DNA from: Zingiber officinale
Taxonomy: Eukaryota; Streptophyta; Magnoliopsida; Zingiberales; Zingiberaceae
Assembly (NCBI RefSeq): GCF_018446385.1
Contig: NC_055991.1
Location: 104,515,712-104,579,711 of the forward strand
Direction: 5' to 3'
Length of the DNA stretch: 64,000 nt
This document shows positions 1 through 64,000 of this stretch, one piece after another (positions within the stretch are counted from its first letter, which is position 1; every line of letters begins with the position of its first letter). Under the pieces are notes generated by a model that worked only from the letters and a program-made list of their open reading frames with translations, made no database searches and was not told the origin of the DNA. The position numbers and the translations under genes were made by a program.

Positions 1-801
1 ATGTTGGCTGGTTGGGTGACAGATCCGGAATATGACATATTTCATCACCTTGTTCCCGTGAATATTATTTTTCCTAATTATCAGCAGATTTAAAATTTTT
101 ATATCTTCTCTGTATCTATTTGTTTCTTTATCTTCGACTCTTTACAAGAAAGGATTGTATGATATTATCGACGTTTACCTAATTGGTACAATATAATTTC
201 TTTGAATTTGAAAATGTCAGAGATGCAATGCCAAGAGAGGCCCCTTGGAGGTAGGGTTTTCAGTTGTTTAATATGATTGTCAGGTGGTACACTAACAATT
301 GTTGGATTTTATTGAACTTCTCAGATGGGGGATGATAAGATGGTAGGATTATATATCTCAAATCTTGTCAGATCATTTTGTAGGTCAACTAATGAAGAAT
401 CAAAAAGTAATATGTTAAATTTTTTTTTGGTATCCCTACCCTATGAACATTTCCTCATTTTTCCGTCTTTAATCCTGCTGATAGATTTAGTTTATCAGCT
501 ATGGTTTTGTTTCTCTTTTACTGATCTTAGATACAATATAAAATACCGAAAATAGGCGAATATTAATAAGAAAATTTTCCGGAATTTTGGACATTTTTTG
601 GGAATTTTTCGGAGCTCGTATGGACGAGTTTACGGGGATAGAAACAGGGCCCGGGAAAGCCTGTTTAGGTTACCCAATTTAAGTGAGGAAAAGTTTTATT
701 TTTCCTTTTTGGTTTTTCTTTTTCTTTATTTTGTTTTTCTCCTCCTCTTCTGTCGGCGTGTCCCCAAGCCTTCCCCGCGCGCCTTCTCTTCTTCTCACGC
801 G
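1..801 (+). other. Copy A of the INTS3-unit flanking and 5' region
   Basis: This stretch matches 32130-32930 almost base for base (offset 32129), and from base 203 also matches 29423 onward (offset 29220). In the other two copies the sequence continues into a GC-rich leader. Here it stops at 801, where the LTR of Copia-1 begins. It contains a TATA-like ATATAAAAT near 536-544. No coding region is seen; the short open frames are not conserved protein. By comparison with 32130 it should follow the end of another INTS3 coding unit lying left of the window (inference). Confidence 0.8.
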
Positions 802-2037
802 TGTTAGGATCGGTTGAGCTAGAGGGGGGGGGGGGGGGGAATGGCTCACTTCTTTCCTGACCAACTTTGTTTTGCACAGCGGAAATCTGAAGGCAACGCT
901 AACTTAGGTATTTACTTGGTATCCACCTCCTCAAGGAGGTGACTAGTCCAAGGATCCACACCACTCACACTCTTTCACTATCAAAAGCCCTCCTTCTCGG
1001 AATCACACCGAAGGTGGAGAAACCTTAACAGAAATACAACTCTCCCTTCTCTCCAAAGTAAGTATCACAAACACTACAAGGAAGAAGAAGAGAAATATTA
1101 CAGCTTTTTACTAGCTTCTTCTTTGCAGTGGGACTTTTGTAAGTGTTGGAGAGGAGCTTGAACCATTTTCTTTGAATCTTGATCACTTGAGAGCTTTTCA
1201 AGGACTTGGAGAGCAATAGAACAGTATATGTTTGTTGTTGTACTGTTTTCCAATTTCTTCCCGTGTTTTAAACGTTGAGAAAACTAGCCGTTTCTCACGC
1301 CACTGTCGCCGTGGATCGATTGAGACTATATCTCAATCGATTCACAAGTATCCGTTGGAAGCCATCGCGTCAAGATCAACGGTGTAGATTCTTTTATTTG
1401 ACTTGGATCGATTGGAGCAGCGTTTGAATCGATTCAGCCACCTTGCTCATGAAATCGTAACCACGTGAATCGATCGTCCGATCGATTCAATACCTTGAAT
1501 CGATCGGCTGATCGATTCAGCACGATTCTGTGCTTCGCACAGAATGTTCACGGATCGATCGACCGATCGATTCAATCCCTTGAATCGATCGGCTGATCGA
1601 TTCAGAACAATTCTGTGCTTCGCACAGAATGTTCACGGATCGATCGGATGATCGATCCAGACGCATTCTGTGCTGCGCAGAACCTTACCAATCGATCAGC
1701 TGACCGATTGACTTACCTTCAATCGATCGGCTGATCGATTCAGAGGTAATCTGCTGCATGAGCATGTTTTTGTGACTTGCAGGAGCTTCTCTTTGCCAAG
1801 AATCCGGTCCCCGACCTTCTTGGACTTCTCTTTTCCTGCATCTGGTCTTCTGACCCGCAAGAACTCTTTTTGCCAAGAATCCAGTCCTCGACCTTCTTGG
1901 ACTTCTCTTGCATCTGGTCTTCTGACCTGCAAGAAACTCCTCCTGCAAACTCACAGTGCATGTTAGTTCCAACATTTTAACCTAAATTTAAATAATTGTC
2001 AACACATTGAAACTTCCAGGGCATGATTGCACCAACA
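802..2037 (-). repeat. 3' LTR of Copia-1
   Basis: The LTR runs from TGTTAGG at 802 to CCAACA at 2037, giving TG...CA ends. It is followed by a polypurine tract on the minus strand (plus-strand ATCTCCCCCTTTTT). Its left end resembles that of the Copia-2 LTR: both have TGTT(A/G)GGA, then GCTAGAG and a run of G. Here the run is about 16 G against six in Copia-2. The body contains a GATC-palindrome array at 1308-1752. Confidence 0.82.
1308..1752. repeat. GATC-palindrome array in the Copia-1 LTR
   Basis: Repeated perfect palindromes have a 10-base arm TGAATCGATC, four variable bases (for example GGCT or GTCC), then the opposite arm GATCGATTCA. Shorter relatives start GGATCGATC. The spacers repeat a TTCTGTG / CACAGAA motif. 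Because the units are self-complementary, both strands read alike and give meaningless open frames. Confidence 0.88.
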
Positions 2038-2295
2038 ATCTCCCCCTTTTTGATGTTTGATAATCTATTTAAATTTAGGCTCGTTTCCAATACAATAATA
2101 GATAATGATTGTAGCTTGCTGAAATAACAATTGCATAATCGCAGTAAGCATTTTAATTTACTGATATAAGCATAAGCAATAAGCATGAATTTCAACATAA
2201 ATCTCCCCCTTTGTCAAAAATCAAAAGCAAATAACTCCCCCTTAATAAGTGCACAAAGCAAAGATGATAAATTCGAGGAGTGCTCCCCCTAAAAC
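2038..2295 (-). other. Repeated polypurine tracts of Copia-1
   Basis: Next to the 3' LTR the plus strand shows four CTCCCCCT-type blocks, at about 2040, 2203, 2235 and 2283; on the element strand these are A/G-rich tracts. The one touching the LTR at 2038 is the likely primer for plus-strand synthesis. Multiplied polypurine tracts are a known trait of Sireviruses. Confidence 0.75.
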
Positions 2296-2437
2296 ACACA
2301 TATATCAACAGAACATAACACATTGAAATGTAGAACCAAAAAGGAGAGCTTAGCAACAAAATATATTATACATTCAAAATGAAAGAGAGTTCACAAAAGG
2401 ACTCCAGAATAACCATCCATACAACAAAGAAAACAGA

Positions 2438-4189
2438 TCATATAGGAACATAAAACTCGATAAGCTCGTCTCCAGGAGGAGTGGGATCAGTAGCAGCAGC
2501 TGGAGTGGACGTAGTAGTCGGAGCAGGAATCGACGCAGAGGCAGGATCAGGAGCATCCTCAGCAGGAGGAACAGGGGCGGTGGATGGACCAGACTGAGAC
2601 GGGTGAAACGTCACCCACGAGCCCACTAGGTCCACGAGCGTATCCAAAGTCTTCTGCATCGAGGCCTGCTGCTGGACCACGGTATCCATCGTGGTACGAA
2701 GACTAGCTATCTCCAAGGTCTGCTCCTCAAGACGAGTGGTAACCGTCTCCTCAAAAGTCGGAGAATCTGGCCCGTGAAACTCCTCCTCGGCCTCATCCTC
2801 CACAGGAGCCACTGCCTGTGCATCCCCTCTGGGACGAGCCCTCGGTCCCTCGCCAAAAGCACGGCCGTCAATCCATCGAACGCCAGCTGGACCACCAATC
2901 AGGCCCGACTTCTTGAAAGAGCAGGAAGAAATCCGAGAGTAAGCCACGGACATGTGCTCCAGCCGTCCCCGGGAGACATCGATCTTCTGGGACTCCAGCC
3001 AATCCGTGATAAGATGCCCGAAAGGCATATGTATCGTCTGCTACACGGGCTGGGTGAAATGGATGATGCAATGAAAGATATTCAGAGGAATGTTGATGTC
3101 TAGAGAGTGACGGATGGCATAGAGAGCAAACATATGAGGCGGTCGTAGAGCGGCGAGGGCACGAGAGACAATCGGGAAAAGGCAATTGATGATTACTTTA
3201 AACAAAGCGGTATTTTCAGCCGATAGCTCAAGAGAAGAGAATTTAGTGACATGAGCATCTGGCCCATCCGGACGTGGACGACCAAAGAAAAATTGATGCA
3301 TAGATGCAATGCTAATATGATCAAAAGGTGGAGGGAGTTCATCGGGAAGAGTTGGATAAAAGACAAATTCATTAGTTGAGGGTAGACATTCAAGATAGGA
3401 TTGTAGAATCTCATAAGAGAAATCTAGGCTCCGTTTTGCTACACGAGTACGATAATTTACACCATCCGAAGTGTGTAAATTATTATAAAATTCGGAGACT
3501 AGACCGATATTGATGTCCCTCTCACATGTCAACAAAGATTCAAGTTTAAAATGTTTGAACCTATTATAGGTATCAAAACAGGATGATCTATAATATTGCA
3601 AGTCCACTGATCTAGGGGGAATAAGTTTAAAGGTGTTTTTGGTGAAGGCTTGTTGCATGGCAGCATTTGGGAACCTAGGATCAGTGGGAGGTTGAGGACG
3701 TGAGGAAGGTACAGATGATCCTTCGCCCGATTCACGAACCTTTTGTTTCTTTCTGTGGAATAGAAAGCAAATGCAAGACATGCAAGAAATGCACATGATT
3801 TGGAAGGATAAACAAAGAATCAAGAGTAATGCAAGTAATGCAATGCATGAGGGATAATGCAATGCACAAAGACACACAAGAAACATATAGATTAGGTCAA
3901 AAATAGGAGCAAAGAGTAGAGCAACAAAGAGTAGAGCAAAGACCTTACCTAGGGTTAGGGTTTGGGGTCCGCATCTCGTGTGAGGACTCAGAGACGAGGG
4001 AAGGAGTTGCCCAGTGCTTCGAGAGAGAGCTGGAAGAGATCGTGGAATAGCTCCCCGTCGTCGGAGAAGCACGCCGGAGTGACGACCGAAACGGGCGAAA
4101 ATGTCGCCTGGGAAATCGCCTAGGGCAAGATCGCGTCGAGAGAGAGAGAAAGAGGAATGAATAGAGTGAGGGAATCGATTCGGATCCAA
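2438..4189 (-). pseudogene. Accessory ORF region of Copia-1 (plant transposon-associated domain), fossil
   Basis: A minus-strand coding region lies between the end of pol and the 3' LTR, where Sireviruses carry their extra or envelope-like ORF. It starts with an M at 4189 and shows the block LVSEFYNNL followed by a GxxYRTRVAK stretch. This matches what I recall of the putative plant transposon protein (Transposase_32-type) domain. Further along it has proline/alanine-rich and acidic low-complexity sequence and a short heptad-like segment. A hydrophobic stretch near residues 75-130 could be membrane-spanning or an accident of the frame. The Copia-2 counterpart at 8391-9854 has the same layout. 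The region is broken. Function is unknown; I do not claim a true envelope protein. Confidence 0.65.
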
Positions 4190-4205
4190 AGGTTTAAGTC
4201 GGGTT

Positions 4206-4695
4206 TTAAGGTCTTGATCGATCTACCGATCGATTGAGAGTAATTGAATCGATCGATCGATCGATTCACAATGCTTCTGTGAAAATCGTAACACACGGCC
4301 GAATCGATCCAAGGATCGATTCAGACGCCTTCTGTGGGAACCAAAAGAGCGTCTAAATCGATCCATTGATCGATCAAGGTATTCTGAATCGATCCGTTGA
4401 TCGATTCAGATGCCTTCTGTGAAAAAACCGAAAAGGGCGTGTTAATCGATCCGTTGATCGATTGAGGTGATTTGAATCGATCCATAGATCGATTCAGATG
4501 CCTTCTGTGAAAATCGCACAAACGGCTGAATCGATCCAAGGATCGATTCAGACGCTTCTGGGGAAAATCGAAGGCCGTCTTAATCGATCCATTGATCGAT
4601 CAAGGTGTTCTGAATCGATCCATTGATCGATTCAGATCCCTTCTGTGGCCAAGTGCGAGTCTCTCAATCGATTGACCAATCGATTGAGAAGCCTG
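4206..4695. repeat. GATC-palindrome array just upstream of the Copia-1 accessory ORF
   Basis: About ten units carry arm TGAATCGATC or AATCGATC, a free 4-base centre (CATT, CGTT, CATA and others) and the reverse-complement arm. The spacers repeat GATGCCTTCTGTG or a near form. The array ends about 17 bases before the accessory ORF start at 4189 on the element strand. The same relative position is occupied by an array in Copia-2. Confidence 0.88.
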
Positions 4696-5262
4696 ATATT
4701 TCTGCATTTCTGAAGAACTTTCAGAACCCAGATTAGAAAATCAACAGAAAATTGTACATTACTCCAAAAATCACGAAATTTTACATAGACACTATATGTG
4801 TCCCATATTATCAAGGAAAAATAAAGTTTAATAAAAATAAACTCATCTTAGTTAAAACTTACACAAAATCGAAAATTATTGAAAGCTTCAAAGATATGAG
4901 GAAAGTTGTATCTTCCTGTTTCATAATAAACCCCCATCCAATAACACGCTTCAACCAATTTTCGCATAAGTGAGTTTTGATATGGTAAATTGAAGATTTC
5001 CAATCATAATCGTAGGGCAAAGGGCACATGAGTTGTACACTTGCTTTCCCTATGATTGGACAAGTGAATGTTTCATGTGAAAATCATTTTTCTTGACCAA
5101 CTTAATGCATCATAACAAGCATTATGACCAAGATAAATGTTCCTAACCTCTCACCCCCATCTAAATTACACAAAGAGGACAACCCTATGTGTTTGTGAGA
5201 GGCAAAAATTAAGGTGAAGAACTTAAAAGCTTTACCTATAAAGTGACCATGGAGGATTTGAT
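4696..5262 (-). other. Non-coding internal region of Copia-1
   Basis: AT-rich sequence between the palindrome array and the end of pol. I see no coding similarity or repeat structure in it. Copia-2 has a comparable gap at 10400-11038. Confidence 0.6.
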
Positions 5263-6329
5263 TTAATCAATACAACACATTCCCAATTCTCTCCTAAGAA
5301 AACTAAACTCAACTTCAGGAAGAGGTTTGGTGAAGATATCGGCTAAGTTTGATTTCGATCCAACATAATTTAAAATGATATCACCTCGAGTTACATGATC
5401 ACGGATAAAATGATGTTTAACCTCTATGTGTTTTGTTCGTGAATGATGAACGGGATTTTTGGTTAAGTTGATTGTACTCACATTATCACAAAGAACTTGA
5501 ACATTGTTATAGGTAAGTTTATAGTCTTCTAGAGTATGAGTCATCCACAATAATTGTGATACACACTCTCCCATGGCAATATATTCCGCTTCGGTTGTGG
5601 AGAGAGCTACACAATGTTGTTTTCTACTTGACCAACTTACTAAGGAGGATCCTAGAAATTGACAGCTCCCACTAGTGCTTTTGCGATCCAATTTGCATCC
5701 GGCATAATCGGAATCAGTATAGCCCACTAGGTCAAAAGTTTCGGTTCTAGGATACCAAAGACCAACTTTTTGAGTTCCCTTGAGATAACGAAGAATTCGC
5801 TTAACGGCACTTAAATGTGACTCCTTGGCACAAGATTGATACCTAGCACATATACCTACGGCGAAGAGTATATCCGGTCTACTAGCCGTGAGATAGAGAA
5901 GACTTCCTATAGCACTACGATACACCTTGGAGTCAACTTCTTTCCCCTCAATGTCTTTATCCAACTTCGTATTTGTGGCCATGGGGGTAGATATTTCCTT
6001 TGCATTTTCCATCCCAAATTTCTTAAATAACTCTTTGACATATTTGGATTGATGAATGTAAATGCCTTCTTTTGTTTGTTTAATTTGTAATCCTAGGAAA
6101 AATGTCAACTCACCAACCAAACTCATTTCAAATTCACTCTCCATGTGATTAATGAATTCATTTAGAAAATCTTTATTTGTGGAACCACAAATGATGTCAT
6201 CTACATATACTTGGGCCACAAATATATCATTACCACTATTTTTCAAGAATAAAGTGGGATCAATTTGTCCTCTATGAAACCCTTTTGATACTAGAAAAGT
6301 TGACAACCGTTCATACCAAGCCCGGGGAG
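5263..6329 (-). pseudogene. Copia-1 pol, distal part: reverse transcriptase end and RNase H, fossil
   Basis: Minus-strand copia pol sequence begins at the PRAWYERL block. It contains the catalytic YVDDIICGS block of reverse transcriptase, [13 protein letters not shown], the TDSDYAGC and STTEAEYIA blocks of RNase H, and ends after ADIFTKPLP. The order is standard for Ty1/copia (RT then RNase H). It borders Copia-2 at its upstream end, and pol of the same element is seen again beyond Copia-2 at 17554. Confidence 0.88.
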
Positions 6330-6334
6330 CTTGT
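6330..6334. repeat. Left target-site duplication of Copia-2 (CTTGT)
   Basis: CTTGT directly precedes the TGTTGGGACC end of the left Copia-2 LTR and recurs at 17549-17553 directly after the right LTR. This defines the insertion of Copia-2 into pol of Copia-1. Confidence 0.93.
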
Positions 6335-7961
6335 TGTTGGGACCTTAGATGGCTAGAGGGGGGTGAATAGCCTCTTTGAAAAACACTAAACAACACTTTC
6401 TTCAAGAACTTGTTAGCACAGCGGAATTAGAAAACTAAAACAAGAAAACACAGCACACTAACTCAGAGATTTACGAGGTTCGGGGATAACTTGCCCCTAC
6501 TCCTCGGCGTGTCCGTAAGGTGGACGAATCCTCTTGATCTTTCGGTAGATCACACCCCGGAAGCTATCCGGCTAAAGGATTCTCCTTCTCGGTGGAGTAA
6601 CCTCTCCACAAAGTCTTTAACAGCAGTAAGAAATTTAAGCACAAGACTTACAGTAGTGGCTCAAGTGAAAATGATCAAGGGAAGCTCACAGCCACAATCA
6701 GCGAAGAACAATCAGCGAAGAACAAGCACACTGCTTCAATCTTCAGAGTTTTTCTCCACAGTTTTTCACAGCAAGAGCACAAAAAGCATTGTTTCGAGAG
6801 CCTCTCCTCTCCACCTTCATATGCCTCTCTGCTCTGTAACGGATCTCTGCCAAACCTGCAGCAAATCCCTGCAACCGTCCACGACGTCGCCAATCACACT
6901 TCTTCCTTGTCTGATTGTCTCAGCTCCCACCAATGGCATCCTCGTTTCCACTGGTACCTCTGAGCTTGAACCTATCAACACAAGTCAAGCTGATTTCGAC
7001 CAAACGGTGCCAGCAGATCGCAAGCGAGACGTTGCTACCAAAACTGGTTTGTCCGCAGCGAGACACAGCAAAAGTTTTTGTTGCCTTCTACTAATGATCC
7101 TTAATTTGAATTCACCCAACATCGTAATCAGTAACCTGAAACTTCGAGAAAACTGCAGATGGTTAGAAACGAAATAGGTAAAAGCAATTGCGAATCGAAA
7201 CAATAAGAGAAAGCGCATGCAAACAAGCCATCGTGGATCGGTCGTGACCGATCCACGCTCTATTATCGTCGATCGGTGCGGGGACCGATCGGTGCTGTCG
7301 ATCGGTCCCAAGACCGATCCACCCTTCACGCGACTCGGTAGCGGCCTGATCGGTGCGGGGACCGATCGGGACTCAAATGGATCGGTCCGTAAGGCCGATC
7401 GGTATCCACCGAGCCATCGAGGATCATCGATCGGTCCCCGGACCGATCGGTATCCACTCAGTGTGCTACTGAGTGTTATCTGATCGGTCCCGGACGATCG
7501 ATACACTCGATGTGCTCGAGTGTTCTCGATCGGTCCCGGACCGATCGATACACTGATGTGCTCGAGTGTTGCACGATCGGTCCCGGGCCGTCAGAAGCTG
7601 AATCGATCTGCAGACCGATCCAAAAGCGTGAGTCTCGAGTCAAGCTTCCAAGCTTGCTGTCCTCACCCCGGTCGGAGACGTGCTACCAAACCCTCTCCGA
7701 CCATACATGCCAAGCTTCCACACTTGGACTTCCCAATTGTCCGGTTTCACTCACCAGGACTTTCCAAATGCCTAACATCCAGTTAGGACTCTCCCCGGCT
7801 TCACTCACGGGACTTTCCGTGCCAAGCTCCTCGCTTGGACTTTTCCAATCAGGTTAATCAGTTAACCAAGTCAACCTTGATTAGCAATTAGTCCGAGTTA
7901 ATTTAATATCCGATTCAAACTTAAATCGGTGTCAACATCAAAACAACATCCAGGTCAGACA
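6335..7961 (-). repeat. 3' LTR of Copia-2
   Basis: Starts TGTTGGGACC and is near-identical to 15856-17548 over most of its length. On the element strand it follows a polypurine tract (plus-strand ATCTCCCC at 7962). It contains a GATC/GGTC palindrome array near 7230-7625. The open frame at 6491-7177 on the plus strand is LTR sequence, not a gene. Confidence 0.92.
7230..7625. repeat. GGTC/GATC-palindrome array in the left Copia-2 LTR
   Basis: Repeated CGATCGGTC ... GACCGATCG palindromes with short variable centres, and CACTCGATGTGCTCGAGTG-like spacers. The array is homologous to that in the right LTR at 16770-17190. It uses a GATCGGTC arm where Copia-1 and Gypsy-1 use GATCGATC. Confidence 0.85.
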
Positions 7962-8200
7962 ATCTCCCCTTTTTGTTGTTTGACAACACAATTTAAGTTT
8001 AGATCAGAAAAATTCTCATATCCATAATTTCAGGGAAATTAAGATCTCCCCCTAAGATGGATATAACTCAGTTACTTTTTCTTTTTTTTTATTGATTCAA
8101 AGAGGTCAAATCGTCTCTAAACTTAATTATTTTCTCCCCCTTTGTCAAACACCGAAAAGGTGTAAAATAATGAATAAGACTGACAAGCACCTCCCCCAAT
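7962..8200 (-). other. Repeated polypurine tracts of Copia-2
   Basis: CTCCCC-type blocks on the plus strand stand at about 7964, 8046, 8133 and 8191. The first adjoins the LTR. The arrangement mirrors Copia-1 and is a Sirevirus trait. Confidence 0.75.
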
Positions 8201-8390
8201 AACGCCTCAATCTTAATCCACACAAAAAAAACACGGTATATGAAAAACAATGGCATATGAAACATCATAAGTGTATCATGAATAGTGAAGCATCATAAAT
8301 AGCATGAATATAAGAAACACAGCTAACATCTAGTTCAGATAAATGTATCAAAGACATAGTATCAACAAAACAATCAAAACATAGAGAATG

Positions 8391-9854
8391 TCAGCCAACA
8401 TCCTCATCAAGAGGATCATCTGCAGCATCAGCTGGAAGAGTGGAATCCTGAAGAGGCATGCTGCTGCCTGAGGGTAGCTCGCCCGCGGAGTGCTGAGGAG
8501 GTGGATGGCCGGCCATCCATCCTAGAAATGCCTGATGTGTCGTCAACTGCTGTCTCTGTAGAGTATCGAAGCGCTGATCAATCTGGAGGCGCAGGCCATC
8601 GAACTCTGCAGCCACCATCTCCTCGTGGCGGTCAAACCGGCTCTCCAGTCTGCCAGCGCAGATCTGGATCCTCCTCGCCATATGCAGCAGCAGCAGGAGG
8701 ACGAGCAACCTGTCGTGGAAGTGGTAGCTCACCCAGTGCCCTCCCATCCTTCCACCTAACCGGCCCATCCTGACTTAGGATTCCGGACTTGGAAAACGCA
8801 CGTTTCCCAAGTCGACAATCCTGCCTGACCATCTTCACTATCCTCCCCCTAGAGACGTCAATACCCATGGACTCGAGCCAATCAGTAATTATATGCCCAA
8901 AAGGCATATAGATGTTGTCGCCGCTCGGTTCACTATGGGATATGATAGACATATAGACACTCGACATAATATCAAAATCTAGACGTCGACGTAACCCATA
9001 AAGCATCAGACAGTGATATGGTCGAATTTCTACCAACGGTTTAGAGGTGATAGGTAGAAGACATTGTGTGACAACTTTGAAAAGGATGTAGTCAGGAGCA
9101 GAGAGTCTAAGGGCTGCAAATGTAGGAAAGTCGTCATCTAACTCATCTAAACCATCCAGTCTCGGATGACCAAAAAAGTACTCATAGATTGAGTCAGAAG
9201 AGACATTAAGAGGATGAGGTATGGGTTCAGGCAAAACAGGATAGATGGAGAACACCGTTCCCGAACACAAACGACAACCTAAATACCCAAAGAAGTCAAT
9301 TATGTTGAGATCAACGTTTTGCTTAGCCACTCTTGTCCTATAACTACCATCAGGAGTCTGATGAAGGTTGTTATAGAATTCAGATACTAGATCAAAGTTG
9401 ATGTCCCTTTCTAGAAAAACCAACGAATCGAGCTTGTAGTAGGCAATGGTTTCTAAAATAGAGGGACAAGATTCCTGCATGAACTTCTTATCAACAGATC
9501 GACAAGGGAGTAATTTGAAAGTCCTCTCCTTAAATGATTTTTCAAATTTTTGGTTGGGGAATCTCCCTGAACTAGCCGGTTGAGGTCGGGAGGTAGCAGG
9601 AGCTTTGGACTTGGATTTGGATTTCTCGGTTGGTTCCTTAGAGGTACCCTCACCACTAGTGGGTTTCTTCCTAACCATTTTGACAATGGGAAACAAAGAG
9701 AGAGCACCGGAGCCACCAACAAATAAGAACCGAGACAAACACAACAACAGATGAGAAATGAAAACACAATGCCAAGTTCTATAGAGGTAGGAGTTACCTT
9801 GGAGCCATGGAACTCTCGGCTAGGGCTTCCGAGGGCTGGAGCTTCGGCGTGCAA
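8391..9854 (-). pseudogene. Accessory ORF region of Copia-2 (plant transposon-associated domain), fossil
   Basis: A long minus-strand frame begins near 9747 with a basic, lysine- and proline-rich N-terminus. A domain follows that contains LVSEFYNNL, then YRTRVAKQN and an FFGHPR block. These blocks match the Copia-1 accessory region in the same order (there FFGRPRPDG), so the two are homologous. The C-terminal part is acidic and low in complexity. It lies between pol and the 3' LTR. Related domains are annotated in plants as putative transposon protein; its role in the element is unknown. It has few visible breaks. Confidence 0.68.
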
Positions 9855-9959
9855 GGAGAAGAGAAAAGGGAGGACTGGTGGGGAGAGTCGGCTAGGGTTC
9901 GCGTGAATGAGGGAAAGAAGGGATCGGGAGGTTTTAAGGGTTAAGATAGGTGTACAGTG

Positions 9960-10395
9960 AAGAAAGGATCGGACGGTTGTCCGATCAGAAGGTATCCGAA
10001 GCCCCCTGATCGGTCACCAGACCGATCAGGGAACCTCCTGACCGGTCTGTAGACCGATCAGAAGGTGATCAGTAGCATTCAGCGAAGCTGATCGGTCCCC
10101 GAACCGATCAGGGAACTTCCTGATCGGTCCGTAGACCGATCAGAGATCGATCAGAAAGGTTGAAGAGGGTGAGACTCTCCTGATCGGTCCCTGGACCGAT
10201 CAGATGTGAATCGTCGCGTGAGATCCTCCTGATCGGTCCCTGGACCGATCAGATGTGTCGCGTGAGATCCTCCTGATCGGTCACTGGACCGATCAGTGAG
10301 CCAACAGAAAGCACGAAGATATCTGGAGGACCCCTGATCGGACTGTGGACCGATCAGAGAGTCTCCTGATCGGTCGTGAGACCGATCAGTGTCTG
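9960..10395. repeat. GGTC-palindrome array just upstream of the Copia-2 accessory ORF
   Basis: Units have arm CTGATCGGTC, four free bases (CGTA, CCTG, ACTG, ACCA, GTGA are all seen) and arm GACCGATCAG. Arms are nearly constant while the four-base centre changes from unit to unit. Spacers include TGAGATCCTC repeats. The position matches the Copia-1 array at 4206-4695. Confidence 0.9.
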
Positions 10396-10399
10396 ATAA

Positions 10400-11038
10400 T
10401 TCAGATTTCTGATATCTGAATTCGAGCAACTGATTTCGCAGTCGTTTCTCTCGAGAATTCTGAAAATTCAGAACTTCTCAAATTCAGAACACAGAACTTA
10501 AACATCTACGAACAAGAACATTTCCTAATTGCAAGCTCTGAAAGTCCTAACATTCTAGGTTTTTTTTTTATTAAGTTACAAGTTAGTTTCAGACATTTCA
10601 GAGTTTCAAAACCTGAAATATCCAACCCTGTCATGTTTAGTTTCAAATTTGTCAAAATATATCCTAAATTACTATTCTTACATTATCAACTCATCTTATC
10701 ATTAAAAATACCAATCCAAAGTATCAATCAACACATCAATCATGATTAGATAATTTCTAGACAAAAGTCCAACCAAGATTCCTTGGTTGGAATATATGAG
10801 TAAGATCTAGGAGTCAAATACACATGAATTATGTAATGACCTTCCCCATACTCAATTTATGTCTCTTCAACCTACTTATTCAAGGGATGCATAATACATT
10901 TTGAATAAATTGGTTGTTCCTAGCATCTCACCCCATTTCTAGCAAACAAAAATAATTTGTTAAACCTTATCGTTTGTGTGAGATGTCCCCAAATTGCCCA
11001 AATCAGTTTCCCAATTACTCTTGTCATTTTAATAGTCC
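10400..11038 (-). other. Non-coding internal region of Copia-2
   Basis: AT-rich sequence between the palindrome array and the end of pol. No coding or repeat structure was recognised. Confidence 0.6.
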
Positions 11039-14000
11039 TTATTGATCATGGTGAAGTTCTAATGACCTAAGGAGCCAAACACATTCCCAACTCCTCCTTA
11101 AATGACTAAATTCATTCTCCGGAAGGGGTTTTGTGAAGATATCGGCTAGGTTTGACTTTGACTCCACATATGTGAGCACAATTTCTCCCCTAGCTACGTG
11201 ATCTCTTATGAAGTGATGACGCACTTCAATGTGTTTGGTCCTCGAATGATGGACTGGATTTTTAGTTAGGTTGATTGTGCTAATGTTGTCGCATAGCACT
11301 TGTACACCCTTATAAGAGAGTCCATAATCCTCTAGGTGTGTATCATCCACAACAACCGTGATACACTCTCTCCCATGGCAATATATTCACCTCGTGTAGA
11401 GAGCAACACAATGTTGCTTCCGACTTGACCAACTAACTAAACATGAACCTAAAATTGGCAACCTCCACTCGTACTTTTCCGATCCAATTTGCACCAAGAT
11501 AATCGGAGTCGGTATAACCTATCAAGTCAAATGATTCAATACGAGGTACCAAAGACCTACTCTAATTGTGCCTTTAAGGTATCTCAGAATTCTCTTAACT
11601 GCAATTAAGTGAGATTCCTTGGCACAGACTTGATACCTAGCGCACATGCCCACAGCAAAGAGTATGTCCGGTCGACTAGCTGTGAGATATAGAAGACTAC
11701 CGATCATGCTTCTATATTGCGTTAGATCAACTGATTTTCCACTCTCATCATTGTCAAGACGAGTGCTCGTCGCCATAGGAGTGGATACTTCCTTAGAATC
11801 ACTCATTTTGAATTTCTTAAGCATCTCTTGAGTGTATTTTGCTTGATGGACATAAATGCCATCTCTAGTTTGTTTGATTTCTAGTCCAAGGAAGAATGTC
11901 AATTCTCCCACAAGACTCATTTCAAACTCACTTTCCATGTGAGTGATAAATTCATTTAAATAGCCCTTGTTATTTGAGCCACAAATTATGTCATCGACAT
12001 ATACTTGGGCTACAAAAATATTTTCACCATCTCGACGAAGAAATAGTGTTGGGTCTATTTGACCCCTTACAAAACCCTTTTCTAATAGATAAGTCGACAA
12101 CCTTTCGTACCAAGCTCGAGGTGCTTGTTTTAGTCCATAAAGAGCTTTCTTGAGCTTGAACACGTGGTTTGGAGCTTCGGTATTCACAAACCCCGGTGGT
12201 TGTTCAACGTAGACTTCTTCTTTAATGAAACCATTTAAGAAGGCCGATTTAACGTCCATTTGATAGAGCTTGAAACCTCTATGTGCAGCAAAAGCTAGCA
12301 TTGAACGAATGGACTCCAATCGTGCCACAGGAGCATAGGTCTCATCATAATCGAGGCCTTCAACTTGACTATAGCCCTTGGCTACTAGTCTTGCCTTGTT
12401 TCTTACTACCTCTCCCTTTTGGTTTAACTTATTTTTGAAGACCCATTTAGTTCCAATAATGGTGGTCTTCTTAGGTCTAGGAACCAAGTCCCACACTTGG
12501 CTTCTTTCAAATTGACCTAACTCATCTTGCATAGCTATGACCCAATCAGGATCATGCAATGCCTCATCAACTAGTTTAGGTTTGATTTCTGAGATCAAAG
12601 CAACCTCATTCGACTCATTTCTGAAGAATGATCTAGTCCTAACCCTTGTTGGATGTCTCCACAATCTGGTCTTGTGGATGACTAGAGACTATCCTAGATT
12701 GCCTTGGGGTTGGCGGTGCCTCATGAGTGGTCTCACTCGGCACAGGCAAGAGATCAGATTGAGCCCTTTCTTGCCTTTGCTCATCATCTTCGAGTCAACT
12801 TCGACTCTTCCAATGTTTTGATCATTCAAACTTAGATTTCTAAGTTCGAATTGAATTTCTCCTACATCCCTTGATTGATCATTTGATTTAGGGATTTCTT
12901 CAAATGCTACGTCCGAGGACTCTTCAATCAATTTAGTCCTCTCATTGTAGACTCGATAGGCTTTCTTTGGTAAGAGAGTACCCGACCAATATCCCTTGAT
13001 CAGCCTTAGCCGTGAACTTCCCAAGATGGTCCTTGGTGTTTAAGATAAACACTTTACAACCAAACACCCTAAGATGTTTAATTGTAGGCGGTTTCCCAAA
13101 CCAAAGTTCATGGGGAGTCTTTCCTAAAAACCTATGTATTAAAATCGATTTTGCACATAGCAAGTGTATTCACAGCTTCACCCATAAGTAGCTCGGTAGT
13201 GAGTACTCATGAAGCATGCTTCGTGCAGCCTCTTGTAGGACTCGGTTCTTTCTCTCCACAACCCCATTTTTTTGTGGGGTCCTTGGAGTAGAGAACTCAT
13301 GCCTATATCCCTTTTCTTGACAAAACTCTAAAACCTATGATTTTGAAATTCCCCACCATGATCACTTCTAATGGTTTTAATTGTTGTCGATTTTTCATTT
13401 TCCGTTCTTCTACAAAAGGAAATAAAAATATCCATAGTTTGGTCCTTATGTTTCAAGAAGAAAGTCCATGTGTATCTAGTAAAATCATCAACGATTACCA
13501 AACAATATCTACTTCCATTCAATGATATTACACTACTGCAATCAAATAGGTCCATGTGCAATAAATCTAAAGCAGTAGATGTACTTACATTGCTTTTACC
13601 TTTATGGACAACTTTTGTTTGCTTACCCTTTTGACATGCATCACATAGTTTGGTCTTGTGGAACTTGATGCTTGGTAAGCCTCGCACTAATCCTTGGTTG
13701 GCCAACTTCCAGATGTTCTTCATGTTTACATGTGCCAATCTTCTATGCCATAACCAAGACTCTTCTTCTTTCGACATGAAACACTTAATCAAGGCATTAG
13801 TAGCACTTTTAAATGATACTTGATAAATATTGTCAACCCTTGTGCCTACTAGTACCGTGTCAAGTGTGTCAATGTGTTTAACCAAACATTGACTTGAATG
13901 AAATTCAATTGTGTAACTCGTATCACACAATTGACTGACACTTAGGAGATTAAAAGTCATCCCCTTGACTAGAAGGACATTCTTGATATGAAGACATTCG

Positions 14001-14170
14001 GATATATGAATGTCTCCAATTCCTACAACCTTAAGGCTACCATTATTACCAAAAGACACATTACCTCTACTTTTGTTTTGAATGGTAGTAAACAGTGATT
14101 TGTTCCCAGTCATGTGCTTGGAGCATCCACTATCAACAAACCAAGTTGATAGATGCTCCCCCTCGACCAA
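11039..14170 (-). pseudogene. Copia-2 pol: protease/integrase, reverse transcriptase, RNase H, fossil
   Basis: The minus strand reads in copia order. First comes the WFVDSGCSKHMTG protease motif near the N-terminus (about 14130). Next is the GAG-preintegrase block ending in CDACQKGKQTK, then integrase with the LHMDLFD and SDHGGEF catalytic blocks. Reverse transcriptase follows with [21 protein letters not shown] and YVDDIICGS. RNase H ends with HHSRTKHIEVRHH and ADIFTKPLP. The same block order occurs in Copia-1. The region carries a few breaks and is treated as a fossil. Confidence 0.92.
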
Positions 14171-14229
14171 TGCCTACAATACACGAAAAATAGAGGTTTT
14201 AGGTACCCAAATCTTGGGACCTAATGCTT

Positions 14230-15798
14230 CTACAACGAAGACCTAGGAACCCATGCCTTGGTCATACCTTTCCTAGTTCCATGAACTCTAGAAACATGTG
14301 ATCTACTATTTTGAGTTCTAGACATTAGAGAAATGAAACTCGACTCCTTGGGTTGATACCCTAACCCGGCTTTGTTGTAAACTGCCCTTTGGGCATTTAG
14401 AATCATGTCTAGAGTCTTAGAGCTAGTTGAGAATTTCTCAAGCATTTTCTTGAGTTTCTCAACCTCACCCTTTAAGGCCTTGTTCTCATCCTCAAGGACT
14501 TCTAGATGTAGGTCATCGACCTCATCTTCCCTAAGGGTCCTTAAGGTTTTTACTTCTTCTTTCAACAATTTATTTTCTGTTTTTGACTTTTTAAGCAATG
14601 TAGATAAGTGAGTGATAGTTTTATAACACTTTTCTATATGAGAAGGGGTTACCTCTTCATCATCCGAAGATGATGAAGCCGTGGTTGAAGCGCTTGAGTC
14701 ATCACTCTCGGATTCGGACTCTTCCCTTGCCATGAGTGCCAATTGCCGAGTGCTCTTTTCCATCTTCTCTTCTTCCTCCGATGAGCTTGATGAGGACTCA
14801 TCCCAAGTGGCCTTGAGGGCCTTCTTCTTCTTGGCTCTTTCCTCCTTCCTTTTGGCTCGTTCCTCCTTCCTCTTTAGTTTCGGACACTCGCTCCGAATGT
14901 GTCCTTTCTTGCTACACTCATAACATGTAACATTAGATTTATCAAAATTTTGATCATTAGTTTTACCTTTTCCCTTGTATCTTCGGCCTCTTCTCATAAT
15001 CCTCCTTACGAAGTTCGCCATCTCGCTTGATGATGATCCATTTTCATCATCGGATTCGGAAGAAGAGGTGGATGAGGAAATCTCCTTTTCTTTCTTCTTT
15101 TCCTTCTTCCTTCTTCCATCCTTGCTCTTTGGTCCTGCAAATAAAGCAATACCCTTCTCTTTTTGACCTTTGTTAGCAAGCTCATGAAGTTCCATCTCAC
15201 AGAAAAATTCATCTAGTTTAACAATGGAAAGATCCTTGGATACCTTGTAGGCATCTACCATGGATGACCACAAGGCATTCCTAGGAAAAGATTTAAGAGC
15301 GTACCTTACTAGGTCACGGTTTTCTACCCGTTCATCCACGGAGTGGAGACCATTGATGATCTCCTTGAATCTCCCATGAAGTTCACTCACCGTTTCATTG
15401 TCCTTCATGGTTAGATTTTGGAGCTGATTCAAGAATAGGTCCCTCTTGGCAATCCGAGAATCTCGAGTTCCCTCTTGGAGCTCGATGAGTTTGTTCCATA
15501 GATCTCTTGCACTTGAGAACGGACCTACCTTGACGAGTTGGTCCTTGGCGATTCCACATTGCAAGGTGACCATAGCCTTGGCATCGGCTTGTGCTTTGCG
15601 GAGTTGTTCGGTAGACCACTTTGACGACTCGAGTTCCTTACCTTCTTCATCCTTTGGTGGTGTGAAACCTTCCTTGACTGAGAACCACATGGCTATGTCG
15701 GTTTTGAGGTAGTACTCCATGCGGCCCTTCCAATATTGAAAATCTGCTCCTTCGAAGTAAGGTGGACGGTTGGTGCTAAATCCCTCCCTCATGGCCAT
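14230..15798 (-). CDS. Copia-2 gag polyprotein
   Basis: A 522-residue frame beginning MAMREGFSTNRPPYF. Residues 1-230 match the copia capsid (UBN2-type) pattern: FQYWKGRMEYYL, LWNKLIELQEGT, RDLFLNQLQNLTM and LHGRFKEIINGL. A CCHC zinc knuckle (CYECSKKGHIRSEC) lies near residue 293, flanked by lysine-rich and serine/glutamate-rich stretches. A predicted coiled coil follows at about residues 395-465. Sirevirus gag proteins are known to be long and to carry a coiled coil after the knuckle, which fits. It is followed by the pol region. Confidence 0.88.
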   Translation of the reverse strand: MAMREGFSTNRPPYFEGADFQYWKGRMEYYLKTDIAMWFSVKEGFTPPKDEEGKELESSKWSTEQLRKAQADAKAMVTLQCGIAKDQLVKVGPFSSARDLWNKLIELQEGTRDSRIAKRDLFLNQLQNLTMKDNETVSELHGRFKEIINGLHSVDERVENRDLVRYALKSFPRNALWSSMVDAYKVSKDLSIVKLDEFFCEMELHELANKGQKEKGIALFAGPKSKDGRRKKEKKKEKEISSSTSSSESDDENGSSSSEMANFVRRIMRRGRRYKGKGKTNDQNFDKSNVTCYECSKKGHIRSECPKLKRKEERAKRKEERAKKKKALKATWDESSSSSSEEEEKMEKSTRQLALMAREESESESDDSSASTTASSSSDDEEVTPSHIEKCYKTITHLSTLLKKSKTENKLLKEEVKTLRTLREDEVDDLHLEVLEDENKALKGEVEKLKKMLEKFSTSSKTLDMILNAQRAVYNKAGLGYQPKESSFISLMSRTQNSRSHVSRVHGTRKGMTKAWVPRSSL

Positions 15799-15840
15799 TG
15801 TTTTGCTCTTCGGGTTGTTAAGCCGAAATGAAGAGCACCA

Positions 15841-15853
15841 GGCTCTGATACCA
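15841..15853 (-). other. Primer-binding site of Copia-2 (initiator tRNA-Met)
   Basis: On the element strand this reads TGGTATCAGAGCC, complementary to the 3' end of plant initiator tRNA-Met. It lies two bases from the 5' LTR end, the standard position for first-strand priming. Confidence 0.9.
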
Positions 15854-15855
15854 CT

Positions 15856-17548
15856 TGTTGGGACCTTAGATGGCTAGAGGGGGGTGAATAGCCTCTTTGA
15901 AAAACACTAAACAACACTTTCTTCAAGAACTTGTTAGCACAGCGGAATTAGAAAACTAAAACAAGAAAACACAGCACACTAACTCAGAGATTTACGAGGT
16001 TCGGGGATAACTTGCCCCTACTCCTCGGCGTGTCCGTAAGGTGGACGAATCCTCTTGATCTTTCGGTAGATCACACCCCGAAAGCTATCCGGCTAAAGGA
16101 TTCTCCTTCTCGGTGGAGTAACCTCTCCACAAAGTCTTTAACAGCAGTAAGAAATTTAAGCACAAGACTTACAGTAGTGGCTCAAGTGAAAATGATCAAG
16201 GAAAGCTCACAGCCACAATCAGCGAAGAACAATCAGCGAAGAACAAGCACACTGCTTCAATCTTCAGAGTTTTTCTCCACAGTTTTTCACAGCAAGAGCA
16301 CAAAAAGCATTGTTTCGAGAGCCTCTCCTCTCCACCTTCATATGCCTCTCTGCTCTGTAACGGATCTCTGCCAAACCTGCAGCAAATCCCTGCAAATCCC
16401 TGCAACCGTCCACGACGTCGCCAATCACACTTCTTCCTTGTCTGATTGTCTCAGCTCCCACCAATGGCATCCTCGTTTCCACTGGTACCTCTGAGCTTGA
16501 ACCTATCAGCACAAGTCAAGCTGATTTCGACCAAACGGCTGCCAGCAGATCGCAAACGAGACGTTGCTACCAAAACTGGTTTGTCCGCAGCGAGACACAG
16601 CAAAAGCTTTTTGTTGCCTTCTACTAATGATCCTTAATTTGAATTCACCCAACATCGTAATCTGTAACCTGAAACTTCGAGAAAACTTGCAGCAGATGGT
16701 TAGAAACGAAATAGGTAAAAGCAATTGCGAATCAGAAACAATAAGAGAAAGCGCATGCAAAACAAGCCATCGTGGATCGGTCGTGACCGATCCACGCTCT
16801 ATTATCGTCACCGATCGGTGCGGGGACCGATCGGTGCTCTCGATCGGTCCCAAGACCGATCCACCCTTCACGCGACTGCAGTAGCGAAGCGATCGGTGCG
16901 GGGACCGTCAGGACTCACCGGATCGGTCCGTAAGACCAATCGGTATCCACTCGAGCTCGAGGATCATCGATCGGTCCCGGACGATCGATATCCACTCGAT
17001 GTGCTCGGGTGTTATATGATCGGTCCCCGATCGGTATACACTCGATGTGCTCGAGTGTTCTCGATCGGTCCCGGACCGATCGGTATACACTCGATGTGCT
17101 CTTGAGTGTTGCATCGGTCCCAGGCCGATCGAAGCTGAATCGATCTGCGAGCCGTCGTCTCATTATGCCCTTGGATTGGTGCGGACCGATCCAACGTGAG
17201 TCTCGAGTCAAGCTTCCAAGCTTGCTGTCCTCACCCCCTAGAGAGCGTGCTACCGAACCCTCTCCGACCATACATGCCAAGCTTCCACACTTGGACTTCC
17301 CAATTGCCTGGTTTCACTCACCAGGACTTTCCAAATGCCTAACATCCCAGTTAGGACTTTCCCACTGCCTGGCTTCACTCACCAGGACTTTCCCGTGCCA
17401 AGCTCCTCGCTTGGACTTTTCCCAATCAGGTTAATCAGGTTAACCAAGTCAACCTTGATTAGCAATTAGTCTGAGTTAATTTAATATCTGATTCAAACTT
17501 AAATCAGTGTCAACATCAAAACAACATCCAGGTCAGACTGTATCAACA
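15856..17548 (-). repeat. 5' LTR of Copia-2
   Basis: Begins TGTTGGGACC and ends TATCAACA, with the target duplication CTTGT directly after. It pairs with 6335-7961. It ends with about eight more bases than the left LTR and differs by small indels in the palindrome array at 16770-17190. Confidence 0.92.
16770..17190. repeat. GGTC/GATC-palindrome array in the right Copia-2 LTR
   Basis: Homologue of the 7230-7625 array. It shows the same CGATCGGTC / GACCGATCG arms and CTCGATGTGCTCGAGTG spacers. Unit spacing and some centres differ from the left LTR, so the arrays change faster than the rest of the LTR. Confidence 0.85.
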
Positions 17549-17553
17549 CTTGT
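17549..17553. repeat. Right target-site duplication of Copia-2 (CTTGT)
   Basis: CTTGT here matches 6330-6334. Copia-1 pol resumes directly after it. Confidence 0.93.
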
Positions 17554-18676
17554 TTTAGCCCATATAAGGCCTTTTTAAGTTTATATACATGGTTTGGACA
17601 CTCCAAGTTTTCAAATCCCGGTGGTTGTTCAACATAGACTTCTTCTTTTATAACACCATTTAAAAATGCTGATTTTACGTCCATTTGGTACAATTTGAAT
17701 CCCTTGTGGGCGGCAAAGGCCAACATCATTCTAATCGACTCCAATCTTGCTACAGGTGCATAAGTTTCATCATAGTCCAACCCTTCTACTTGATTGAAAC
17801 CCCTAGCGACTAATCTAGCTTTGTTTCTCACCACTATCCCTTTATCATCAAGTTTGTTCCTAAAGACCCATTTTGTGTCAATAATTGATTTGTTGGCAGG
17901 CCTGGGAACTAAGTCCCAAACTTGACTTCTCTCAAATTGAGATAATTCATCTTGCATTGCTAAAATCCAATCCGGATCAAACAAGGCATCATCAATGGTT
18001 TTTGGTTCTATCTGAGATATTAAGGCAACTTGACTTCCTTCATTTCTAAAGTAAGATCGAGTTCTCACTCCTTGAGTAATGTCTCCTACTACTTGATCTA
18101 AGGGATGATTTACATGAGTCCTAGTAGGTCTTCAATCTTGATTAGTCATAATTTCGGGTTCAAGTGGCAAAGGTTCATTTTTCTCACCATCACTTTCGTG
18201 ATTTTCTTCTCCTTGATGATTTACCTCATTTAGTGTTAGTCTCTCTAACTCAAATTGTAATTCTTCATCGTTGGTTCTTATAGAGTTTAAAGAAGAATTT
18301 TCTTCAAATACAACATTTAGTGATTCTTCAACTAGTTTTGATCTTTTGTTGTAAATTCGGTATGCCTTGCTATGACTTGAGTAACCTACAAGAATTCCCT
18401 CATCCGCCTTAGCGGAAAACTTTCCCAAGTGATCCTTGGTGTTTAGAGTATAGACCTTACACCCAAATACTCTAAGATGCTTAATTGTAGGTTGTTTACC
18501 AAACCACAATTCATGAGGTGTTTTTCCTAGAAACCTATGTATTAAAGTTCGATTTTGGACATAACAAGCCGTATTAATTGCTTCGGCCCATAGGAAACTA
18601 TGTAATGAATATTCGTTTAACATGCTCCTAGCGGCCTCTTGCAACACCCTATTTTTCCTCTCAACAACTCCATTTT
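17554..18676 (-). pseudogene. Copia-1 pol, middle part: integrase end and reverse transcriptase start, fossil
   Basis: The minus strand shows integrase C-terminal blocks (SFLWAEAINTACYVQNR, LGKTPHELWFGK, HLRVFGCKVY). Reverse transcriptase follows with [18 protein letters not shown] and [12 protein letters not shown]. It borders Gypsy-1 at 18677 and Copia-2 at 17553. Sequence and block order match pol of Copia-2 closely but not identically, showing two members of the same lineage. Confidence 0.88.
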
Positions 18677-18681
18677 GTTGA
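18677..18681. repeat. Left target-site duplication of Gypsy-1 (GTTGA)
   Basis: GTTGA immediately precedes the LTR start TGTAAAGCCC and is repeated at 28387-28391 after the right LTR end GTTACA. Confidence 0.94.
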
Positions 18682-18803
18682 TGTAAAGCCCGAAAATTCT
18701 TGAAACTGCATTATAAATATCCTAGCAATTTTCTGGAATTTCTAGATATTTTTACGGAATTTTCCGAGAAGCGGAAGTAGCAAAAATAATTAGAAAACGA
18801 AAA

Positions 18804-18883
18804 ACGGCCTAGGCGGGAATTGAACCCGAGACCTATGGTTTAGTGGACAAGGCTAGTAACCAGTGGACCCAGCAGGGCTGTGC
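18804..18883 (-). other. tRNA-like segment in antisense inside the Gypsy-1 5' LTR
   Basis: On the minus strand a T-arm is evident: stem CGGG, loop TTCAATT, stem CCCG, matching the pol III B-box GGTTCAATTCC. About 45 bases before it is a D-arm/A-box-like TGGGTCCACTGGTTACTAG. The acceptor stem does not pair well, so this is a tRNA relic or SINE-head-like piece rather than a working tRNA gene. The same segment is in the 3' LTR (26053-26132) and a diverged copy at 33461-33546. Confidence 0.6.
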
Positions 18884-18941
18884 TGAAAGAAAAGAGAACC
18901 AAATATATTTATATTGGAGTTGGGAACATTCAGCCACTTAA

Positions 18942-18948
18942 TATAAAT
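18942..18948 (+). promoter_or_regulatory. TATA box of the Gypsy-1 LTR promoter
   Basis: TATAAAT lies within TTAATATAAATATG, about 85 bases before the CT-rich leader-like segment. The same motif is preserved in the diverged LTR fragment near 33607. The start of transcription is inferred to be about 30 bases downstream. Confidence 0.5.
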
Positions 18949-19442
18949 ATGAACTTAAGTTGGGTTTGGTTGAGTAATTGGTTCGGCACCTCCTCACCAC
19001 ACGCAACTCTCTCTCTCCCGTTTCTTTCTCTCGGCGCAGCAAACCAAGGCAAAGGGAACACCTAGGGTTCCCTCCCTAGGACCGTGGGTGCATCTTCCGG
19101 CGATGACTCCAACACGAAAAGAGTTCTTCTCCGCGAGAGGAACGCGAGGACGTAAGCGGTTCGTCGAACGAAGCAATTTCGGGAAAAACCTAGCGGATAG
19201 AATCGTAAGAAAACCTTACGATTGAGGTAAGAGACCCCTCACCTGCAGTATAATTGCTTTCGCTTGTTAGATTTGGCGTTAGTTCAGTAGTCTACAGTTT
19301 TCAGTTTCAGGGTGTGCGGTTAGTGCACACCAGGTATTCGATGAAATGCCTAGTTAAAAAGGATGCACCAGTAAGCGTCCTAACAGCATGTAAAATGTAT
19401 TAGAAACATTTTATTTAGCTTAACATCAGTTATCACAGCTAT

Positions 19443-19752
19443 ATGGATCAGATATCCATTGGGTGGGCTCCCACAGTAGCCTCTAGGTTCAGATAACCTA
19501 GCACTAGGTTCAGATAACCTAGAACAGCAAAGTAAGATAAATCAGTACTCAGTATTTTACTTTATTCAGTTGGCACTGTACTTGGATCAGATATCCATGG
19601 GCTGGACTCCCACAGTCGTCCCTAGGTTCAGATAACCTAGTAACCCTGCTAGATTCGGAACTTGCAATCCCGGGTCTCGTAGGGATGCGCTATATGGATC
19701 AGATATCCATGGGCTGGACTCCCACAGTCGTCCCTAGGTTCAGATAACCTAG
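19443..19752 (+). repeat. Cluster of CAGAT-loop hairpins in the Gypsy-1 5' LTR
   Basis: Two hairpin types alternate. ATGGAT-CAGAT-ATCCAT (or a shorter form) stands at 19443, 19583 and 19694. CTAGGTT-CAGAT-AACCTAG stands at 19483, 19504, 19622 and 19734. The stems differ but the 5-base loop is the same. The second half is a direct repeat of about 105 bp. Confidence 0.82.
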
Positions 19753-20517
19753 TAACCCTGCTAGATTCGGAACTTGCAATCCCGGGTCTCGTAGGGATGC
19801 GCGCACAGTAGTACAGTTGCCAGGGCCCCAGCAGCATGTTTAGTATTTTCATCTATTATTATATATAGTTTTCCAAATATACAATCAGTGATGGAAATAC
19901 TAACTCAGTTTCAGTTTCAGTTATTACCTCAGTTAAGCTTCATGATTTGAGTTCATGATCAGCTAGATGCATATGCTTAGTTTCAGTATTTGTTTGTATG
20001 CCATGATCAGTTCAGTACATGTTTGTATGCCATGCCATATTGCCATGCTCAGTTCAGCTTTCAAACAGCATGATTTAAAAACATATTTGCATCGTATGCA
20101 TGATTTAGTGAGGTAGATGGTTTCTTACTAAGCTTATTGGCTTACAGATACTACTTTTCTTATACTGCAGATACCGGTAAAAGAAAAGTGGACTAGCGGA
20201 GGCTGGAGGGCGATGCGGAGATGGTGTGTGTGTGGAACTGGAATAAAAGGTCCTAGGGGACTTAGCAAGTTGAACCTCAGACTCTTTAGCATTCTCTTTA
20301 GCGTTTACAGTTATTTAGTTTTATCACTTTCCTTTTCATGCACTTTAGGTTTGGAATGCACTAAACTATGAAAGATTGGTTTAAATTGCTAGTAACCTTG
20401 TTAGAATGTTAGCTACATGTTAGTAGAAGGTTTATTATGCTTTAGATGTTTGCAGTGTATGAGTTTGGCACGAATCAGTGCTGAAAAAATCAGACTGTCA
20501 CTGCGAAATCAGAAACT

Positions 20518-20935
20518 CTGATCGATCCGTGGATCGATCAGGGGTCCCTGGATCGATCCATGGATCGATCCGTGGCTGATTCCGAGAACAGAAGCTCTCT
20601 GGATCGATCGGTCGATCGATCCAGTCACATGGTATCGCGAACAGAAGACTTCTGGATCGATCGGTCGATCGATCCAAGTTTTCTCCCCGCGAACAGAAGG
20701 GTGCCGAATCGATCACTGGATCGATGCGCTTCATTGGATCGATCAGCTGATCGATCCAAATTATGTCCCGTGCACAGAAGCACGCTGAATCGATCACTGG
20801 ATCGATCGGTGAGCCTGGATCGATCAGCCGATCGATCCAGAGTTATCACCCGAACCCAGTAGCAGTCTGGATCGATCCGTGGATCGATCCAACAGAGAGC
20901 AATCGTTCCAATACAGCTTGGATCGATTGAAAAGC
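20518..20935. repeat. GATC-palindrome array in the Gypsy-1 5' LTR
   Basis: Units have arm CTGGATCGATC or TTGGATCGATC, a free 4-base centre (GGTC, AGCT, AGCC, CGTG), and the reverse-complement arm. Spacers carry GAACAGAAG or GCACAGAAG, the complement of the TTCTGTG spacer seen in Copia-1. Some units use GAATCGATC, exactly the Copia-1 arm. Confidence 0.9.
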
Positions 20936-21159
20936 TTAGGTTTCATCCAAGGAACCTAGCAAGACAGTCTCTCAACCACAGGGGATGTAGGATACACCTT
21001 GTATCCCTTAGAATACATCCTTCAGCATATGTAGAACCCAGAATGGTAAATCAGTTAGCAAAAATTTAATTAGTTCAGTATATCCGCACAGTAGTTAGCT
21101 ACGCAAATCGTAGCGATTCGCCTTACAGCCTAGTACCCAGAAGGTGGGTCGTTACAGAG

Positions 21160-21172
21160 TGGTATCAGAGCC
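21160..21172 (+). other. Primer-binding site of Gypsy-1 (initiator tRNA-Met)
   Basis: TGGTATCAGAGCC three bases downstream of the 5' LTR end, complementary to the 3' end of initiator tRNA-Met, as usual in chromoviruses. Confidence 0.9.
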
Positions 21173-21382
21173 AGGTTCCATACTTCCTACACACACATCA
21201 GCATTGTACCTGCAGCTTCCAAGTAAGAATACCTCTACTCTCTTTATTGTTTCTTGCTTTCTAGTTACAGTTCATGTTTATATGCTTACTGCTTATTAGT
21301 ATATGTTAGTCCTTAAACATGATATCAGTAATTATATAATTGTGATAGTATTAGTTATATATATGTCCTCTATGCCTTTAGT

Positions 21383-23058
21383 ATGGCACGAGGACGCCCA
21401 GCTAGAAGGGCACCAGCCACTGAGCCCCAACATGAGGCAGGCAGTTCAGTGCCTCCTCCAGATCTTACAGCGTTGGTGGCTCAGCTACAGCAGCAGTTAG
21501 CTGAACAGCAGCAGGAGATAGCCGCCTTAAAGGCTAACCAGCAGACTACTCCCCCAGTCACTCCAGTACCGAACCTCACGACTCCAGTAATTATAGAGGT
21601 TCCACCGATCCGACCTCTGACCGACGCCAGCAGTCCCAGCAGGTGAGCCAAGGAAGGAAGCCTACCTAATCGGTGGCAGAGAGTTAAGCGAGAATTTCTG
21701 AGCATTGGCGAACCATGGGATGCCAAGCATGGTTCAAAACATGGAGAGGATAATGGAGCTTACGGGTGGCGGAGCAGGAGAAGGTGAAATGTGCTTCCTT
21801 CTGCCGGGGACGCTAGTATGTGGTGGGAGAGAGTCGAGCGGCAATGAATCGATGTCATGGGTTGACTTGAGAAGGAATTCTTCGAGGAGTTCTTTCACAT
21901 CAGATTCTGAACCGCCTTCTGACGAGTTCCTTGAATTTTGCGGGCAACCTTTGATGGAGGCCGTGAAGAAATTCAACAGTTGGCTCGTTTATGCCCGAGC
22001 TAGTCGGCCAGAGAAGGAGCGAATCGGGTTGATCTTGAAGATGCTCGGACGAGATAGCGATGAATGTGGTGGTGGCGTTCATAGGCCACAAACCACGGAG
22101 GAGCCGGTGAGTAGTGCCTTGACCACGAGCATTATCGCCTGACATCACAGCTGAGCGGTTTCCTGAGCCCAAGGGACGGTGGCTCGGTACTCGTAACCAG
22201 GACATAGCTCAGTGGAAAGGAAGCCGGTGACCCAAAGGAGGCGGTGGGAAACATTTCAGAAATCCCAAGTGTGCTACTTGTGGGAAACATCATCCAGGAG
22301 TTTGCCGCAAGGGTACGCGAGGTTGCTTTGAATGTGGACAGGAAGGGCACATGGCTAAGCAATGCCCGAACAAGAACAGTCTCCCTCAGCCTCAGCCAGC
22401 GCAGCTACACCAGATGTATGCTGTCTTAGATGGTCCACAGATCAGTCAGGGCAGATTAGAAGCCCCCGCAGCTACCACGAATGCCAGAATTTTCTCACTG
22501 ACCAGAGAGGACGTAGCAAATGCCTCGACAGTTGTCACAGGTCAGATCAGTATTTTACAGCATGATGCAACTGTCTTATTCGATACTGGGGCAACCCACT
22601 CTTATGTTTCCAGGGCATTTGCCGGGAAATTAGCAACACCTCCAGAGTTGCTCAATAGTCAGTTCCTGACAACACTACCCTCGGGAGACATCATGGCATC
22701 TACGCACTGGCTCAGAGTAGTGCCAGTCATAATAGCAGACGGAGAACTTTTTGGTGATCTGATAGTGCTAGAAATGACTGACTACGATGTCATCCTTGGG
22801 ATGAATTTTCTGATCAGATACGGCGCTTCTATAGAGTGCCGTAAACAGAAGGTCATATTCCAATCTGAAGCAGGGGTACAGTTTGAGTACATAGGAAAAC
22901 CAAAGAGAGAAGCCAGGAAGTTTCTCTCAGCATTGAAAGCACAACAGCTATTGGATTCAGGATGCAAGGGATTTTTAGCAAATGTAGTCAACACCAGCCA
23001 GGACAAGAACCAACAGCTATCAGAGGCTCGAGTCGTTTGTGACTACCAGTTTTCCTGA
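21383..23058 (+). pseudogene. Gypsy-1 gag and protease region, fossil
   Basis: The region begins at MARGRPARRAPATEP with a glutamine-rich coiled segment (LQQQLAEQQQEIAAL). A gag body follows, then a CCHC knuckle (CFECGQEGHMAKQC) near 22330-22375 and the aspartic protease motif LFDTGATHSYVS near 22570-22605. The MNFLIRYGASIECR block ends the protease. This is standard Ty3/gypsy order. The part is broken. Confidence 0.82.
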
Positions 23059-23099
23059 AGAGCTACGGGGTTAGCACGAGACGGAGATTGAATTTTAGA

Positions 23100-24692
23100 T
23101 AGAGCTCATCCGGCACAAATCCAATTTCCAAGGCACCATCCGCATGGCTCCAGCAGAACAAGGAACTTCAGGGGCAATTACAGGAGCTTCTTGACAAGGG
23201 TTTCATCGCCTAGTCACTCACCATGGGGAGCACCTTGTTGTTCGTGAAGAAGAAGGATGGAAGCATGCGACTATACATAGACTCAGTGCCTTGAACGGTC
23301 ACAATTAAAAACAGGTACCCTCTCCCCAGGATAGATGACCTGTTTGATCAGCTAAAGGGAGCTACAGTGTTCTCTAAAATTGACCTCAGATCAGGATATC
23401 ACCAGGTTAGAGTCAAGAAAGATGATATACCTAAAACAGCTTTCAGAACCAGATACGAACATTATGAGTTCGTAGTCATGCCTTTCGGCGTGACAAATGC
23501 TCCAGCTACTTTCATGGACCTCATGAACAGAGTATTCAGGGAATACTTAGACAAGTTTGTCATCGTGTTCATCGATGACATTCTTATCTATTCAGGTACT
23601 CAGGAGGACCATGCAGAGCATCTGAAGATAGTTTTGCAGATCCTTCAGCAAAACCAGCTGTACGCCAAATTCACGAAATGTGAATTTTGGCTAGACCAGG
23701 TAGCTTTTCTAGGTCACATCATCTCCAAGGATGGTGTTATGGTAGATCCCAGCAAGATAGAAGCAGTAAGTAACTGGAAGAAACCCAGGAACGCCAGTGA
23801 AATCAGAAGCTTTCTGGGATTAGCAGGCTACTACAGGAAATTCGTAGAGGACTTCTCCAGGATAGCCTCGCCACTGACAGCTCTTACCAGGAAAAATAAG
23901 AAATTTCAGTGGACAGAGGACTGCAAGAACAGCTTCAGCGAACTAAAGCGGAGATTGACCAGTGCTCCTATTTTAACTATACCAGAAAACACAGACAGCT
24001 TCGACATCTACAGTGACGCCTCTAAATTGGGATTAGGAGCAGTACTGATGCAGCAGGGCAAGGTGATCGCCTATGCATCCAGACAACTCAAGGATTATGA
24101 GAAGAATTACCCTACTCATGACCTTGAGCTTGCAGCAGTAGTGTTCGATCTCAAAATTTGGAGACATTACTTATATGGAGCTCAGTGTAGAGTGTATACG
24201 GATCATCAGAGTCTGAAGTATTTATTTACTCAGAAGGATCTGAATATGCGACAGCGCAGATGGTTAGAGTTGGTCAAAGATTATGACATAAATATCCTCT
24301 ACCATCCAGGGAAAGCTAATAGGGTAGCAGACGCACTCAGCAGGAAGTCCAGTGCTACCTTATTATCTTTAGCAGCTATGTCACCACCCCTCAGGAAGGA
24401 AGTTACAACCTTTGGTCTCGAGCTTATAGTCGGGCAGCTTTCCACTATGTCCTTAGCACCTACCTTGCTTGATGATATCCACACAGCTCAGGAGCAGGAT
24501 CCTGAAATCCAGAAAATCAAGCAAGGGTTAGCAGAATCAGATAGTGGAGAGTTCAGAGTGTCCGACAGCGGGGTATTGTATTTTGGGGACAGACTCTGTG
24601 TTCCAAATCAGGAGGAGTTGCGGAGACAGATTTTAGATGAGGCTCACAAGACTCCCTATGCGATGCATCCAGGTTCCACCAAAATGTATTAA
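23100..24692 (+). pseudogene. Gypsy-1 reverse transcriptase and RNase H region, fossil
   Basis: The region contains the RT blocks [31 protein letters not shown], the catalytic FIDDILIYS and [10 protein letters not shown]. RNase H follows with [18 protein letters not shown], and [10 protein letters not shown] with VADALSRK after it. The gypsy-type order (RT, RNase H, then integrase) separates it from the copia elements. It is part of a broken element. Confidence 0.9.
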
Positions 24693-24695
24693 GAC

Positions 24696-25895
24696 GTGAA
24701 GAAACATTTTTGGTGGCCCGGGATGAAGCGAGACATCGCTAGATATGTTAGCATCTGCCTCACCTGTCAGAGGGTCAAGGCAGAACATCAGCGACCAGGA
24801 GGAGTCTTGCAACCTATTCAGATTCCAGAATGGAAGTGGGAGGATATCTCTATGGATTTCATAGTGGGACTGCCCAGAACCACGAATGGTTTTGATGCCA
24901 TCTGGGTAATAGTCGACAGGTTGACTAAATCAGCCCACTTCTTAGCTATCAGAATATCCTATTCCATGGAGCAGCTAGCACAGTTGTATCTCAGGGAGAT
25001 CGTCAGGCTGCATGGAGTCCCACGAACCATTATTTCAGACAGAGACAGTAGGTTCACATCACACTTCTGGGAGTGTGTACAGTCAGCATTGGGCATGAAG
25101 CTAAAGTTCAGCACAGCATTCTATCCTCAGACAGATGGACAGACGGAGCGAGTAAATCAGGTACTCGAAGATATGCTCCGAGCTTGTGCCTTAGACTTTA
25201 AGGGAAGTTGGTGCAAATATCTGAGCTTAGCAGAGTTTGCATACAACAACAGCTATCAGGCCACTATCGGTATGACACCTTATGAGGCACTCTATGGGCG
25301 GAGGTGCAGATCACCAATCTGCTGGTATGAGAGTGGTGAACAGAAGGAACTAGAACTTCAGACAGATCTAGTAGCAGACACCACAGCAGCTATACAGCAG
25401 ATCCGCCAGAGGATAGAGACAGCTCAGAGCCGCCAGAAGAGCTATGCCGATACACGGCGCAGACCCTTAGAGTTTTCAGTTGGGGATTCAATGTTCCTCA
25501 GAGTAGCTCCCATGAAGGGAGTAATGCGTTTTGGGAAGAAGGGCAAGCTAAGTCCCAGATACGTGGGACCGTACCTTATCAGTAGAAGAATGGGCAAGGT
25601 AGCATATGAGCTAGAGCTACCACAGGAAATGTCAGCTGTCCACAACGTATTTTATGTCTCTATGCTGAAGAAGCATACCCCAGATGCCACCCAGGTGATT
25701 GAGCCCCAGTCGGTACAGATCCGCGAGGACCTCAGCTATGATAGTCGGCCTATTCAGATAATAGACCGAGCAGTTAAGAAATTGTGGAACAAGGAAGTAC
25801 CATTAGTCAAAGTCAGCTGGCAAAATCACACAGCAGCAGAGGCGACTTGGGAGACAGAAGCCAGCATGAGACAGAAGTACCCAGAATTGTTTTAA
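24696..25895 (+). pseudogene. Gypsy-1 integrase with chromodomain-like end, fossil
   Basis: The HHCC zinc finger region (CLTCQRVKAEHQRPGG) comes first. The DDE core follows with MDFIVGLP, IISDRDSRFTSHFW and FYPQTDGQTERVNQ. After the GPYLISRRMG (GPF/Y-like) module comes a C-terminal segment, VKVSWQNHTAAEATWE, of the chromodomain type found in Tekay/Del chromoviruses. Such chromodomains are known to steer integration toward modified chromatin. It ends with MRQKYPELF. Confidence 0.9.
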
Positions 25896-25930
25896 GTTCG
25901 GGGATGAACTTTTTATAAGGTATGGAGAAT

Positions 25931-28386
25931 TGTAAAGCCCGAAAATTCTCGAAACTGCATTATAAATATCCTAGCAATTTTCTGGAATTTTTAGATATTT
26001 TTACGGAATTTTCTGAGTAGCGGAAGTAGCAAAAATAATTAGAAAACGAAAAACGGCCTAGGCGGGAATTGAACCCGAGACCTATGGTTTAGTGGACAAG
26101 GCTAGTAACCAGTGGACCCAGCAGGGCTGTGCTGAAAGAAAAGAGAACCAAATATATTTATATTGGAGTTGGGAACATTCAGCCTCTTAATATAAATATG
26201 AACTTAAGTTGGGTTTGGTTGAGTAATTGGTTTGGCACCTCCTCACCACACGCAACTCTCTCTCTCCCGTTTCTTTCTCTCGGCGCAGCAAACCAAGGCA
26301 AAGGGAACACCTAGGGTTCCCTCCCTAGGACCGTGGGTGCATCTTCCGGCGATGACTCCAACACGAAAAGAGTTCTTCTCCGCGAGAGGAACGCGAGGAC
26401 GTAAGCGGTTCGTCGAACGGAGCTATTTCGGGAAAAACCTAGCGGATAGAATCGTAAGAAAACCTTACGATTGAGGTAAGAGACCCCTCACCTGCAGTAT
26501 AATTGCTTTCGCTTGTTAGATTTGGCGTTAGTTCAGTAGTCTACAGTTTTCAATTTCAGGGTGTGCGGTTAGTGCACACCAGGTATTCGATGAAATGCCT
26601 AGTTAAAAAGGATGCACCAGTAGGCGTCCTAACAGCATGTAAAATGTATTAGAAACATTTTATTTAGCTTAACATCAGTTATCACAGCTATATGGATCAG
26701 ATATCCATTGGGTGGGCTCCCACAGTAGCCTCTAGGTTCAGATAACCTAGCACTAGGTTCAGATAACCTAGAACAGCAAAGTAAGATAAATCAGTACTCA
26801 GTATTTTACTTTATTCAGTTGGCACTGTACTTGGATCAGATATCCATGGGCTGGACTCCCACAGTCGTCCCTAGGTTCAGATAACCTAGTAACCCTGCTA
26901 GATTCAGAACTTGCAATCCCAGGTCTCGTAGGGATGCGCTATATGGATCAGATATCCATGGGCTGGACTCCCACAGTCGTCCCTAGGTTCAGATAACCTA
27001 GTAACCCTGCTAGATTCGGAACTTGCAATCCCGGGTCATGACCAGTAAGTACAGTTGCAGGGCCCCAGAAGCATGTTTAGTATTTTCATCTATTATTATA
27101 TATAGTTTTCCAAATATACAATCGGTGATGGAAATACTAACTCAGTTTCAGTTTCGATTATTACCTCGGTTAAGCTTCATGATTTGAGTTCATGATCAGC
27201 TAGATGCATATGCTTAGTATTGTTTGTATGCCATGATCAGTTCAGTACATGTTTGTATGCCATGCCATATTGCCATGCTCAGTTCAGCTTTCAAACAGCA
27301 TGATTTAAAAACATATTTGCATCGTATGCATGATTTAGTGAGGTAGATGGTTTCTTACTAAGCTTATTGGCTTACAGATACTACTTTTCTTATACTGCAG
27401 ATACCGGTAAAAGAAAAGTGGACTAGCGGAGGCTGGAGGGCGATGCGGAGATGGTGTGTGTGTGGAACTGGAATAAAAGGTCCTAGGGGACTTAGCAAGT
27501 TGAACCTCAGACTCTTTAGCATTCTCTTTAGCGTTTACAGTTATTTAGTTTTATCACTTTCCTTTTCATGCACTTTAGGTTTGGAATGCACTAAACTATG
27601 AAAGATTGGTTTAAATTGCTAGTAACCTTGTTAGAATGTTATCTACATGTTAGTAGAAGGTTTATTATGCTTTAGATGTTTGCAGTGTATGAGTTTGGCA
27701 CGAATCAGTGCTGAAAAAATCATACTGTCACTGCGAAATCAGAAACTCTGATCGATCCGTGGATCGATCAGGGGTCCCTGGATCGATCCATGGATCGATC
27801 CGTGGCTGATTCCGAGAACAGAAGCTCTCTGGATCGATCGGTCGATCGATCCAGTCACATGGTATCGCGAACAGAAGACTTCTGGATCGATCGGTCGATC
27901 GATCCAAGTTTTCTCCCCGCGAACAGAAGGGTGCCGAATCGATCACTGGATCGATGCGCTTCATTGGATCGATCAGCTGATCGATCCAAATTATGTCCCG
28001 TGCACAGAAGCACGCTGAATCGATCACTGGATCGATCGGTGAGCCTGGATCGATCAGCCGATCGATCCAGAGTTATCACCCGAACCCAGTAGCAGCCTGG
28101 ATCGATCCGTGGATCAATCCAACAGAGAGCAATCGTTCCAATACAGCTTGGATCGATTGAAAAGCTTAGGTTTCATCCAAGGAACCTAGCAAGACAGTCT
28201 CTCAACCACAGGGGATGTAGGATACACCTTGTATCCCTTAGAATACATCCTTCAGCATATGTAGAACCCAGAATGGTAAATCAGTTAGCAAAAATTTAAT
28301 TTGTTCAGTATTTCCGCACAGTAGTTAGCTACGCAAACCGTAGCGATTCGCCTTACAGCCTAGTACCCAGAAGGTGGGTCGTTACA
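25931..28386 (+). repeat. 3' LTR of Gypsy-1
   Basis: Begins TGTAAAGCCC after a purine-rich TATGGAGAAT and ends GTTACA, followed by GTTGA. It pairs with 18682-21156. It repeats all internal structures: tRNA-like segment at 26053-26132, TATA box near 26191, CAGAT hairpins at 26692-27001 and palindrome array at 27748-28155. A stretch near 27037-27060 differs in length and sequence from the 5' LTR. Confidence 0.93.
27748..28155. repeat. GATC-palindrome array in the Gypsy-1 3' LTR
   Basis: Near-identical to 20518-20935, with the same arms and free centres. One late unit has a change in its right arm. Confidence 0.9.
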
Positions 28387-28391
28387 GTTGA
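28387..28391. repeat. Right target-site duplication of Gypsy-1 (GTTGA)
   Basis: GTTGA matches 18677-18681. Copia-1 pol continues from here on the minus strand. Confidence 0.94.
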
Positions 28392-29410
28392 GGTGTTCTA
28401 GGGGTTGAAAACTCATGTTTGTAGCCTTTTTCCATACAAAAACTTATGAATCTATCATTTTCAAACTCACCTCCATGATCACTTCTTATTTTGTTTATCT
28501 TATGAGCCTTTTCATTTTCTACTCTATTACAAAAAGCAATCAAGGTATCTAGAGTTTGGTCCTTATGTTTCAAGAAAAACACCCATGTATACCTAGTGTA
28601 ATCATCCACAATCACAAAGCAATATCTACTACCATTTAAAGAACTATATTTACTACTATCAAATAAATCCATGTGAATGAGCTCTAAAGCATTTGAAGTA
28701 CTTACAATATTTTTACCTTTATGAGTAGCTTTGGTTTGCTTACCCATTTGACATGCATCACATATTTTGTCCTTTTGAAACTTCAACTTTGGCAATCCGT
28801 GCACCAACTCCTTCTTTGAAAGATTTTTGATATTCTTCATGTTGGTGTGAGCGAGTCTCCGGTGCCAAAGCCATGTCTCCTCTTCTTTGGACATGAGACA
28901 CTTAGCAAACACATTAGTAGCACCAAATAGTTCAACTTGATAAATATTTTCTTTTCTATGGCCTATGAGAACATTGGTGTTTAGTTCACTATGCTTGACT
29001 AGGCATTGAGATGAGTTGAACTCAACTCTATACCCCGAGTCACATAGTTGACTAACACTCAAAAGATTAAAAGCCATGCCTTTCACTAGTAATACATTTT
29101 TTATTACAAATTTTTCGGAAATTCTAATATCTCCTATTCCTATAACCTTTAACTCACCACTATTACCAAAAGAAACGGTACCTTTACTTTTGTGTCTAAA
29201 TGATGAAAATTTTGATGAGTCCCCCGTCATATGCTTAGAGCATCCACTATCTACGAACCATGTTGTTGGATGCTCCCCCTTTGCACATGCCTGATTAAAC
29301 ACGATAAACCAAATGTTTTGGTACCCACACTTTGGGTCCGGTAGCATCAATAACAAATTGCTTGGGTACCCAAGCTTGAACAATCTTAACCCTTGAAGCA
29401 TGGTTTCTAC
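28392..29410 (-). pseudogene. Copia-1 pol, proximal part: protease motif and integrase start, fossil
   Basis: The minus strand shows TTWFVDSGCSKHMTG, the GAG-preintegrase block ending in CDACQMGKQTK, and integrase catalytic blocks LIHMDLFD and IRSDHGGEF. It is closely related to 13328-14170 of Copia-2. The recognisable element sequence stops at about 29422, where copy B of the INTS3 unit flank begins. Confidence 0.88.
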
Positions 29411-29422
29411 TAATTAAGGACA

Positions 29423-30654
29423 TGAATTTGAAAATGTCAGAGATGCAATGCCAAGAGAGGCCCCTTGGAGGTAGGGTTTTCAGTTGTTTAATATGATTGT
29501 CAGGTGGTACACTAACAATTGTTGGATTTTATTGAACTTCTCAGATGAGGGATGATAAGATGGTAGGATTATATATCTCAAATCTTGTCAGATCATTTTG
29601 TAGGTCAACTAATGAAGAATCAAAAAGTAATATGTTAAATTTTTTTTTGGTATCCCTACCCTATGAACATTTCCTCATTTTTCTGTCTTTAATCCTGCTG
29701 ATAGATTTAGTTTATCAGCTATGGTTTTGTTTCTCTTTTACTGATCTTAGATACAATATAAAATACCGAAAATAGGCGAATATTAATAAGAAAATTTTCC
29801 GGAATTTTGGATATTTTTCGAGAATTTTTCGGAGCTCGTATGGATGAATTTATGGGGATAGAAACAGAGCCCGGGAAAGCCTGTTTAGGTTACCCAATTT
29901 AAGTGAGGAAAAATTTTATTTTTCTTTTTTGGTTTTTCTTTTTCTTTATTTTTTTTTCCCCTCCTCTTCTGTCGGCGTGTCCCAAGTCTTCCCCGCGCGC
30001 CTTCTCTTCCTCTCACGCGTGCCCTAACCGGCGCCGCAACCGCCGCTGCCTCCCTCTCCTCTGCCCGACGCCGACGACACCAGGGAACAGAGAGTCGGCG
30101 ATTGAGCATCTCCTCCCTCCCTCTTCCTTTCTTCTTCTCTGTCTCCGCCACTGAGGTCGGGATGCGCCGCCGCCCCTCTCGGCCGGAAGCTACCTCCAAG
30201 CCGAAGCCCTAGCCACGGTAAGGTCTGAGCCCCTTCCCCCTACCGCCAGCGATGTCAAGCACCTCTGCGCAGTGCCGCCGGCCTTCCTTTTTGCCCTTGG
30301 AGTATATTTTTTTTTTATTTTTTTTTTTAATTTTTGGTTCGGCTTCTCTTCCAGTTCACAACATCCCGTCGGCGAATCCTCTTCTTCTTCCATGTCAAGC
30401 CACCGAAATCTTCCTTTACCTAACTGACAGTGGTTCCTCTTTCCTTCGCGAAATATCGATTCAGGAGATCCAGCAGTAGCCTCTCTCCTGAAACGAATAG
30501 GCTCGAGCGCCTGCCGCTGCCCTAGAACTGTGGCCACGATGAAGCTTCATTTTGGTCACCCAAGATCCCAAATCTGATGCAGGCGGGTAGTGATAGACTT
30601 GTGAGTTGTTCTTCCGACTTTTCTGTAATTGCTTATTTAGGCTAACAATTCGGT
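29423..30654 (+). promoter_or_regulatory. 5' region of the INTS3 homologue (copy B of the tandem flank)
   Basis: Matches 203-801 and 32332-33365. It holds a TATA-like ATATAAAATA near 29756 and a GC- and CT-rich leader from about 29990. A good splice donor, CACGGTAAGG, lies near 30216, and possible acceptors ATTTAG (30640) precede the coding start, so a leader intron of about 420 bases is likely (inference). Between 30489 and 30654 the sequence is not shared with the other two copies. Confidence 0.6.
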
Positions 30655-32091
30655 ATGTGCCCCGAAAGGCTGCTTCGAACCGTTCCCCACGAAGCGGAGA
30701 ATCCCATCGAAAAGTCCCTCAGAGAAGCATTCCTTCTCCTGCAGGACCAGTTGAAACCCCCTTTTCCTCTTACGATCCCATTTCCTCCCGAGTACTCCCA
30801 ATTGAATCATGCAATTGCTTTCGGCATACTGGCACAACCGCATCTTGCTAAAGTGCATCTCACCCACCTTCACTCCATTGTTGTGGACGGATATGAGATT
30901 TTCACCTCCATCCTCCTCAAACTTTGCAATGAATCCTTCTCCAGGCTGTTGGAGGTTCCTAAATGTCAGCTGCTCTGGGTGTGCTCAATGCTGATCCACG
31001 TCTCAGCCGAAAAGATTGAAACTTTGTTCATTTCTCTCATGAGGCAGATTACTGGAGGGGATTTCAGCGAGTCCAATTTGTGGTTGAGTGTCGAGGTTCT
31101 TAAAATATTGTCTAACAATTGGGATTGGTTGGTGGAGGAGCCTATAGTCCTCTCAAGTGCATTGTATGTCTATCTCAGGTTGTTAGCAGATCATTTTAGG
31201 TTAGGAGGAAGCTTCAAGTTGGAAGAGCTGAAGAGGATGGAGATTGACTTTTGTGTCAAGGCGTTGAGAGAACACTTTCAGTTGTCTATGCATATTGGTA
31301 GAGATCTTGTCCGTATTCTACAAGATGTGACCTATATTCCTGAGTTCAAGGACATTTGGAAGGATCTGCTGTTTGATCCTAAAAGTTTCCAGGTTTCAGA
31401 ATTTTCCAGTCTGTCCAACCTTTATTGGAGAAGAACACCATCACACTTTTTCTTGCTGAGGATCAGTCCCCAAATGGAAAGCCAATTGAGGTTTTTGCTC
31501 ACCTTTGTGAAATGGGGGAGCCAGAAAAGGTACCAAACATGGTTTGTCAAGAAGCACTTATATTGGCCTGGTAGTGAGTCTATGATAAGTGACATAGTTC
31601 GCTTCATATGTTGTGTCCACCATCCTTCGAATGAGATAATTCATTCTAATGTCATATCGAGGTGGGCAGTCATTGGTTGGCTTCTGAAGTCTTGCAGGAG
31701 GAATTATTATGAGGCAAATGCAAAGCTTGCTTTGTTTTATGACTGGTTGTTTTTTGATGAAAAGATTGACAATATCATGAACATTGAACCTGCAATGCTT
31801 TTGATGGTAAATTCTGTGCCACAGTATGTTGATATTACACATATGCTGCTAGAGTTTTTGTTTCTGCTAGTAGATAACTATGATGTTCATCACAGAGAGA
31901 TGCTTGCTGGGAGTGTTTCAGCATCTATTAATTTATTGCTCAGAAAAGGCGTGGTACATTCATTGGATCCTCTGATTTCTTGTAATTCGATCTCACCAGC
32001 GCTCAGGGAAAGGCTCAACTCGTTCCTTCCAGCACTACATCTGTGTTGCCATAAAAAGGTTAATGAAGATGAAACATCTATTGACATTTGA
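30655..32091 (+). CDS. INTS3: Integrator complex subunit 3 homologue (N-terminal-domain type)
   Basis: An uninterrupted single-exon frame of 478 residues. The start MCPERLLRTVPHEAENPIEKSL is chosen because an in-frame stop (TAA at 30643) lies just upstream and the EAENPIEKSLREAF block is typical of the plant protein's N-terminus. The helical-repeat body includes LHSIVVDGYEIF, VPKCQLLWVC, WPGSESMISDIVRFICCVHHPSNEIIHSNVI, SRWAVIGWLLKSC, AKLALFYDWLFFD, NIEPAMLLMVNS and LDPLISC, which I recognise as the INTS3 N-terminal domain. Plant homologues (Arabidopsis EMB2739) are of about this size, much shorter than the animal protein. In animals Integrator cleaves nascent RNA, including snRNA 3' ends, in the nucleus; INTS3 also joins the SOSS DNA-repair complex. 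The plant role is inferred from homology. It is flanked on both sides by repeats of its own 5' region, the remains of a tandem array. Paralogues may exist outside the window. Confidence 0.85.
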   Translation: MCPERLLRTVPHEAENPIEKSLREAFLLLQDQLKPPFPLTIPFPPEYSQLNHAIAFGILAQPHLAKVHLTHLHSIVVDGYEIFTSILLKLCNESFSRLLEVPKCQLLWVCSMLIHVSAEKIETLFISLMRQITGGDFSESNLWLSVEVLKILSNNWDWLVEEPIVLSSALYVYLRLLADHFRLGGSFKLEELKRMEIDFCVKALREHFQLSMHIGRDLVRILQDVTYIPEFKDIWKDLLFDPKSFQVSEFSSLSNLYWRRTPSHFFLLRISPQMESQLRFLLTFVKWGSQKRYQTWFVKKHLYWPGSESMISDIVRFICCVHHPSNEIIHSNVISRWAVIGWLLKSCRRNYYEANAKLALFYDWLFFDEKIDNIMNIEPAMLLMVNSVPQYVDITHMLLEFLFLLVDNYDVHHREMLAGSVSASINLLLRKGVVHSLDPLISCNSISPALRERLNSFLPALHLCCHKKVNEDETSIDI

Positions 32092-32129
32092 CGGTATATT
32101 GCTCATAAAATAGACATTTCCATCACTGC

Positions 32130-33365
32130 ATGTTGGCTGGTTGGGTGACAGATCCGGAATATGACATATTTCATCACCTTGTTCCCGTGAATATTATTTT
32201 TCCTAATTATCAGCAGATTTAAAATTTTTATATCTTCTCTGTATCTATTTGTTTCTTTATCTTCGACTCTTTACAAGAAAGGATTGTATGATATTGTCGA
32301 CGTTTACCTAATTGGTACAATATAATTTCTTTGAATTTGAAAATGTCAGAGATGCAATGCCAAGAGAGGCCCCTTGGAGGTAGGGTTTTCAGTTGTTTAA
32401 TATGATTGTCAGGTGGTACACTAACAATTGTTGGATTTTATTGAACTTCTCAGATGGGGGATGATAAGATGGTAGGATTATATATCTCAAATCTTGTCAG
32501 ATCATTTTGTAGGTCAACTAATGAAGAATCAAAAAGTAATATGTTAAATTTTTTTTTGGTATCCCTACCCTATGAACATTTCCTCATTTTTCCGTCTTTA
32601 ATCCTGCTGATAGATTTAGTTTATCAGCTATGGTTTTGTTTCTCTTTTACTGATCTTAGATACAATATAAAATACCGAAAATAGGCGAATATTAATAAGA
32701 AAATTTTCCGGAATTTTGGACATTTTTCGGAAATTTTTCGGAACTCGTATGGACGAGTTTACGGGGATAGAAACAGGGTCCGGGAAAGCCTGTTTAGGTT
32801 ACCCATTTTAAGTGAGGAAAAGTTTTATTTTTCCTTTTTGGTTTTTCTTTTTCTTTATTTTGTTTTTCCCCTCCTCTTCTGTCGGCGTGTCCCCAAGCCT
32901 TCCCCGCGCGCCTTCTCTTCCTCTCACGTGTGCCCTAATCGACGCCGCAACCGCCGCTGCCTCCCTCTCCTCTGCCCGACGCCGACGACACCAGGGAACA
33001 GAGAGTCGGCGATTGAGCATCTCCTCCCTCCCTCTTCCTTTCTTCTTCTCTGTCTTCGCCACTGAGGTCGGGATGCGCCGCCGCCCCTCTCGGCCGGAAG
33101 CTACCTCCAAGCCGAAGCCCTAGCCACGGTAAGGTCTGAGCCTCTTCCCCCTACCGCCAGCGATGTCAAGCACCTCTGCGCAGTGCCGCCGGCCTTCCTT
33201 TTTGCCCTTGGAGTATATTTTTTTTTTATTTTTTTTTTAATTTTTGGTTCGGCTTCTCTTCCCGTTCACAACATCCCGTCGGCGAATCCTCTTCTTCTTC
33301 CATGTCAAGCCACCGAAATCTTCCTTTACCTAACTGACAGTGGTTCCTCTTTCCTTCGCGAAATA
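32130..33365 (+). other. Copy C of the INTS3-unit flanking and 5' region
   Basis: Begins 39 bases after the INTS3 stop. The first 202 bases match window bases 1-202; the rest matches both A and B up to CTTCGCGAAATAT. It holds the same TATA-like site and leader with the GGTAAG donor. No coding region follows: the match stops at 33365 and a gypsy LTR fragment begins. The distance between equivalent points in copies B and C is 2,909 bases, the period of the array. Confidence 0.82.
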
Positions 33366-33460
33366 TTTTAGAAATATTCTAGGATTTTTTTGGAATTTTT
33401 AGATATTTTTCCGGAATTTTCCGAGTAGCGTAAGTAGCAAAAATAATTAATTAAGCAAAA

Positions 33461-33546
33461 CGGTCTAAGTGGGAATCGAACCCGGGACCTCTCGGGTCCG
33501 CTAAACCATTAGTTAGCTTTAGAAACCGGTGAACCAGCCGGGCCAT
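33461..33546 (-). other. tRNA-like segment in antisense inside the old gypsy LTR fragment
   Basis: On the minus strand: D-arm-like GGCTGGTTCACCGGTTTC, then further on stem CGGG, loop TTCGATT, stem CCCA. The B-box here, GGTTCGATTCC, fits the pol III consensus even better than in Gypsy-1. Confidence 0.6.
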
Positions 33547-34285
33547 ATTGAGAGAAAAGAGAACCGATTTTATTTATATTAGAGTTGGTTCAATTGAACC
33601 ACTTAATATAAATAGGAGAATTAGGTTGGTTTGGGTTATTTTAGATTTGTGGTTCGGCAATCCTTCTCCCCGACACCCATCCACGCCGCCCCTCTCCTCT
33701 CTTCCTCCTTCTCTCGGCGCCAATTCAAGAAGAGCCTAGGGATCTTCTCCAAAGGTCCCAAGTTCACCATCCGGCAACGATTTCAACACAAGGAAGATTC
33801 CTCCACGAGTAGAGCACGTGGACGCGAGGGAATCGTCGAGAAATCGTCTCCACCGGAATTTCTAGCGGGTAGATTTGTAAGGAAATTAGCGTATGAGGTA
33901 AGAAACCCCTCACCTGCGGTATAAGTAGTTCCGTTTGAATTTATGCATTGGTTGTTAGCTATATTTAGTTTTTCCGGCACTTAGGATGTGTTTAGACCTT
34001 TCTTTGAGATTGGGGATTGTGTTTAGCACCTTTAGATGGGCCGAACACGTTTATTCTCCTTCAGTTGGAGATCGTAGACGCTGTTGGGTGCCTAGAGGTG
34101 ATTTCCCTAATGGAGAGGAGGGTTGTAGCACACCAAGTGTTCGATAAAAGGTTAGTTTAGCTAATTACCACTTCAGTTATGTTTATTAGCTCAGTTAAAT
34201 GCATTAGTAGCATTTAAAATAGCAAATCAGTTTATTACAGCTTATATGGGACTATGGTCCAATGGGTGGGCTCCCACAGTCGCCT

Positions 34286-34465
34286 CTAGGTTCAGATAAC
34301 CTAGCTCTAGGTTTAGATAACCTAGCTCTAGGTTTAGATAACCTAGAAATTTCAGTATAAGCAAGTATTAGCTATTCAGTATTTTATTTTTCAGTTGGCA
34401 CTGTACTGGATCAGATATCCATTGGGTTGGACTCCCACAGTCGTCCCTAGGTTTAGATAACCTAG
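34286..34465 (+). repeat. CAGAT/TAGAT-loop hairpins in the old gypsy LTR fragment
   Basis: CTAGGTT-CAGAT-AACCTAG at 34286 and variants with loop TAGAT at about 34307, 34328 and 34447, plus TGGAT-CAGAT-ATCCA at 34407. Stems are kept perfect although the surrounding LTR has diverged. Confidence 0.75.
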
Positions 34466-34899
34466 TTAACCCTACTAAATTCGGAACTTGCAAACCCGGG
34501 TCTAGTTAGGGATGCGCGCACAGCAAAGTACAGTTGCCGGGCCCAAACAGTATGATTATGTATTTTCACCTATTATGTATTAGTTTTCAAAACTCAAAAA
34601 TAGTTATGCTAGTTGAGTTTGATTGCAGCTTCAGTTTAGTTTATCTTAGTTCAGCATTATGCTTCAGTATTAGCCCTATGTTCAGTTTATGTTATCATGC
34701 TTAGATCACAGTATGCCATGATTAGTTTTTGATTGCTATGTAGTATGCCATGTTTAGCTTAACCTGTTCATATCTTTAAAGGGGAATGATTTATGCCGCG
34801 ACTTCTCTCCGCGACACACCCTCCGCGACCCAGTTGGCAGCTCACGTGTCCAACTCCACGTCCTCCGCGACCCACCTCGGCCTCGACCTTTCTCTCCGC

Positions 34900-35560
34900 T
34901 TCATACGCGGTTAAACTCTTCTCCTCGGCGTGCCCTAACTCCCTTCCCCTTGGAATCTCTCGCTGCCTCCTTCTCTCCGCGACGGCTATACTTGTGTTGT
35001 GTGATATATATACCTTCTTTTAGACAAGCAATTTCTCCGCCGAGAAAGTATACCCAAGTGTTTAATTTAGAAATGATGGTAAGATTGTCCACACAAACAA
35101 AGAAAGCAATATGTTTTCCTGACTATGAAATGAAGTAGAACACTGAGTGATTTATAATAATCTTGTCATGTCCTACTATAGAAGAGCTGAGTTGAATTTT
35201 CTAAACCAAGCTCTCAGAGATCACTTTAATCCATGTACACACTTCCTCAATTTACACATCAGACCCATCTTCCCTTGAGCAACAAACCTTGGAGGGTGCT
35301 CCACATAGACGTCCTCTAAAAGATCACTGTGAAGAAAATATTCTTTTATGTCAAATTGATGAATGGCCAATGAAAGAAAGCAACTAAGGAGAGGAAGAGG
35401 CGAATTAAAGTGAGTTTGTCCATTGGAAAGAATGTATCACGGTAGTCAACAACATAAAGCTAGGTGGAAACTTTAACCACCAAGTAAGCTTTAATAAGTC
35501 TATCAAGTTGGTGAACAATTAACTTTGAAAAACTTTTAACATTCTATAATGGACTTCCTA
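34900..35560 (-). mobile_element. Decayed copia reverse transcriptase remnant
   Basis: The minus strand reads a stretch like YFLGGEIACLKEGIYITQHKY, similar to the RT palm region of copia elements. At 35220-35340 it shows fragments resembling EDVYVEHPP. It is strongly decayed, with many breaks, and is not from Copia-1 or Copia-2. GC-rich sequence at 34793-34990 just to its left is of unknown origin. Confidence 0.55.
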
Positions 35561-36964
35561 GGAGGAAGAGAAAATAGCTCCTAAGATGAGTTGGTGATGA
35601 TTGTTAAACAAGGCGCCTACTGTGATGGAAAAGATAGTCTTAATTGCATGGGAGTTCATGACAACAAGAGCAAAGGGTTAGCATGGATGAAATCTAGTTT
35701 GGTCATATATTGATTGGTTGATCTAGAATTTATCACTCTTGTGTAGAAGATAAGCAATGGAAGGGAGGCGGCGAGCAGTGGGAAGCTTGGACACTACTAA
35801 GTTGATGAGCCCTCCACAATGAAGATAACTACTTGACACAATGATAACAAAAATTTGTAAAAGTGCAAACTGAGGTTCAAAATCTCTAACTGCGTTAGAG
35901 TTTTAGTCTTTGACTAAAATGATAGCTTTTTGATATTGTGTTAACGTTTTGATGTATGGTGCTAGTGGCAAATTGGAGGTGGAAGGAGGAAGGAGACGAA
36001 AAAAAATAATAATAATAACACAACTATATATTTAAATTCAAATTTTGTTCTCCACTTGGAATAATACAATTTTAACATTACCTTGTATGGATACATGCTA
36101 AAAAAACATTATCTCAATTCATCTTCACCAGTATGGTAGCATGCCAAGAGGTGCCAAGTGTTGGTATGAAATAATACACACCGACATAATTGACACAACA
36201 ATACATGAGACATTGTCGGTGCCTAATAGCATCGAGTTTTGTTAATCTATTAGAACAATACGTTCGACCAATTCACTTGGTAGGTACGAGATTTTAAACC
36301 ATGAGGTGGAGTTTCTGTGTTGTTTGAAGAGAGGGCAAATAGGAGGGCATTTCACTCTGAAATTTCACAATTTGATAAATATGAAACCCCTTTGTGTGGT
36401 TTTATAAAATGCTGAAAATAATTTAAAAAATCATATAGATGTTGGTTTACTGATATAGGAAGTTTGGAAAAATAAATGTAGTTTTACCTTACAAAGAAGT
36501 AACAATTTAATATGCAAATCCAATTTTTCATGAATCAATAAATCACACAATGATTTTCTATTGAATTTTCATTGATCCTTTCTTAAAGATATTACACTTT
36601 CACTCTATTTTTCTACAATTTTAATGTGACACAATAATATCATATTAATTTAAACTCAGTGGTTGTTAAAAGACATCTAATGTTGAGCTAATGCTATAGG
36701 AATATTCTTATATCTTTTTATATCTTCATTTGATTTTGTTTATTTCTTGTCTTAATTTAATGAATTAGGTTTTATACTAACTTTTTTGCCCATACAAGTG
36801 AAATATGCCTAATGAAATTGAAATGGAGAGATTAGGGCTAGTTTATATTGGCCCCAGTTAATTTTGTGTCAATCTGTACTGGTTTGTACCAGTATGTACC
36901 TACCTCTCTGACTCCTTTTTGTTTCATTTCTATCATCTCTGTGTTATACTCCACTTTTGTCTAG
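35561..36964. other. AT-rich stretch without recognised features
   Basis: It contains a short AAT microsatellite near 36009. The end of this stretch should be SSADH intron, since the first visible SSADH exon opens with an acceptor site (TTTTGTCTAG) at 36955-36964. I looked for upstream SSADH exons (catalytic cysteine block GQTC and others) and found none. Confidence 0.5.
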
Positions 36965-39900
36965 GTATATATGATAAATTCGCTAGTGCTTTTGCAAAGG
37001 CTGTTCAAGCTCTGGAAGTTGGCAATGGCCTTATTGAAACTACTGTTCAGGTATTAACTTCTATTTTGAAGCAAATTCAATCCTTCAATATTCATGTACC
37101 TGGAAATACTTTATCTTCAGCAATTGGTTGATGTAAAAAGGCCAGTAACTTCAAGTTTTTTCACTCCTTGAGAAAATACGTTTCTTCAATTTTAATCATC
37201 TCAAAGTTAACTTATTTTGTAGATCAGTTTTGTGTTTTTACTTAGTATTTCTAATTAACATGAGTATTTCTAAACTTTTTGTACTTGTGTGAAACTTTAG
37301 ATCTTTAAACTTGTATCTTCTTATTGCAGGGTCCATTGATCAATGAAGCCGCTTTAGAAAAGGTGATTAATTTTCTTCACCTAAATATGAATTCTATTTC
37401 CTTAAAAAATCTCCCTTGGGAATATTTAGTGACATGGTTCTTTCTGACTTTTTGCTTCTTCAGGTTGAATCATTAGTCAAAGATGCTACTGGAAAGGTAA
37501 TCTTCATTACTACTATGGATAGTCATTGCTTTCCTGATTGGAGCCATTATTATTATTATTATTATTGATGCGTTCAAACCTAAATTATAGTCTTTTATAT
37601 TTAAAACTTTCGTCTGTATAAAATTATTGGGATTCAAGTCTCTATAGGACTATTACAGAAGTAGTTTGTCTAGGAGTTCATGAAGTCTCTGTTCGTTGAT
37701 TCATAGAAACACAGTAAGGGATAAGTGATGTATATCATGCATGGACTGAAAGTTTGAACCACGTGAACCGGCACGATCCCAATGTCTCATTCTGTTCCCC
37801 ATAACAATGTCGTATGGCCAGATGATACCAATTGCTGCTTAGGCCGACATGGAAGGAGACAACAAGAATCATTCATAATTGCTTACATGATACTTAGAAT
37901 AATTTTGTTGGTCACAAGGAGGGGAAGAGGAGAGGAAGAAGGGCTATAAATTGGGATGAAATAGAGAATGGAAAACATAAGAGCAATAATGAAGGATCGA
38001 GGAGGTGGATGACCGAGGAGGTGGATGCAAAACTTCTAAGAAGCAATGTTGATTATGTAGGAGATATGTAAGGTTTTTGGAAGGGGTTTCACCTCATTAC
38101 CGACCTTTATTGGGTTGTGATTTGTTGATCGCGAGTTGAGATTATGGTAGAGTCGCAATTGACACTACAACTGAGAAGATGAGTTTGTGTTTTTTCCTAT
38201 TGTGCTCCACTAATTAAAATTTTAATCAACCTAATTAATTTTAGGGCATATTATAATTTGACACTGCAGTTATAGATAAATGCCATTTAACTCTGAATTT
38301 TAGGTTTAAAATGGCATTTAAGATAAATTTCATTTGAAACCTTATTTTTTAGGTTAATTTCATTAATTAATTTTAGGATAAAATTAATTTACTCTATGAT
38401 TTTAGGATAAATTTCATTTACTCATACATTTTATGGTAAAATTTATTTAAACCTTTGATTTTAGATAAATTTCATTTTAACTCTTATTTTTTAGGTAAAT
38501 TTGAGTTTAACTATGGACTTTAGGGATTTATCAAAATTAAAACTCTATTAGTTGAGTGTATTAAATCAATTAATTGATTAACTTATTGTAATCAATTAAC
38601 AAAGTGAATTAATTCCAATCAGCTAATTACCGATAAGATTATATCTATTTACGAGCAGAATGTGTTCAGTTGACTTCCGAGTGGACTCAACTACTCAGTT
38701 GATTGCAGCCTACAAATACCTTATTTTTTAGTCAAGTACGCACCTATGTAAAAATTCTCAAAAAACTAAGAATACAAGTTCTCTTGTAACCTCTCACAAC
38801 TCACATACTAGGAATCCTTGCCTTAAGTTTTCTTCTGCCTGTCAGGAGTCCCTTCTATAAGACTTCTTCAATCTGCTAGGTATGTCATCAACCTTGAGGA
38901 CTTCTTGTCTGCCAACTAATGTTGAACTTCTCCATCTACTAAGTATCCGATCAACTTGACACTTCTCCATCTGTCTGCTCCTATTGGACTTCTCTATCTG
39001 CCAAGTATTTAATCAATTTGACCTACTTAGATTTTTCCAATCACTGCACCTGACAGAACTTATAAGCAAATGCAACATTAACCAAACTTAAATCTTTTTC
39101 CCAACCTCTCAAGATCACTTGCACACTTGACAGAACTTATAAGCAAATACAACATTAACCAAACTTAAATCTTTTTCCCAACCTCTCAAGATCACTTGCA
39201 CACTTGACAGAACTTATAAGCAAATACAACATTAACCAAACTTAAATCTTTTTCCCAACCTCTCAAGATCACTTGCACACTTGACAGAACTTATAAGCAA
39301 ATACAACATTAACCAAACTTAAATCTTTTTGCCAAATACATCAATACCATTTAGAACTCACCACTTAGGGTAAGATTGCACCAACAAATTTTTGACAACT
39401 AATTATAGAATTTATCTTTGAATGTTTACATAGCATCTCAACCCTATTTCTCTCATATTATCATGTATTGAGATTGCACCTAATGTTTTGTAGATGTATA
39501 CTATGTTATGCAAATATTATTTGTTAACCTCTGTCACATGGACAACCATGATACCTCTAATAATGAGGCTCTTAGCCTCATTATTTTGATCACAAGTCTC
39601 TTTGTTAATTCCTTCTGTAGGAATTTCCTCATAGATGGGTTCTTTATCTTAACATAGTATTCTCCAAGTAGATTAAGTCAAGATTTTTTCTTAAGACATT
39701 CATGATATCATGGTCATTTTCTCTGCACATGGAACATCTTGTCAGTATGAACGTACCCTTATCTTGATTTTTCTTTCCCATCAGGTGGCTTTGATTGATT
39801 CTAGTTGAAATCTCTTAGGATCGTGAAATTGTTGTCTTTTGCCAAGTGAGATCCTCCACCTTTCTTGTAACTCACTGATTTTCTCTAGTCTCCCACTGTA

Positions 39901-42900
39901 AATGTCATCTGATAACCTTCTTCAACAATTGCATTGAATGTGTGGCAAGTTTCAATTTCTAGGTTATATTTCACTAAGCTGATTATCATTCTTATCCAAT
40001 GAAACATTGCTCTTTACTGCTTAGTGCTTACTATACTCAGATATATATCAGCTGTTATCTTGCTTTAATCAGTGGAACTATATATTCATAGTCTTAATTC
40101 TATTCAAATTTCCTTCTTAATAGAAGGCAAACTACAAAATTTTGGTCAGACTGCTTAAGATCTCATCAAGTCCTCCATTCCCATTGATTACCAACCTTAT
40201 TTGTTGAAATTTTAGTGAACCTTGAAGAATCAGCTCATCCTCATTGGAATTTCAATATTTCCAGATAATTGCTTATTTGGCTTCTAGGTGCAGATGTTGG
40301 TAGCCTATGTTATGAAGATTGCCAAAGTTTAGCCACCTTGGCAATCAGGTTATCATTCCACAAAATTAATGAAACAATGATCTCGGATGTTTGACAACTT
40401 GACCTCTAATGTTTCAAGATTCAATTTCTTTACAAAAAATTAAATCACATTCACTCTTTCCTCTTGAGAGTAGAAAGATAATTCATATTGTAGAGTACGT
40501 AGACGAAAGTTCCATGCTGGTATAGGTTTAGCAAGAAATGACTGATTCTTGAATTGAACCTCTGTATGCAAAACCTCAATAACTTTTTCTTAGAGTTGCA
40601 ATCTTTATCCTTCTTCCTTGAAACTAGACACGAAGATTTTTTAAATGGTATATTGATTCTTGGATGCAGGCCTCCATATAGCAGGAAAATTGATTGATTT
40701 CATGAAATGAATAGCTGAGTGATAAGCCTTAGCTCTTAATTGAGGCAGTTCAAAAACTTGTAGAACAAAGTTGAAATAAATTCAGAAGAGATAACCAAGA
40801 TGCCACTTGAGTTAGGGTGATAAAGAGAACTTGATACCATTCCAGCCTCTTAGGTGTGAGAACACCTCAAGAGCTGGCTTTACCTAGATCAGTGAACCAC
40901 GCCTCATCTATAAAATAGTGAGTGAGTAGGCAATCCACATTTCAAGTTTTGAAACTGATGTTGATCATAAACCTAGAGATATTGTATATATGATAGTTAA
41001 TTGCACCAAACTGAGACTTGGAAGATTTGTGAGGTATGATACAGCATGGAAAGACTTACAAACACATTCATACTTAATTGAGTAACCTAATTGAATGAAA
41101 TAAAGGAACTTTCACATTTATTTGACTTATATGATTTTTATATAAATATATTTTGTTTTTTTAATATTATTCCATGAATAAACTTGTAATCAATCTAGGC
41201 ATACTCCTTATTTTGTACATCGTGAATCTTAATAAAAATATTTTTTCTCACTTGAATCTTAGAAGTAAATTCACCTTACTTATTGACCACCAAATAATTA
41301 TACTCCTTTTACAGGGAGCAGATGTACTAGTTGGGGGAAGGAGACACAGCCTAGGCAGGACATTCTATGAGCCTACTGTACTTGGAAATGTCAATAATGA
41401 GATGCTAATATCTAGGTACAATCTATGGCCTTTAGCTTTTCTGGCTTGTACTCTGATGTGATGCTGTTCAATGACAACTTAATTGTAGTGAATGGCGATA
41501 ACTATGATCAAGTGCTATTTTACCTTTTAGTGACTATTGAATTCATTAGCTCTTAGACACTATCGCAACTGGATTTTGTTAGACTTAATGTTATTTTAAT
41601 TCTCTACTACTATAATATTTGACTAAAATCTGTGCAGTCAAGAAGTATTTGGCCCAGTTGCACCACTTTTACGCTTTAAAACTGAAGAAGAGGCTATACA
41701 AATAGCTAATGATACAAATGCAGGTTATTTCCTAAATTCACTGCATATATGTTTTTTTTTAGGTTGTTGTTACCAAGTAGTTTTTTTTGTAGTTCAATAT
41801 AATTGAGAACATTTTGCTTTGATTAAATTTTAGTTTTGATATGCATCAACTGTGTACTTGTGGGTCTGAAAGGTTAGTTCATCATGATAGGAATCAAAAT
41901 GGAGCTTAGACACTGGTGGACATATATAGATAGTTGTATGCTTGTGAATATATAACCACTTGTCAAAGCAGTCACATTGCTGAAACAATTGAAGTTGGTG
42001 ACAATCATACTGGATTTATTACTCCTGTGTTCGTTAATTGATCAAATTTGTGCTCTTCATTATTTCTTTTCAGATTTATTTGTGTTAATAATATAAATAT
42101 TTAAATTTGTCCTTTTCCTAATAACTTGGGTTTTTAGAGTAATGGTTATCAATCCACTTTTACATGTTATCAAAGGAAGTTCAAAGTCATGTGTTGGCTT
42201 TGAACCAATCAAGTATAGCCACCTACATATGAAGGAGAAGTGTTAAGAATATAAATAAAAAACCTTTTCTAAGAGCTTGAGATTTTGGGTTAAGCGCTAT
42301 CAACTATAATATTTTTCAATAGAAGATCATGTTGATGAAGCTTTCTTTATCAATGGTCATTGAAGTTTTTTTCATCATGAAGTATATTTTCAGTGTTAAA
42401 TAGGGTTCAAGGAACCAATAGAATTAATAGTAAGAAGAAAGCTACAAGCGCTTGGAAATGGATTAACAATGCAGAGTTTCAACATTGCTAGTGGATCATA
42501 TAATTTTGCAACGTTAACTTGTTTGTAATTCATCGAGGTAGATGTTGTGTTGGTGATGATGACAAGATAATTTGTACTTCACAATCCAACTTGAATGATG
42601 CAGGTAGATAGATCTACACATGCTAGAGGGAACGTCGTATGGCGCCAAAGTTATCTGACAAAGCTCCTATGATGCTTAAGTCAGTACAATGCTTGTGGAA
42701 GCAAAAGTATGATAGAAATTGCGAGAGAGAGAGATTGTGAACCTATCTACGTTGAATATACCTCACTACTTATAGATGTGTGGGAAGTGTGGAATCTGTA
42801 GAGATTATGGCCATGATGTCCAAGAAAGTAGAGGGGTTGTTCTGATTATTTCAGTCATTTTTGGTTGTTAATCTCACCTCAATTACTATTTGATTATACA

Positions 42901-44655
42901 GGCTTCAATTGTTCGGTCATAGCTACCCTAGAGATGGTGATTGTGGAGTGGCGGTTATTAGAATTGTGGGCCACTTCAATTGTTCGATTGGGGAACTGAG
43001 TTGTATCAAGGGCTGTAAACAAGCCAAGCTGAGCCAAACTTTGTGGTGTTCAAGCTTGTTTGATAAGGTAATCAAGCCAAGCCAAGTCTAAAATGAATCA
43101 AGCTGTTAAAATGATTGTTCAAGCTTGGTTTGGTTTCTTTTTCATGAGCTTAAACTCGGTTCGTTTAAATGATTTCGAGCTCTCAATTCAAGCTTGTTTG
43201 ATTGTTTGAAATTTTTACTTTTTAAGCTTGTTAGGTTGGTTATTGAGCTTGATAATACATACTTATTTCTTCATTTTGAAACTTTTTTTGTTTATTTAGC
43301 ATGTTCAAAAAAGTTTTATTGATGAACATAGTTCACAAATATTATTCACCAATATTATTCACGAACATTGTTCATAAATATTGTTCACGAATGTTATTCA
43401 CAAACATTAACGAGTTGAACACGTGTTCAAGCTTGTTTATTTGGTTTAACGAGTTGTTCAAACTTGTTCATTAATTGATCTTATGTGTATTGAACAAACA
43501 TAAATAAGCTCAACACCAAGCTTGTTCACGAATGTTCGGTTCATTTACAACCCTAGTTGTATGTGCTCAATGGGCCGAGTTGCATGGAGAGTTTGGGTGA
43601 CCAAGCTGTATAAAAAGCTTGAGAGATTGAGCTATATGGAGAGCTCAAGAGATCAAGCTCTATGGAGAGCTTGGAAGACCGAGCTGTAAGTGGGAAGCTT
43701 AACTGATCTTGCTCTTAATTATGATTAGGAACTTCCTGTACATCTTTATAAATGCTAACATTGTCAACATGGGACGAGATCACATAAGCACATTATGCTG
43801 ACTTGGAGTGGGATTAGTATCTTTTTAGCTGCAAGGAACTTTCTTGCAGCTAAATCCACCAGTTAAAAGCTAAGGGTGCGTTTGGTTTGCCCCATTTTCA
43901 TTTTCATTTTCTGAAAAACGTGCATTTTTCGTTTTTCAGAAAATGACTTTTCCGCGTTTTTCGTTTTCTTAGAAAACGCTCTATCATTTTCTTAAAAATG
44001 AACGTGAAAAACGCAAACCAAACACGTTTTCCATTTTCTCAGAAAATGAAAACAAAAAACAGCGTGGAAAACGCAAACCAAACGCCCCCTAATTGTTGCT
44101 AGAAATATAGTGTTGTATCAGCTATGATCATTGTTTTATTTTCTTAATTGATGTCATTTTATGATGCACATTTTAGACTCTCCGTCAACTAAGATAGTCA
44201 ACAAATGACAAGAATTTGTACATCCGCCTTCCATTTTTTTTTATTGATTATGTGGAACTGTCATTTGTGCAGGTTTAGCTGCTTACATATTCACTAGAAG
44301 CATGCCTCGTTCTTGGCGTGTGTCAGAAGCTCTTGAGTATGGACTTGTTGGAGTTAATGAAGGATTAATATCCACTGAGGTTGGCTCCATAAGTTTATCT
44401 ATTTTACTAGATGTGCAAAACAAGTTTGATACATTGGTATTTTGTCTTGTAAGGTTGCACCATTCGGAGGATTTAAGCAGTCAGGTCTTGGAAGGGAAGG
44501 TTCCAAGTATGGGATTGATGAATACTTGGAAGTAAGTGAATGTGATTCCAATATTTACATTGAATAATAACTTTTGTCAAAGTGACATATATGTTCCCGT
44601 GTGGATATCTTTGCAGATTAAGTATGTATGCTTAGGAAACTTGAAGGAGGTATAG
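36965..44655 (+). CDS. ALDH5F1: Succinate-semialdehyde dehydrogenase, 3' eight exons (partial gene)
   Basis: Exons bounded by GT-AG introns: 36965-37050, 37330-37362, 37464-37496, 41315-41415, 41638-41723, 44273-44379, 44454-44531 and 44617-44655 (stop TAG). They encode about 186 residues matching the C-terminal third of plant mitochondrial [44 protein letters not shown], the NAD-site EVFGPVAP block, [53 protein letters not shown] and IKYVCLG. SSADH oxidises succinic semialdehyde to succinate with NAD+ in the GABA shunt. The parts with transit peptide, cofactor fold and catalytic Cys/Glu are not in the window; the region to the left holds transposon remnants, so the 5' half is either beyond a very long intron or lost. 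The 3.8-kb intron after the third exon holds repeats. Confidence 0.85.
38500..39386 (-). repeat. LTR-like remnant in the long SSADH intron
   Basis: The right end reads GATTGCACCAACA, the same ending as the Copia-1 LTR (TTGCACCAACA). The segment has a weak palindromic region at 38560-38700 (AATCAATTAATTGATT and CAGTTGAC/GTGGACTCAACT forms). No internal element region or second LTR is seen. It is a tentative old copia LTR. The left boundary is uncertain. Confidence 0.4.
39051..39335. repeat. 77-bp tandem repeat, nearly four copies
   Basis: Units start at 39051, 39128, 39205 and 39282 with TGACAGAACTTATAAGCAAA and include CTTTTTCCCAACCTCTCAAG. The period is exactly 77 and units are almost identical, so the expansion is recent although the surrounding LTR-like remnant looks old. 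Confidence 0.93.
39387..40127. other. Intron sequence without recognised features
   Basis: AT-rich SSADH intron sequence left of the duplicated block. Weak coding-like stretches on the minus strand could be an old transposon, but no motif convinced me. Confidence 0.4.
41740..42998 (+). other. SSADH intron sequence without recognised features (second copy 53534-54793)
   Basis: Left portion of the 2.5-kb intron between exons five and six. I see no coding or clear repeat structure. GAGAGAGAGA at 42724 is a short microsatellite. Confidence 0.5.
43007..43554. mobile_element. hAT-like miniature inverted-repeat transposon, copy 1
   Basis: 548 bp with terminal inverted repeats AGGGCTGTAAAC (left, after CA) and ATTTACAACCCT (right). 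It is flanked by a perfect 8-base duplication AGTTGTAT at 42999-43006 and 43555-43562; eight bases is the hAT hallmark. The interior has repeated CAAGCTTGTT and GTTCACGAA / TTCATAAA motifs and no transposase, so it is non-autonomous. It lies in the SSADH intron between exons five and six. Confidence 0.82.
43874..44089. mobile_element. PIF/Harbinger (Tourist)-like miniature transposon, copy 1
   Basis: 216 bp with terminal repeats GGGTGCGTTTGGTTTGC and CAAACCAAACGCCCCC, flanked by the 3-base target TAA on both sides. The interior is made of inverted TTTTCAGAAAATG-type stretches and could fold into a long hairpin. Located in the same SSADH intron. Confidence 0.85.
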
Positions 44656-45240
44656 ATTGATGCAAGAGCACAGCAGAAACTCTACTGAAGCTAATAATGA
44701 CCCAGTCGCCTCTGTAGGTGGGTAGGAGTTTTCACATTATTGTTCCCTATCCAATATTTAGTACTTTGGAAAAACTTCACAACAATGTTTAATGCTCTTG
44801 GCAGGATGAGAACGCAAACTTCTGCTCAGGCGTTTCCACTTTTCGTAGTTAATGAATCAGGACAAAAGATCACTCTGTTTCAGTGTTAACAATTAGCTTC
44901 TTGTTTAATAAAAGATGTTTTTTAAATTATTGAATGGGCCTCGAATTGTTGATGTGGTAGCAGAGAAGTCCATCTATCTTGTCCTCTATACCTTTGTCGG
45001 GCCATGGTTTTGTTGAGGGGCTTATGCTCATCCAAAACACAGTTTGATTTGGTCAAAAATATGATCTGCAGATGTGTGGAACTGGTAAGAAGCATTTAGC
45101 TTTATGGTTTCTTCTAAATATTAGACATTTTTAATTTTATTTTCTTTTAGTCTTTTATATTTTTGTGAAGAAAGGGATTGTGACTGACAAATATTACAAA
45201 GCTACTTTAGGAAAGTTCTCACCAGCCAATTGAGAAAATT
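44656..45240 (+). terminator. SSADH 3' untranslated region with poly(A) signal, copy 1
   Basis: After the stop at 44655 an AATAAA lies at 44907-44912 within TTTAATAAAAG, a plausible polyadenylation signal about 250 bases downstream. The exact cleavage point is unknown. Confidence 0.45.
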
Positions 45241-45759
45241 CAAATGGGGGTACCCATAATACAACATCCCTACTACAATGTTCTTGTCAACATTGGATTA
45301 GCATTTGCCATTCCCTTAAACGCCAAACTCCAATGTTCTCCACAATTGTCACTTGACAATCCAGACTTTGCAACACTATGTTTTGGAGAAGACACCAAGA
45401 ATGCCCAAAATAGCTCCCATTTGGACTTCTGATGCCTCTGCAAAATGAACAAGATCATCGGTGGGGGGAAAAAAAGAAAAGAAAAATAGACGCCCGAACA
45501 ACCGGACTGAAGTTCCGGCCACTTAATTTGCTTCTCCTCTTGGATAAGATGATAACAATCTATCCATGCGGCTAAAGGAATTTGTAGTCTGCGTTCCCTG
45601 AATCTATAGAGATTGAGGGAAAAAATCCATTGCCATCTGCATCAAAGTCTATTGTGGTTAACATATGAAAACACTTTAAAATTTCCTATTGAAAAAGGAT
45701 TATATCCAGTTCTTCCCTTAACTTGGAGTTCAGATCCTGCAAAAGGGTTAGTATTCTGC

Positions 45760-46140
45760 ATCATGGCTTCCTGGATTCCTCCAATGCGATTTCTTTAGGA
45801 AAATATTTCCGAATACAATGTGATTTCATTCCTCCAGCACCTCCTCTAACTGATCCAGATTTTGTTCTCAAGGAACATCCTCCCTTCAAGATTTCCAAAT
45901 GTAGACCAGAAATCTGCTTGATACATCCAAGCAGCTAGGGAGACGAAATGGTCTTCGTCCCTTATCGACCACCCTATCTGGAGCCGAAGAAAGAAGAACG
46001 GGACTATGATCAGACTTAAATCGAAGAAGAACCCTTGCGGAAGCACAAGATACCACCCAATCCTTGTAGTAGATGACACTTACAAATTGATTACTCCAAA
46101 TTAGTTCACCTAGCCAAGATCTCATGTGATAACATCTCAT
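45760..46140 (-). mobile_element. L1-type LINE relic, copy 1
   Basis: The minus strand shows the end of an L1 endonuclease domain: FKSDHSPVLLS near 46017, then RRPFR. In a shifted frame LAAWMYQADF follows, and further on a VFGNIFLRK stretch. In plant L1 elements these come in this order between endonuclease and reverse transcriptase. It is short, frame-shifted and without RT, so it is dead. Confidence 0.6.
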
Positions 46141-46199
46141 ATCTTAATCATTGTACCGTTCTGAAAGGACAGACACTAGACCTATCCGAGAACCTTAAT

Positions 46200-48294
46200 T
46201 AAGTCAACAAGCTAGGGCTAGGTACCAGGTACCGATAGTTCGACAAGCCAAAATCATAATTGTTAATGACGAACCAGTTAAGATTCCGACTCAAAACAAA
46301 ATTATGAATCTATTGACGATTTACCGTTGTTTAAAAAGAAAAAAAAATAGATGTTGAACTTAATTGACTAAGGGGAAGAGAAGACTTTGATATATTGTTC
46401 CATGATTATTTGTTGGGGTGTGTAATCATGGGATATTCGTGCTTCCTGATTTATTCTAACGGTCGGTAGAAAATTTTTATGAACCAGACCGGTCATCCCA
46501 AGTTTAGTATTACTTGGTTCATCAATTTTTTTTCAATGGTTATTTGTTGCCCCACGAGTTAACATAGTTGAATCATATGGGTAGTTGCTCTAATATGTCT
46601 TAGGGTCAATTCTTAGTGGATATAAAACATCTCATTGGGTGTTCGGCCTCCCTCATGCAAAGGGTCATTATGCTAGAGTAAATATCCTCCGTGATTTACT
46701 TGTATCTAGTCGGGAGGGAGGGAGGGGATGATGATACTAGGTTGCTTGGGGTGAGTGTTATTACCTTTTGCTCCAATGATTATTTGTAAAATTGTCCTCG
46801 GGCAATGATGTAATAACATGACATCTTTTCATTTTCTCATGTATTTAAGGATCAAGTCCTAACTTGACGAATTAATAGATAAATTTTTCTTAATATGTGT
46901 TGACCTAAGAACGTTAGATTGATGGATTACCTGCTACGAGCACTTCTCGATTTACCCAACTAACCGATGGAAAATTTCTATGAGATCAAACTAATTACTA
47001 TAAAAATTAATCGGCGTAAGTTATACCTAGTACCAACTAAAAAACAAAAGTTAGATGTAATATTTTATATTACAAAACTTATTAACAACCCTTTGTAGAC
47101 CTGCCTATAGGCCTATTATATTAGGGGTCAAATCATAATTTTCTTTTATATATGTTTAAAATTTTTTTTGTTGGTGTTAGAACTAGACTCGAGTCTTGCT
47201 AATGAGACTATAACTATTAATATTTTCATGTATTAATAATATATTTAATAATTAATTAATACTTTACTTTTGTTATATTATTATTCTTAATAATGGGAAG
47301 AAGAGTAAGCGATGCACTTATTCTTTGTTTGCTAATTTATAAATTATTTATCTGTAAATGCTTTCATGAGTTAATTAATTATTTAATAATTAATTAATAA
47401 TTTTTTTATATAATTTTTCTTAATAACTATATTTGTCTAACAAATAATTTTATGAATATACGATTTTAATTCTTTTAATATAATAATATTGACCGTAATG
47501 AACGGAGTTATAAATCAATGATTTCAAACCGTAAATCATAACTTTTTTTTAGATAATTAAGATTAAGAGTCAGACCGATAATTTTAAACCATCAAATCAA
47601 ATTGTCAATTCTGAATCACGATGGGATCTAATCCTTTATAGCAATAGGTTAAAAAAGGTTTTCTTAAAATTAGTTCGACTTTAAAATTCATATGAATAAA
47701 CATCTCCCCTTCATTTGATCAGTCCCAAAAGGATTTTATACTAATATTACTTTTTACTCATTCTTCTATTCTACTCTGGTAGATAATTAAAAAATTTATT
47801 CTAATTTAATATTCTTTGTTCTATTTTATAATAGTCTTTATCTGATGTCAGCTAACAAACATACAAAGAGATAAATGAATAGGGCCTTAATAATTAATAT
47901 CACATCATAACACTTATTTTTCAAACCACACAAGGTGCTGAGAGTATTATTATCAATTGTCCATTGCATAGGAATTCATACCGCAACCAAGTCATTTCTT
48001 TTATGAACAAGGTTAAATATAATTTCAATTGCGCTTGTTTAAACAAATTTGATATCCTTTTTCATTATAAACGGTTCGATATTGCCAATCTCATAATAAG
48101 ATACAAACGGCCCTGAGAAAAATCAAACATCCAACTTAAATATTCTACGCCCAGCTGAAACTTTGATCAGAGGACCTAGCAAACAATCGTATGGATACTG
48201 TGAGACAACAATCAAGTGGTGACACAAAATGCGAATGCAATATCTGGCACACAAGCGAAAATAATTATGAGTTGAAAAAAAAAAAAAATGGCTG
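46200..48294. other. AT-rich intergenic stretch, copy 1
   Basis: No genes or clear repeats seen. It is rich in TTAATTAATAATT runs near 47200-47410. The differences between the two block copies include indels here: a 22-base segment after 59010 and short additions near 58858 and 59233 are present only in copy 2. Confidence 0.6.
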
Positions 48295-49233
48295 CTACTC
48301 GGTCGGCTTCTGCTCGTCGTCGGAGTCCTTTAGGTGTTCGAAGAAATTCCCCAGATGCCAGAGATCGTTCTCGTGCCAACTGCCACGGTTGGCGGTGGCC
48401 CTCCACTGCTGGTCGGCGATCATCTCCGGCGACAGCCCCCATTGCCTGAGTTCCTCCTCGGAGTGGTGGAGGGCGAAGGTATAGTCGCGGCCGCTGGGAC
48501 CGAGCTGCATGACTCTGATGTCGCAGTTTTCGGGGTTGTTCAGCAGCTCGAACTGCTCCACCGTCCACTTGAACCACTTCATCAGGAACACCCGCGAGGT
48601 CAAGCCGTGCGACACGATCACGAAGCTCACCTCCGCCTTCTCGTCCTGCTCCACCCTCCCCATGTCGATGTCCCTCCACAGCGACTCCATGAAACCTGTT
48701 TCCCGTTGTTTGCGTCATTTAATTCTGTGACCGGAGGATTGAATTCATGGAGGAGAATGTAACATCTTACTGGCAACGCGGTCGAAGACGTCGGCGGCGG
48801 ACTCGCCTTCGGGGAAGCGGAAGAAGAAGCGGCCGAAGCGCTCCCTCGCCTCCTTGATGGCCTTCATCCGCTCCTCCACCTGGAAGTTTCCGAAGTCCTG
48901 CTCCCTGATCCGGCACTCTTCGCGGACGCCGACGATGCGGTTGCGCGGGAAGGCGCGGCCCAGCTCCCGCAGCGTCGCCCGCGTCCGTTCGTACGGCGAC
49001 ACGTAAAAGTACACCTTCCAGTTCTCCCCGTCCTCCGACGACAGCAGCTGCCGGATGCACTCGCCGGCGGCGCGGGCCTGCTCGGCGCCCTGCGGAGTAA
49101 GCGGGACCTTGTGGTCGGGCGTGGTCGAGTACGCCGCCGTGTCAAGGTTCCCCTGGCTCTCGCCGTGCCGCACCAGGATGATCCGCTTCGGGAGGCAGCG
49201 GCGGTGGACGTGGCTCCTCTCTTCTCTGTTCAT
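48295..49233 (-). CDS. Phosphoglycerate-mutase-like protein of the AT74 type, copy 1
   Basis: Two exons on the minus strand: 49233-48771 and 48695-48295, joined over a 75-base GT-AG intron, giving 287 residues. Near residue 20 is the histidine-phosphatase signature LVRHGESQGN with the catalytic His. Then come TPDHKVPLTPQGAEQA, YFYVSPYERTRATL, EECRIREQDFGNFQ and the acid-base loop FPEGESAADVFDRV. Exon two supplies FVIVSHGLTSRVFLMKWF with the second catalytic His, then the plant-specific WGLSPEMIADQQWRA tail and an acidic end. This matches plant AT74/AT74H proteins, whose substrate is not firmly known; a true glycolytic mutase role is unlikely. The start follows a TATA box 55 bases upstream. 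No catalytic residue is visibly missing. Confidence 0.9.
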
Positions 49234-49287
49234 GGGCTCCGACGATGACTTTCTCCGATGTCTTTGGCCGACAATTCAACAAGCGCG

Positions 49288-49294
49288 TTTATAG
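49288..49294 (-). promoter_or_regulatory. TATA box of the AT74-like gene, copy 1
   Basis: On the minus strand CTATAAACGC, 55-60 bases upstream of the start codon at 49233. Identical in copy 2. Confidence 0.65.
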
Positions 49295-51280
49295 AGGACG
49301 GAGTCGTCCATTTTTCCTTGCCTTGCAAGACTCGGTCATCAAAGTTAAGCCCATGCTTGGTGCGCAATAAGATTCCAGAATCCTGTCAGCAATGACTGTT
49401 CAACAAAAGGAGGAGGAGTTAGCTGGAGCTCAATAACTGCAAAAGATTGCCAGAAATTCTCCAAAAGCTATCCATTTTTATTCTCGACGCTCATTCAAGC
49501 TCACAACTAATTTTGTTAGAGAGCACAAGTTAGTCACGCAAAGTAGGGGAGGCAGGCATCAAGTTGGCAGGGATGCCAAATTGGAAATCTTTAATACGTC
49601 CGTAAGAAAAGAAAAGATTGTCAGATTTCAGTTCAGATAAGGATGGATAGATTTGGTAAAGAAATTCGCGTGATCGTTTCAGAAATCCTTTGATGGCGTG
49701 AACACTAAACATGAGTGATTAACATGAGTCTTCATTCCTCCATTGAGCTCTATGCAAGACATAAATATGAAAAGATATCCATGGAGTAAATTAACATGTA
49801 TAATTGGGTTGCAGTACACATCTTATCCGTGAGTGATTAACCCACATGCGAGTGAGTCTGTAGGAAGGTAGACAAGATTCAATTAACAAGCATGAATGAA
49901 GAACATTGTCAGGTAGGGAATGGGTCCTTTGTAAGTTTCTTAAAATCAACATTGTAAGGAACAATTGGTTTATAGATAGTAGAAGAAGGCTCCAAGGAAC
50001 ATTGATTTTATAATTACAAAGGTTCAGCTAAGATCAAGGTCCCCTTTCAACAGAGGCCTAACTTACTAGATGGGGAATAGAGAGACAGACTATGCCCCCT
50101 TTCAACAAGGAAATGGAGAGTAACCATTTCCAGATAAATTATAACGCAAGGGATGGATGAAACTAGTGCAAATTCAGAAGCTACAATTGTTTCTGATGAT
50201 TTCTGGAAACTGGAATACAACTCACTGGACAAGACTCAGAATAACATGTTGCCATGTTTTGGTCCAAAGAGAGATGTAAGTTAGAACACACTTTACCGCA
50301 TTAACTCAGGATGTTACATATGTAACGCAATTTTGCTTTTGACATAGAGACAGACTAGGACTTAGAAAGGCCTTTGTCTTGATAACCCTAAGCATCAATG
50401 AATCAGAATAGCAATATTTTGCTTTTCGAAAAGTAGAATACCTTGACATTCTTTAAGGTAAATGACTAGTTTATGATAGTTATGAAAATTAACTTCAAAA
50501 ATAAAAACTAAAACACACACAACATATCCTTTATGAAATCACAACTTACGACTCTAGATCTAGTAAAGCAGATTCCTCGTCCAGGCAGGACCAAGAGTAA
50601 GATATCAAAAGAATGCCAATTCTACTTCATTAGCAGAGAACCAGATCAAGTTGGTGTTGCAAGAATATAGAGATTGCACTAGTATTCGGATTTTCATTAT
50701 TCGAAGTGGGTTGTATTTATACGTTCAAGGACTTGAGCAACCCCTGATTATAACATTGACATGCAGACACTTTAAAACAAAATAAACTTAATTACCAAGT
50801 CAGGAAGAAATGGATAGGTTATCCTGGAACAAAAATGAAAAGAAGAAATTGATATCGTCCAATATCTGCAACAAAGCTATCATGTCTAAAGGCATCATTT
50901 AGTAGATTGTTTTCTAGTGAAGGTACTAAGTTGTGAATGATCAAACAGCTGCAAATTGAGACGGATCTAAATGAACATAATGAAACTATATTGAGCCTTA
51001 TAATAGCATCCTTGAATGAAATGTATGGATTAGTCTAACAACATGTTGTCCATGTTGAGGTCGGATATTTCGATTGTTTAATCTCTCTATTAAAACAAAA
51101 AACACTATACAAAAGTGGTTGTAACTGTATAAACCAGACTATTGTTTAAACACTGCTGCAGTTGACCATCTACCTAAAATAAGTTACCTAGTCTCAGCAT
51201 TCTGTACCATTTTAAGGGACAGGGAATAAAATTCAAATAAGAATAAAATTCATAGATAGTTTGTAGGATTTTAGTAACTA
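49295..51280. other. Upstream and intergenic sequence of the AT74-like gene, copy 1
   Basis: No gene recognised. Short open frames here are not conserved-looking. The region presumably includes regulatory sequence for the minus-strand AT74-like gene. Confidence 0.5.
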
Positions 51281-51921
51281 ATGCCAATGATATCATTCAT
51301 TAATTTTGGATTAAAACAAATTATATAATTTAATTCCATATCTCTATTTAAAGTTCCACATAATGTGTGAGGTTAAAAACCCGTTCACTCGCCCCCAGGA
51401 CGTAGCATTGGGCGCATAGCATCTCTAACATAATGGCCAAGAGTTGATTTTCAATAATTGACGACCTAGGGTTTACCCCACCATGCGTCTGACGCCTATG
51501 TACTTGCATGTATCTCTCTCCATATCCGTGAGGCCGGCACTAGGAGGGTCGTTAATATAACGGATCTACATAATGCCAATGATATCATTCATTAATTTTT
51601 GGATTAAAACAAATTATATAATTTAATTCCATATCTCCATTTAAAGTTCCACATAATGTGTGAGGTTAAAAACCCGTTCACTCGCCCCCAGGACGTAGCA
51701 TTGGGCGCATAGCATCTCTAACATAATGGCCAAGAGTTGATTTTCAATAATTGACGACCTAGGGTTTACCCCACCATGCGTCTGACGCCTATGTACTTGC
51801 ATATATCTCTCTCCATATCCGTGAGGCCGGCACTAGGAGGGTCGTTAATATAACGGATCTACATAATGCCAATGATATCATTCATTAATTTTTGGATTAA
51901 AACAAATTATATAATTTAATA
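51281..51921. repeat. 293-bp tandem repeat, 2.2 units, at the end of duplication copy 1
   Basis: Units start at 51281, 51573 and 51866 with ATGCCAATGATATCATTCAT. Each complete unit contains GGTTAAAAACCCG, CAGGACGTAGCATTGGGCGC and GAGGCCGGCACTAGGAGGG. The third unit is cut after about 56 bases by the start of the second 11.8-kb copy. It may derive from a SINE or other short element; I cannot name it. Confidence 0.9.
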
Positions 51922-54801
51922 CAAACTACAAAATTTTGGTCAGACTGCTTAAGATCTCATCAAGTCCTCCATTCCCATTGATTACCAACCTTATTTGTTG
52001 AAATTTTAGTGAACCTTGAAGAATCAGCTCATCCTCATTGGAATTTCAATATTTCCAGATAATTGCTTATTTGGCTTCTAGGTGCAGATGTTGGTAGCCT
52101 ATGTTATGAAGATTGCCAAAGTTTAGCCACCTTGGCAATCAGGTTATCATTCCACAAAATTAATGAAACAATGATCTCGGATGTTTGACAACTTGACCTC
52201 TAATGTTTCAAGATTCAATTTCTTTACAAAAAATTAAATCACATTCACTCTTTCCTCTTGAGAGTAGAAAGATAATTCATATTGTAGAGTACGTAGACGA
52301 AAGTTCCATGCTGGTATAGGTTTAGCAAGAAATGACTGATTCTTGAATTGAACCTCTGTATGCAAAACCTCAATAACTTTTTCTTAGAGTTGCAATCTTT
52401 ATCCTTCTTCCTTGAAACTAGACACGAAGATTTTTTAAATGGTATATTGATTCTTGGATGCAGGCCTCCATATAGCAGGAAAATTGATTGATTTCATGAA
52501 ATGAATAGCTGAGTGATAAGCCTTAGCTCTTAATTGAGGCAGTTCAAAAACTTGTAGAACAAAGTTGAAATAAATTCAGAAGAGATAACCAAGATGCCAC
52601 TTGAGTTAGGGTGATAAAGAGAACTTGATACCATTCCAGCCTCTTAGGTGTGAGAACACCTCAAGAGCTGGCTTTACCTAGATCAGTGAACCACGCCTCA
52701 TCTATAAAATAGTGAGTGAGTAGGCAATCCACATTTCAAGTTTTGAAACTGATGTTGATCATAAACCTAGAGATATTGTATATATGATAGTTAATTGCAC
52801 CAAACTGAGACTTGGAAGATTTGTGAGGTATGATACAGCATGGAAAGACTTACAAACACATTCATACTTAATTGAGTAACCTAATTGAATGAAATAAAGG
52901 AACTTTCACATTTATTTGACTTATATGATTTTTATATAAATATATTTTGTTTTTTTAATATTATTCCATGAATAAACTTGTAATCAATCTAGGCATAGTC
53001 CTTATTTTGTACATCGTGAATCTTAATAAAAATATTTTTTCTCACTTGAATCTTAGAAGTAAATTCACCTTACTTATTGACCACCAAATAATTATACTCC
53101 TTTTACAGGGAGCAGATGTACTAGTTGGGGGAAGGAGACACAGCCTAGGCAGGACATTCTATGAGCCTACTGTACTTGGAAATGTCAATAATGAGATGCT
53201 AATATCTAGGTACAATCTATGGCCTTTAGCTTTTCTGGCTTGTACTCTGATGTGATGCTGTTCAATGACAACTTAATTGTAGTGAATGGCGATAACTATG
53301 ATCAAGTGCTATTTTACCTTTTAGTGACTATTGAATTCATTAGCTCTTAGACACTATCGCAACTGGATTTTGTTAGACTTAATGTTATTTTAATTCTCTA
53401 CTACTATAATATTTGACTAAAATCTGTGCAGTCAAGAAGTATTTGGCCCAGTTGCACCACTTTTACGCTTTAAAACTGAAGAAGAGGCTATACAAATAGC
53501 TAATGATACAAATGCAGGTTATTTCCTAAATTCACTGCATATATGTTTTTTTTTTAGGTTGTTGTTACCAAGTAGTTTTTTTTGTAGTTCAATATAATTG
53601 AGAACATTTTGCTTTGATTAAATTTTAGTTTTGATATGCATCAACTGTGTACTTGTGGGTCTGAAAGGTTAGTTCATCATGATAGGAATCAAAATGGAGC
53701 TTAGACACTGGTGGACATATATAGATAGTTGTATGCTTGTGAATATATAACCACTTGTCAAAGCAGTCACATTGCTGAAACAATTGAAGTTGGTGACAAT
53801 CATACTGGATTTATTACTCCTGTGTTCGTTAATTGATCAAATTTGTGCTCTTCATTATTTCTTTTCAGATTTATTTGTGTTAATAATATAAATATTTAAA
53901 TTTGTCCTTTTCCTAATAACTTGGGTTTTTAGAGTAATGGTTATCAATCCACTTTTACATGTTATCAAAGGAAGTTCAAAGTCATGTGTTGGCTTTGAAC
54001 CAATCAAGTATAGCCACCTACATATGAAGGAGAAGTGTTAAGAATATAAATAAAAAACCTTTTCTAAGAGCTTGAGATTTTGGGTTAAGCGCTATCAACT
54101 ATAATATTTTTCAATAGAAGATCATGTTGATGAAGCTTTCTTTATCAATGGTCATTGAAGTTTTTTTCATCATGAAGTATATTTTCAGTGTTAAATAGGG
54201 TTCAAGGAACCAATAGAATTAATAGTAAGAAGAAAGCTACAAGCGCTTGGAAATGGATTAACAATGCAGAGTTTCAACATTGCTAGTGGATCATATAATT
54301 TTGCAACGTTAACTTGTTTGTAATTCATCGAGGTAGATGTTGTGTTGGTGATGATGACGAGATAATTTGTACTTCACAATCCAACTTGAATGATGCAGGT
54401 AGATAGATCTACACATGCTAGAGGGAACGTCGTATGGCGCCAAAGTTATCTGACAAAGCTCCTATGATGCTTAAGTCAGTACAATGCTTGTGGAAGCAAA
54501 AGTATGATAGAAATTGCGAGAGAGAGAGATTGTGAACCTATCTACGTTGAATATACCTCACTACTTATAGATGTGTGGGAAGTGTGGAATCTGTAGAGAT
54601 TATGGCCATGATGTCCAAGAAAGTAGAGGGGTTGTTCTGATTATTTCAGTCATTTTTGGTTGTTAATCTCACCTCAATTACTATTTGATTATACAGGCTT
54701 CAATTGTTCGGTCATAGCTACCCTAGAGATGGTGATTGTGGAGTGGCGGTTATTAGAATTGTGGGCCACTTCAATTGTTCGATTGGGGAACTGAGTTGTA
54801 T

Positions 54802-55349
54802 CAAGGGCTGTAAACAAGCCAAGCTGAGCCAAACTTTGTGGTGTTCAAGCTTGTTTGATAAGGTAATCAAGCCAAGCCAAGTCTAAAATGAATCAAGCTG
54901 TTAAAATGATTGTTCAAGCTTGGTTTGGTTTCTTTTTCATGAGCTTAAACTCGGTTCGTTTAAATGATTTCGAGCTCTCAATTCAAGCTTGTTTGATTGT
55001 TTGAAATTTTTACTTTTTAAGCTTGTTAGGTTGGTTATTGAGCTTGATAATACATACTTATTTCTTCATTTTGAAACTTTTTTTGTTTATTTAGCATGTT
55101 CAAAAAAGTTTTATTGATGAACATAGTTCACAAATATTATTCACCAATATTATTCACGAACGTTGTTCATAAATATTGTTCACGAATGTTATTCACAAAC
55201 ATTAACGAGTTGAACACGTGTTCAAGCTTGTTTATTTGGTTTAACGAGTTGTTCAAACTTGTTCATTAATTGATCTTATGTGTATTGAACAAACATAAAT
55301 AAGCTCAACACCAAGCTTGTTCACGAATGTTCGGTTCATTTACAACCCT
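54802..55349. mobile_element. hAT-like miniature transposon, copy 2 (duplicated with the block)
   Basis: Same as 43007-43554, with AGTTGTAT duplications at 54794-54801 and 55350-55357. One visible base change is ACGTTG for ACATTG. It arose by block duplication, not by a second insertion. Confidence 0.82.
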
Positions 55350-55668
55350 AGTTGTATGTGCTCAATGGGCCGAGTTGCATGGAGAGTTTGGGTGACCAAG
55401 CTGTATAAAAAGCTTGAGAGATTGAGCTATATGGAGAGCTCAAGAGATCAAGCTCTATGGAGAGCTTGGAAGACCGAGCTGTAAGTGGGAAGCTTAACTG
55501 ATCTTGCTCTTAATTATGATTAGGAACTTCCTGTACATCTTTATAAATGCTAACATTGTCAACATGGGACGAGATCACATAAGCACATTATGCTGACTTG
55601 GAGTGGGATTAGTATCTTTTTAGCTGCAAGGAACTTTCTTGCAGCTAAATCCACCAGTTAAAAGCTAA

Positions 55669-55884
55669 GGGTGCGTTTGGTTTGCCCCATTTTCATTTTC
55701 ATTTTCTGAAAAACGTGCGTTTTTCGTTTTTCAGAAAATGACTTTTCCGCGTTTTTCGTTTTCTTAGAAAACGCTCTATCATTTTCTTAAAAATGAACGT
55801 GAAAAACGCAAACCAAACACGTTTTCCATTTTCTCAGAAAATGAAAACAAAAAACAGCGTGGAAAACGCAAACCAAACGCCCCC
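55669..55884. mobile_element. PIF/Harbinger-like miniature transposon, copy 2
   Basis: Same as 43874-44089 with TAA at both sides. A GTGCGTTT for GTGCATTT change is seen. Confidence 0.85.
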
Positions 55885-56450
55885 TAATTGTTGCTAGAAA
55901 TATAGTGTTGTATCAGCTATGATCATTGTTTTATTTTCTTAATTGATGTCATTTTATGATGCACATTTTAGACTCTCCGTCAACTAAGATAGTCAACAAA
56001 TGACAAGAATTTGTACATCCGCCTTCCATTTTTTTTTATTGATTATGTGGAACTGTCATTTGTGCAGGTTTAGCTGCTTACATATTCACTAGAAGCATGC
56101 CTCGTTCTTGGCGTGTGTCAGAAGCTCTTGAGTATGGACTTGTTGGAGTTAATGAAGGATTAATATCCACTGAGGTTGGCTCCATAAGTTTATCTATTTT
56201 ACTAGATGTGCAAAACAAGTTTGATACATTGGTATTTTGTCTTGTAAGGTTGCACCATTCGGAGGATTTAAGCAGTCAGGTCTTGGAAGGGAAGGTTCCA
56301 AGTATGGGATTGATGAATACTTGGAAGTAAGTGAATGTGATTCCAATATTTACATTGAATAATAACTTTTGTCAAAGTGACATATATGTTCCCGTGTGGA
56401 TATCTTTGCAGATTAAGTATGTATGCTTAGGAAACTTGAAGGAGGTATAG

Positions 56451-57035
56451 ATTGATGCAAGAGCACAGCAGAAACTCTACTGAAGCTAATAATGACCCAG
56501 TCGCCTCTGTAGGTGGGTAGGAGTTTTCACATTATTGTTCCCTATCCAATATTTAGTACTTTGGAAAAACTTCACAACAATGTTTAATGCTCTTGGCAGG
56601 ATGAGAACGCAAACTTCTGCTCAGGCGTTTCCACTTTTCGTAGTTAATGAATCAGGACAAAAGATCACTCTGTTTCAGTGTTAACAATTAGCTTCTTGTT
56701 TAATAAAAGATGTTTTCTAAATTATTGAATGGGCCTCGAATTGTTGATGTGGTAGCAGAGAAGTCCATCTATCTTGTCCTCTATACCTTTGTCGGGCCAT
56801 GGTTTTGTTGAGGGGCTTATGCTCATCCAAAACACAGTTTGATTTGGTCAAAAATATGATCTGCAGATGTGTGGAACTGGTAAGAAGCATTTAGCTTTAT
56901 GGTTTCTTCTAAATATTAGACATTTTTAATTTTATTTTCTTTTAGTCTTTTATATTTTTGTGAAGAAAGGGATTGTGACTGACAAATATTACAAAGCTAC
57001 TTTAGGAAAGTTCTCACCAGCCAATTGAGAAAATT
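56451..57035 (+). terminator. SSADH 3' untranslated region with poly(A) signal, copy 2
   Basis: AATAAA at 56702-56707, in the same context as copy 1. Confidence 0.45.
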
Positions 57036-57554
57036 CAAATGGGGGTACCCATAATACAACATCCCTACTACAATGTTCTTGTCAACATTGGATTAGCATT
57101 TGCCATTCCCTTAAACGCCAAACTCCAATGTTCTCCACAATTGTCACTTGACAATCCAGACTTTGCAACACTATGTTTTGGAGAAGACACCAAGAATGCC
57201 CAAAATAGCTCCCATTTGGACTTCTGATGCCTCTGCAAAATGAACAAGATCATCGGTGGGGGGAAAAAAAGAAAAGAAAAATAGACGCCCGAACAACCGG
57301 ACTGAAGTTCCGGCCACTTAATTTGCTTCTCCTCTTGGATAAGATGATAACAATCTATCCATGCGGCTAAAGGAATTTGTAGTCTGCGTTCCCTGAATCT
57401 ATAGAGATTGAGGGAAAAAATCCATTGCCATCTGCATCAAAGTCTATTGTGGTTAACATATGAAAACACTTTAAAATTTCCTATTGAAAAAGGATTATAT
57501 CCAGTTCTTCCCTTAACTTGGAGTTCAGATCCTGCAAAAGGGTTAGTATTCTGC

Positions 57555-57935
57555 ATCATGGCTTCCTGGATTCCTCCAATGCGATTTCTTTAGGAAAATA
57601 TTTCCGAATACAATGTGATTTCATTCCTCCAGCACCTCCTCTAACTGATCCAGATTTTGTTCTCAAGGAACATCCTCCCTTCAAGATTTCCAAATGTAGA
57701 CCAGAAATCTGCTTGATACATCCAAGCAGCTAGGGAGACGAAATGGTCTTCGTCCCTTATCGACCACCCTATCTGGAGCCGAAGAAAGAAGAACGGGACT
57801 ATGATCAGACTTAAATCGAAGAAGAACCCTTGCGGAAGCACAAGATACCACCCAATCCTTGTAGTAGATGACACTTACAAATTGATTACTCCAAATTAGT
57901 TCACCTAGCCAAGATCTCATGTGATAACATCTCAT
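57555..57935 (-). mobile_element. L1-type LINE relic, copy 2
   Basis: Collinear repeat of 45760-46140 with the same SDHSP and PFR remnants. Confidence 0.6.
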
Positions 57936-57994
57936 ATCTTAATCATTGTACCGTTCTGAAAGGACAGACACTAGACCTATCCGAGAACCTTAAT

Positions 57995-60124
57995 TAAGTC
58001 AACAAGCTAGGGCTAGGTACCAGGTACCGATAGTTCGACAAGCCAAAATCATAATTGTTAATGACGAACCGGTTAAGATTCCGACTCAAAACAAAATTAT
58101 GAATCTATTGACGATTTACCGTTGTTTAAAAAGAAAAAAAAATAGATGTTGAACTTAATTGACTAAGGGGAAGAGAAGACTTTGATATATTGTTCCATGA
58201 TTATTTGTTGGGGTGTGTAATCATGGGATATTCGTGCTTCCTGATTTATTCTAACGGTCGGTAGAAAATTTTTATGAACCAGACCGGTCACCCCAAGTTT
58301 AGTATTACTTGGTTCATCAATTTTTTTTCAATGGTTATTTGTTGCCCCACGAGTTAACATAGTTGAATCATATGGGTAGTTGCTCTAATATGTCTTAGGG
58401 TCAATTCTTAGTGGATATAAAACATCTCATTGGGTGTTCGGCCTCCCTCATGCAAAGGGTCATTATGCTAGAGTAAATATCCTCCGTGATTTACTTGTAT
58501 CTAGTCGGGAGGGAGGGAGGGGATGATGATACTAGGTTGCTTGGGGTGAGTGTTATTACCTTTTGCTCCAATGATTATTTGTAAAATTGTCCTCGGGCAA
58601 TGATGTAATAACATGACATCTTTTCATTTTCTCATGTATTTAAGGATCAAGTCCTAACTTGACGAATTAATAGATAAATTTTTCTTAATATGTGTTGACC
58701 TAAGAACGTTAGATTGATGGATTACCTGCTACGAGCACTTCTCGATTTACCCAACTAACCGATGGAAAATTTCTATGAGATCAAACTAATTACTATAAAA
58801 ATTAATCGACGTAAGTTATACCTAGTACCAACTAAAAAACAAAAGTTAGATGTAACATTATTTTATGGTATATTACAAAACTTATTAACAACCCTTTGTA
58901 GACCTGCCTATAGGCCTATTATATTAGGGGTCAAATCATAATTTTCTTTTATATATGTTTAAAATTTTTTTTGTTGGTGTTAGAACTAGACTCGAGTCTT
59001 GCTAATGAGAACGGAATATCCTATCCAATTAAACTATAACTATTAATATTTTTCATGTATTAATAATATATTTAATAATTAATTAATACTTTACTTTTGT
59101 TATATTATTATTCTTAATAATGGGAAGAAGAGTAAGCGATGCACTTATTCTTTGTTTGCTAATTTATAAATTATTTATCTGTAAATGCTTTCATGAGTTA
59201 ATTAATTATTTAATAATTAATTAATAATTTTTTTATTATATAATTTTTCTTAATAACTATATTTGTCTAACAAATAATTTTATGAATATACGATTTTAAT
59301 TCTTTTAATATAATAATATTGACCGTAATGAACGGAGTTATAAATCAATGATTTCAAACCGTAAATCATAACTTTTTTTTAGATAATTAAGATTAAGAGT
59401 CAGACCGATAATTTTAAACCATCAAATCAAATTGTCAATTCTGAATCACGATGGGATCTAATCCTTTATAGCAATAGGTTAAAAAAGGTTTTCTTAAAAT
59501 TAGTTCGACTTTAAAATTCATATGAATAAACATCTCCCCTTCATTTGATCAGTCCCAAAAGGATTTTATACTAATATTACTTTTTACTCATTCTTCTATT
59601 CTACTCTGGTAGATAATTAAAAAATTTATTCTAATTTAATATTCTTTGTTCTATTTTATAATAGTCTTTATCTGATGTCAGCTAACAAACATACAAAGAG
59701 ATAAATGAATAGGGCCTTAATAATTAATATCACATCATAACACTTATTTTTCAAACCACACAAGGTGCTGAGAGTATTATTATCAATTGTCCATTGCATA
59801 GGAATTCATACCGCAACCAAGTCATTTCTTTTATGAACAAGGTTAAATATAATTTCAATTGCGCTTGTTTAAACAAATTTGATATCCTTTTTCATTATAA
59901 ACGGTTCGATATTGCCAATCTCATAATAAGATACAAACGGCCCTGAGAAAAATCAAACATCCAACTTAAATATTCTACGCCCAGCTGAAACTTTGATCAG
60001 AGGACCTAGCAAACAATCGTATGGATACTGTGAGACAACAATCAAGTGGTGACACAAAATGCGAATGCAATATCTGGCACACAAGCGAAAATAATTATGA
60101 GTTGAAAAAAAAAAAAAATGGCTG
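57995..60124. other. AT-rich intergenic stretch, copy 2
   Basis: Repeat of 46200-48294 with small extra segments near 58858, 59010 and 59233. No genes seen. Confidence 0.6.
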
Positions 60125-61063
60125 CTACTCGGTCGGCTTCTGCTCGTCGTCGGAGTCCTTTAGGTGTTCGAAGAAATTCCCCAGATGCCAGAGATCGTTC
60201 TCGTGCCAACTGCCACGGTTGGCGGTGGCCCTCCACTGCTGGTCGGCGATCATCTCCGGCGACAGCCCCCATTGCCTGAGTTCCTCCTCGGAGTGGTGGA
60301 GGGCGAAGGTATAGTCGCGGCCGCTGGGACCGAGCTGCATGACTCTGATGTCGCAGTTTTCGGGGTTGTTCAGCAGCTCGAACTGCTCCACCGTCCACTT
60401 GAACCACTTCATCAGGAACACCCGCGAGGTCAAGCCGTGCGACACGATCACGAAGCTCACCTCCGCCTTCTCGTCCTGCTCCACCCTCCCCATGTCGATG
60501 TCCCTCCACAGCGACTCCATGAAACCTGTTTCCCGTTGTTTGCGTCATTTAATTCTGTGACCGGAGGATTGAATTCATGGAGGAGAATGTAACATCTTAC
60601 TGGCAACGCGGTCGAAGACGTCGGCGGCGGACTCGCCTTCGGGGAAGCGGAAGAAGAAGCGGCCGAAGCGCTCCCTCGCCTCCTTGATGGCCTTCATCCG
60701 CTCCTCCACCTGGAAGTTTCCGAAGTCCTGCTCCCTGATCCGGCACTCTTCGCGGACGCCGACGATGCGGTTGCGCGGGAAGGCGCGGCCCAGCTCCCGC
60801 AGCGTCGCCCGCGTCCGTTCGTACGGCGACACGTAAAAGTACACCTTCCAGTTCTCCCCGTCCTCCGACGACAGCAGCTGCCGGATGCACTCGCCGGCGG
60901 CGCGGGCCTGCTCGGCGCCCTGCGGAGTAAGCGGGACCTTGTGGTCGGGCGTGGTCGAGTACGCCGCCGTGTCAAGGTTCCCCTGGCTCTCGCCGTGCCG
61001 CACCAGGATGATCCGCTTCGGGAGGCAGCGGCGGTGGACGTGGCTCCTCTCTTCTCTGTTCAT
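60125..61063 (-). CDS. Phosphoglycerate-mutase-like protein of the AT74 type, copy 2
   Basis: Exons 61063-60601 and 60525-60125 on the minus strand repeat 48295-49233 exactly in protein sequence (287 residues), with the same intron and TATA box. It has the LVRHGESQGN and VIVSHGLTSR catalytic blocks and the FPEGES loop. It is preceded by an equally duplicated upstream region of about 2 kb, so both copies should be driven by the same signals and gene dose may be doubled. Function is as for copy 1. Absence of any coding change argues that the duplication is very recent or an assembly effect. Confidence 0.9.
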
Positions 61064-61117
61064 GGGCTCCGACGATGACTTTCTCCGATGTCTTTGGCCG
61101 ACAATTCAACAAGCGCG

Positions 61118-61124
61118 TTTATAG
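61118..61124 (-). promoter_or_regulatory. TATA box of the AT74-like gene, copy 2
   Basis: CTATAAACGC on the minus strand at the same distance from the start codon as in copy 1. Confidence 0.65.
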
Positions 61125-63111
61125 AGGACGGAGTCGTCCATTTTTCCTTGCCTTGCAAGACTCGGTCATCAAAGTTAAGCCCATGCTTGGTGCGCAATAA
61201 GATTCCAGAATCCTGTCAGCAATGACTGTTCAACAAAAGGAGGAGGAGTTAGCTGGAGCTCAATAACTGCAAAAGATTGCCAGAAATTCTCCAAAAGCTA
61301 TCCATTTTTTATTCTCGACGCTCATTCAAGCTCACAACTAATTTTGTTAGAGAGCACAAGTTAGTCACGCAAAGTAGGGGAGGCAGGCATCAAGTTGGCA
61401 GGGATGCCAAATTGGAAATCTTTAATACGTCCGTAAGAAAAGAAAAGATTGTCAGATTTCAGTTCAGATAAGGATGGATAGATTTGGTAAAGAAATTCGC
61501 GTGATCGTTTCAGAAATCCTTTGATGGCGTGAACACTAAACATGAGTGATTAACATGAGTCTTCATTCCTCCATTGAGCTCTATGCAAGACATAAATATG
61601 AAAAGATATCCATGGAGTAAATTAACATGTATAATTGGGTTGCAGTACACATCTTATCCGTGAGTGATTAACCCACATGCGAGTGAGTCTGTAGGAAGGT
61701 AGACAAGATTCAATTAACAAGCATGAATGAAGAACATTGTCAGGTAGGGAATGGGTCCTTTGTAAGTTTCTTAAAATCAACATTGTAAGGAACAATTGGT
61801 TTATAGATAGTAGAAGAAGGCTCCAAGGAACATTGATTTTATAATTACAAAGGTTCAGCTAAGATCAAGGTCCCCTTTCAACAGAGGCCTAACTTACTAG
61901 ATGGGGAATAGAGAGACAGACTATGCCCCCTTTCAACAAGGAAATGGAGAGTAACCATTTCCAGATAAATTATAACGCAAGGGATGGATGAAACTAGTGC
62001 AAATTCAGAAGCTACAATTGTTTCTGATGATTTCTGGAAACTGGAATACAACTCACTGGACAAGACTCAGAATAACATGTTGCCATGTTTTGGTCCAAAG
62101 AGAGATGTAAGTTAGAACACACTTTACCGCATTAACTCAGGATGTTACATATGTAACGCAATTTTGCTTTTGACATAGAGACAGACTAGGACTTAGAAAG
62201 GCCTTTGTCTTGATAACCCTAAGCATCAATGAATCAGAATAGCAATATTTTGCTTTTCGAAAAGTAGAATACCTTGACATTCTTTAAGGTAAATGACTAG
62301 TTTATGATAGTTATGAAAATTAACTTCAAAAATAAAAACTAAAACACACACAACATATCCTTTATGAAATCACAACTTACGACTCTAGATCTAGTAAAGC
62401 AGATTCCTCGTCCAGGCAGGACCAAGAGTAAGATATCAAAAGAATGCCAATTCTACTTCATTAGCAGAGAACCAGATCAAGTTGGTGTTGCAAGAATATA
62501 GAGATTGCACTAGTATTCGGATTTTCATTATTCGAAGTGGGTTGTATTTATACGTTCAAGGACTTGAGCAACCCCTGATTATAACATTGACATGCAGACA
62601 CTTTAAAACAAAATAAACTTAATTACCAAGTCAGGAAGAAATGGATAGGTTATCCTGGAACAAAAATGAAAAGAAGAAATTGATATCGTCCAATATCTGC
62701 AACAAAGCTATCATGTCTAAAGGCATCATTTAGTAGATTGTTTTCTAGTGAAGGTACTAAGTTGTGAATGATCAAACAGCTGCAAATTGAGACGGATCTA
62801 AATGAACATAATGAAACTATATTGAGCCTTATAATAGCATCCTTGAATGAAATGTATGGATTAGTCTAACAACATGTTGTCCATGTTGAGGTCGGATATT
62901 TCGATTGTTTAATCTCTCTATTAAAACAAAAAACACTATACAAAAGTGGTTGTAACTGTATAAACCAGACTATTGTTTAAACACTGCTGCAGTTGACCAT
63001 CTACCTAAAATAAGTTACCTAGTCTCAGCATTCTGTACCATTTTAAGGGACAGGGAATAAAATTCAAATAAGAATAAAATTCATAGATAGTTTGTAGGAT
63101 TTTAGTAACTA
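61125..63111. other. Upstream and intergenic sequence of the AT74-like gene, copy 2
   Basis: Collinear with 49295-51280. One extra T in a T run near 61310 is visible. No gene recognised. Confidence 0.5.
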
Positions 63112-63697
63112 ATGCCAATGATATCATTCATTAATTTTTGGATTAAAACAAATTATATAATTTAATTCCATATCTCTATTTAAAGTTCCACATAATGTGT
63201 GAGGTTAAAAACCCGTTCACTCGCCCCCAGGACGTAGCATTGGGCGCATAGCATCTCTAACATAATGGCCAAGAGTTGATTTTCAATAATTGACGACCTA
63301 GGGTTTACCCCACCATGCGTCTGACGCCTATGTACTTGCATGTATCTCTCTCCATATCCGTGAGGCCGGCACTAGGAGGGTCGTTAATATAACGGATCTA
63401 CATAATGCCAATGATATCATTCATTAATTTTTGGATTAAAACAAATTATATAATTTAATTCCATATCTCCATTTAAAGTTCCACATAATGTGTGAGGTTA
63501 AAAACCCGTTCACTCGCCCCCAGGACGTAGCATTGGGCGCATAGCATCTCTAACATAATGGCCAAGAGTTGATTTTCAATAATTGACGACCTAGGGTTTA
63601 CCCCACCATGCGTCTGACGCCTATGTACTTGCATATATCTCTCTCCATATCCGTGAGGCCGGCACTAGGAGGGTCGTTAATATAACGGATCTACATT
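63112..63697. repeat. 293-bp tandem repeat, two units, at the end of duplication copy 2
   Basis: Units start at 63112 and 63405 with the same sequence as at 51281 and 51573. No third partial unit is present; the sequence runs into unique TTTTTTAAAAACC. Confidence 0.9.
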
Positions 63698-64000
63698 TTT
63701 TTAAAAACCATTCACTCTACTATGCAAGGACCATTTCCCAATATACTCATAACGTGTTAATGAATATAAGTAATTAACATAGGCCTAAATCTCATATCAC
63801 ATGTTTGGCTTAGAGTTTTCATCATTATCACTTTCACTACTTGGATATAAGTAATTAACATTATTATACTCTGAACGTTCTCAACATTGTTTATATTTAC
63901 TTTTGGGACTATATATTTTCATTTTCTTTTAAAGGTTTTATATATTAGTTTATTTGTTATGGAATGGTTATCACTGAAAAAAGCTCAAAATGAACAACAA
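63698..64000. other. Unique right flank
   Basis: AT-rich sequence not repeated elsewhere in the window. No feature recognised. Confidence 0.5.

Follow-up and report, generated by a model that had tools for sequence, protein, structure and literature searches.

The stretch of ginger (Zingiber officinale) DNA analysed here, 64,000 nt of contig NC_055991.1 hereafter referred to as the window, raises the question of how retrotransposons of two unrelated superfamilies, copia and gypsy, came to carry palindromes of one and the same design, and what maintains them. Each unit is composed of an arm of ca. 10 bp, exactly 4 bases and the reverse-complement arm, and units cluster in seven stretches. The original prediction of seven arrays of a single plan holds for the plan but not for the number of independent arrays, the LTR arrays of two elements being duplicates: the seven stretches correspond to five independent arrays in three nested elements, namely two Sirevirus-type copias (Copia-1 and Copia-2) and one gypsy (Gypsy-1), the lineage of which we take to be Tekay-like.

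Palindrome arrays in three nested elements

Copia-1 lies on the minus strand, with a 3' LTR at 802-2037 (ends approximate), two reading frames at 2438-4189 (ORFs 3041-4189 and 2438-3028) that are named env-like by their position after pol, the later part of the reverse transcriptase (RT) at 5263-6334 (PF07727, E 9e-26 on ORF 5263-6405) and an integrase part, truncated at its far end, at 28387-29422 (PF00665, PF13976 and PF22936 on ORF 28382-29401). ORF 3041-4189 matches PF20167 with an E value of 3e-9, yet under the curated cut-off, and no Pfam match was obtained for ORF 2438-3028 in the domain search. Inside Copia-1 are Copia-2 (6335-17548, minus strand), delimited by LTR matches and by the target-site duplication CTTGT (6330-6334 and 17549-17553), and Gypsy-1 (18682-28386, plus strand), flanked by GTTGA (18677-18681 and 28387-28391). 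RVT_2 and integrase domains are present in both copias, and a copia gag domain in Copia-2; the env-like ORF of the latter (8632-9747, minus strand) has a weak Pfam match (E 0.00098). Gypsy-1 displays gypsy RVT_1, RNase H and SH3_Tf2-1 domains, the primer-site word TGGTATCAGAGC at 21160 and, at the expected C-terminal place, a chromodomain match (PF00385) that at E 0.0073 is below the curated cut-off. Both copias possess the several AGGGGGAG polypurine tracts, the last one beside the 3' LTR, by which Sireviruses are recognised: on the minus strand, nine exact octamers occur in the whole window, with tracts at 2040, 2203, 2235 and 2283 near the Copia-1 3' LTR and at 8046, 8134 and 8843 in Copia-2, in which the tract adjoining the 3' LTR is one G shorter. 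An Rfam search of the window returned 0 matches.

Palindromes were counted as exact (8-bp arms, 4-base gap) or near-exact (9-bp arms, at most 1 mismatch). Copia-1 has two GATC-type arrays on the minus strand, one in its LTR (1308-1752; arms (T)GAATCGATC / GGATCGATC; 7 exact and 9 near-exact matches) and one in the linker between RT and env-like ORF (4206-4695; 8 and 9). Copia-2, also on the minus strand, has GGTC-type arrays in the corresponding linker (9960-10395; 7 and 11), which is followed in sense by its env-like ORF, and in its LTRs, where a worn 3' array (7230-7625; 3 and 4) is duplicated in the 5' LTR (16770-17190; 2 and 4). The GATC-type array of the Gypsy-1 5' LTR (20518-20935, plus strand; arms (C)TGGATCGATC; 7 and 8) is likewise duplicated in the 3' LTR (27748-28155, plus strand; 6 and 8). 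Overall, 40 of the 44 exact matches in the window fall inside the seven stretches, and first-order Markov simulation of each array gave a mean of 0.02-0.05 exact matches and never more than 1 in 500 runs; the arrays are thus real and far above chance. Some of the 40 lie between neighbouring units rather than within one, as do two of the nine near-exact matches of the Copia-1 LTR array (at 1491 and 1576) and one of the 11 in the Copia-2 linker (at 10114).

The two Gypsy-1 arrays show 2 differences in 417, and those of the Copia-2 LTR pair differ by 9.9% plus 55 gap columns, adjoining sequence differing by 0.6% and 5.9%; the Copia-2 differences may in part be assembly error, since the assembly is Nanopore-based. 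In sense, the array starts ca. 285 nt (Copia-1) or ca. 335 nt (Copia-2) inside the LTR, and the linker arrays end 17 nt and 213 nt, respectively, before the env-like ORFs. Two of the arrays, 4206-4695 and 9960-10395, are outside the LTRs and occupy the linker that separates pol from the env-like frames. Units of Gypsy-1 with the GAATCGATC arm of Copia-1, also predicted, do occur (at 20715 and 20796), but both are imperfect palindromes. The Gypsy-1 array is located ca. 1.5 kb downstream of conserved TATA-like boxes.

Elements whose names begin with Osr are those of rice. The available part of PMC2829016 reports palindromic repeated motifs (RM) in the LTRs of Sireviruses and immediately before env, so that the link to Sireviruses made in the original prediction was right. 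It places these motifs upstream of the TATA box, calls them Sirevirus-specific, classic copia elements being without them, and in that part identifies no site that one factor could bind in all of them; Sirevirus palindromes were described in 2010. Like these RM boxes, the ginger copia arrays are tandem palindromes of several units (with only 4 near-exact matches in each of the worn Copia-2 LTR arrays), beginning 200-400 bp after the start of the LTR, in its upper half, or located upstream of env. Copia-2 shares its half-site CGGTC/GACCG with the Osr10, Osr8 and Vitis motifs listed in Table 3 of PMC2829016, and the half-site of Copia-1 resembles the Tnd-1 motif ACAATCGATTGT listed in that paper; the CGG-CCG core is found in the GGTC-type arms of Copia-2 and is absent from the GATC-type arms of Copia-1, as from Tnd-1, which the paper itself treats as an exception. 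Unlike the RM boxes as far as they are described there, the ginger arrays have a gap of exactly 4, a fixed ACAG box (see below) and a gypsy carrier as well. The Gypsy-1 array thus looks like an RM array yet is not one by its carrier, with its gypsy RVT_1, RNase H and SH3_Tf2-1 domains, and on the available text it is this gypsy carriage that is new, copia arrays of this sort being already known as Sirevirus motifs. In maize, the available part of PMC10760457 describes LTR palindromes, CACCGGACNNNGTCCGGTG, that are likewise clustered in an abundant copia lineage of Sireviruses and are also found in another type of transposable element (5,231 structured regions of Helitrons); their sequence and gap differ from those in ginger, and the second carrier there is a Helitron whereas here it is a gypsy LTR.

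Half-site rules, arms and centres

A scan of the host assembly for arm-N4-reverse-complement arm found both types massively above the reversed-pattern controls, with 103,372 GATC-type sites GATCGATC-N4-GATCGATC (control, 51) and 156,429 GGTC-type sites GATCGGTC-N4-GACCGATC (control, 0). In a sample of 20 pieces of 10 kb drawn at random from this assembly, TCGATC/GATCGA occurred 35 times at gap 4 and at most 6 times at any other gap, TCGGTC/GACCGA 30 times at gap 4 (next best, 9 at gap 0), and mixed half-sites at gap 4 only 1 and 0 times. Genome-wide, 11,535 mixed GATC/GGTC sites contrast with ca. 130,500 expected from independent halves, and 9,971 sites mixed for C/G at position 9 with ca. 35,000 expected. 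The arm types are common to both superfamilies.

The arms of the gypsy subfamilies do not decay like their spacers: in six gypsy pairs, all of like half-site type so that the A/G switch between types is outside these figures, the inner 7-bp arms differ by 1-6% and the spacers by 15-51%, with units being defined by their arms and alignments anchored on them. The neighbouring LTR piece of these pairs is 21-32% different, which rules out that arms are alike merely because the LTRs are young. In the Copia-2 LTR pair, arms (10%) are not much slower than spacers (16%). Pairing between arms exceeded within-array permutation at positions 8, 9 and 10 (z 3.4, 7.2 and 5.4), with position 5 at z -2.0 and position 11 at only z 1.6; these values overstate independence, as the loose core catches between-unit registers and both LTRs of some elements are included. 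Where both sides of a unit had changed, the pair was kept in 12 of 12 cases in GATC gypsies and in 74 of 84 in copias. The slow change of the inner arms and the paired changes of the outer ones support the proposed selection on dyad symmetry, though matched arms could also result from repair without selection (see below).

The four central bases, previously thought free, are skewed, as counted in 159 units from 26 arrays of assignable orientation (arrays of unknown orientation were omitted and some LTR pairs are counted twice). Over-representation of AGCC, CGTG and AGTG led to the rejection of a free centre: in element sense, AGCC is found in 13 of 40 gypsy units and in 7 of 61 Copia-1-like LTR units, and CGTG and AGTG together in 31 of the latter 61. 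The ACAGAAG spacer reported as common to Copia-1 and Gypsy-1 proved to be stricter than claimed, its distance being fixed: in both superfamilies, and read in element sense, most copies of ACAG begin exactly 22 nt ahead of the centre. At -22 it is found before three units in sense and two in antisense in the Copia-1 LTR array, and in 5 units of the Copia-1 linker array and 4 units of the Gypsy-1 5' LTR array.

Relationship between copia and gypsy arrays

Related gypsy LTRs with arrays at the homologous place were found in 5 of the 20 random pieces, GATC and GGTC types both being represented. A single recent capture confined to Gypsy-1, the case that the original prediction had named against itself, is ruled out by these five other copies with their differing arm types. 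Some gypsies lack palindromes: in L023, L025 and L029 the 3.5 kb preceding the primer site contain none. Of twelve primer-site words in eight pieces, the six located beside Gypsy-1-like coding or LTR matches were used (L020, L023 at 4284, L025, L027 at 5827, L029 and L035 at 8075), the other six being omitted; L025 is the weakest of these, being linked to Gypsy-1 only by 44 matching residues of gag/protease and by a leader match of 66%.

With palindromes masked, the spacers of GATC-type gypsy arrays (17) match those of GATC-type copia arrays (45) in sense (z 8.2 and 8.7 relative to 60 shuffles; lower scores in antisense), but the six spacers of the Copia-1 linker array taken alone show no match to gypsy spacers beyond chance (z 1.3). 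The copia linker L008 and the gypsy L020 are identical at 163 of 221 columns, with a score of 143 against a mean of 65 and a maximum of 110 in 300 null comparisons with palindromes kept and spacers shuffled; for Gypsy-1 the score is 126 and the null maximum 102. Long homology with L003 and L019 identifies L008 as a copia, and where it matches gypsy loci over at least 150 bp, the match lies inside the array only. A hidden gypsy fragment at L008 was ruled out, the flanks matching other copia loci over ca. 1.5 kb. BLAST lists the L008/L020 match as antisense, while full scoring gives 143 in sense and 124 in antisense; the sense score is the higher in 28 of 30 comparisons. The GATC cassette, spacers included, is thus alike in the same sense in Sirevirus-type copias and one Tekay-like gypsy lineage. 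Among gypsies, the LTR tree groups Gypsy-1 with L034 (0.999) and the array tree L034 with L027 and L038 (1.000), L027 and L038 being 90% identical in their arrays and 77% in the LTR piece, which indicates, for six elements, that the cassette has probably had a history different from that of the surrounding LTR.

Since masked spacers match, homology of a copia linker with gypsy LTRs is confined to the array, and array and LTR trees disagree, these data indicate that the GATC-type cassette has most likely been exchanged between copia and gypsy, and the predicted exchange between unrelated elements is supported to this extent. Template switching or gene conversion would have carried it across, and copia is the more probable donor, given the wide occurrence of the cassette there and its absence from some gypsies. 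The available part of PMC9744471 proposes that LTR parts pass between element populations by these same two routes; that case concerns wheat retrotransposon subpopulations, whereas here copia and gypsy are involved and one array only. The spacers of GGTC-type gypsy and copia arrays are unrelated (z 0.3 and -0.5), so that their arms would be shared without exchange of whole arrays, which would not explain the presence of this type in both superfamilies. At least that half-site therefore looks parallel, and the finding of arm types across both superfamilies might extend this to a case without any exchange, in which copia and gypsy gained the palindrome/ACAG composite independently, the same host factors recognising both. 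We hold this to be highly doubtful, as in the GATC type the similarity is co-linear over 221 columns with several units and their spacers, making independent assembly unlikely, and is mostly better in sense than in antisense.

Candidate functions of the arrays

The most likely explanation, to which sequence comparison gives about an even chance, is that the arrays are traded blocks of binding sites recognised by a host factor acting as a dimer. They would be cis-acting cassettes like the repeated motifs of Sireviruses. In each unit two mirrored half-sites of defined sequence, TCGATC or TCGGTC, stand exactly four bases apart, and the ACAG box found upstream of many GATC-kind units at a set distance would be where a partner binds. 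The many tandem sites would be occupied by a dimeric DNA-binding factor of the host, or by one such factor for GATC and another for GGTC, and the transcription of the element driven in this way would be the reason why the cassette is kept. Against this reading, the position of the array relative to the promoter is not conserved, because that of Gypsy-1 lies downstream of TATA-like boxes and the Sirevirus motifs upstream.

The sharp gap of 4, the halves matched genome-wide and the slow inner arms argue for such a dimer, but the match between halves at outer positions 8-10 is not required of a dimer site and fits a stem better, and centres such as AGCC hold one orientation in the element, which is unexpected for a symmetrical dimer. 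Pairing at these positions, pair-keeping two-sided changes and oriented centres would be accounted for by an RNA hairpin cassette, in which units in the transcript form 10-bp stems with a 4-base loop that act in RNA packaging or dimerisation or are an incidental source of small RNA; exchange between superfamilies is then as for the dimeric factor and function alone differs. Four arrays fold at -0.47 to -0.58 kcal/mol per nt (two control stretches, -0.26 and -0.38), although sense and antisense fold about equally; in sense, G-U mismatches number 61 and A-C mismatches 40 when ten positions are counted (p 0.046 if independent), against 24 and 13 for positions 1-7 (p 0.10), a small excess drawn from related copies. 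A small-RNA excess over palindromic maize Sirevirus regions is on record (Bousios et al. 2016, via the available part of PMC10760457). Stems should however allow other loop lengths and inner sequences, whereas the gap hardly departs from 4 and the inner 7 bp hardly vary, and we regard the hairpin as possible but unlikely. Mutational upkeep without selection, with slippage multiplying units and template switching within the hairpin copying one arm from the other, would keep arms perfect while centres drift and yield matched halves and compensating outer arms whatever the arm sequence; the Copia-2 LTR arrays, which differ far more than their flanks, are in line with this, unless assembly error contributes. 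It appears improbable, as it accounts neither for an inner arm sequence kept across subfamilies and superfamilies, nor for ACAG at -22, a box that is not part of the stem, nor for skewed centres.

Two unrelated superfamilies in one genome thus have motif, spacing and companion box in common, with arms that vary but stay symmetrical. This narrows the search for a reader to factors or RNA contacts common to copia and gypsy, and makes the arrays a lead to a candidate host factor or RNA hairpin on which both kinds of element depend. It also suggests that LTR regulatory blocks may cross the copia/gypsy divide and that LTR-based family trees can therefore mislead. More tentatively, and with the balance somewhat against it, the array might be viewed as a mobile cassette, regulatory or structural in RNA, that has an evolutionary path of its own and has changed hands between the two superfamilies and among gypsy subfamilies. 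Both superfamilies would have taken up both half-site dialects, GATC and GGTC, the latter in parallel, as though a single system of host recognition had two states that the arrays follow; the quarter million or so sites of the phased assembly would then be what such a contest has left behind.

Finally, short copies of copia type on contig C1 (L006-L008-L010 and L001-L003-L004) gave no RT match in the parts examined, nearly 1 kb of each lying outside them. Linker and LTR arrays are both kept in these copies, and a role of the linker array as env promoter only is weakened.

Palindrome arrays in the retrotransposon nest

The seven stretches at 1308-1752, 4206-4695, 7230-7625, 9960-10395, 16770-17190, 20518-20935 and 27748-28155 hold 40 of the 44 exact N4 palindromes with 8-bp arms in the window (null, 0.02-0.05 per array), and the arrays proposed in the original prediction are thus real. 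They lie in a nest in which the truncated Copia-1 (ca. 802-29422, minus strand) is host to both Copia-2 (6335-17548; target-site duplication CTTGT) and Gypsy-1 (18682-28386; GTTGA). Pfam matches comprise RVT_2 and integrase in each copia, a copia gag in Copia-2, and RVT_1, RNase H and SH3_Tf2-1 in Gypsy-1, with a chromodomain match below cut-off in the latter (E 0.0073). Copia-1 and Copia-2 are alike in having an LTR array plus a linker array ahead of the env-like ORF. Gypsy-1 carries a single array in each LTR (ca. 1837-2254 of 2475 LTR positions); conserved TATA-like boxes lie a long way upstream of it, near LTR positions 223 and 261. The Gypsy-1 LTR also contains a 112-bp tandem duplication (19583-19802 and 26832-27037). 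Between the Copia-2 LTRs (7230-7625 vs 16770-17190) the array is 9.9% different, with many short gaps, and the flanks 0.6% and 5.9%, which may reflect fast turnover or assembly error in the palindromes.

The nest is flanked by repeats (1-803, 29423-30456 and 32130-33366) that surround an ORF (30655-32091) for the N-terminal part of Integrator subunit 3 (PF10189); 203-803 and 29423-30021 are 97% alike, and 1-803 and 32130-32932 are 99% alike. Further on, 40128-51864 and 51922-63696 form an 11.8-kb tandem duplication (99.6% identical) within which His_Phos_1 ORFs are duplicated (48745-49233 and 60575-61063).

Dyad symmetry of the units

Exact matches in the 3.09-Gb, 211-contig assembly amount to 103,372 GATC-type sites (control, 51) and 156,429 GGTC-type sites (control, 0). 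In 20 random 10-kb pieces of the assembly the gap between half-sites is sharply 4, and clusters of at least three core units occur in 14 of them with a loose pattern. Other palindrome designs, built on CAGTCGACTG or GATCGGTCGACCGA cores and differing in gap length, were also found in these pieces (L019, 1379-2546; L030, 6133-6285; L025, 8732-9071).

The dyad symmetry of the units is kept up. Genome-wide, units mixing GATC and GGTC halves number 11,535 (5,826 + 5,709) vs ca. 130,500 expected from independent halves, and at position 9, where C-G sites total 61,882 and G-C sites 18,679, mixed sites number 9,971 (4,993 + 4,978) vs ca. 35,000 expected. Since the two haplotypes and numerous related copies enter into these numbers, they do not represent independent events. 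Pairing exceeds within-array permutation at positions 8, 9 and 10 (z 3.4, 7.2 and 5.4), hardly so at position 11 (z 1.6) and at none of positions 12-16. In aligned arrays, two-sided changes of outer pairs preserved the pair in 12/12 cases in the gypsy GATC group, 2/2 in the gypsy GGTC group and 74/84 in the copia group (ca. one third expected), while one-sided changes affected 14/49, 2/35 and 45/304 paired positions, respectively; these comparisons share sequences and may align non-corresponding units. Across six gypsy pairs of like type, divergence was 1-6% in inner arms (the 7 bp nearest the centre), 15-51% in spacers, 0-50% in centres and 7-57% in outer arms. Two pairs count against slow arms, namely the Copia-2 LTRs, with little contrast between arms (10%) and spacers (16%), and loci L017 and L001 (12% and 41%).

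The centre, predicted to be free, proved to be skewed when 26 arrays of assigned orientation were read in element sense: AGCC occupies 13/40 gypsy units and 7/61 Copia-1-like units, the latter also having CGTG (19/61) and AGTG (12/61). Such oriented centres, together with the covarying outer positions and, weakly, an excess of G-U (61) over A-C (40) mismatches, would suit stems in RNA, an explanation that we hold to be rather unlikely; folding of the arrays is strong on either strand. An inner sequence and a spacing that hardly vary speak for sequence-specific recognition of the DNA by a dimer, to which we would give an even chance. PMC2829016 describes Sirevirus motifs with their position, and classic copia elements without them; no binding site for one factor was common to the motifs in that study. 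PMC6911290 and PMC4963935 concern insertion sites and attachment sites.

Gypsy carriers and their relation to copia arrays

Array-bearing gypsy LTRs occur in five of the 20 random pieces (L020, L027, L034, L035 and L038), which rules out one capture as the source of the gypsy arrays. Their LTR stretches are mostly 70-80% like that of Gypsy-1 and carry the array in the corresponding position; the GATC type predominates among the arms of L020 and L035, the GGTC type among those of L027, L034 and L038. Three other gypsies (L023, L025 and L029), which resemble Gypsy-1 less closely in their coding regions (34-61%), have no palindromes in the 3.5 kb upstream of the primer-site word. Among the open-licence papers listed for palindromes in connection with Sirevirus, chromovirus, Zingiber or Tekay, no title or abstract start mentions such arrays in a gypsy lineage; the maize palindrome is reported from Helitrons as well (PMC10760457).

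When arrays are scored without masking, they group according to the type of half-site and not by superfamily, for which shared arms are part of the explanation: the scores of GATC gypsies are 47-143 with the GATC arrays of copias and 34-52 with GGTC gypsies. With palindromes masked, spacers of GATC gypsies match those of GATC copias (z 8.2 and 8.7), GATC and GGTC types match within gypsies (z 4.5 and 2.8) and within copias (z 4.1 and 2.8), and GGTC gypsies show no match to GGTC copias (z 0.3 and -0.5). In a separate run, gypsy spacers gave z 6.4 with Copia-1-like LTR spacers and only 1.3 with those of the Copia-1 linker (n=6 spacers). In Gypsy-1, in the gypsy L020 and in copia LTR and linker arrays, the distance from the start of an ACAG box to the centre downstream is 22 nt; the random pieces alone have seven starts at 22 nt, six at 52 nt and at most two at any other distance, and the Copia-1 LTR has two further boxes at the same distance, antisense.

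The copia linker L008 aligns with the gypsy L020 with 163 of 221 columns identical (score 143; null maximum 110, n=300). Its matches of at least 150 bp to gypsy loci lie inside the array, as do the Gypsy-1 LTR matches to it. Sense scores exceed antisense in 28 of 30 comparisons, with one tie and one reverse. For arrays of the GATC type these similarities support an exchange between copia and gypsy elements. L006, L008 and L010 (contig C1, ca. 531-540 kb) belong to a short element of copia type that has arrays in both LTRs and the linker; the portions examined gave no match to reverse transcriptase.

Transfer of LTR sequence among subpopulations, via gene conversion or template switching, is proposed in PMC9744471. 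For six gypsy elements and one LTR region, the LTR tree groups Gypsy-1 with L034 and the array tree groups L034 with L027 and L038, so that the two conflict.
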